Source: Mitosporidium daphniae
Taxonomy: Eukaryota > Microsporidia
Reading direction: 5' to 3'
NCBI RefSeq assembly: GCF_000760515.2
Contig: NW_013546356.1
Location: forward strand, 1-37,269
DNA: 37,269 nt
Positions within the stretch are counted from its first letter, which is position 1. Every line of letters starts with the position of its first letter. The notes under the pieces are model-generated. The model was not told the DNA's origin. It saw nothing but the letters and a program-made list of their open reading frames with translations, and ran no database searches. The position numbers and the translations under genes were made by a program. Shown here in pieces: positions 1 to 37,269 of this stretch.

Positions 1-283
1 ATTGATCGAATATTTTTTATCTTGTTTGGATTGCTGTAGTAAAAGAAACGGAATGACTTCTCCTGGTGAGCAGGCCACAGAATAAGTAAGTTGTTTAGAT
101 TGGTTAGGATCTTTTTTGAGGTAGATTTTTCCAATCATAAAGGATAGGATGATAAGAAAAACAAGCCGCTCAACAATGGTAATATAGTGCTTCAGGCAGC
201 CGATGATCCATGAAAACCGCCCACTATTCTCCTGATTGTCAGAGAAGTTTTCTATTTGAAACGACAAAAAATATTCGATCAAT
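1..283. repeat. 18-bp perfect inverted repeat at the window edge
   Basis: Bases 1-18 are the exact reverse complement of bases 266-283. Both arms lie inside the coding frame of the edge membrane protein. Because one arm begins at the first base of the window, this may be a fold-back artefact at a contig end rather than a biological hairpin. Confidence 0.6.
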
Positions 284-1137
284 TCTGGCCGGGAAATGCG
301 GAATCCCCCACTGGACCAGATATCTATAATGGGGAAAAACAAGAGCCTCGATATGCCATACAAGTTTATAAGAATAAATGTTGATGATGAAAATATGCCC
401 CCAGAACTTATGTCAAATGCAGTTAGCATGGTGGCCCTTAATGACGACAGAGTGATAAAGTATGCAGAGTTCAATATGGAAAAAGAGAAAAATTGCGTGG
501 TGCTAATTCTTATGTAGGATTTCATCTCCTCCATCAGCGTAAAGTAGATGAACGGATAATGCCGCGAAAATAAATTTCTATAATCCAATAAAGGAGGCCT
601 GTCGTTGCTGATGAAAGAACCGTCGCTCATTGAAAGCGCGCCAGCTGCTGAAATATCCTTTCCATTAAACGTGTGATTTCCCAAGAAATTGCTTATCGAT
701 TTCAGAAGAGAGAGCTTGATCCCAGATTCGTGAGCGCTCAATGGGACCTTATATTGGTTGTATGCAGAATTGATGTAGTCCATATTTGAAGAGGTTCCAT
801 TGCAGACGATGACCTGGTTGAAGAGCTTGGTCCACGAAATGGGCGAGAGCTCATAATAGTATATGTACATTCCTAGGGCGCCAAGCAATATCAAGCTGAC
901 AGAGTACAGAATGGTGAAAATGTGTGCCAAAACAGATGGATTTGACCCCGATAAGAAGTTAAAAGACTGCCTGGGGGTGGATGATCTTGTCGATGTTATG
1001 TACAAGAACAAATATGAAAAGGTTAAAAGGAAAAGCACAATGCCGACGACGAAGGTTGATGTGTAAATGTAGTTAGAACTATGAATGTGGTATTGCTGCA
1101 GCTGAGCATAGCTCAAAAGTACGGGACTCCACGCCAT
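1..1137 (-). CDS. multi-pass membrane protein, N-terminal 379 residues (3' end outside window)
   Basis: An uninterrupted reading frame runs from an ATG at 1137 to base 1 without a stop, so the C-terminus lies beyond the left edge. The protein starts MAWSPVLLSYAQ. Hydrophobic segments lie near residues 25-48 and 72-98, then comes a polar stretch with several N-glycosylation-like Asn sites (roughly 110-200), and further hydrophobic segments follow near 225-290 and 325-350. This is the pattern of a multi-pass secretory-pathway or plasma-membrane protein. I do not recognise a family. It is divergent to the gene starting at 1257, sharing a spacer of about 120 bases. A stop-free frame of over 1.1 kb makes the gene real; only its function is unknown. 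A short in-frame intron without a stop could be hidden in it. Confidence 0.65.
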   Translation of the reverse strand, partial: MAWSPVLLSYAQLQQYHIHSSNYIYTSTFVVGIVLFLLTFSYLFLYITSTRSSTPRQSFNFLSGSNPSVLAHIFTILYSVSLILLGALGMYIYYYELSPISWTKLFNQVIVCNGTSSNMDYINSAYNQYKVPLSAHESGIKLSLLKSISNFLGNHTFNGKDISAAGALSMSDGSFISNDRPPLLDYRNLFSRHYPFIYFTLMEEMKSYIRISTTQFFSFSILNSAYFITLSSLRATMLTAFDISSGGIFSSSTFILINLYGISRLLFFPIIDIWSSGGFRISRPELIEYFLSFQIENFSDNQENSGRFSWIIGCLKHYITIVERLVFLIILSFMIGKIYLKKDPNQSKQLTYSVACSPGEVIPFLLLQQSKQDKKYSIN

Positions 1138-1256
1138 GGCTGTGGTAAAACGGGGGATGGCTAACGTTTACAACCATATAAGCTAATAGAAGCGCAGATT
1201 AATCCCAAATGGTCCGTAAAGTTTCAGGTTGCTTTTAATTTTTAAAACCCCCGTTA
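1138..1256. promoter_or_regulatory. divergent intergenic spacer with T/A-rich block and CCCCC before the plus-strand start
   Basis: This 119-base spacer must hold the promoters of both flanking genes. Immediately before the ATG at 1257 lie a T/A-rich block (TTTTAATTTTTAAAA) and five Cs. A-T blocks and C-runs close to start codons recur elsewhere in this window (before Mmm1 and Yth1). Confidence 0.35.
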
Positions 1257-3179
1257 ATGAAGAGACCCCAGCAAAATTTCGACACCGCTGCAGAAAAGGG
1301 ATCTGATTACGATCTCTTCAAGCGGAACATCACGAATGGATCGAATAGTGAAAAATTGCTGGCCCTCTCGATGGTCCCGTTTTTGGTTGATCAGCACACC
1401 ACCTTTTCTGCCATTATGAAATGCCTACCGGAAAATATATTGGCGATTCTTTTGGAAATCTTTAAGGCAACAACGACGCAACTTGAAAACGAAATTGTGG
1501 CAGGAAATATTTCGCACCACAAGGACAGCACTGTTGATTTTTCGCTTCCAAACGAAGCCCTTGATGCGTTGTCCTCTTTGCTTTTGGTTGAGGATTTCTT
1601 TACTTTGCCAAAGGAAGTTAATGAACTATGCTCCATACTATCCGAAAACCTCAAAATAATGGAGTTGATGACGTCTTTAGATGCCACCACATTTCAACCG
1701 TTTGAATACGAGTGGATGTCCTTTCAGCTTGCACTATTTAAAATTTTGAATTCGCACGAAAATCCGGCTCTGACCGAATTTTTGAAAAGCCAGCTTACCA
1801 CTATTGTCAAATATTTGAAGCGACAGCTTTGCTTGAAAGAAAATCCGCAAGATTCTAAATACACCGCATATTTGTTGCTTCTGAACCTGATTACTTTTTC
1901 AATTAAGAACACTTGCTTGGCATCTGAATTTTTGAATCTTGAAATTGAAGCCGAAATACTTGCACTGCTGAATCGATTTGCCGATGGTATTTATTTGATT
2001 TTTTTTTCAATAGTGTTGCTTGCGTTGAAAACTAGCGATCTCGCCATAGGCGCGAGCTTTTCTTTGTTCCTAAATGCTCTTTTCGAAGGCACGCCCAAAG
2101 AGCTGTCTTCAACGTCAAAAGACGATATTCTTTCTCATCAGGTAAGTGCAATAGCAATTATTTATTGCCAGATGTGTTGTTTATTATTGCTTGAATTTTT
2201 TGATTTGGCTCTAAAGGAGTTGAGCTTATCTTGCTCAAGCAGCGAAGGCGTAGGCGCGCCCTTGGAACAACAGTCAAATTGCAACAAAAATTTCGAGTGT
2301 GACATGGAAAAACTTTTTTCTGATAATGACGGTGAACTGGTGAGAGATATTGAGGGCCTGAGTGTTTCATTGTCAGCATGTCCCCTGCCATCGATGTCTA
2401 GATTGAACACCATTTTTGAGCGTGTCATTCAAGAAAACAGTTTACTTCTTCAAAGCATACTAATCCGGTTTCTAACAAACATCTCCCAACTGTGCATTGT
2501 TGAAGAGAAATGTGACGACAAGCCTCAAGAATCCAATTTTCCCTCGCTTTTTGAAAAGATTCTATCGCTCGTTGGGGTTTTATGCGAGTTTTCTCCCTTT
2601 TTAGATGCTCTCCACGTCCTGTCCGTTGAATTGAAGAAGATTCCCGAATTTTCGGCGGAAGACCTATTTTCGCTGTTCAAAGTTTCCCTGGTTTCGGAGT
2701 CACCCGTGTTTAATGACGAGTGTCTTGCTGTGTTGAAAAGAAACATTACCCTGATCGACCTTTCCCATTCTTCGTCGGCTTTATCGACGACAACAATATT
2801 CGAGTTTCTAAACGCCGCTCTTTCAAGATTTAATTCTGGTAACCTGAACACTCAATCAATACTTTTGATCACCAAATTTTTATTGCTCGTTTTAAAGTTT
2901 ATGAAGCTTGAGAATTTGGCCACTGCCAATGAGGCCGTTCTTTACACCCTGGACATAGCATTTGATGTCATCGGCTCCGATCTGGTATTTAACACTTTGA
3001 AGCAAAACAATTATATCGCAACCGTAACAGCTACCATGAATGCGTTGCTGCTCGAAATGAAACCGCTGCTGGGATCTTCCGGCGGTAAAGCAAGAATCCA
3101 TCCTCAACACCACAAGGAGCAATTGAGGGTAACTCTGCTCAATTTGAAAAGATTTATTTCTTATTTATCCCAAACTTAA
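1257..3179 (+). CDS. 640-aa helical-repeat-like protein, function unknown
   Basis: One open frame of 640 codons starts at the ATG after a CCCCC run. The protein is Leu-rich and almost wholly alpha-helical in appearance, with alternating hydrophobic helices and short loops, as in ARM/HEAT-type solenoids. A low-complexity acidic and Ser-rich loop lies near residues 325-375. I cannot name the family; a distant resemblance to ARM-repeat ribosomal-protein import factors (Syo1/HEATR3) is only a guess. A canonical donor and acceptor frame a 30-base segment at 2142-2171 that keeps the reading frame, so the true protein may be 10 residues shorter. The stop lies 18 bases from the convergent Mmm1 stop. 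Confidence 0.7.
   Translation: MKRPQQNFDTAAEKGSDYDLFKRNITNGSNSEKLLALSMVPFLVDQHTTFSAIMKCLPENILAILLEIFKATTTQLENEIVAGNISHHKDSTVDFSLPNEALDALSSLLLVEDFFTLPKEVNELCSILSENLKIMELMTSLDATTFQPFEYEWMSFQLALFKILNSHENPALTEFLKSQLTTIVKYLKRQLCLKENPQDSKYTAYLLLLNLITFSIKNTCLASEFLNLEIEAEILALLNRFADGIYLIFFSIVLLALKTSDLAIGASFSLFLNALFEGTPKELSSTSKDDILSHQVSAIAIIYCQMCCLLLLEFFDLALKELSLSCSSSEGVGAPLEQQSNCNKNFECDMEKLFSDNDGELVRDIEGLSVSLSACPLPSMSRLNTIFERVIQENSLLLQSILIRFLTNISQLCIVEEKCDDKPQESNFPSLFEKILSLVGVLCEFSPFLDALHVLSVELKKIPEFSAEDLFSLFKVSLVSESPVFNDECLAVLKRNITLIDLSHSSSALSTTTIFEFLNAALSRFNSGNLNTQSILLITKFLLLVLKFMKLENLATANEAVLYTLDIAFDVIGSDLVFNTLKQNNYIATVTATMNALLLEMKPLLGSSGGKARIHPQHHKEQLRVTLLNLKRFISYLSQT
2142..2171 (+). other. possible in-frame 30-base intron without a stop codon
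   Basis: The segment begins GTAAGT directly after CAG and ends TTGCCAG. Its length fits the 23-34 base introns found in neighbouring genes. It is a multiple of three and has no stop, so reading frame alone cannot show whether it is removed. Confidence 0.4.
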
Positions 3180-3197
3180 TAAATTAAAGTGTACTTA

Positions 3198-4188
3198 TCA
3201 TTTGGGAGATAGATTGATCTCTTGTCTATTCGGATATATCAATGTGTTTTCAAGCGACTGTTTTATCGCCCATTCTATCATTTGCGCTATTTTGCCATTG
3301 TTTTTGAGCGCCGTTTTTTGGCCCGTATCGTCCCCAATTGCCGACAAAACATGCAACCTCAGGATGAAATTCGGATGCAATGAAATGGCGGCGATGGCGG
3401 GCGAGGCCGATCCCAAGCTTTCCCTTCTAAACAATCGCAGGAAGACCTAGGGTTAAAACAAGGCCTTACATATCCAGATATTTTGTCAATATGAATGCCC
3501 AACCCCAGTGGAAGGGTAAGTAGAATTGCGTTTTTGAATGGAAGTACGGCATCTGCGCCCAGAAGAAATGTCCCCATGTTATCCCAGTGCAGATGAAATC
3601 GAATGGAGATGTCGGAGAGGTCATTTGAAAATCGTTCGTGATACACATCGGTTATCGTCGGGTGCGACAGCGTTCCTTTTTCTCTTATCCCCCCCAATAT
3701 AAAATCAAACTCGCACACCTTCTACAATAAACGGATAAACCAAGCCTGCTTACCAAAAACGCAGGTGCAGCGTCAAAAAGCGATTTCTCGATGCCTTCTT
3801 TTATGCTGTTGTGCATCGATTCCGAAGTAGAATAGTAGAAAAAAGCGGTTTGGATCGCCTCGTTGATCCAGATTGTATCGTCAAACCCTGTAAGAAAAGA
3901 CCTATACTCGTCTCGTCGCTGGTGTAAATCAACAACCTTGTTGGTGATGTGAGAGTGTTTCTCATTTTCGGCTGGCGATTTGTATATTTTCAAAAANAAT
4001 TCAGACAATTCCTCAAATGCACCCACTTTGCTGCCATCTTTGGCGAAAGATGGAGAGCACTTTTGTGATGGGGAAGGCGATGGTGGCCTTTTAACCCTTG
4101 GAAATGATCTTTGCAGAATTAGTACGACCAACAAAAACAGTACCACCTCGCCGACAAAAAATCCATAAAGAAACTGAAGCGAAATCAT
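3198..4188 (-). CDS. MMM1: SMP-domain membrane protein, probable ERMES subunit Mmm1
   Basis: Three exons (3754-4188, 3470-3721, 3198-3446) encode 311 residues. The introns are 32 bases (3722-3753) and only 23 bases (3447-3469), both GT-AG. The protein has one N-terminal membrane helix (about residues 5-27), a basic Pro/Ser linker and one SMP lipid-transfer domain (about 85-305). Visible SMP marks are the WINEAIQ helix, a DKISGY strand and the closing LIYPN motif. The chain stops right after the SMP domain, as in Mmm1, the ER-anchored subunit of the ER-mitochondria encounter structure. Another TM-SMP protein is possible. Base 3997 is an N, leaving one residue undefined. A run of nine Cs on the coding strand (4214-4222) precedes the ATG. 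Confidence 0.72.
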
Positions 4189-4213
4189 GGAGTGGAAGAT
4201 TTCAGCAGCAAGT

Positions 4214-4222
4214 GGGGGGGGG
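4214..4222 (-). promoter_or_regulatory. C9 homopolymer just upstream of the Mmm1 start codon
   Basis: On the coding strand nine consecutive Cs end 26 bases before the ATG at 4188. Microsporidian genes are known to carry CCC-like motifs close to their start codons; that this run has such a role is inference. Confidence 0.35.
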
Positions 4223-4271
4223 TTGAATTATTTCCGAATTAAAATGAAAGCTGATTTTAAAGTTGTATTTG

Positions 4272-5609
4272 TTAATACTCGTCCACCATAAAGTCACCAG
4301 AGTCCGTAGCAAGCTGCTCATAATCTTTTTCTAGAGCTGCTAGATCTTCCCTGGCCTCGGAAAACTCACCCTCCTCCATACCCTCTCCCACGTACCAATG
4401 GACAAATGCACGCTTGGCATACATCAGATCGAACTTGTGATCCAGACGGGCCCAGGCCTCAGCAATGGCAGTGGTGTTGGAAAGCATACAAACGGCACGG
4501 TTTACCTTGGCCAAGTCGCCATCTGGAACGGCAGTTGGAGGCTGGTAGTTGATGCCGACTTTGAAGCCTGTGGGACACCAATCGACAAACTGGACTGTTC
4601 TTTTGGCCTTAATGGTGGCAATGGAGGCCGAAACGTCTTTCGGGACAACATCCCCTCGGTAAAGCAGACAACACGCCATGTATTTGCCGTGTCTGGGGTC
4701 GCATTTAACCATCTGGTTATTGGGGTCAAAGCAGGCAGACGTAATCTCCAAGACAGAATGCTGTTCATGCGTGGATTTGGCGGTAGAAATCACAGGGGCA
4801 TAGGTAACAAGTGGAAAATGAATTCTTGGATATGGGACCAGATTGGTTTGGAATTCGGTCAGATCCACGTTAAGGGAGCCGTCAAATCTAAGAGACGCCG
4901 TGATGGAAGAAACCACCTGGGCAATCAGGCGATTTAGGTTCGTATACGACGGGCGTTCAATGTCCAAATTCTTCCGGCAAATATCATAAATTGCTTCATT
5001 ATCAACCATAAAGGCGCAGTCCGAGTGCTCCAGGGTGGTATGTGTGGTTAAAATGGAGTTGTATGGCTCCACTACGGCACTTGACAGTTGAGGAGCGGGG
5101 TACACCGTAAACTCGAGCTTGCTTTTTTTCCCATAATCAACGGAAAGGCGCTCCAGAAGCAAAGCTCCAAATCCAGAGCCCGTACCGCCTCCAAAAGAAT
5201 GGAAAACAAGAAAGCCTTGAAGACCAGTACAGTTGTCTGCCAACTTTCTAATCCTGTCAAGAACTGGATCAATGATTTCTTTTCCAACTGTGTAGTGACC
5301 ACGTGCGTAGTTGTTGGCGGCATCTTCCTTTCCCGTTATAAGTTGTTCCGGGTGAAACAGGTTTTTATACTTTCCAGTCCTAACTTCGTCAACCACAGAG
5401 GATTCCAGATCAACAAAAACGGTTCTCGGAACATACTTTCCGTTCGACATTTCAGAAAAAAATGTGCTAAACGACCCATCGTTCTGGGATCCCGGATTTT
5501 CGATAGTCCCGTCCGGAGTTAGGCCATGTTCAAGGCAATAGAGCTCCCAGCATGAGTTGCCAATTTGAACGCCGGCTTGTCCGACATGAATAGAAATACA
5601 TTCGCGCAT
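4272..5609 (-). CDS. TUB1: alpha-tubulin
   Basis: A single intron-free frame of 445 codons gives full-length alpha-tubulin, the GTP-binding half of the microtubule dimer. It starts MREC and has the glycine-rich GGGTGSG phosphate loop near residue 140 and the [14 protein letters not shown] region carrying the catalytic Glu of alpha subunits. The N-terminal loop that normally carries acetylatable Lys40 reads PGSQNDGSF and has no lysine there. The C-terminal tail is short and only weakly acidic, ending in DEY rather than the usual run of glutamates, but it keeps a terminal tyrosine. Family assignment is certain. The loop and tail changes suggest little of the acetylation and glutamylation typical of flagellar microtubules (inference). 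Confidence 0.97.
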
Positions 5610-5773
5610 CTTTGGTGTAGAGAGACCGGTGGTGGTTGGTAAATGTTTTTTGTAATTTGGTCTTTGTGATGAAGACTAAATAAGAAAATCATCAATGCAG
5701 CCACTGATAGTGCAACACGTGAGGATTGGCGCCATTATTAAAATTAAAATTTATTTTAGCATAAAATTACACG

Positions 5774-6253
5774 TTAAAAGCCCTTTTCGGTGAAAAAGTT
5801 GCAAAGCAATCTATAATGCAGGCCTTGCACGTGGATCTGGCTCAGATCCGATCTGACAGTTATTTTTGTGCCCTTTGGTAGGATCGATGCAAGATCGTCG
5901 TATAAAGTCTAATTGGAAAGAGTGCCACACTTCAATACCTGAAAATCGCCTTGCACTTTCCGGATAATCGTGATCTTTCTTGTTCGGCCGTTTTTGTAAT
6001 CGGTGTATATTGGCAGCTGTTGGGAAAGCTTGATTCGCGGAATCAAGTATTTAAAGCACGAGTTGTGTTGCGGCGCTTGACTTTCCCTATATACGGGACT
6101 AAGGCGCTCTGGAGGATCTTTCACAAGCCGCGGAAAAGGTGTCCCCTCACATGTGTATTTCCGCAAGCATAGCGCGGACAAAGACCCCACGCCTCCATGG
6201 AGCCTAAGCAAAGAGTCCAAAAAGGACACTTTAGGAATTATTATAACGGCCAT
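5774..6253 (-). CDS. IMG2: mitochondrial large ribosomal subunit protein mL49 (Img2)
   Basis: Exon 1 (5939-6253) and exon 2 (5774-5908) are joined over a 30-base intron (5909-5938) to give 149 residues. The mL49/Img2 core is clear: a YTDYKNGRTRKITIIRK segment near residue 82, then GDFQ, and after the intron the IHVQGLHYRLL strand and a terminal EKGF. These motifs lie in both exons in the right order, which confirms the splice. It is a subunit of the mitoribosome and so implies a mitochondrial genome that is translated. The ATG at 6253 is 17 bases from the divergent seipin ATG, so the two genes share a minimal promoter. Confidence 0.88.
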
Positions 6254-6270
6254 CTTTTTAAAAATTTAAA

Positions 6271-7268
6271 ATGTCACGTTCTCCTTTTAATTGGAGGGGG
6301 CTTGAGGGCAGCTCAAAAATTGACGAGTATCTCAACGGCATACCGGACCTGGACAGAGAGGCCATAGAATTTACCCCCGAAGATGAGGACCAGATGCTGC
6401 CCTTTATCGATGCAAATTCCCTTCAGCTTGTCGAAGGGAGAACCTTTTCATCCTTCTTCTCTCAAGGATACAGATTGGTGGGCATCATTGCCAACCGATT
6501 GTTTTGGATGCGACTGGGCCTGCTGTCTATTTCGCTGATATTTTTATTTATTTTCTCGGTGGTTTTTTATCTTTTTCTATATCAGTGGGCCGTTCCCAGA
6601 TACTTGCACTCGATTCCAGTGTTTTTAGACTATAGCCAGCAATATCCGACGGCAAACGTGTCCATTTCTTCTTTATTGAGGCCGAACCAGCGATATTCGT
6701 TTTCATTGCGACTATATGTCCCCGATTCGCCACAAAATTCGCAAATCGGAAATTTTATGGTCGACTTTTCGCTTTTCAACGCAAAAGGCACGTCGATTTT
6801 CCATTCAAAACGACCAGTAATCCCACATTGCCAATTACGTCTTTTAGAGCATCGTCCCATATGCTTCTGAGAAGCTCAAATGCGCAAAATTCATATCTAG
6901 AGTTATCCCATTCATCTTTGGCTGGAAAGAGGAAGCTCACCAACTTGTCATTGACGTGTCAGATAATGGGATTTCTAAATGCGTTCAGGTATTTTAGCAT
7001 CTTTGCAACTTGTAGTCTGCAGTCCCTTTTCTTTATGCGACTATCACAATTGGTGCACCTGACCTTCAAATATACAGTTCCAATTTGGAAATTAAGGCAA
7101 AGCTGTCCGGCATCCAGTACATATTCCCTACTCTCTTTTAGATATTTGATGTATTTTTGGTTCTTCTCCTTTGCCATATTGTTTATCCTATTGATTTGGC
7201 TCATTTCGATCGTCTTTCTCTTTTTCATCTATTTTATCTTTATTGCCGATTCCCGATTAAACCCATGA
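6271..7268 (+). CDS. seipin, ER lipid-droplet assembly protein
   Basis: Four exons (6271-6816, 6848-6988, 7016-7116, 7142-7268) are separated by introns of 31, 27 and 25 bases and encode 304 residues. A cytosolic N-terminus is followed by a membrane helix (about 82-105), the lumenal beta-sandwich with YVPDSPQNSQIG, then SIVPY and GAPDLQIYSS, and a second long membrane helix (about 258-295). This two-helix layout with the VPxSpxN motif is typical of seipin, the ring-forming protein at ER-lipid droplet contacts. Each exon carries matching family motifs, so the splices are well supported. The unspliced first frame ends early after PVIPHC and should not be read as a truncated protein. Confidence 0.9.
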
Positions 7269-7336
7269 AAAACTACCGCGTCGGCATGTTTGTTTAGACA
7301 ATGTACCAAATACATTTATTTAGTCGATCGGTCTCA

Positions 7337-7763
7337 TCATAAGTTAACGGAGTATTGTTCATTAAATTTGTCGCGGATAGCTTGCGTAACATTTTTGATG
7401 TCCTCAAGTGCACGGCGCAGAGCTGCGATGGCGGTAATCGTTCCATTGGTTTGGATGCGAACGTGGATTTTAGATTCCGAAGGATGGGGGACAGAATATC
7501 CGCAGAACTCGATATCGCAACTACAGGTTATTAAGCAATCATTCAGTTACTTTCGCAAGATTAAATGTTTGAGAAGATTTCCAATCGTATGGTCTTCCTG
7601 CCAGATACAGAAGGTCATAGAGTATTCGGAGTCAACCGATAACTGCAAAATTATAAAAGTAAAATACCAATTCTATGGGGGCGGTGGCTCCGGCAATCGC
7701 ATAGTTGGCCAGAATTACCCTATCTGGATCAATAGACGCATTTTGAGAACTCTCTGAATTCAT
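7337..7763 (-). CDS. RPC19: RNA polymerase I and III shared subunit Rpc19 (AC19)
   Basis: Three exons (7668-7763, 7551-7642, 7337-7520) with introns of 25 and 30 bases give 123 residues. The conserved AC19 signature is intact: FCIWQEDHTIGNLL, the IEFCGYSVPHPSE loop and a C-terminal helix ending YSVNL. The asparagine codon before CDIEF is split by the second intron. Rpc19 pairs with AC40 as the alpha-like dimer on which RNA polymerases I and III assemble in the nucleus. The start lies 22 bases from the 3' end of the tRNA-Ile gene on the same strand. Confidence 0.93.
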
Positions 7764-7785
7764 AAAATTAAAAAATTTAAAAAAG

Positions 7786-7901
7786 TGCTCCTGGAGAGGA
7801 TCGAACTCTCGGCCTCGGCGTATCTTAACACTTTCATGCTATATGTATAACAGGATCCCTGCTTATAAGCACCGCGCTCTAACCAGCTGAGCTACAAGAG
7901 C
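7786..7901 (-). tRNA. tRNA-Ile (anticodon UAU) with a 42-base intron
   Basis: The minus strand folds as a tRNA: acceptor GCTCTTG pairs with CAGGAGC, followed by discriminator A. The D stem GCTC/GAGC, anticodon stem CGGTG/CGCCG and T arm GAGAG-TTCGATC-CTCTC are all present. The anticodon loop is C-T-[TAT]-A then the intron. Placing a 42-base intron after position 37 (about 7822-7863) leaves a 74-base mature tRNA. It decodes AUA. Introns at this position in tRNA-Ile(UAU) are common in fungi. The CCA end is not encoded. Confidence 0.92.
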
Positions 7902-8039
7902 TATTCTTTTTTTCACATTTTTTTACATTTCAATATATTTAAAATACGAAATATTTTTATTGGATTATTGTTTCCATGTCAATGGAATTAGATTACCATT
8001 CAACGTAATTTTAACTCTTTCTTCGTTTTTCCACATTTT

Positions 8040-8603
8040 ATGACGGCTTTTTTTCCCTTTTATCTAAATCTTGAGCATCAATTTGCATCCTTAAGCAATT
8101 CTGGAATACTTCATTGCGCCCAAATTTCTACGGATCTGCTTACTGACTTGTGCGAGGTTAGTAAGAGGGACATATCCACCTACTTTGTATGCAAACAAAA
8201 GACCTTGGACTTGGCATCTGCTAGGAAATCAAGAACTCCCCATTCAGAGATTTTACATCTCAACGACAATTCATTAATGAGCAGCAACATACCATGTAGG
8301 CATCAAAGCAACGTTCGCATTGGATCTTCGTTAAATATATGTCCTGAATGCCCGGTAAAAAGGGTTTTTACATCAAGGGGCACCTTAAAGAAACATATTC
8401 AAAACTGCCACGGCAGGAAGCCACATTGCCCATACTGCAAGCAGCAGATACGAACAGACAATATGTCGCGCCATATCCGGAAATATTGCCCTAAAGCAGT
8501 CCAAATGGTCACTGTAGACGAAGAAAAGGTTCAGAAATATTTATTAGATGCAAGGCATGAAGCCGAAGTTACTATTTGTTTGAATGGCATTTCCATTTTA
8601 TAA
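8040..8603 (+). CDS. C2H2-type zinc-finger protein, 187 aa
   Basis: A single frame from the ATG at 8040 encodes 187 residues. Two tandem zinc fingers lie at about residues 103-155: CPECPVKRVF..HIQNCH, then CPYCKQQIR..HIRKYC, with the final ligand a Cys in the second. The N-terminal 100 residues show no known domain. Presumably it is a nuclear nucleic-acid-binding protein, but no specific function can be read. The TFB1M start follows 20 bases after its stop on the same strand. Confidence 0.68.
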   Translation: MTAFFPFYLNLEHQFASLSNSGILHCAQISTDLLTDLCEVSKRDISTYFVCKQKTLDLASARKSRTPHSEILHLNDNSLMSSNIPCRHQSNVRIGSSLNICPECPVKRVFTSRGTLKKHIQNCHGRKPHCPYCKQQIRTDNMSRHIRKYCPKAVQMVTVDEEKVQKYLLDARHEAEVTICLNGISIL

Positions 8604-8623
8604 ATTTTTATTTTTGTATTTTT

Positions 8624-9725
8624 ATGGTGGATCAGCTGTCACACATGCCTAAAATTAGGCAGCTATTGAAGCTGTATGGTGTCAGGGCAGTTAAACAGCT
8701 AAGCCAGAATTTTATATTAGACCCGCAACTTTCAAGTAAGATGCGTGTATTTATTTGCAAAAAGAAAGGGTTGTTTCTGGATTAGGAAAAAACTTGCACT
8801 CCAATTGCATTCTCGAAGTTGGAGCTGGTATTATTAAGCTCTTACCGAGTATTAGGTCCGGGCTCGTTGACAAGGTCCATATTAGAGGAGGGCCCCCTCG
8901 CTTTGTTGGCTATTGAGAAGGATTCTCGATTTGACCCTTTTCTAATGGTATTCCATTTTGTCTTACTTTAGCCTCTGGCGTCAAAATATAAAGATAACTT
9001 TCACATTTTATTCAGCGATGCCCTTAAAGCAGAGCCGGATGGCATAATGGAAGCATTTTCTTGTGTACTAAAATCTCGAGAATTTCCTATAACAAAGTTC
9101 CAAATAATTGCAAATCTGCCGTTTTCTATCGCGACACCGCTATTGGTGAAGTGGCTCCAATGGATGGCCTTTGGTACGTATCCCTTTGCATCTGCTTCAT
9201 CTTCAATGGAGATGGTTTTGGTTGTCCAAAAGGAGGTTGCCGATGTAAGTAGCTTTGTTGTCACCATTTAGAGAATTTCATCATCTCCTGACGGGGGACA
9301 GACCACACGGATCGGGGTATTATCCCATGCACTTAGTAGGCCAGAACACCTGTTTGATATACCACGGAACCGGTTTGTCCCGTCCCCGGATGTATGCGTG
9401 ACATATTTACTTTTCGTAGGTCGATGCCGCTGTAATTAAATTTTCTCAGAAAGATACTCGTGCTTTAGAAATCCCTGTACTGTATTTATCACGGTTCTCG
9501 ACAACGATTTTTGGGCAGAAACGGAAGATCCTTCGATCTGTTCTGGAGTACCGATTGCCATTTTTACGCTGTAGGCAAGCGTTTTGTAAAGAATTGATCA
9601 GGCAGGCTTATGACCATTGCTCCATTGCTTCGGAATTGAGGCCTCAGCAACTGTCGGTGGACCAAGTGATTCAATTATCAACTTTTATTTATAACAACAA
9701 ATCGCAGTTTAATAATAAACTCTAA
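8624..9725 (+). CDS. TFB1M: mitochondrial 12S-type rRNA adenine dimethyltransferase (TFB1M/KsgA family)
   Basis: Six exons (8624-8735, 8765-8827, 8856-8947, 8972-9244, 9272-9391, 9420-9725) are separated by introns of 29, 28, 24, 27 and 28 bases; 321 residues. The N-terminal KIRQLLKLYGVRA segment is characteristic of TFB1M. SAM motif I is EVGAGPGSL, motif IV is NLPFSIATP, and QKEVADRIS and VPSPDVDAAV follow. The enzyme dimethylates two adjacent adenines in the 3' helix of small-subunit rRNA in mitochondria. Each exon boundary restores conserved sequence. The cytosolic homologue Dim1 lacks this N-terminal motif. The stop lies three bases from the convergent Yth1 stop. Presence of this gene implies mitochondrial rRNA and hence a mitochondrial genome (inference). 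Confidence 0.92.
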
Positions 9726-9728
9726 TGA

Positions 9729-10340
9729 CTACACTGCGATCGCTTTTGCATCATGGTAGCCTGAGGAAGATGACGAAGAAGATGACGAAGAAGATGACGC
9801 TATAATATTTGCAGACGTGGAGGCCGAGGCAGGGACATCAAATTTTGGATGTGCCCATTGACAGCGCTGGCCTTCGGGGCAAAAGCCCGTTAGATAATGG
9901 AAACATGCCATTTTCTTTATATGCTTATTGCGACAAGTAGGACCATGTTTGCAAAATCCCCGAGAATACCACACGCATTCTTTTTGCTTTGTGGTGGGAT
10001 CGATATGTAGAAATAGGCACTCTGCATTTGAGCATTCTCCATACTTTGAGAAAAACCAGCACTCTGGCATCTTTTTGAGGTTGTACTCGTGCAGATATTC
10101 GCAAAGGTCTCCCTTTTTACATAGCCCGCGAAGCCAATGCTTGCACAAAAGCGCCTTATCGGATTTTCCATGGTTCATCGGACACGAGTTACCACGCTGA
10201 CACGTGCCTCGCAGGAAAAACTTGCAAATTTCGGCTTTCCGTGGCCGAGCAGATGGGTCCAAACAAAAGTCCAACTTTTCGGCCAAGTAAGGCTCAAAAT
10301 CAAACGAGAGGGCTTTACAGTCAGCCCCGTCAATGAGCAT
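9729..10340 (-). CDS. YTH1: mRNA 3'-end processing factor CPSF30/Yth1, five CCCH fingers
   Basis: One intron-free frame of 203 residues contains five evenly spaced C-x8-C-x5-C-x3-H zinc fingers, the first at about residues 39-57 (CKFFLRGTC..MNH) and the last near 140-160 (CFHYLTGFC..WAH). This is the CPSF30/Yth1 arrangement. The protein recognises the polyadenylation signal within the cleavage and polyadenylation factor in the nucleus. The C-terminus adds a run of about 12 serines coded by a simple repeat, then ends GYHDAKAIAV; there is no zinc knuckle as in vertebrate CPSF30. Eight Cs on the coding strand (10349-10356) precede the ATG by nine bases. Confidence 0.93.
   Translation of the reverse strand: MLIDGADCKALSFDFEPYLAEKLDFCLDPSARPRKAEICKFFLRGTCQRGNSCPMNHGKSDKALLCKHWLRGLCKKGDLCEYLHEYNLKKMPECWFFSKYGECSNAECLFLHIDPTTKQKECVWYSRGFCKHGPTCRNKHIKKMACFHYLTGFCPEGQRCQWAHPKFDVPASASTSANIIASSSSSSSSSSSSGYHDAKAIAV
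9764..9799. repeat. short tandem repeat (12-base unit) coding poly-Ser
   Basis: Roughly three copies of a gaagatgacgaa unit lie in the 3' part of the Yth1 gene and encode its serine run on the minus strand. Confidence 0.7.
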
Positions 10341-10348
10341 TGGTGAGC

Positions 10349-10356
10349 GGGGGGGG
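10349..10356 (-). promoter_or_regulatory. C8 homopolymer just upstream of the Yth1 start codon
   Basis: Eight Cs on the coding strand lie nine bases before the ATG at 10340, followed upstream by an A/T block (AAATTTTTAAAT) shared with the divergent TFIIE-beta gene. The arrangement matches that before Mmm1 and the gene at 1257. Confidence 0.35.
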
Positions 10357-10400
10357 AGGTATTTAAAAATTTGGGGTTAAAATTTTACTTTTCAACTGGA

Positions 10401-11339
10401 ATGTCCAAAGCCCCAAACTCGCCGAGCCCGAATTCATCCCTTTCCAGTCAGCACAAAGCATTTAAGGATGTCATGCAGAGACAATCCACTGTTCAAAAGA
10501 GAAATTTTTTGGATACCTTTTCATATTCAGAACCGTCTCGACATTTAAACTCGATGTTACACATACTCCTAAACACTCTGAAGGTAAACGATAATGATTC
10601 TTAATAGCAGGCTGCGGAAGGTCCTCTCACGATAAGCGAGCTATCCTCCCGATCGGAAATCAATATTGGCTCGATACCTGGCCTGTTAAGTTTGCTGCTG
10701 AAAAGCGACCGTGTCCGCGAAATATCGCCTGGAGTCGTCGAGCTCAGCGTAGGATTTGATCAAGTTTAAGACTTCAGACTCAAATCAGAGTTCGCTCCAA
10801 ATCGGATCTCATAAGCGTGCTACAAAGTGTGCCCAGGTATCACGGACTCCCCATCGCCGATATCATCCGCGGTGCGACAGCCTCTTCGGCCCCGAAAATT
10901 GAAGAATGGATCCAAGAGATTCAAGAACAGGAAAAGACAAGAACGCCCATCTACAGAATACCTATCCATTCTACCAAAAAGGACCCTCGGTTTGACATTT
11001 TATTTTACGACTGGTATCCCACGCCCTCGGTTCCAGAGGGTAGGAAGCGCCCGGTTATTAAAGTATAGAATACAAGCAACTGTGGTATGGATCCTTTGTT
11101 CCCCTCAATGAGGATGAACTGCAAAAGGAACTCGAAAGAGCTGGCATTGACAAAATGAGCGTGACTTCATCAAGTTCTTTGGACCAGCTAAATGCGGCTC
11201 AGGTATAGTGGAAGAGCGTTATCCCTGAATTTAGAGTGCTCGGGGGCGAAAGACACCAAGATTAAATAGAAAAATCCGACTTACAAACACTCACCTTCAG
11301 TCGATCGGGCTCGACTTTTCAAAGGACTATGAGGTATGA
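10401..11339 (+). CDS. TFA2: transcription factor TFIIE beta subunit (Tfa2)
   Basis: Five exons (10401-10583, 10608-10748, 10778-11039, 11069-11202, 11235-11339) with introns of 24, 29, 29 and 32 bases encode 274 residues. A Ser/Pro N-terminus precedes two winged-helix domains: the first around PLTISELSSRS (about 62-110), the second from RVRSKSDLISVLQ to DPRFDILFYD (about 112-185). Next come the YKQLWYGSFVPL segment and the conserved basic C-terminal NTHLQSIGLDFSKDYE. This order matches GTF2E2/Tfa2, which with TFIIE-alpha recruits TFIIH and helps promoter opening by RNA polymerase II. The fourth intron begins GTATAG, so the unspliced frame stops at once. The first acceptor could be three bases later. 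Confidence 0.85.
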
Positions 11340-11350
11340 GAGCCGTCCAA

Positions 11351-11580
11351 ATGGCGTTCTGTAAAACGGAAGCAACAACATCAATTGATGTTGTCATAAC
11401 TACAAACTTTTGGCATCGAAATAAATACCTGTGCCCGCATTTAAATTTGCATGGTGTTCCCTTGGTGGAGTGGGACTTTACTTGTAAGTGTTTAAAATGA
11501 ACTTTATTCAATTTTACGTTTCCAACTTTAATTTAGACAATTTCGATCATCATGTCGGTGGACCTATTTTCTCTGCGTGA
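11351..11580 (+). CDS. small spliced ORF overlapping the G6PD start (58 aa), possible uORF
   Basis: An ATG at 11351, 12 bases after the TFIIE-beta stop, opens a frame that reaches a strong donor (GTAAGT) at 11484 and an acceptor ending AATTTAG at 11536. Spliced, it gives 58 residues and stops at 11580, 29 bases inside the G6PD coding frame. Unspliced it gives 48 residues. The 53-base intron is longer than the 23-34 base norm here. It may be a small gene, or the 5' leader of G6PD with a leader intron and an upstream ORF. I recognise no family in the peptide. Confidence 0.3.
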
Positions 11581-13275
11581 AACACTATCCACATCGTCGT
11601 TGGTGGGGGCTATGCCGCCCCCGCCCCCTCTCATGAGGGCTGTTTTCGTAGTCATCGGAGCATCTGGAGACCTTGCGAAGCGAAAAACATTCCCGGCCCT
11701 TTTTGCGCTGCTCAAGCACGGCTTTTTGTGTCCCGAATCCATTCTTTTGGGCTTTTCCAGATCAAAGATGGATGACGCCGATTTTTCTGAGCACATCACT
11801 TCATTGATAAATGATGGCGGTTTGGACGCTTTTTGTTACCATACTAGATCAAGAGCTAGTTTCGCGCTTCAAATCGATGTGTCACTATGTATCTGGGGAT
11901 TACAATTCGAAAAAATCATATGCGCTGCTGAAGGATCGCATACTTGAATTAAAATCCGGCTCAAGATTCAGCGAAGCTCATGAATTTCCGTTCATTTTCT
12001 ACCTTGCAATCCCGCCTTCTGTCTTTTTGGAGGTGGCGCGTTCAATCCATCATTACATCATTCCGCATCTTTCATCTCCCTCTGTTCCTTCAAACTCGTC
12101 GCGATTTCGACTTGTTGTTGAAAAGCCTTTTGGCCATGACTTGGACTCGTCAAACGAACTTTCTACATCTTTGGCTGAACTGTTCGATGAAAAACAGGTA
12201 AAACTCCATTTTTGATGCCTTTAGCTTTATAGAATAGACCACTACTTGGGGAAGGAGATGGTCAAAAATACTTTGGTGCTTAGGTTTACAAATAGGCTTT
12301 TGGAGACCGTTTGGAATTCAGATAACATTGCAAACGTGCAGATCACGTTTAAAGAAACTCAAGGTGTCGAGGGCCGTGGCGGATATTTTGATTCCTATGG
12401 CATCATACGGGATGTGATGCAGAATCATCTTCTTCAAATCCTCTCTTTGATTGCAATGGGTAGACCGGTTTCTTTTTCTTCTGATGACATACGTGATAGC
12501 AAGGTTCGTTTCAAAGATTATACTGTATCACATTAAGGTGGCCATCTTGAGGGCAATAAGACCAATTGACGCACAAAGCGTGGTTTTAGGCCAGTATGTG
12601 AGATCTGGATCGGCAATCGGATATACGGAAGACCCGTCCGTTCCAGATACTTCGACGACGGCAACATTTGCAGCCCTGGTGATCTATATTGATGTGCCTG
12701 CTTGGAGAGGCGTTCCTTTTATCTTGAGATGTGGAAAGGGCTTAAACGAACAAAAGGCCGAAATCAGAATCCAATTTAAGGAGGTCGATGAACAGGTCCC
12801 TCGCAACGAGCTCGTGATCAGAGTGCAGCCAAGAGAAGCTGTATATTTGAAGCTAAACATCAAGAACCCTGGTCTTACAGTACCGATTTCTTATAGTGGT
12901 GCAACATCGTCTTCTGCTGGCTCATCTCCTAGCCTTAGAGATGAAGAGACCATAGTCGCTCCACCTGACCCGTTCATCAGCAGCGAGCTAGATCTAACAT
13001 ATGGGCACAAGTTCTCGGATTCTAGAATTCCAGATGCATATGAATCGCTTCTTTTGGATTTGCTGCATGGAGAGCAAGGAAATTTCGTTCGCCGAGATGA
13101 GCTGGATGCGGCTTGGAAGATTTTCACTCCTTTGCTGGAAAATGTCGAGTCGAGGCCGTATCCGCCGGTCCCATATGCCTTTGGTTCTCGAGGTCCAAAG
13201 GAGGCTGACGATCTCATAAAAAGCACAGGGTACAAAAGAGACGAGGGCTACACCTGGCATCCTCCGCGTCTATAG
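11552..13275 (+). CDS. ZWF1: glucose-6-phosphate 1-dehydrogenase
   Basis: Four exons (11552-11819, 11848-12197, 12225-12503, 12538-13275) with introns of 28, 27 and 34 bases encode 544 residues. The NADP-binding motif is [11 protein letters not shown] (near residue 34). The substrate and catalytic motif is RIDHYLGKE (about 210), followed by [14 protein letters not shown] and [12 protein letters not shown]. The enzyme oxidises glucose-6-phosphate to 6-phosphogluconolactone and makes NADPH in the cytosol. Two donors are unusual (GTTTGG, GTTCGT instead of GTA), but the joined sequence matches the family across each. A Ser/Pro-rich insertion of about 25 residues separates the beta+alpha domain from the DLTYG strand near residue 430. 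Confidence 0.96.
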
Positions 13276-13391
13276 CATTCATGATGAGCGTTAACTAACA
13301 AGTCGGAATTAAAAGTTAACCAATCACACATTGGTGCAACATAAAAAAATTTAATCTGCAATTGGTAGGGGGTGCGGCTATGTGCGTCGCG

Positions 13392-14554
13392 TTATTCACA
13401 CTTTTCTTTATTAGAAAAACTCGAGTTGAGAGTGGCATATTCTCTCCTAGCAATGTCTTGCACAATGGTTAAAATAAAGTACACAATCATCATTGTTAGG
13501 ACGATGTTCCAAATAAAGCCAACCATGCCCATCTGCCACCATCAAGATAAGAAACATACCTTAATCGGATGGGTTGTTGGACCGTGCTTTGGGTTAAACC
13601 CATTTATACATTCCTGCAAAAAGGAATCGATCCACTCCCCCAGGGCCGGATTGGTGATCGATTTTATGTTCGACACAATGACCTCTATTGTGGGCGGAGA
13701 AACAAGCAAAATAACGGCAATTGTCTACAAAGCATGATTAGGCAATTGGCCCACCTGCAAAGATGCCTTGATGATGGCCTTCCCAACAAAAGTGGCCAGG
13801 AAAAAAGACCAAAACGGAATTCCATAATATCCGCATGTGATCCCTACGCTCAAAAACCATCCGTTACCAGCAAGGTCAAATAGTGGATTCGGAATTGACG
13901 CACAAAGCAAGATGCCGAAAACCCCAAATTTTTGCACCATCCATCGGATCAGGGAGTGGAAGTAGTCTGTCCATCCGTTTGGGCGGAATGTGAACGGCGC
14001 CTTTTTATCGTTAAGGGCACAGGTTTTAGCAATAAAATAAGGCGGCAACTCGCCAATTGCAGTGCCAAAGCCCCAAAAGAAGGACTCCCAAATTACCTTT
14101 TTAATAATTTCAGCGAGCGGAACGAAAGATCGGGACTCCTCATCGCCCCAGCACGTAAAGCTAACATGTAATTAAGCAGGCAAAACCCGTTAGGCCCACG
14201 CGTATCAAAGTTTAGCGAATTGCATACGAAGGCGGTGGTTGCAGTCTCTGCAATAAAGGGAGCCAGAAAAAGCACAAAAGTATGGGCACCTGAGCCAAGA
14301 CCAATTGTGGACATTATGCCAAGCATGAACCATTCCGAATACCATAGCACCGCAGGCAGGAGCTTATAAAAGAAAGGGAAAAAGGATAGCGCAAAAACCA
14401 CAAGAAAAGCGACGAGGAAGCATTTTATGATGGTGGAGTAGAATCTTCTTATCAATGATATCAATTGGCGATATGAAAATCGATAAAAAAGGCTTAGCAC
14501 CAGAACAGGATTTTCGAAAACAGAAAGATGGGCCTCCTCCGCATCTGAGGCCAT
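13392..14554 (-). CDS. VMP1: VMP1-like ER membrane protein (DedA/VTT domain, lipid scramblase)
   Basis: Five exons (14187-14554, 13868-14160, 13755-13843, 13560-13724, 13392-13532) with introns of 26, 24, 30 and 27 bases encode 351 residues. Several membrane helices surround the VTT core: GLGSGAHTFVLFLAP, GFGTAIGELPPYF and CASIPNPLFDLAG followed by ITCGYYGIPFW and GKAIIK. These are VMP1 hallmarks rather than generic DedA. VMP1 is an ER scramblase needed in animals and amoebae for autophagosome and lipid-droplet formation and for releasing ER contacts. The usual KK-type tail is not seen; the C-terminus is NKEKCE. Donors GTTTTG and GTGGGC are atypical, but the joins restore family sequence. Confidence 0.9.
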
Positions 14555-14714
14555 CTTGAAATAAAGTAAATTCCAAGAAAAAATTTAATCCCCTTTAAAG
14601 GGACACACGTTAAATTTTCCTCTCACCACAAAATATTTACAATTCAGATAACTTACCAAGTCAGCAGCCATAAACTGTGCTAAAAGGCCTCATCTGATGC
14701 CGATTGGTTGCTTT

Positions 14715-15090
14715 TTATTTCATTTCTCCAAAAAGCTCGTCATATAAAATTACCGGACCACCTGCTGCACATTTGCATGCATCGGAAATGGCGTCATAAT
14801 TTATTTTCCCTCAAAGCTACCTTTGATTTATACAAAACTAGCTCGCATGCAGGGTACAAGGCAAGCTTTGTTTGATATTCGTTCGAGCTTGAGTTACCTT
14901 TGAAAACGCTTGCCATTTTACCAAACATTCCTTTTTTCTTTTTAACCTGAGATTTCCGAGTCTTCTTGATCCCTGACAAGTTTTTCCAACTTATTAGACA
15001 TGCTACCAATCTCGGGGTTTTCTTTCCACACATAGACTTGGATATATCTGCAGGACTATTTTTATCCTCTACTTTCACACTGGCATACAT
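14715..15090 (-). CDS. small basic protein, 104 aa, three exons including a 27-base exon; unknown
   Basis: The best model joins 14898-15090, 14839-14865 and 14715-14809 over introns of 32 and 29 bases, giving 104 residues. The middle part is very basic (KKKKGMFGKM). The C-terminal half reads ASVFKACLVPCMRARKINYD and ends ILYDELFGEMK. The last exon is clearly coding-like; the 27-base middle exon rests only on phase and splice sites. I recognise no family. Without splicing, the first frame would run to 98 residues with a different tail. The ATG at 15090 lies six bases from a possible divergent plus-strand ATG. Confidence 0.5.
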
Positions 15091-15628
15091 TTTTTATGTC
15101 TTCCTTTCGTTTTGAGGCTTTCCGAGCTAACCCTGATCTGTGTGGTGTGAAGTGTTTAAAAGCGCAGTTGGGATCTCCCATATGGCATATTCCAAGAAAA
15201 AGGAAACAAAGCCCAATAACATCCACATAGCGTTTGTTGCCAAAGGGCTATTTGCTGGACCAAATGTCCACAGATTTCCAAGTTTTTTAGAGTTTTTCTT
15301 GGTTCACGATTTCGGAGAAAATTAGCGCCAAGTTGCAAATAGCGGTGTGATCGTTAAATTTGAATGTTGCAGTGACAATTGCAATGGCCCCCAGATTGTA
15401 AGTACCTTTCTGCGGCCACATCCGATGCATTCTACTACCAGTGGCCAAGCTAAGGCCGATGTTAATCCAAGTCGCACCGCAGTATAGATTCAATGGTGGG
15501 GGCAAATTCTATGGCAGCGTAATTCTTAAAGCGTCCAAAGTGGATGATGGTTTAATTTGATAACAGCTCAGGTTTGAGAGAGAGAGAGCAACTTGAGCTG
15601 CTCATTCTCGCAGATGAAAACAAAGAGC
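15091..15628. other. unresolved 540-base block, short open stretches on both strands
   Basis: Given the gene density, this block probably holds a small spliced gene, but I cannot fix its strand. On the minus strand one stop-free stretch of about 72 codons ends at 15287 (GLSLATG.., LGAIAIVTATFKF, then NQEKL), and a 33-codon ORF at 15127-15228 encodes one membrane-helix-like segment (MWMLLGFVSFFLEYAIWEIP). On the plus strand an ATG at 15096 can be joined over a 23-base GT-AG segment to a frame ending at 15325. A GA/CT microsatellite lies near 15577-15588. No product is assigned. Confidence 0.35.
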
Positions 15629-18600
15629 CTATTCAGGAGCAAGCAAAAATATATCGAGTAACTTGGTGGTATCCATGCTGGAGAGGGCGGCATTTTGCTG
15701 CGTGATCAGCGAAGAGACCATGCTTAGTTTGAATTGCTGCAGCGATAAAAGCCGTTGTTCGATGGTGCCGCGAGTGAGAAGCCGGTAAACAGAGACGCTT
15801 CTTGTCTGCCCAAGCCGATGTACACGGTCCATCGCCTGTAGGTCCTTGGTTGGGTTCCAGTCGCATTCGACAAATATCACTATATCGGCACCAGTCAAGT
15901 TGAGCCCCTCACCACCAATGCCAATTGTCATCAAAAGCAGGCCAATGGAGGCGTCTCCATTAAAGTTTTCCACCACCATCCCTCGTCGTGCAGGTGGAAT
16001 GGATCCGTCTAAACGCAGCCAGGTAATTTCGGAAAAAGAACGGCGAAGTAGCTGCTCTTCTACGATCTCTAGCATGCGCGTGCTTTGGAACACAAGCAGT
16101 GCCCGGTGAGCATATGGTGAGGACCCTGTAATCCCACTCTCCGAAAGGAGCTCACCCAGCGCCACAAGTTTAGGCGGTATGCTAGTGGCGGCATCGGTAA
16201 CTTCAGAAGGCCCAGTACCATCGGCACCTTTAAGCAATGCAGGTGCATTACATACCTGCAGCAGGGTGCGAATTGTCGAAAAGACATGGACACCTTCTTC
16301 GCGGTCTCTGTGCAGCACAAACTCATAAAGCTTTCGTTGCTCTTGCGAGAGCTCGACAAAGCGGTCGATGATAATCTTTGGCGGTAGATCATCAAGCACA
16401 TCTTCCTTCATGCGTCGCAGCATGAACGGGTTACATGCGCGATGGAGCAGCTCCAACGTCTCCGCAGAACGCCGTACCACTGCTTTGCGTGCATTTTTGG
16501 AAGTTGCATTGCTTGCAGCGGCTGCGGCCTGGACGGTACGCCCATAACACCGCATAAAAACAGCATGTGTGTTACCAAGAAACCCCGGCATAATGAAGTC
16601 AAAAAGTGACCACAGCTCGGTCAAGTTGTTTTGCACAGGCGTTCCCGTTAGTATGACACGATGAAGGGCTCGGAGCTGCTTCGTAGCCACCGAGACCTTA
16701 GAGCGAAAGTTTCGGATTGCATGGCCTTCATCCAACACAACCCATGCCCAAGTGATCTCGGAAAGTAACTCAGGATCTACGCGTACAACGTCATAAGTAG
16801 AGATGACAAGCAAGCCGCGACAAGGGCCATTTATGTGAGAATTTTCACCAGGATGGTCTTGAGGCCAGTTGCGAAAGGTCGCTAACAGTCCACGACGGTC
16901 CGGTCCGTGGTAAAGCATCGGCTGCAAGTAGCGGCCAGTCAATCTCTCGCATTCCATCTTCCAATGGAGCAGCAGAGATGGTGGCACAACGATAAGTGAC
17001 GGAAGTTGCTTTTCGCGGGGTGAAAATATTCCCGCAGCGCCCGCAGCAAGCACAGTCAACATTTGAATGGTCTTTCCAAGACCCATGTCGTCACAAAGGA
17101 TGCCATGGAGCCCTGCACGTGCTAGAAAGGCAAGCCAGGAAATACCTTCACGTTGATATGGTCGTAGTGTAAATTCAGCAAAGCTTTTGGCATTTTGCTG
17201 GGCTTGTGAGGCACAACTAAAAATGCCATCGGTATCTTTTTCACTCTCTTCAATACCAAGAGTATCCCCCTTCTTCAGGTTGCTAGGTTGGTCGCCTTGG
17301 TATGGTCCATAACATATCTGAGGATCGAAGAGCGGAACGGTTTCCGGGCGAAAAAGTTGATCGCAAAAGTGAATAGCATCGGTACGCATTTGTTCCAACA
17401 GTGGCTTCATATTGGCGGTTTGTAGGGTGGTGGTATCTTTTGATGGCGAGACCTGTAGTGCCACTCCCTGGATTACAATTGCGAAGCAGTGAGCGGATCG
17501 CAAGCGGATTCCTACGTCTGCATGAGAGAGCAAAGGAATCAATGGCGGGGCAAGAAGAGGAAGATACATAAGGATAGCATTGACATAGGATGATGCAACT
17601 CCATTATTTTCAAGTGAAAAAATCCGAATTATGGCGTCAAGGACACCACGTATACGAAGGATCGACGTAGATGAATCGCTCATCAGCTGTGTACTACTCA
17701 TTACATCAACAAGACTAAGCGGGCTTCCTGGAGTCAATATTTCTTGTAACAGCATATGATCCAATTGGCGTGAACTATTAAAACTCAAGGATTGATGATA
17801 TGGTTTCCCGGCAGTAGCTGCTAACACCCAAGCACTCCAGTGAATTTTTGCCTCCAACTCTGCAGGATCGTTTTCTTCAGTTGGGTCTTTAAACAGAAGA
17901 ATGTCATTCTGGAGTGAGAGCAACCGTATTGAAGGCGAGCTCTTCTTTATACCACTTTCCAAGTGGGAATCCAAAGGGGACGCAACATGAAAGGTTAGGT
18001 TATCTCCGTCTTCTAATGTACAGTTATAACCAGCCGCATTGATAATAAGCCAGCTAAGTTGTAGGCGTCTGAGGAGTGGGATTTGAGGGGGGAAAAGCGC
18101 ATCCTGTAGCCAACGAATCCACTGAAGTTCGAGATTAACAGGTTTAAGTATCGAAGATAATGCAAGAAAAGCCCGAGCAAATGGCGCTGGCAATCGTGGC
18201 TCCACCTCAGATACACAAGTTTCCATATCTCGTTCATGATCATTGGTGGCGTCCTCTTTTTGATCTTGATTATCCAAATGAACCCCGTCGAAAGTCTCGA
18301 GAAAGATATCTGCTGAACCAATCCCAAGTAGCATGTTAGCTAAGGCCTTGAATGCAGCTGTGGCCGGCTGCGCTACTGCAAATAGAGTTTTCGATGCCTG
18401 GGCAGATGGAAGTTTCGGAGACGTGTTTTTTGGCAACATTTCAGGTGAAGCTGATGAATACGTAGCCAGATGAGAGTCGGCAGTAATGAGATGATGGAGC
18501 AAGAGTGCGAAGGCTGCAGAGACTTCTCCCTTTATTGGTGCCAAGGCCTGCAAGCTCTGGATGGAACCATCTTCGCTTCGCAGCCAGCTTACAATGGGTC

Positions 18601-21406
18601 GCAATACTGGATTTAGTGCGAATGAAGATAAGCTAGCTGGAACAGCTACATTATCAATAGGCAGTAGAAACCGTAAAAACAATGTCGCAAGTATCGCCCA
18701 AACTTGTAGCCGAAGTTGCTCGTGCATTGACTGCAAAGAATCGACAAGCGACTGCAGCTGGAAGAAGCATTGAGGATCTTGCGAGATCAAAGCGGCCGCA
18801 CGCCCCAGCAATCCTGGAATTGAAGCATTAAGGCTGCCAGGCGAAACGGTGGTCACTTGATTGAGATGACGCTCAATAGCAGCTACAAGGTCAGCTTCCT
18901 CTTCCTGGAAGACTATCTCATCAGTCGAGAGCGGCAACAACGCCAACTGCCAAAGCATTATAGCGGCATCACGCCGCATTTCCATACTAAAACGAACACA
19001 ACGCATAAGGACCCAAGCAGAAGCCATTGTGCGCCAGGCACCATGCCCAGGCTGCAATGGGAAAAGTTGCTCAGTAAGATCGGCGAACGTAATAATAGGC
19101 ATCGCAGCGAGTAGCTCGCCAAGTGCCACCGCTGCACGCCAACGATTGATCAGCCGTGGCATGGAGGCAGAAGTTGCCACGACTGATGCCGTGAGTGTGG
19201 ATATGTCTGCTGGCGAAAACCCGAGGTCCGATTTTGATGCCCATGGAAAAGCAGCGCGTACAAATGGTGCTAGCGGATGGTGCAGTAATAGTGTTCGCAT
19301 CCGCAATACGGCCGTCATAAGCTGTTCGCTGGAGGCTTCTTCACAAACTATTGTTGGAAGAATCTCACTCCATAGCGCGGCAGTTTCTCCCAGTAATTCT
19401 GGATCGTCCTCCAACAGCATGCTCTGGAAAAGAGCCTCCATTAGCAGAGATGGTGGATGAACTTGCATCCGCATCAAGCGGATTGTCCGCAGAAATGCGG
19501 CACGCACAGATGAAAGCGGATGTCGTGAATAAATTAGCAGTGCCGTGGCATCTCCAGTCAGCACGTTTACTATGGATGGATCTCTGATAAAGGCCTCTGG
19601 TTCAACCTTATCAATCGCAGTGGAGGGTTTAGTGGCATCTTTAGCACGTTGGTTTTTGGACGTCTCCGTGATAAGCAATGCTGCAAGCAGTTGCATCCCG
19701 ACAGTGGTAATTGGAGAGAGATCTTCCTCTTCATGAGCTCTCTCAAGCATCAGTTGCGAAATTGAAGCGGCGAGTCGAGATAATGACAAAGACTCCAAAA
19801 TGAAGCGTCGTTCTTTCAGATTACAAGTAATGGCGCTAACAGGTTCAGCAGTATCTTTCAGCAGAGTGGAACCGTCATTTTCGAGAAGCCATAAAAGTAT
19901 CTCGGTGGCCACAAGGCGAATGTCGTCGTCCTCACACGGAGCTGTGAGACAAGTGGTGAGTATTTGTACGACATCTAGAGGCTGCAGAGGTTTCGGCGAT
20001 CCCCCAGAAGATACGATGAGTGCCTTGATTACCAACAAAGCGGCATGTCTGGCATGCCATGGCAAGGTCTGATCGGCCATCCTTACCACTTGCATACCAA
20101 TCATCTGTAATGCCTCGTTTATGAGAGATGTGGATCTCTCAAATGAAAATTGTAGCGACGTGCAAGCTGTAGCAAGCAAAGAGGCAGCGGCTTCCCGCAC
20201 TGGCGCTTGTGTACGCTCGCCTACAAAATCAGCGAACGATTCTAGCGTCAACAATTGCAAGACACGAAAGGCGACACAACATATTGCAAATCCATCTTTT
20301 TCGTCAATGGGGAGACGCTGCATCAGCAGTGCCTCAAGCCCGAGAGCGGCACCATGGCGGATTGTCCAGCGATCATGTAGCAGCCCTTCAAACGAGAGCT
20401 GTAGTATTGCATCCATAAGTGAGGAAGGTTCTGGTAACGGTCCAGATGGAAAAGAGACAGGCTTACAAACTCGGCCTTTTTGTTTTGGTTTGGAACATGG
20501 ACTAGGGCTAGCAACGTCTTCTTCATCGATCCAATCCATGGGAAGAGCGCTGGTTCCGGGGATCGCTGCACCAAGAACTCCTCCAGTGGCTCGCTGAACC
20601 TCCTCCCTAGCCGTGGCAAGCCGCTTCTTTTTGAGCTCTGGATTTGAACGGGCGTTAAGAGGAGATTGTGCAGAATAATCCTCTTCATCATATTCGGTGC
20701 CTGCCGATGAAAGCAACCTCTCACCGCCTCTGATAAAGGCGACAATGTCGAACGTTGAAAGATGGCTTTCAAGTGTCAACTGCCAATCTGACTGAAATGG
20801 ATGGAAGGGTGGCGTTATTTTGGCCAAGTCACAATCAGATTCTGTCTTAATTGCAGAAGAATCAGAGACCTTACTAAGGGTATTTAGCAGAGGCCCAAAG
20901 TAACCCAAAGCAGCACTAGCTGCTTCGCGCACATCCCAAGATGACGGCCCCGATGATGAGCTTGCGGCTGGTTTCGTGCTGGGGCGTAATAATAGCGAAA
21001 TTAGGCGCTGGCAAATCGGCGAGATGGTTTCAGAGCGCAAAGTTCCGATTTGTGCTAATTGTTCTCCTGCATTGAGACGCACTTGGGATGTCTGACCGGT
21101 CTCTAAAATTGCCAAGAGCCTATCGATCCTGTTTTGACTTGTAGTTGCAGATGATGTGGAAATTACCAGACGAGATGATTCAGAAACATTGGAAGAATCT
21201 GATAGCGAATTTTTTGATCTCGATACTTCTTCATGAAACTCATTCATAGGCAAAAAAGCTACTGGAATAGACGATATGACAGCTTCCGGGGCAGAAGTAC
21301 TCAGCGATCGGCTAATCTGTGCTGCCGAATCATCCGGCTGAGAATTATTTAGTAAAATTTGTGTGCGTGTGATGGGTTCTTTCCTTCTGGGCAACGAGGG
21401 GGGCAT
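15629..21406 (-). CDS. MOT1: TATA-binding-protein-displacing ATPase Mot1/BTAF1
   Basis: One intron-free frame of 1925 codons, close to the 1850-1900 residues usual for the family. The N-terminal two thirds are HEAT-repeat-like with low-complexity Ser-rich linkers. The Snf2 motor occupies about residues 1400-1900: DDMGLGKT Walker A near 1437, DEGHAIRN box II near 1555 (the DEGH form is typical of Mot1), LTGTPVQNNL and, in the second lobe, DRVHRLGQTR near 1855. Mot1 grips TBP with its HEAT arch and uses ATP to strip it from DNA. The absence of any needed intron over 5.8 kb contrasts with most neighbours. The start is the first ATG, MPPSLPRRKE; a short N-terminal extension is unlikely. Confidence 0.96.
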   Translation of the reverse strand: MPPSLPRRKEPITRTQILLNNSQPDDSAAQISRSLSTSAPEAVISSIPVAFLPMNEFHEEVSRSKNSLSDSSNVSESSRLVISTSSATTSQNRIDRLLAILETGQTSQVRLNAGEQLAQIGTLRSETISPICQRLISLLLRPSTKPAASSSSGPSSWDVREAASAALGYFGPLLNTLSKVSDSSAIKTESDCDLAKITPPFHPFQSDWQLTLESHLSTFDIVAFIRGGERLLSSAGTEYDEEDYSAQSPLNARSNPELKKKRLATAREEVQRATGGVLGAAIPGTSALPMDWIDEEDVASPSPCSKPKQKGRVCKPVSFPSGPLPEPSSLMDAILQLSFEGLLHDRWTIRHGAALGLEALLMQRLPIDEKDGFAICCVAFRVLQLLTLESFADFVGERTQAPVREAAASLLATACTSLQFSFERSTSLINEALQMIGMQVVRMADQTLPWHARHAALLVIKALIVSSGGSPKPLQPLDVVQILTTCLTAPCEDDDIRLVATEILLWLLENDGSTLLKDTAEPVSAITCNLKERRFILESLSLSRLAASISQLMLERAHEEEDLSPITTVGMQLLAALLITETSKNQRAKDATKPSTAIDKVEPEAFIRDPSIVNVLTGDATALLIYSRHPLSSVRAAFLRTIRLMRMQVHPPSLLMEALFQSMLLEDDPELLGETAALWSEILPTIVCEEASSEQLMTAVLRMRTLLLHHPLAPFVRAAFPWASKSDLGFSPADISTLTASVVATSASMPRLINRWRAAVALGELLAAMPIITFADLTEQLFPLQPGHGAWRTMASAWVLMRCVRFSMEMRRDAAIMLWQLALLPLSTDEIVFQEEEADLVAAIERHLNQVTTVSPGSLNASIPGLLGRAAALISQDPQCFFQLQSLVDSLQSMHEQLRLQVWAILATLFLRFLLPIDNVAVPASLSSFALNPVLRPIVSWLRSEDGSIQSLQALAPIKGEVSAAFALLLHHLITADSHLATYSSASPEMLPKNTSPKLPSAQASKTLFAVAQPATAAFKALANMLLGIGSADIFLETFDGVHLDNQDQKEDATNDHERDMETCVSEVEPRLPAPFARAFLALSSILKPVNLELQWIRWLQDALFPPQIPLLRRLQLSWLIINAAGYNCTLEDGDNLTFHVASPLDSHLESGIKKSSPSIRLLSLQNDILLFKDPTEENDPAELEAKIHWSAWVLAATAGKPYHQSLSFNSSRQLDHMLLQEILTPGSPLSLVDVMSSTQLMSDSSTSILRIRGVLDAIIRIFSLENNGVASSYVNAILMYLPLLAPPLIPLLSHADVGIRLRSAHCFAIVIQGVALQVSPSKDTTTLQTANMKPLLEQMRTDAIHFCDQLFRPETVPLFDPQICYGPYQGDQPSNLKKGDTLGIEESEKDTDGIFSCASQAQQNAKSFAEFTLRPYQREGISWLAFLARAGLHGILCDDMGLGKTIQMLTVLAAGAAGIFSPREKQLPSLIVVPPSLLLHWKMECERLTGRYLQPMLYHGPDRRGLLATFRNWPQDHPGENSHINGPCRGLLVISTYDVVRVDPELLSEITWAWVVLDEGHAIRNFRSKVSVATKQLRALHRVILTGTPVQNNLTELWSLFDFIMPGFLGNTHAVFMRCYGRTVQAAAAASNATSKNARKAVVRRSAETLELLHRACNPFMLRRMKEDVLDDLPPKIIIDRFVELSQEQRKLYEFVLHRDREEGVHVFSTIRTLLQVCNAPALLKGADGTGPSEVTDAATSIPPKLVALGELLSESGITGSSPYAHRALLVFQSTRMLEIVEEQLLRRSFSEITWLRLDGSIPPARRGMVVENFNGDASIGLLLMTIGIGGEGLNLTGADIVIFVECDWNPTKDLQAMDRVHRLGQTRSVSVYRLLTRGTIEQRLLSLQQFKLSMVSSLITQQNAALSSMDTTKLLDIFLLAPE

Positions 21407-21510
21407 TCGTGAGCGTCACTGCAGCTGATGATTGCTGATTCATGCGGAAATTGGTGCTTTTATAGTCGGGATGCTTAAATCGCTACATTGCTTGCAATTT
21501 AAATTTTATT

Positions 21511-22574
21511 TTAAATTTTATCCAAATCCCATATGGGATAATATTCGTGAGCAGTGCCCTCCTCCATATTTACAATTTGCTGTTTTTTCCTACAGATTCG
21601 TATCAATGCAGCATTTGCAATCATCAAGGAATTGTCTGTGCAAAATTCTGAGGCAGGGACAATGATCGGCAATGGGGCCGCCTTTTTGCTAATAGCCTGC
21701 ACAAGACTGGCATTTCTTGCTACGCCGCCGCTTATGATGAGCGCCGAATATTTCTCGTGAAGAGAGGGAATGTGCCTCATTCTTTCCAAAACATGTCTTA
21801 TGATTGCTGTTTGGTACGAATATGCCAGGTTCGGAATATCTTTGTTGTCCTTAATACTGACCCTGGAGAGGGCAGATTTTAGACCAGAAAAGGAAAAATC
21901 GGCACTTTTTACCCTGCAAAGTGGATGCGGGAAGTCGTACGCTTGAAGGTTGGTGACAAGCAAAGCAGCTTGCTCAAGTGCGGCACCATATGAGGACCCC
22001 TTTTCCCAACGCAGGCCGAGATATCGCCCCCCTTTGTCAAAGGCATCGCCAATAGAGTCATCTAAAGTGGTTCCTATTTTGTATTTTGATTTGATGGACT
22101 ACCTAAGATTGCATACTTTCCAATATCGGCAACGTCCACCCACATGGTATGACCCCCGGACACCAGAAGGGTTAAAAAGGGGAAAGGTGGAATAGGTATC
22201 TGGTTATCAAAAAAAGGCATCAATAAATGTCCCTCCATGTGATGAGTGGAAATAAGTGGGCGATTCAAAGCTAGCGAAATAGAAACAGCAGTGCTCCAAC
22301 CAACAGAAAGGGACGAGCCAATGCCTGGCCCACGCGTTGCAGCAACAAAATCAATGCCCGCCCCATCCAGATGATCAAAAGCTTTCTTTAAAAGAAGCGG
22401 AAGATTTTTTCTGTGCGCGGCCGCAGCAAGACTGGGGACAATGCCTCTGTATGGTTGGTGAATGCCATCTTGTCTTATCGTTTCGTGGAAGAGAACTTTT
22501 GCCGAGTTTATCACCGCAACAGAGGTGTCATCGCAACTGGTCTCTATTGCCAAAATGCTATGTGTTCGGCACAT
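21511..22574 (-). CDS. QRI7: tRNA threonylcarbamoyladenosine transferase, mitochondrial type (Qri7/OSGEPL1/TsaD)
   Basis: Two exons (22103-22574, 21511-22073) joined over a 29-base intron give 344 residues. The N-terminus ILAIETSCDDTSVAV is of the bacterial TsaD/Qri7 type, not the cytosolic Kae1 type. The metal ligands HMEGH, the LLVSGGHT loop, GTTLDDSIGDAFDK and FSFSGLK across or near the splice, SGGVARN and CTDNSLMI are all present. The enzyme puts the t6A modification at position 37 of ANN-decoding mitochondrial tRNAs. The first ATG (22574) leaves almost no presequence; the frame stays open about 15 codons upstream without an ATG, so a non-AUG start or a missed 5' exon could supply the targeting signal. 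Confidence 0.92.
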
Positions 22575-22689
22575 CAAGCTCGCCCCTTTTGAGGACAGAC
22601 TCTTGAAAATCACGGCCAATTGGGTAGTTTAGACCAGGCCTGTTAAAGACTTGTTTGTAAATTAAATTTCCAAAAGTTTATTTTCAATT

Positions 22690-24117
22690 ATGCTGGTGCA
22701 TAATGAAATCAAGATTACAAACATCTCCCAGGCAGTACAAGGAGACCTTATTTATCATTTATTTAGTATTATCGGGCCAATCCGCTCCTTTGTAATCCAT
22801 CAATCTGAATGCACGGCCACCATCTCTCAAGCACTCGTAACGTGGGAGGTGATGCTCGCCTATTCCTCCGAAGATGAAGTGTGGGCAGCAACTCGCCTAT
22901 CGGGAATCGAACTTGCTGATCGGAAGTTGCTTGTCGTTCCGATCAGCTACGAAGAGGAAGATCACCACAGTATCATAGATAGGGTGATCAAATCGTCGCG
23001 AACGCTCTATATAGCGAATCTACCTTCCGAAGCAACCGAGTTGGATCTCTCTCAATTATTTTTGAAAGAATCGTTGGGTAAAATTATATTTGCCAGAGTT
23101 TTTAGTGGATGGCCGATGTCAAAGTATGCTGCGGAAGCTCTGGGCATTCCAAAATATGCAAGCATAGAACTAGAGTCTGCAAAGACAGCTAGAAACGTTC
23201 TCTCTTTTTTCAATTCCTCCGAAGACGCTCCTACAGATGCTCCTGTATGTTGGCTCTCAAAGGATACGCACTTTAATGATGTAGATAATCAGGATGATGA
23301 TAAACCAAGTCCACCAAAGGTCCAACCGCACATTGTAAAGATTGCAAGAAGAGCTATTTCTGCAACCAACCCTCTTTACGCTGGTCTGCCTGAAGAGGCC
23401 CTGAAACGGAAAATGCTTCAACTGGCTGTTTCTAAATCGAGCGTTCTGTTGGACTCTCATAAAGAAAGTTTTCCGTGTAAAACGAACGCTTCTCCCACAA
23501 GCACCTCTGCTAGGATTTCTGAAAGGCAAGAACAGCCATCATCAGGTGCGTTAGGCTTTTCAAAAAGACACGCCCACGGCAGGACTGGCTCCCCGCGTAC
23601 AAGACGTTCTCGATCTCCAGAACCTCATCATCATCATCATCATCATCACCATCACCATCCTGCCAAAAATTCTTCAGATGATAGTCAAAGTAGCTATTAT
23701 TACGAATCGAAAGCGGATAAGCTTACAAATGGGCATCGTCAACATGAGGCGGGGAACAAATATTCTCATGATCTTAGAAAAGATCCCCGAGATGATGGTA
23801 GCGATTCTCACGAGAATACAAGGAAAATCGGAAGGTTTTGTGATAATAACAGCAAGCATGAGCGTGACGGATCTGGTCAAAGTGCATCATCTGTAAAAAG
23901 GGATTCAGAGAGGTCCTATTCTCGAAGCTCCTCTACAACCGGTGATGAGTCAAGATACAGGTTAATGAGCAGGAGAAACTCTGAACGGGTACCTGCTTCA
24001 ATAAAGAACGTTCTTCGATCCACAGGATCCCATGACTTTAGGCCCACGCTAGAAGCGAAGGGGAGGAGACCCCTACGCAGCCTCTCGCCTCCCCTTGTCG
24101 CAAAAAGGGACGAGTGA
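22690..24117 (+). CDS. SR-type RNA-binding protein with two RRM-like domains (SREK1-like)
   Basis: One open frame of 475 codons. Residues about 5-80 and 105-175 form two RRM folds; the second has the RNP2-like RTLYIANLPSEAT. The first opens with IKITNISQAV as in SREK1, a splicing regulator. The C-terminal 200 residues are low-complexity: RS/SP-rich pieces (RTRRSRSPEP), a run of 11 histidines, then charged Ser/Arg/Asp sequence ending PLVAKRDE. It is probably a nuclear pre-mRNA splicing factor concentrated in speckle-like bodies (poly-His is a known speckle-targeting signal). Orthology to SREK1 is plausible, not certain. It is divergent from Qri7 and ends 41 bases from the convergent Mdm34 stop. 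Confidence 0.75.
   Translation: MLVHNEIKITNISQAVQGDLIYHLFSIIGPIRSFVIHQSECTATISQALVTWEVMLAYSSEDEVWAATRLSGIELADRKLLVVPISYEEEDHHSIIDRVIKSSRTLYIANLPSEATELDLSQLFLKESLGKIIFARVFSGWPMSKYAAEALGIPKYASIELESAKTARNVLSFFNSSEDAPTDAPVCWLSKDTHFNDVDNQDDDKPSPPKVQPHIVKIARRAISATNPLYAGLPEEALKRKMLQLAVSKSSVLLDSHKESFPCKTNASPTSTSARISERQEQPSSGALGFSKRHAHGRTGSPRTRRSRSPEPHHHHHHHHHHHPAKNSSDDSQSSYYYESKADKLTNGHRQHEAGNKYSHDLRKDPRDDGSDSHENTRKIGRFCDNNSKHERDGSGQSASSVKRDSERSYSRSSSTTGDESRYRLMSRRNSERVPASIKNVLRSTGSHDFRPTLEAKGRRPLRSLSPPLVAKRDE
23626..23658 (+). repeat. CAT/CAC repeat coding 11 histidines
   Basis: Eleven consecutive His codons (nine CAT, two CAC) lie in the SR-type protein, directly after RSRSPEP. The mix of codons towards the 3' end suggests some selection or age. 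Confidence 0.9.
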
Positions 24118-24158
24118 TTGCATTCCTTTTTTGAAAAATAAATTTATTCTACAAACCA

Positions 24159-24800
24159 TCATCGGTAGGACCGAGCTGCCTCTGGAATCGTCTTCAATAG
24201 TGCTTTTCTAATTTCCTGTTCAATCTCTTCTTGGAGAGATTGCTTTACCTTTGCCATGCAATCGAAAGAAGAAGACACGGAAACATTAACGAGCGGGTCG
24301 GACACAAATGCTAGAGAGAAATGCGGAGATTGATCGGTCCAGCAAAGCCATATGATGCCATCCACGTGGAGGTCAGTTATTCTGATAACCATTGGAACGA
24401 CCAGGCTCTTGTCCGCAGCAAGGATCGGCTGGGGCGGCGTGTCCATCTTGACCGAAGACATCCAATCCTCATATGAGGCCCCTCGTGTACCACAAAGCGG
24501 ATTCGCCTGCACATGTGTGTTGATGACAATATATCCATCTGAGGCATATGATATTCGGGCTAAAATTCTAGCTCTGTGCATAGAAAGTTCCGCGATTTCC
24601 AAAATGCTAACTTCTGGAGGCTACATGTAAAGATAAAAAAAGTAGGCAGGTACCTCCTGGCCAAAATACAGATCCTTTATCACCAGCTGAGAGCATATTC
24701 CATGGGGAGGGGGTCCTGAATTTAGCCCCTTTTCGATGAGCTGCGAAATGTGTGAATAAAAAGAGTCATTGAAAGATCCCCAGTTAAACTTAAATGACAT
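24159..24800 (-). CDS. MDM34: ERMES subunit Mdm34 (SMP domain only)
   Basis: Two exons (24654-24800, 24159-24620) with a 33-base intron encode 202 residues. The N-terminus MSFKFNWGSFNDSFY and the segments LYFGQEPPEVSILEI (across the splice), INTHVQANP, LVNVSVSSSFDC and EEIEQEIRK match the SMP domain of Mdm34, the outer-membrane-side lipid-transfer subunit of the ER-mitochondria encounter structure. The protein ends right after the SMP domain; fungal Mdm34 usually carries a long, variable C-terminal tail, which is missing here. Together with Mmm1 at 3198-4188 it shows that ERMES exists in this organism. The ATG at 24800 is preferred over an upstream TTG. Confidence 0.9.
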
Positions 24801-24895
24801 CAAAAGTTTTGGTCGACCAAGTTTTGAAGCAACAAAAAATTGCCAATCCGTGTGCCCATTTATTCTTTACAACCCTGGCATCTGTATTTGTACAA

Positions 24896-25348
24896 TTAAA
24901 GGCGCGTCATGAACATTGTTGGATGCACGACAAGCGCATTTTTGTCTGAAGGCTGTAGCCGCTTGTCATCTTCAGAACAAATTTCATAGCATCCGCCACT
25001 GGCATAGATTGGAAATGGAATTCGTATTAGCGATGCTGCGTCGGGACAATGATGGGTTACCCCTTCTTTTTTATAGGGGACAAGAGCTAAAGCCATGCTT
25101 GCGAAATCTAAGGCCACACCTCCAAGATCTAAAGCCCCATGCTTTTCTTTAGACACTTTTTCTTCTTCTTCTTCTTGAAAAGGTCGGGATTTTTTGCTCC
25201 TCTCGGTAGGGAAAAAAGAGCCACTGAATGCCCTTTTTGAGGATAGCAAACTGCCCTCTTTTATTCTTTTTCCATACTCGCATGGATGCTCTTGAATTTC
25301 GTCAAATGGTCGCTTTGAAGGATTCATTTGAAGGACATCAAGCGGCAT
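24896..25348 (-). CDS. 150-aa charged protein, unknown, probably nuclear
   Basis: A single frame from the ATG at 25348 encodes 150 residues. The N-terminal half is basic with short Lys/Arg clusters (NPSKRPFDEI, GKRIKEG, RSKKSRP), which may be nuclear localisation signals, followed by a five-Glu run coded by a CTT/GAA microsatellite (about 25156-25176). The C-terminal half is more hydrophobic and ends HPTMFMTRL. I recognise no family. It stands alone between Mdm34 and Sec6 on the same strand with about 100-base spacers, and its uninterrupted length supports a real gene. Confidence 0.5.
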   Translation of the reverse strand: MPLDVLQMNPSKRPFDEIQEHPCEYGKRIKEGSLLSSKRAFSGSFFPTERSKKSRPFQEEEEEKVSKEKHGALDLGGVALDFASMALALVPYKKEGVTHHCPDAASLIRIPFPIYASGGCYEICSEDDKRLQPSDKNALVVHPTMFMTRL

Positions 25349-25457
25349 AGACTTATTTACTTTATTTTAACAAAAGGATTTATTACAGCGAATAATATAT
25401 TGAGGCGAATATTCTGGAAAATTCATGCAATCGAACATTTAATTGTTTTTGTTTAAT

Positions 25458-28160
25458 TTACAAATGTAAATCGGAAAAGATGCTTTTTCTGGTTCCGCCG
25501 GAATTGTCCTTCGTTTTTTTAATATGATCCCTCGCCACACTGATCAAAGACTTTACAATGGATTTGTCTAGTCCATCTCTTTTTGAGATCAGGTCCTCGA
25601 AAAAGGACACGGGCACATCCGGAAACTCCCGATGAAAGTTATAAAAGGCCACAAGCAATGTTTTTTCGGTTGAAGCTATCAATGGATATGCTTTGGCAAG
25701 CTGCTCCAGTGCAGAATCTTCGCTTGCCCCGTCTTTTCTTACAAATTTGGAATAAATCCCTTGGATTTGTCCATGATCATATTTGAGCAGTTCCTCGGCC
25801 TCTTCAACCCTAAATCGCGAGTTCTTTTGAATCATCCGTTTAAGCATTGCTCTGGCAAGATATTGGAAAAAGTCCAAACAAAATCCCTGAAAAGGCTCTG
25901 TTATCATTCTATATTCAAAGTCGGAAAGGAAATCATCAATGGTGTCGCATATGATATCGATGGGCTTGACTACATCATCTTTGTACCAAGTGTTTGTATA
26001 TAGCGTTTTTATCACCGGCATGATGTCGGAGAAAATGGAACACTTTAGCAGATCAAACCCGACTTTTCTCATGTTGGAAAACTTGGCCTCTGAGCGTTTA
26101 AAAGCCTCCTTGACGAAGGGAACAAAGACATCTCCAGAGAGCGTTTCTTTGAGGCGTTCTAACTCATGTACCCATTGTACGGTAGAGTTAACCAAAGAAA
26201 TCCCGTAATACTCCAGTCCAGGTGGGTGGCCATTTGGGTTCGCGTCGTGTGCAAGTAAGGGAGAGCTGAGACTATCTGGCCCATAACATATCTTTGCGTG
26301 GTTGCTGTAGCTTTCCTGGATACTGTTCTGGAAAAAAGCAAGGGAATTTGTCAATATCGAATGCAGAAGTTTCGGGAACAGCTTTGGGTTTTTACATGCA
26401 AGCGCGACATGAATGATCTAGACGTTACTTCGATCTTGCTTACTTGGTCAAGGAATAAAAATAATTCTCCCGTAACGGAAACAAAATATTTTCCAAATCG
26501 ATCCGAGTCTGGTGGTTCCATACGCAACTCTAGCTTTTGTACCTCTGCGGAGAGCAAATTTCCAAGCCACTCTCGGACCATAGATGTGGTATGCGACACA
26601 TAGCGTCCAATCATGATGTCAACCTGCTCTTCGCTCAATATATCGGGGATAGTAGCTCCTCGAGTTCCAGAGTGAGATAGAATTGAATTGATCCTCTTTT
26701 GGGAAGTTGTGAGCCAAGACAAAAAGTAGAGACAATCAGAGGGCGGAATACTGAGCATCGTGGAGTCTGAAGAACCTCCGTTGATTGCTTTGATCTCAGG
26801 TTCCAAGTATTTTATGAGGAAGCTTTTAAGAGAGGAAAGAAAAACAGAACAAAATATGAACATCTGATGTTTAGAGGCAGATGTGTCTGCAAAAATACTG
26901 GAAAATGATGGAAGGGCAAAGAGATAAATCCATGTAATGAGCCCCAAACAAAGATGCCCGTCAATCCGCCCAAGCAAGTCGAGAAGGGTCTCTTTGGAGC
27001 CAGCGAGTTTATGCTCCTGAAAGGCTTTGGAAATGTTTTCGACAATCAGAATATTCCACGGAGAGACGAAATTTTCCAGAGATATAAAATCAAGCTGCGT
27101 GGACGACCGGTACTTTCCTCTGCGAGACGATATGATGCGAGCATAGATTGACAATAGGTTAGAATACATCTCAAACCACGGAAGCGTGCTGGGGTTAAAG
27201 TCCTTTCTAATGATCGAGGTCGTGTCCGATGAGTAAGGATCATAAATCCGGGCACCTTCTATGCTTTGAACATTAACAAGGTAATTGAGAAGCTCTGTCC
27301 AATATCCTTTAAGGATCCCCACAATCTCAGACAGAGGATTAAAAAATATTTCAAGTCGGCTTTTGATTAGGCTCCTTGCGAAAGGTAATCCGGATTGTTC
27401 CTTTGAAGCGGACAGCGATGTAGAAGATGGTTTTTTGAATACTGAAGCGTCTGATGGCGACGATACAGAGAATTCGAGATCCTGGCACTCGGCTATAGCT
27501 CGGTTTTTCCAATCCAGCAAAAGATGTAACTTAATATATATGAGATATAGGTGGCTGCCAATAGGTGTGTTATGATACATCTGGCTTTTTTCGTTTTCCT
27601 CTTCTGACGGGTTTTCTGACCCGATTTTTGACTTGCACAGATTTTCTAGAAAGAACTTTTCCTTTTGGAGCAAATAAAGCACGCGCTTCATATCCGTACC
27701 GGAGGACCCAATCTGCGAAAGCACTGCCTTCACTTGCAAACTGTTGCGATATGCCAGTGAAATCTACAAATCGGTTCACAAAAAATACCTGTCGAATGAT
27801 GCTGAAATTGGGCGGCACTGTCTGAATCGCCTCTGAGGTTAGCCGTAGCGCCAAGGCAATGTGATTTTCGATAATCTTTACACAAGAGACTTGGTCATTT
27901 ATCGAGTGATGGAAAAATTCTATTTCTGCAATTTGCTCCCGAAATGTAGTCGTATATCGTTCCTTTGTCGATGACGTCTCCAAAGAGGCACGCTTGATAT
28001 GGTCGTCCAATTTGTCTGGTTGGAGAATATCCTCTGGCTGAGAAAAAAGACCGGCAATAAAATCGATGCTTTTGGCAACAAGATGAGGGTTCGATTTTGC
28101 AACAGCTGAGAGCTGGTCAAATAGTAACTGCGATTCCTCGCACCCGCTACAGGATGTCAT
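25458..28160 (-). CDS. SEC6: exocyst complex subunit Sec6/EXOC3
   Basis: Three exons (27789-28160, 26444-27763, 25458-26417) with introns of 25 and 26 bases encode 883 residues, similar to or slightly longer than Sec6 of other species. The protein is almost entirely helical. The C-terminal region shows the Sec6 pattern: GFCLDFFQYLARAMLKRM, FRVEEAEELLKYD, then SFFEDLISKRDGLDKS. The second splice joins FLFLDQ to IIHVALACKNPKLFP in frame. Sec6 is a core subunit of the exocyst that tethers secretory vesicles to the plasma membrane. The ATG at 28160 overlaps an upstream plus-strand ATG of the divergent Grx5 gene, so promoters and leaders must overlap. Confidence 0.8.
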
Positions 28161-28201
28161 TATTTATGGAAGAATTAAATTTAGAATTTTTATTTCTCAG
28201 A

Positions 28202-28876
28202 ATGAAGTACATCTCATTGCGGCAGTTTTCACTGAGGAGTGCCCAGAAGTCTTCTTTTATGGCCAGTCTAAATTCAGTCGGTGCTTCGCAAATACGAAAA
28301 GGCATCTCAAACATTCGTTTAAATTTGTGCCGCACAGGAGCTTATACTAAGATTACGGCCAACATGTGGCAATCGAGATACTACTGCAAGCCGCCCAATG
28401 GTGGTAGGAAATCACCTCTGTTCATAATTTAGATCCAACTTCGCGTCTCGATTCGCCCTCCTTGGGCACGGAGGAGCTTGAACCAACCGCACAGCCCACC
28501 GATGGCATGGAGTCTATTCAAGAAATACTCTCATCAGCCCCCGTTGTGATCTTTATGAAAGGAACCCCTGATTCACCATTAGCATGTTAAATTAGTTAAC
28601 TGATCCTAGTGTGGATTCAGCAAAAAGGCCGTGAATATCCTTTCCCTCTTCCAGATCAAAGATATGATTGCAATAGATGTCTTAGAGGAAGCCTCTCTTA
28701 GGGAGGCAGTGAAAGAGCTTACGTAAGTCTCTGTTTTTGATTGCCCTCATAGCGGCTGGCCAACAATTCCACAAATCTTTGTAAAGGGCGAGTTTATTGG
28801 TGGCTGCGACATCCTTGCTGAGATGCATGGCAGCGGTGACCTTGAGCGTCTGCTACGGGAAAAGGCTTTATTATAG
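28202..28876 (+). CDS. GRX5: monothiol glutaredoxin Grx5, mitochondrial Fe-S cluster carrier
   Basis: Four exons (28202-28403, 28433-28581, 28610-28722, 28753-28876) with introns of 29, 28 and 30 bases encode 195 residues. The first about 75 residues are basic, Ser/Arg-rich and without acidic residues, as in a mitochondrial presequence, then an acidic linker. The glutaredoxin domain has [32 protein letters not shown] and [10 protein letters not shown], with the class signature CGFS. The middle intron starts with GC, not GT; only this splice yields PLCGFS in frame. Grx5 passes [2Fe-2S] clusters from the ISC machinery. Earlier in-frame ATGs (28154, 28166) would add acidic residues and fit a presequence less well. 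Confidence 0.92.
28582..28609 (+). other. GC-AG intron in Grx5, 28 bases
   Basis: The intron begins GCATGT and ends GATCCTAG, with a TTAAC branch-like motif. Any GT donor nearby breaks the frame or destroys the conserved CGFS motif, whereas this GC donor restores it exactly. Confidence 0.75.
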
Positions 28877-29042
28877 CATCTAAATCCAATATATTAAACC
28901 CCCAATATCGGACCCATTATTAAAGTGGTCAAGATGAGAAATAAATTGGACATCCCTTTTATTGGGTTTGGCAGGCATTTGGTTTGAAATTTTCATAAAA
29001 TTTAGCCTTAAAAGTTTAAATTTAATTCCCCTATTGTTCAAG

Positions 29043-29132
29043 GTAAGACATATTCAGGGTTCTTTTGGGGCCTTTTTAATCTATCATTATCCTACCTCTT
29101 CTTTTTACAATTTCTTAACGTAACCATCATAG
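29043..29132 (+). other. probable 90-base intron in the 5' leader of the eL6 gene
   Basis: A strong donor (AAG|GTAAGA) at 29043 and an acceptor CATCATAG ending at 29132, four bases before the ATG, enclose a pyrimidine-rich stretch and a TTCTTAAC branch-like motif. Removing it leaves a short leader. It is about three times longer than the coding introns in this window. First introns in ribosomal protein genes are often long in fungi. Confidence 0.5.
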
Positions 29133-29136
29133 TGAA

Positions 29137-29814
29137 ATGGTCAAAAAAGTAGGATTAAAGACAACAGGCGTACGCAAGGCTTTACTCGCTGCAAGCATGT
29201 TACCCATGAAATCATCCGCTATTCTGCCTTCGACCATTACCATAGAAAAGCCAATCGGTGGCCCCAAAAATGGTGGAAAGCGCATTCTCACCAAGATAGC
29301 CCCACCAAAGCAAAAAGTTGCCAAAGCTCTTGCTGACAAGCCTGCAACCAAGCTTCGCTCTTCTATCACCCCAGGAACAGTTCTCATTGTTTTGGCTGGT
29401 CGTTTCCGTGGAAAGCGCGTCGTTTTCTTAAAACAGCTTACTTCTGGTCTTCTTCTTGTCACTGGACCTTATAAGATCAACGGTGTTCCGCTAACGCGCA
29501 TTTCTCAAGCTTTCGTGATCGCCACCGCCACCAAAGTCGAGCTTTCTGGACTCACCATCCCCGACGCTCTCACTGATGCTGTGTTCAAGGGAAAGAAATG
29601 TACCAAGAAAGCTTCTTTTGTGCCAAAAGACAAAGCATCTTCAATGGATGTCGAAGAGACCAAATGTGCAATTGCCCCTGTTCGTCGTGAAGCCCAGAAG
29701 AGCATTGATGCCACCCTGACTGCTTCGATCAAAAAACAGCCGATGCTGGCCTCTTACCTTCGCTCAATGTTCTCTCTCAGCAAGGGAGAAGCTCCCCATG
29801 CCATGTGCTTCTAG
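29137..29814 (+). CDS. RPL6: 60S ribosomal protein eL6
   Basis: One frame of 225 codons. The KOW-like SH3 core reads PGTVLIVLAGRFRGKRVVF (about residues 78-100), followed by the family segment LLLVTGPYKINGVPL and RISQAFVIATATKV. Lys-rich ends and a conserved position for LRSMFSLSKGEAPH near the C-terminus agree with eL6. It is a cytosolic large-subunit protein on the solvent side. Codon use looks biased towards C-ending synonyms (ACC, GCC, ATC, CTC), as expected for a highly expressed gene and unlike its neighbours. A leader intron probably lies directly upstream. The gene is convergent with Yif1, with an 86-base spacer. Confidence 0.95.
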   Translation: MVKKVGLKTTGVRKALLAASMLPMKSSAILPSTITIEKPIGGPKNGGKRILTKIAPPKQKVAKALADKPATKLRSSITPGTVLIVLAGRFRGKRVVFLKQLTSGLLLVTGPYKINGVPLTRISQAFVIATATKVELSGLTIPDALTDAVFKGKKCTKKASFVPKDKASSMDVEETKCAIAPVRREAQKSIDATLTASIKKQPMLASYLRSMFSLSKGEAPHAMCF

Positions 29815-29900
29815 GTTCAGTAAATATCGACGTATTTAGTTTTAATAAGTTCGTAATTTGAAAAATCCATTAACTGGGACGTGTTTTGGTCATCAGTGTA

Positions 29901-31375
29901 TTAAGTCGGACCCAATGGCGGTTGAGCGGGGATGAATTTGGGCTCAATGATCAGGTAGTATGAGAAGGCTGCCTGGAGCGCAGCCACAAGCAATAGGAAA
30001 TATACACGACGTCGTTGAAGCGTTCCAGAAGCCGCTGCGGCAGAGGCCTCTATGGTGGTTATAGCGCCTCCAGGAAGGAGGCCTCCACCAACAGCATCAC
30101 CGAGACCTGATGAGAGGTTTAAAATATCTTTCAGAGACCGCAGGGCAAATACGGCATATGAAATGGAAACGTAAATCCAAATAAGTCGAGTAATGATGCC
30201 GTTGTTCCCTGGTACTAATAGCCCACCGGAAACAATCAGCACAAGCCCCACATACTTATAGCCGACATAAGCCAAATATTCAAGGATAGGAACTGAAGAT
30301 CCAAGCCCAAGGATAAAGAAGCCTGTCCTCACCACAAAGAGCTCTAGAAGAGAGAAAACGAGTGCCGAGGATGAAGTTATCCCAAGGATATCTGGTGTGA
30401 ATCTAGAATAAAAAATAAGAAAGCTTACTTTCCATCTACCCCATAAATAATGGATACTAGAATCACATAGGTAATGAAGGCATGAACTATGATGATGGTG
30501 AGAGCAGGGAATAAACATACGAGGGATATACAAATCAGGGCAGCTAACATCTTCTCTCGGCGGAGCAAAAGAGACACCAAGCGATACAGGATGTATTCCC
30601 GTGTGGGAAAACTGCTGGACAGGAATGGTACCTGGAACTGTGTTTGTAAGATGTGTCCCTTTGGGGTTCTCGGTGGGACATGTGCGTCGGACCCAATCCT
30701 AAAGTTTTGAATGGAATATGGACTTACCTCTTTAACAAATGGAAAGAGCACCAAGGAGATTTTACTGACTACATACCAGTGTGAGACCTGAAAATAAGGC
30801 TTGAGCGTCAACAAGGGCCAATCGATCCAAGACCACAGGATCTTGTTTTGATTATAAGGGAGCTGAGACTGGGCCCCGCCGACCATTGAAAATATGTCAA
30901 AGGCGGTTTTAGCAGCATTTGCGGTGATTTGGAAATGCTGATTATCACCATTAAATTGAGGAGATATTGTGGCAAAGGGTGACTGAGAATAATTATCCAT
31001 CTGATTCGATGATTGGGGATAGCTGTTCAACTGATTCGGTGAGTGAGAATAATTATTTGGCTGGCCAGGTAGAACAGCCGAATCTCCATAGCTTGGCAAT
31101 AGACCCTGGTAACCCGTAGCTAAATCCGAAGGATGGACCGGAGACTGACGTTGTGCATATGAGCTATATTGCTGCTGAGTATTATATCCCTGAGCGTTTT
31201 GTTGGTAAGGTGGTGGTGGTGGCGGTGGTGGTGGTGATGTAGCAGAAGAAGCTGCTGCTGATTGTGCTATTGGTTTTGATGCATATTTAAAATTCTGTGG
31301 AAATTGGTTATTTGGCGGCGGTGGGCTTTGTCCAAAGCCTTGGGCTGGAGGTAGAGTATTGGGTGCCGAATTCAT
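29901..31375 (-). CDS. YIF1: Yif1, ER-Golgi transport membrane protein
   Basis: Four exons (30728-31375, 30521-30698, 30429-30486, 29901-30402) with introns of 29, 34 and 26 bases encode 461 residues. The first about 150 residues are a Pro/Gln/Ser/Asn-rich low-complexity extension with a run of nine prolines (GGT-type repeat near 31206-31235). The Yif1 core follows: LKPYFQVSHWYVVSKISLVLFP, KEDWVRR across the first splice, APPREDVSCPDLYIP, HAFITYVILV and several membrane helices with LAYVGYKYVGLVL. Yif1 binds Yip1 and acts in COPII vesicle budding and fusion. The N-terminal extension is longer than usual for the family. Confidence 0.9.
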
Positions 31376-31676
31376 TGGAATTAAAATTAAAAGCCACTTG
31401 AGAAGAATTGAAAATTTTGGTGGTATTATAAAATTAACTTGACATCTCACAACCATCATAGCTATCATTGTTGGCAATCACCCCAAATTTGATTGTCGTG
31501 ATCTACTACCTGATATTCTTTTGTGATCAATGATAGTTTTTCCATTTCTGTTGTTGTTGTTATCGGAAGATGTGGGGTGCTTTAACATATAACGTTACAA
31601 ATTTAATGGCCTTTACTGCTTGACAACAAATTTTGATCAAATTCCACTTTCGTTTCCTATCCCGCCCCTCATAAAT
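31376..31676. promoter_or_regulatory. 300-base divergent spacer between Yif1 and Surf4
   Basis: This holds T/A-rich stretches (TTTTAATTTTAATTCC before the Yif1 ATG) and a TTGTTGTTG microsatellite near 31551-31560, but no convincing gene. The frame of Surf4 stays open for about 19 codons upstream of its ATG without another ATG. Confidence 0.3.
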
Positions 31677-32567
31677 ATGCCCCCATTTCTCAATAGAAAT
31701 TTGTCAAATTCCTCATTATTTACGGCCATTGGCCAGCTCATGCTCCTTGCCACATTTGTGGAAGATTCTATACGTATTGTTAGCCAGTGGAGCCAGCAGA
31801 TGGCTTTTATGCAGGACGTTCGGGAGATTCCCTGGTTTATTTCCTTCTATTCATTGTTTGCCCTGGTTGGCACTATGATATCGGGAATTGCACTTGTTTT
31901 GGCCGGCCCTAAGCGGAGAGCTCTTGGGGCTTTTTTACTAATTTGTGTATTGCTGCTGCAAACTGCTGTTTACGGGTTGCTATTGGACGCCAATTTCTTA
32001 TTGCGAAGCTGTTCTATTGTTGGCGGTCTGGTGCTTTTAATTGCACACAACTCAGCCTCTGAGACCAAAAAGCGGACAATTTTTGGCGGATTGCCAGTGG
32101 GCTTAGAGACAGCATCTAGAATTTACCTGCCCCTCATAGGAAGAATTTTACTGATGTTGTTATGTGGCTCGTCCATTTTAACAGCACTGACGACCGGATC
32201 ATTAAAGAATGCATTTCTCGGTGGATCCTTTTCCATCCCTGGGGCTAACTCACAACTGATGCCTGGAAGCTTTCAGCTAGAATTCGCAAAAGGGATTGCT
32301 GGAGTGACAGCCTTAATATCTGGGTGTATGGTTGCCGTGGGATTCAAGGCCAAAACCAGTGCAGTTCTTTTGCTTGGTGTGCTGATACTTACAAACTTTC
32401 TTTTATTACTGGACTTGATCTCTCTTGGCCTGTCACACCCCCTTTCGGATTTTATCAAATACGACTTTTTCCAGACCATATCTATCATGGGTGGATTCAT
32501 TCTTCTCATCCAGCTGGGCCCTGGTGAGATGAGTGTTGATATGAAGTCAAATAACTATCTCGACTAG
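31677..32567 (+). CDS. ERV29: Surf4/Erv29, ER-Golgi cargo receptor
   Basis: An intron-free frame gives 296 residues from the ATG at 31677. Near the N-terminus LLATFVEDSIRIVSQWSQQ matches the Surf4/Erv29 signature. Several membrane helices follow, with LLLDANFLLRSCSIVGGLVLL, an internal segment IYLPLIGRILLMLL and the terminal block FIKYDFFQTISIMGGFILL. Erv29/Surf4 loads soluble secretory proteins into COPII vesicles. The usual C-terminal KKxx ER-retrieval signal is absent: the chain ends MKSNNYLD. Length is near the family norm (270-310). The upstream open stretch has no ATG, so this start is chosen. Confidence 0.93.
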   Translation: MPPFLNRNLSNSSLFTAIGQLMLLATFVEDSIRIVSQWSQQMAFMQDVREIPWFISFYSLFALVGTMISGIALVLAGPKRRALGAFLLICVLLLQTAVYGLLLDANFLLRSCSIVGGLVLLIAHNSASETKKRTIFGGLPVGLETASRIYLPLIGRILLMLLCGSSILTALTTGSLKNAFLGGSFSIPGANSQLMPGSFQLEFAKGIAGVTALISGCMVAVGFKAKTSAVLLLGVLILTNFLLLLDLISLGLSHPLSDFIKYDFFQTISIMGGFILLIQLGPGEMSVDMKSNNYLD

Positions 32568-32666
32568 ATCCAACAATAATCCCCATTAATTGATTAAAAA
32601 TTTATCTTTGTAGTGTAGCAGCACATGACGATCCCGGTGCAATTCTTATTACAGCGTTTATTCGGA

Positions 32667-33326
32667 TTAATTCATTGGTGCTTTTGAGACGACATTCTGT
32701 TTGTATACCGAGGCCATGGCAAGCGAGCACGAGGCAAGTACATCGGTGCCGTATACGAGAAAGAGACTCATCTTGTTTTCAATGGTAGGATTGAACATGA
32801 CCTCACATAAGATCGGCAGTGTTTTTATAAGAACAACTAGGCCGTAGGATATGAATCCCCTTTTCTTCTGTTGGATAGAGAGCCTTCCAGGATGCTTAAA
32901 AAAGTACAGATATGTCTTGAGAGTTGGAACTTGGATGCAAATCTCAACCAACAATGGCGCATACATCCATCCAGGCTGAACTTTGCAGACAAATGGATCC
33001 AGGGTGAGCGTGCAGTAAGATTTGTATACGGAAAGGAAGGGCATGAGAACAGAATTGGAAAAAATCGAACTTGGCTGTCTACGAAAAAAGACAGAGAATA
33101 TTGCTGGGATCAGGACAAGGAAATAGGAACATAAAAGCGAAATGGAGGCAAATGTCGCGGCAATACCGTCGAAAGTCACATAGTCGCTAAAGAGGGTATA
33201 AATAGAGCCGGATGATCGATTTAGTTTTGGATCCTCCGATGTTACGTTGAAATCGGCAAATTTCCGTGTCTTGGCTTCACGCGCACATGGCGATCTCGAG
33301 GACAGTTGTCGCTCCGTATCTGACAT
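32667..33326 (-). CDS. EXPERA-domain (TMEM97/EBP-like) membrane protein
   Basis: A single frame from the ATG at 33326 encodes 219 residues. A charged N-terminus of about 60 residues precedes four hydrophobic segments. The diagnostic EXPERA pattern is LDPFVCKVQPGWMYAPLLVE followed by CIQVPTLKTYLYF and a later KTLPILCEV helix. EXPERA proteins include sigma-2 receptor TMEM97 and sterol isomerases; the acidic residues needed for isomerase activity cannot be judged here, so only a role in ER lipid or sterol binding can be suggested. It is divergent from the Cys-rich ORF at 33432. Confidence 0.7.
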   Translation of the reverse strand: MSDTERQLSSRSPCAREAKTRKFADFNVTSEDPKLNRSSGSIYTLFSDYVTFDGIAATFASISLLCSYFLVLIPAIFSVFFRRQPSSIFSNSVLMPFLSVYKSYCTLTLDPFVCKVQPGWMYAPLLVEICIQVPTLKTYLYFFKHPGRLSIQQKKRGFISYGLVVLIKTLPILCEVMFNPTIENKMSLFLVYGTDVLASCSLAMASVYKQNVVSKAPMN

Positions 33327-33431
33327 GTCTGGGTGGAGAGAAAACGACAGTCCCAAATAGACATGGTCTTTAGAACAAAGTTTCGCGCTATCAAACCTAA
33401 TTTAAATTGAAGCAAGTTTAGCCCACACGGC

Positions 33432-33689
33432 ATGGGTGGCAGGGGAGCTGGTCGTCCTTCCCTAATTTGCTCGAATTGCAAAGAGGACAATGTTTTCGTT
33501 AAAAAATGCCACAAAAAGTCCAGTTGCACCTGCCTAAAAGAACCAAGCCTTTTGGTCAAATATTTGAGCCACAAGCAACGAGATGGAGTTCGTCTCCGCT
33601 CCTACGAGCAATCCAAGTGTCTATGCACCTACGCATTGAAATGCATTTGTTCGGACCATTGTATGAATTCAAATTTATTAGAGGATTAA
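33432..33689 (+). CDS. Cys-rich 85-aa protein, unknown
   Basis: A single frame starts MGGRGAGRPSLICSNC and contains about 11 cysteines in CxxC and CxC pairs (CSNC, CTC, CLC, CIC) plus histidines, which suggests metal binding. I find no known family; mitochondrial ribosomal zinc proteins were considered but do not fit. Its stop codon (33687-33689) overlaps the convergent PMP3 stop. The 360-base interval would otherwise be empty in a very dense region, which mildly favours a real gene. No alternative spliced model with better evidence was found. Confidence 0.4.
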   Translation: MGGRGAGRPSLICSNCKEDNVFVKKCHKKSSCTCLKEPSLLVKYLSHKQRDGVRLRSYEQSKCLCTYALKCICSDHCMNSNLLED

Positions 33690-33918
33690 CTGTTGTCAGC
33701 ATTATCTTCTGGCTTTTTCTTCTCTTGAAAAATGATGTAGAAGGCATGGATCATACCTAAAGTTAGCACATTCTCCATGTCTTACCAGGAATCCAGCCAA
33801 GAAGCGTTAAACAAATATTGATTAAAAAGTCGACCCAAAGGCCTTTCTCTAAAAGTACAGCTATCGGTGGGATGAAAATCGCTAAAACAATGACCAGAAC
33901 GTCATAACCACTTGCCAT
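33686..33918 (-). CDS. PMP3: plasma membrane proteolipid PMP3 (UPF0057)
   Basis: Two exons (33786-33918, 33686-33756) with a 29-base intron that contains a perfect GCTAAC branch motif encode 67 residues. Two membrane helices are visible: VLVIVLAIFIPPIAVLLEKG and FLINICLTLLGWIPG, then IHAFYIIFQEKK, which is the PMP3 family layout. The small proteolipid affects plasma membrane potential and salt tolerance in yeast. The C-terminal KKKPEDNADNS tail is typical in charge. The family is found in fungi, plants and bacteria but not vertebrates, which helps place the organism. Confidence 0.93.
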
Positions 33919-34464
33919 TGTACGATAACTTCAAATACTTGTAATAAATCTATGCTTTATAACCATTTAATTTGTGTTGGGCATGAGTATCATGTATGTC
34001 TATTCATTGTTGATTGTAGTCTGATATCCTGGTCACGCTGCATCAATAACAACAGATAAAATGCTGATGGGGAAAGCCAATGATGGCCGGAAATTGGTGT
34101 GGTTTATTTTAATGCGAGTGTCTGGGGGGGGGTCCCTTGCCCCGGAAGCCATAAACTAGTGAAAAAATAAGCTTTCCCAAAGGCTCTGGTTAATTTAAAG
34201 GACGGCATTGCGACCGAGTCCGTTTCACAAGCTCCACGGGCGCAGAGACAATTGGGCCTGCAAGCCCAAATTAGCATAAATATGAAGACAATGGCGTAGC
34301 TTGCACAAAAATAACGTACACCTCATACTTGCCATCGCCAAACCCCAATGTTGGCTCACCACTCACGCATAATTTGTTTAAATATTTCCACTTCAGCACT
34401 AATTGACAGCTTCATGCAAGTTGAATTTGGCTGAATATGAAAGTAAAATTTATGAATTTATTTT
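33919..34464. other. 546-base intergenic region, the largest in the window; no gene recognised
   Basis: No frame here looks coding. It should hold the promoters of PMP3 and the cyclin. It contains a G9 run (34124-34132), a locally GC-richer stretch at about 34200-34275 with a perfect 6-bp hairpin TTGGGC-CTGCAA-GCCCAA, and an ATATTTATG box beside it on the minus strand. This could be a non-coding RNA gene, but no known RNA signature (U1-U6, SRP, RNase P, tRNA) is present. Confidence 0.3.
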
Positions 34465-35372
34465 ATGTTTCTTCCAATCGACTTTTATTTGTTCGACAAG
34501 GGAAATTCTTCCATTATTCACGACAATCATCCACTTGAGGAGCAAAAGGATACCCGCTTGGCATCGGTGATTTTCATGAGGAGGCTTGGCGATTTGCTTG
34601 GATTGTAAATTTATTTTTCTTAGAATTAGACCGTTTTATACCATTCTCAGCGCAAGCTATTTTTTCCACTATTTCTTCATGTTCTATTCAATGAAAAAAT
34701 ACTCATACATAGTAGCGGTGTACTTTTTTCATTTCTAGGATGTTGCAATCACTTGCATACTGGTCGCGTCAAAATCCGAGGAAACGTATAGAAAAATCAA
34801 GCAGATTTTAACCAGTTCTTGCCTTCTTTTAAACCCGTCTTTTAAGGGTATTGGATCCAACTCTGGGGTATCACCGTTTATGTGTTTATTGTAGGAATTT
34901 GATTACCATAGGGACTTGGTTGCTTCCTATGAGCGTCTACTATTGGATGTGATCAAATTTAACTTTACCTGCCATCATCCCCACGAATATGCTTTAAAGT
35001 TCTCCAAAATTCTATGTATAGGTAATGATCTGATTTCTCATCGTTTGGATAGAAGCCTCCAGGGCTGATTTGGTGGAAACATGGGACATTTTGCAATTGG
35101 TTTATTGTACCGAATTTTGCCTTCAATATCCAATTGTCCATTTCGCTCTTTTTGCTCTATTTTTTGCTGTTAAATGCAAATGTATCGAAGGCACTATAGA
35201 TCTAGTGGGCCTTGCAGAAAGGGAGTACACAAAGGTGATGGAGTCAAATTCGAAATGGAAATCCGAGTTTGTAAAATGGGAAGCTTCGATGGATTTCTTG
35301 AAAATATTCGCTGCATATATCCAGGAAATGAGGATAACGTCAAGGAAAGTAATGAACGTAAATAATAACTAA
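34465..35372 (+). CDS. transcription-type cyclin (cyclin K/T or Ctk2-like)
   Basis: Five exons (34465-34604, 34630-34711, 34739-34867, 34895-35021, 35053-35372) with introns of 25, 27, 27 and 31 bases encode 265 residues. The first cyclin fold contains FMRRLGDLLGLP and the cyclin-box core DVAITCILVASKSEETYRK. The second has FNFTCHHPHEYALKFSKIL and FCLQYPIVHFALFALFFAV. The HPHEY and CLQYP motifs are those of transcription cyclins that partner CDK9/12 or Ctk1, phosphorylating the RNA polymerase II tail. With the 25-base first intron, the N-terminal fold aligns without gaps to cyclin K. The stop overlaps the convergent Chl1 stop. Confidence 0.78.
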
Positions 35373-37269
35373 ACCATCTGGTCAATAGACTTGAAAAACT
35401 ATTGTAGTTATCATGAGATAAAAATCACCTACCTGAACGCAGCCTTTGTAGGCGTCCCCGAAATTCTTACACACTCTCAAAGAGGGTAGTATCCATTTTG
35501 GGAGCTTTTTAACAATATTTTCCTGCGAATATCTACAATCCAACAATACAATGGTTGCATAATCGTTCATATTCCTTATGACCCTTCCTAGGAGCTATAG
35601 AATCAACATATCAATACCAATGGCCTGGTTTACACTTCTCATGCAGGCATTTTCGAGAAACGTAGACGATGATATTTTGCAATTCTACACGAAAATTCAT
35701 CAAGCAATCCTTACAGGAGTGGAGGATAAAAATTTGATCATTTCAGAAATTTCGGGCGAGCTCTGGTTTGGAAATGGAAGTCCAACGACAATCACAGCGC
35801 GTCCATAGTGATTGGAAAAATTAATTCCCTCAGATACCTTTCCATTGATTACGGCAAACAAAATCGCTCCCTTGGGACGAGAATTGTCGCAGGTGGTCAT
35901 AAATGCACTTAAGATCGGAGAAAGTTCCACAGATACATTTGTTTCCCAAAAGACTTTCTTGTTACTTGAAAGTTTTTCAAGCAAGAGGTTTTGCTCGCAA
36001 ATTGATTTAAAGTTGTTTAGGCTCCAATAGGAGGGAAAAAAGACCACCATTCCATCAGGTACAATTCGTGAGAAATTTAAAATAGACTGATAGGCCTCCA
36101 GAAGCTACGCAGTTAAAATGCATTCACTTGCCATTTCATGGTCCTCCTTGTATTCATATATGAATTTTAAAGTCTTTGAACTTGGGCCGTGCGATAATTG
36201 AAGAGTAAGCAGCTGTTTAGAGGCATCAATGACATGATTGCACGAAAAGTGAACAAATTTAGACTCTGGATAGCGATAATTGAACAGCTGGAACTTGATA
36301 TCTTCAATCTAACCCTAATAAAACACTGCAAAAGTACAGGAGAAAGTGTGCCACCAGCTAAAACCAAAGAATGGCACTCTTCCACAAGCTCGACAAAATA
36401 TTCGGAAACATGGAGCAGCAAATACTTGATACAAACCATATCATCTAAGAGGATGAGGGATGCGCTGCTCACAAATACCTTCAAAATACAGCATGAGCTT
36501 TCCATTCGAATCGTCATTGGTGAGCGAAGATAGAAAGGTAAAAATTGACGTCAACCGATATTTCCTTTTATTGTCGAGATTGCCATAACTTTGTATTTTC
36601 TTATCAAGACCGAAAATTTCAATAAAACGCTGCAATTCGTAAACATTAACGCCCTCCAAATTCGAAAGATGGAAAAATTCGGAAACGGAAATTATTTTTG
36701 TCTTCGGGGACTGAAATTGGTTACAAAAGACATTCAATCGTTCAAGAACAACAATGATCGTCTGAATGTTAACCTGATTTGAGCCTTTGAATCTTAGCTT
36801 AAACTTTTCGAAATAAATTGCAGTTTGCGATGAAAGAGAAGTAATCTAAAGAGATTTTGAAGAAAAAGCTACCTGGATCAATGATATGGACTGGTTAAAG
36901 ATGCCTTTAACGCAATCAACAATGTTATGGGCCTCGTCAAAAATAAGTATACTGTCCTTTAGGTTTAATGACAAAGATTTCCTAACAGAGGGCTGGATAA
37001 TGAAATTGTATGGGACAGCAATAAACTAACGATTATTCGAGAAACCTTACTTCAATGGTGGGCAAAAGAGAATGAGATGCATAATATGGGCATAAATGAA
37101 GCTTTTCTCCTTCCTCGTAAAGAGATTCGATGTCAATAATGGATTGTTTCTGATAAGGTCAAAGACAATGTTTACCTTGTGTAGGAGAGTCGAAAACTGC
37201 GCTGCAATAGCGTCAACAGACAGCTCTTGCGTATAATACGGGCATTTTCTTTCGCCCACCATTAAAGTA
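35369..37269 (-). CDS. CHL1: Fe-S cluster DNA helicase Chl1/DDX11, C-terminal 545 residues (5' end outside window)
   Basis: Ten exons are joined over nine introns of 25-34 bases: 37176-37269, 37051-37149, 36873-37025, 36479-36845, 36338-36444, 36132-36308, 35715-36104, 35618-35684, 35433-35587, 35369-35398. Motifs in order: CPYYASH (an iron-sulfur ligand region), FDEAHNIVD (DEAH box), LVLAGGTLSP, FSCNHVID, VVFFPSYWSL, GKVSEGINF and QAIGRVIRN. The DDX11/Chl1-specific IVLLDCRYSQENI and a final FFK follow. Chl1 is a 5'-3' helicase for sister-chromatid cohesion and replication-fork stability; it differs from Rad3, RTEL1 and FANCJ in motifs V-VI and C-terminus. One intron has a GC donor. The N-terminal Walker A part lies outside the window. 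Confidence 0.87.
36105..36131 (-). other. GC-AG intron in Chl1, 27 bases
   Basis: On the minus strand the intron begins GCAAGT, the classic strong form of a GC donor, and ends CTGCGTAG with a TTTTAAC branch motif. It joins YKEDHEM to LLEAYQSIL in frame. The GT three bases further in would shift the frame and hit a stop. Confidence 0.75.

Follow-up and report, generated by a model that had tools for sequence, protein, structure and literature searches.

Microsporidia are the standard case of the loss of introns and of the spliceosome. The genome of Encephalitozoon cuniculi is described as carrying 37 introns with a strict donor and a CTAAYTT-like branch motif, about half of which were lacking from its first annotation (PMC3629993, PMC2483917), and their lengths are given as 22–76 nt (PMC3629993). 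A mean density of 0.01 introns per kb of CDS is reported over 15 Microsporidia and 0.22 in their reconstructed ancestor, massive intron loss being placed in the common ancestor of the group (PMC8476143); Mitosporidium is not named in the text of that article, the species list in the supplement aside.

The stretch of 37,269 nt analyzed here (the window) comes from Mitosporidium daphniae, which parasitizes water fleas and is located at the base of the microsporidia. In this window, 48 GT/GC-AG introns measuring 23–34 nt (mean 28.3 nt) were placed in 16 genes, which amounts to about 1.5 introns per kb of CDS. Judging from the sequence, they look apparently genuine, and the best explanation (probability about 0.93) is that they are U2-type introns of an early-branching microsporidian, which would have been shortened to about 28 nt, apparently genome-wide, instead of being lost, and would be removed in the conventional five-snRNA manner.

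Introns placed in the window

The initial annotation had counted 50 introns in 17 genes, without itemizing them; the count is revised here to 48 in 16, while the range of 23–34 nt stands. Removal is backed by protein homology in 41 of the 48 cases, the intron being inside a homology match or directly dependent on one, and is based on an open frame or coding score in the other seven (those starting at 3722, 10584, 24621, 27764, 28404, 35022, and 35399). The ends, which were partly chosen by this rule, are GT-AG in 46/48 introns and GC-AG in two (28582–28609 and 36105–36131). As previously stated, most of the introns start with GTA (42/48) and end with TAG (42/48), and 37/48 do both. The shortest was correctly located in the MMM1 gene (23 nt, 3447–3469), where the MMM1 profile gives a weak match, with the spliced form only. 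The window, which is part of a draft assembly, contains one N (3997).

3447..3469, minus: MMM1 intron, 23 nt; PF10296 (MMM1), residues 246-308, E 0.003, 17.4 bits (cut-off 21.9), spliced protein only
3722..3753, minus: MMM1 intron, 32 nt; only open frame and coding score
5909..5938, minus: mL49/Img2 intron, 30 nt; junction inside Pfam Img2 match
6817..6847, plus: seipin intron, 31 nt; inside Pfam Seipin match (170.5 bits)
6989..7015, plus: seipin intron, 27 nt; inside Pfam Seipin match
7117..7141, plus: seipin intron, 25 nt; inside Pfam Seipin match
7521..7550, minus: RPAC2 intron, 30 nt; Pfam RNA_pol_L_2, RPAC2 alignment without gap over junction
7643..7667, minus: RPAC2 intron, 25 nt; inside RPAC2 alignment 22-119, conservation weak there
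8736..8764, plus: TFB1M-like dimethylase intron, 29 nt, AAG acceptor; homology test exact, deposited protein equals spliced model
8828..8855, plus: TFB1M-like intron, 28 nt; homology test exact, deposited protein equals spliced model
8948..8971, plus: TFB1M-like intron, 24 nt; homology test exact, deposited protein equals spliced model
9245..9271, plus: TFB1M-like intron, 27 nt; homology test exact, also without dinucleotide constraint, deposited protein equals spliced model
9392..9419, plus: TFB1M-like intron, 28 nt; homology test exact, deposited protein equals spliced model
10584..10607, plus: TFIIE beta intron, 24 nt; open frame, PF02186 over it only E 0.01, acceptor possibly 3 nt further (TAGCAG)
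10749..10777, plus: TFIIE beta intron, 29 nt, CAG acceptor; inside TFIIE-beta alignment 83-269 (E 3.6e-5)
11040..11068, plus: TFIIE beta intron, 29 nt; inside TFIIE-beta alignment 83-269
11203..11234, plus: TFIIE beta intron, 32 nt; inside TFIIE-beta alignment 83-269, gap nearby
11820..11847, plus: G6PD intron, 28 nt, GTT donor; G6PD alignment continues over junction, 2-residue gap a few residues later
12198..12224, plus: G6PD intron, 27 nt; G6PD alignment, junction without gap
12504..12537, plus: G6PD intron, 34 nt, GTT donor, AAG acceptor; G6PD alignment, junction without gap
13533..13559, minus: VMP1 intron, 27 nt, CAG acceptor; homology test exact
13725..13754, minus: VMP1 intron, 30 nt, GTG donor; both homology tests exact, deposited DI09_43p110 enters it, then stops
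13844..13867, minus: VMP1 intron, 24 nt, no in-frame stop; homology only, VTT_dom rising from 17.6 to 30.7 bits on removal (cut-off 33.9)
14161..14186, minus: VMP1 intron, 26 nt, GTT donor; homology test exact
22074..22102, minus: Qri7/TsaD intron, 29 nt; inside Pfam TsaD match (205 bits)
24621..24653, minus: intron of a gene that we take to be MDM12-like, 33 nt; only open frame, no Pfam match
26418..26443, minus: Sec6 intron, 26 nt; inside Pfam Sec6 463-849
27764..27788, minus: Sec6 intron, 25 nt; only coding score
28404..28432, plus: GRX5 intron, 29 nt; only open frame
28582..28609, plus: GRX5 GC-AG intron, 28 nt; GLRX5 alignment without gap over junction
28723..28752, plus: GRX5 intron, 30 nt; GLRX5 alignment without gap
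30403..30428, minus: YIF1 intron, 26 nt; inside Pfam YIF1 181-445
30487..30520, minus: YIF1 intron, 34 nt; inside Pfam YIF1 match, gene finder gave 64 nt
30699..30727, minus: YIF1 intron, 29 nt; inside Pfam YIF1 match
33757..33785, minus: PMP3 intron, 29 nt; inside Pfam Pmp3 6-54
34605..34629, plus: cyclin intron, 25 nt; inside Cyclin_N 21-141, gene finder gave 19 nt
34712..34738, plus: cyclin intron, 27 nt; 33.8 bits against 30.4 for a 21-nt alternative, a small difference
34868..34894, plus: cyclin intron, 27 nt; inside Cyclin_N match
35022..35052, plus: cyclin intron, 31 nt; only open frame
35399..35432, minus: CHL1/DDX11 intron, 34 nt; open frame, absent from the output of both homology tests
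35588..35617, minus: CHL1 intron, 30 nt; exact in GT-AG homology test, inside Helicase_C_2
35685..35714, minus: CHL1 intron, 30 nt; exact in GT-AG homology test, inside Helicase_C_2
36105..36131, minus: CHL1 GC-AG intron, 27 nt; 27-nt gap 13 nt off in dinucleotide-free homology test, 77-nt gap instead in GT-only model
36309..36337, minus: CHL1 intron, 29 nt; 29-nt gap 4 nt off in dinucleotide-free homology test, absent from GT-AG test
36445..36478, minus: CHL1 intron, 34 nt; exact in GT-AG homology test
36846..36872, minus: CHL1 intron, 27 nt; exact in GT-AG homology test
37026..37050, minus: CHL1 intron, 25 nt; exact in GT-AG homology test, inside DEAD_2
37150..37175, minus: CHL1 intron, 26 nt; 35-nt gap 6 nt off in dinucleotide-free test, absent from GT-AG test, inside DEAD_2

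The five-intron TFB1M model is identical to the deposited M. daphniae protein (321/321 residues), and the same spliced protein occurs in the annotation of an independent assembly. For the VMP1 gene, the older deposited protein (DI09_43p110) has none of the four introns right, and gene-content analyses that draw on the older proteome of M. daphniae may use broken models.

Intron length inside and outside the window

In a sample of 20 other contigs (200 kb), in which lengths of 12–200 nt were equally allowed, 31 of the 46 calls were at 23–34 nt, three at 35–46, two at 12–22, and 10 at 47–200; at a stricter setting, 11/20 were at 23–34 nt and 6/20 at 47–200. The peak is present in this sample too, and introns in these other contigs are also spanned by profile matches. 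The statement that all the introns measure 23–34 nt holds for those found in the window and fails genome-wide, since a CC1/RBM39-like gene on contig C78 carries a 60-nt intron with a GTAAGT donor.

It is conceivable, although on balance doubtful, that the introns are real while their narrow range is partly an effect of the search and the true length distribution is long-tailed, as an open-frame search misses longer introns, those in untranslated regions, and stop-free ones of 3n length. The 60-nt intron and the sample calls at 47–200 nt are in line with this possibility, as are the stop-free 24-nt VMP1 intron, which was seen by homology only, and the in-frame stop present in 17 of the 18 window introns of 3n length, which is expected if stop-free ones were missed. 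The fact that the peak persists with all lengths equally allowed speaks against it. When the same calling procedure was applied to the window, moreover, 22 of its 27 calls were listed introns and the five unlisted ones were all longer (40, 41, 93, 94, and 150 nt), which indicates that long calls tend to be false; and, in an E2F gene, a call of 61 nt could be replaced by a 31-nt intron that keeps the frame just as well, the resulting E2F sequence looking better by eye.

Splice signals, spliceosomal components and intron ends

The donors match CAG-GTAAGT at 5.7 of nine positions, versus 3.5 in the case of exonic GT. Past GTA, positions +4, +5, and +6 carry 0.17, 0.19, and 0.04 bits of information (0.40 in all), and no position between -12 and -4 exceeds 0.32 bits among the 48 window introns. 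The TTAAC or CTAAC motif said to occur often near the acceptor is present in 4/48 introns (shuffle mean 2.0, P 0.14), and the idea that donor, branch, and acceptor nearly touch finds no support as a general description, a clear branch consensus being undetectable. CTAAY occurs in 2/48 window introns and YTRAY in 15/48 (shuffle mean 9.6, P 0.05). Among the eight motifs tried against shuffles, TRAY in 22/48 introns (P 0.02) and TGAY in 13/48 versus 6.6 (P 0.007) are mildly enriched, and a weak branch signal may therefore exist in these introns.

Length might itself belong to the splicing code, with the spliceosome containing a steric ruler that admits only about 23–34 nt and replaces a branch consensus. 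The low information content of the donors past GTA and of the -12 to -4 region would fit this idea, as would the degenerate intron sequences reported in very-short-intron lineages, three of which are described as having no branch signature (PMC2483917). We regard it as unlikely, however: the 60-nt GTAAGT intron is tolerated, deletion bias and drift could set the length without any ruler, and the TRAY and TGAY enrichments leave room for a branch signal.

The genome search gave one match each, over the Rfam cut-offs, to the U1, U2, U4, U5, and U6 snRNA genes: the 5' end of U1 is ACTTACCTG, U2 carries GTAGTA, and U6 carries ACAGAG. It also gave a 739-bit match to PROCN, a domain of PRP8. These genes, the GT/GC-AG ends, and the U1-like donors agree with the spliceosomal nature initially assigned to the introns. 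The inventory of U1, U2AF, and SF1 proposed at the same time was filled in part: U1 was found, whereas the genome search gave nothing over its cut-off for U2AF_lg and no match to SF1-HH or RED_N, although such a search can overlook a gene split by introns when the assembly is incomplete. U12 snRNA gave no match in the genome search, nor did the controls of that search, and none of the 48 listed introns starts with GTATCCTT or ATATCCTT, which, with RTATCCTT, we take to be the U12-type donor motif.

If the introns are of the conventional U2 type, a spliceosome with five snRNAs, working across the intron, would splice them in the cell: U1 would pair with the GTA donor, and U2 with a loosely defined branch region that probably lies in the latter half, upstream of the TAG acceptor. 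The signals remaining would consist of little beyond GTA, a T-rich body, TAG, and the right spacing, and recognition would be by intron definition, length contributing to the signal. Ends and spacing are not sufficient, since the window has 101 GTA-TAG pairs spaced 23–34 nt apart, both strands counted, and only 37 of them are listed introns. A gene finder alone recovered 22/47 window introns if their genes were in its training set and 6/47 if they were left out.

All 256 dinucleotide pairs were compared as intron ends in a coding-only test corrected for dinucleotide frequency. GT-AG ranked top (z 3.3), with 24 of its 37 introns at 23–34 nt (mean of the pairs 8.4, sd 3.3; next pair 22); without the correction it was third (16/35 introns in range). 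GT-AG was also top of the 256 pairs in a homology test (z 2.6), although in CHL1 alone its score of 311.8 was below those of GG-TA (342.3) and TT-AG (329.6), one reason being that GT cannot use the GC-AG intron of this gene. Of the 17 introns then known in three genes, 16 had a gap starting no more than 24 nt away in the homology test run with no dinucleotide rule, and for 11 of these the gap had the exact length. That this fast-evolving parasite has short insertions of coding sequence or pseudogenes here, or that the assembly contains frameshifts, as the N and its draft state might allow, is very improbable in view of the top rank of GT-AG in both tests, the frame shift or stop that 47/48 introns would introduce if kept, the TFB1M protein shared with the independent assembly, and the T content of 42% in intron bodies versus 29% in CDS.

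Evolutionary setting and comparison with known systems

The notable feature of the window introns is their number and not their size, which is no record. Set against a reported mean of 0.01 and 0.22 in the reconstructed ancestor (PMC8476143), the window density of about 1.5 introns per kb of CDS in a basal microsporidian, each intron being about 28 nt long, would part shrinkage from loss and order the two in time. The data suggest that introns shrank in this lineage before most of them were lost. We lean towards the view that M. daphniae preserves the missing middle step in the reduction of microsporidian genomes, in which a densely introned ancestor with a full five-snRNA spliceosome had nearly all its introns shortened to about 28 nt, the bulk of introns and splicing parts being lost only later, in canonical microsporidia. 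If this is true, the massive loss placed in the common ancestor (PMC8476143) would need to be shifted to after the M. daphniae split.

M. daphniae resembles E. cuniculi in being a microsporidian with very short GT-AG introns, but differs from it in having 48 introns in 37 kb, versus 37 genome-wide, two of them GC-AG, and no clear branch motif; the Encephalitozoon-type pattern of few introns, a strict donor, and a CTAAYTT-like branch is not that of the window. The effects of few introns and of very short introns on branch-site sequence can be compared within one lineage in these two species. The initial view that far more introns are kept than in typical microsporidia is borne out by the density, which is of the same order as the 2.53 per kb of CDS given for the sister lineage Rozella allomycis (PMC8476143). 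The sizes were fairly described as near the smallest known for a spliceosome, but are not exceptional: Encephalitozoon reaches 22 nt, and introns of 18–21 nt are reported in nucleomorphs, 16–17 in mikrocytids, and 15–16 in heterotrich ciliates including Stentor (PMC10245619). With all 48 window introns and 31 of the 46 sample calls at 23–34 nt, and with donors largely reduced to GTA, M. daphniae agrees in length (peak below about 35 nt) and donor with the ultra-short, intron-rich class, the 60-nt intron being an exception. Paramecium, the chlorarachniophyte nucleomorph, mikrocytids, and Stentor likewise have numerous introns of very small and narrowly distributed size, although these lineages are unrelated, nucleomorph, mikrocytid, and Stentor introns are shorter, and mikrocytids differ in their conserved intron sequence and reduced spliceosome (PMC10245619, PMC2483917, PMC9505925). 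The donors of Paramecium and B. natans are described as mostly restricted to GT(A), with no branch signature, a donor restriction much like that of M. daphniae (PMC2483917).

Introns in the window and their homology support

The window is the whole of one contig (C85) of the M. daphniae genome, which amounts to 4.66 Mb in 147 contigs. Sixteen gene models were built by hand from open frames and protein homology, giving 47 introns, and one more was added by a homology test. As far as can be judged from the DNA, these 48 introns and their lengths are real. They measure 23-34 nt, with a mean of 28.3 nt; 42 of them begin with GTA and 42 end with TAG, in line with the pattern reported in the initial annotation, and two are of the GC-AG type. 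That annotation, the list of which is not itemised, had counted 50 introns in 17 genes, two more than were found here, and its size range holds for every intron found in the window. If retained, 47 of the 48 introns would break the reading frame.

Homology backs 41 of the introns, the other seven being based on an open frame or a coding score. Pfam or PDB matches cross the junctions in 13 genes: mL49, seipin, RPAC2, TFB1M, TFIIE beta, G6PD, TsaD/Qri7, Sec6, GRX5, YIF1, PMP3, cyclin, and CHL1. The G6PD and GRX5 alignments run without a gap over the second and third junctions of each gene. The 23-nt intron previously proposed in MMM1 finds weak support: upon its removal the C-terminus matches the MMM1 family (E 0.003, under the family cut-off), whereas the unspliced C-terminus gives no match with this family. 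The comparison of MMM1 with the PDB yielded no useful match, and that obtained with a muconate cycloisomerase (E 0.002) was considered to be due to chance. No base of the window is ambiguous except one N at position 3997, which falls within the first exon of MMM1. A stop-free 24-nt segment of VMP1 was counted as an intron because the VTT domain scores 30.7 bits without it and 17.6 bits with it.

Short introns were also called by a simple gene finder trained on the long open frames of this genome, in which intron lengths of 12-300 nt were allowed without any preference. They were already among the calls when the splice signal consisted of GT and AG alone, and after the finder had learned the donor and acceptor frequencies from its own calls in the window and 20 other contigs, 42 of the 70 calls were 23-34 nt long. 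With a high intron penalty, it returned merely three introns, including one of 61 nt which was later replaced by one of 25 nt. In the hand-built models, a 64-nt gene-finder call in YIF1 was replaced by an intron of 34 nt, and a 21-nt intron in the cyclin gene was dropped in favor of one of 27 nt, which scored 3.4 bits better.

The longest frames encountered have no evident introns, while small genes hold several:

Window 15629-21406: 1,926-codon frame, presumably MOT1/BTAF1, no evident introns
Contig C59 of the same genome (G000), 75127-76359: 2,419-codon frame with a PROCN domain, no evident introns

A 116-nt tRNA gene (window 7786-7901, minus strand; Rfam tRNA 52.4 bits) must also hold an intron; its anticodon was read by eye as TAT, and ARAGORN in bacterial mode reported no tRNA.

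Controls against chance and deposited proteins

The spacing of GTA and TAG is no evidence for introns on its own, since the raw counts show no clear peak: 53 pairs are 25-29 nt apart, and each of the remaining 5-nt bins between 15 and 79 nt holds 24-46. Two controls were based on the spans of the genes already modelled, where the same search was rerun with all 256 pairs of donor and acceptor dinucleotides. The first used only coding statistics, taken from the 48 of 50 long training frames lying outside the tested genes, and was corrected for dinucleotide frequencies. GT-AG came top of the 256 pairs (z 3.3), with 24/37 introns at 23-34 nt (all-pair mean 8.4, sd 3.3; next pair 22); without the frequency correction it ranked third.

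In the second control, CHL1, TFB1M, and VMP1 were compared with profiles of their relatives. Each profile drew on at most the first 60 relatives out of the 120, 78, and 119 set aside, respectively, M. daphniae proteins being excluded. Without any rule on intron ends, gaps began no more than 24 nt away from 16 of the 17 introns known at that stage (5/5, 3/3, and 8/9), the length was exact for 11 of the 16 located, and two additional gaps appeared. The extra 21-nt gap in TFB1M, which came up both without and with an end rule, was left uncounted, since the deposited protein has this stretch as exon. With an end rule, GT-AG scored highest of the 256 pairs (z 2.6), 13 of the 17 introns being exact, and three other GT-AG calls were made, one of which is the 24-nt VMP1 segment. 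In CHL1 taken alone, pairs other than GT-AG score higher. The second pair overall, GG-TA (723.1 vs. 733.6 for GT-AG), was read here as GT-AG displaced by one base.

The spliced TFB1M model is identical over 321/321 residues (100%) to the deposited "Dimethyladenosine transferase 1 [Mitosporidium daphniae]", and this agreement covers all five introns, including one with an AAG acceptor. The deposited protein is a second prediction and not proof of splicing. In its source paper (PMC12449221), M. daphniae was annotated with funannotate and AUGUSTUS, BRAKER-trained on fungal proteins, and the list of transcript evidence supplied includes M. daphniae UGP3; neither "RNA-seq" nor "intron" occurs in the main text. 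An older VMP1 model (DI09_43p110; window 13392-14554, minus strand) is wrong at all four introns: 35 residues are lost around the first one, the 24-nt intron is read as coding, and the model ends within the 30-nt intron, so that the last intron is never reached. Other gene models in this older annotation may share faults of this type.

Introns and spliceosome components in the rest of the genome

Twenty other contigs (C1-C20) were sampled over 10 kb each, using the donor and acceptor frequencies of the window and allowing lengths of 12-200 nt equally. Beyond the window, too, 23-34 nt is the main class.

Lengths of the introns called in the 20-contig sample
Length (nt): all calls (46); stricter penalty (20)
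12-22: 2; 1
23-34: 31; 11
35-46: 3; 2
47-200: 10; 6

Two sample calls of 59 and 61 nt were read here as 26 and 31 nt. When Pfam was run on 9 of the 25 intron-bearing sample models, matches crossed short introns in at least six (DEAD-box helicase, E2F, UCH, Tdp1, PigN, and PEX1). The E2F-like gene (locus L012, 3456-4465, minus strand) has a likely 31-nt intron with TGACTAAC ahead of an AAG acceptor. Since the finder recovered only 22 of 47 window introns with their genes in the training set, and six without them, intron density cannot be read directly from the sample; a genome total of about 1,500 to 6,000 introns in 4.66 Mb (0.33 to 1.29 per kb) would be compatible with these data. The universality of the 23-34 nt range was overstated initially, as a CC1/RBM39-like gene on contig C78 has a 60-nt intron inside its first RNA-recognition motif, which is a clear exception. 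With this intron removed, the protein reaches 297 bits against TIGR01622, and a 39-nt alternative would, by eye, insert seven residues into the RNP1 motif.

One gene each for the U1, U2, U4, U5, and U6 snRNAs was found over the Rfam cut-offs; the pairing segments of U1, U2, and U6 are canonical, and the PROCN domain of PRP8 lies inside the single 2,419-codon frame. U1 was found among the components which the initial annotation had named, and the searches for SF1 and U2AF gave no accepted match. SF1-HH, RED_N, and U12 gave no match and the U2AF profile none over the cut-off; because the search was conducted exon by exon in an incomplete assembly, with prokaryotic control genomes, this does not imply their absence. 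The SF1 candidates obtained with PF22675 were rejected (the C56 match appears KHDC4-like by eye and the C33 match is under the cut-off), and a U2AF candidate on C78 proved to be the CC1/RBM39-like gene. TCCCAYAA occurs about 40-80 nt before the start of all five snRNA genes, including U6 (loci L025, L026, L027, L028, and L029, with the snRNA starting at 1501), followed by AT-rich sequence with a TATA-like box in several of them; it resembles a proximal promoter element shared by these genes.

Splice signals and comparison with other lineages

Information is concentrated at the donor (G 1.95, T 1.71, and A 1.47 bits, then 0.17, 0.19, and 0.04) and at the acceptor TAG (1.30, 1.95, and 1.95 bits); within the first 8 and the last 12 intron positions, none of the others rises above 0.32 bits, and the final base of the exon is G in 62%. 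The TTAAC or CTAAC motif initially described as frequent near the acceptor was overstated, being present in 4/48 introns vs. 2.0 in shuffles. A weak branch signal may be present: YTRAY occurs in 15/48 introns vs. 9.6 in shuffles (P 0.05), and TGAY, one of eight motifs tried, in 13/48 vs. 6.6 (P 0.007). Since only 37 of the 101 GTA/TAG pairs at the right spacing on both strands of the window are introns here, ends and spacing are insufficient, and either something further, for instance the exon sequence, has to contribute or faulty products have to be removed.

The size of these introns, initially presented as close to the smallest known, is not a record; their interest lies in their number within this lineage. 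M. daphniae is an early-diverging microsporidian by classification and has retained a mitochondrial genome (PMC5701793). The window carries 1.5 introns per kb (48 over a coding length of about 31.7 kb, from 16 intron-bearing and 12 intronless models), and the intron-bearing genes 3.0 per kb. The intronless model at 8041 was framed one base off, which alters the coding total by a single base, and a lone 37-kb window is a small base for the density figure. According to the text of a reconstruction covering 263 fungal species, the density per kb of coding sequence averages 0.01 introns in 15 Microsporidia, the microsporidian ancestor had 0.22 and Rozella has 2.53, massive loss being assigned to that ancestor (PMC8476143); "Mitosporidium" does not occur in this text, and M. 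daphniae may be in the data with defective models. If M. daphniae counts as a microsporidian, the bulk of the loss would have come later and shrinkage first. No description of intron size in M. daphniae was found among the literature titles and abstract openings searched.

Encephalitozoon cuniculi has 37 introns (PMC3629993, figure legend) with strict motifs and lengths of 22-76 nt (PMC3629993, section 10). In Paramecium, B. natans, and other lineages with very short introns, PMC2483917 describes donors as mostly GT(A) and a branch signature as absent. The introns of M. daphniae resemble those of the latter group, although its lineage is that of Encephalitozoon.
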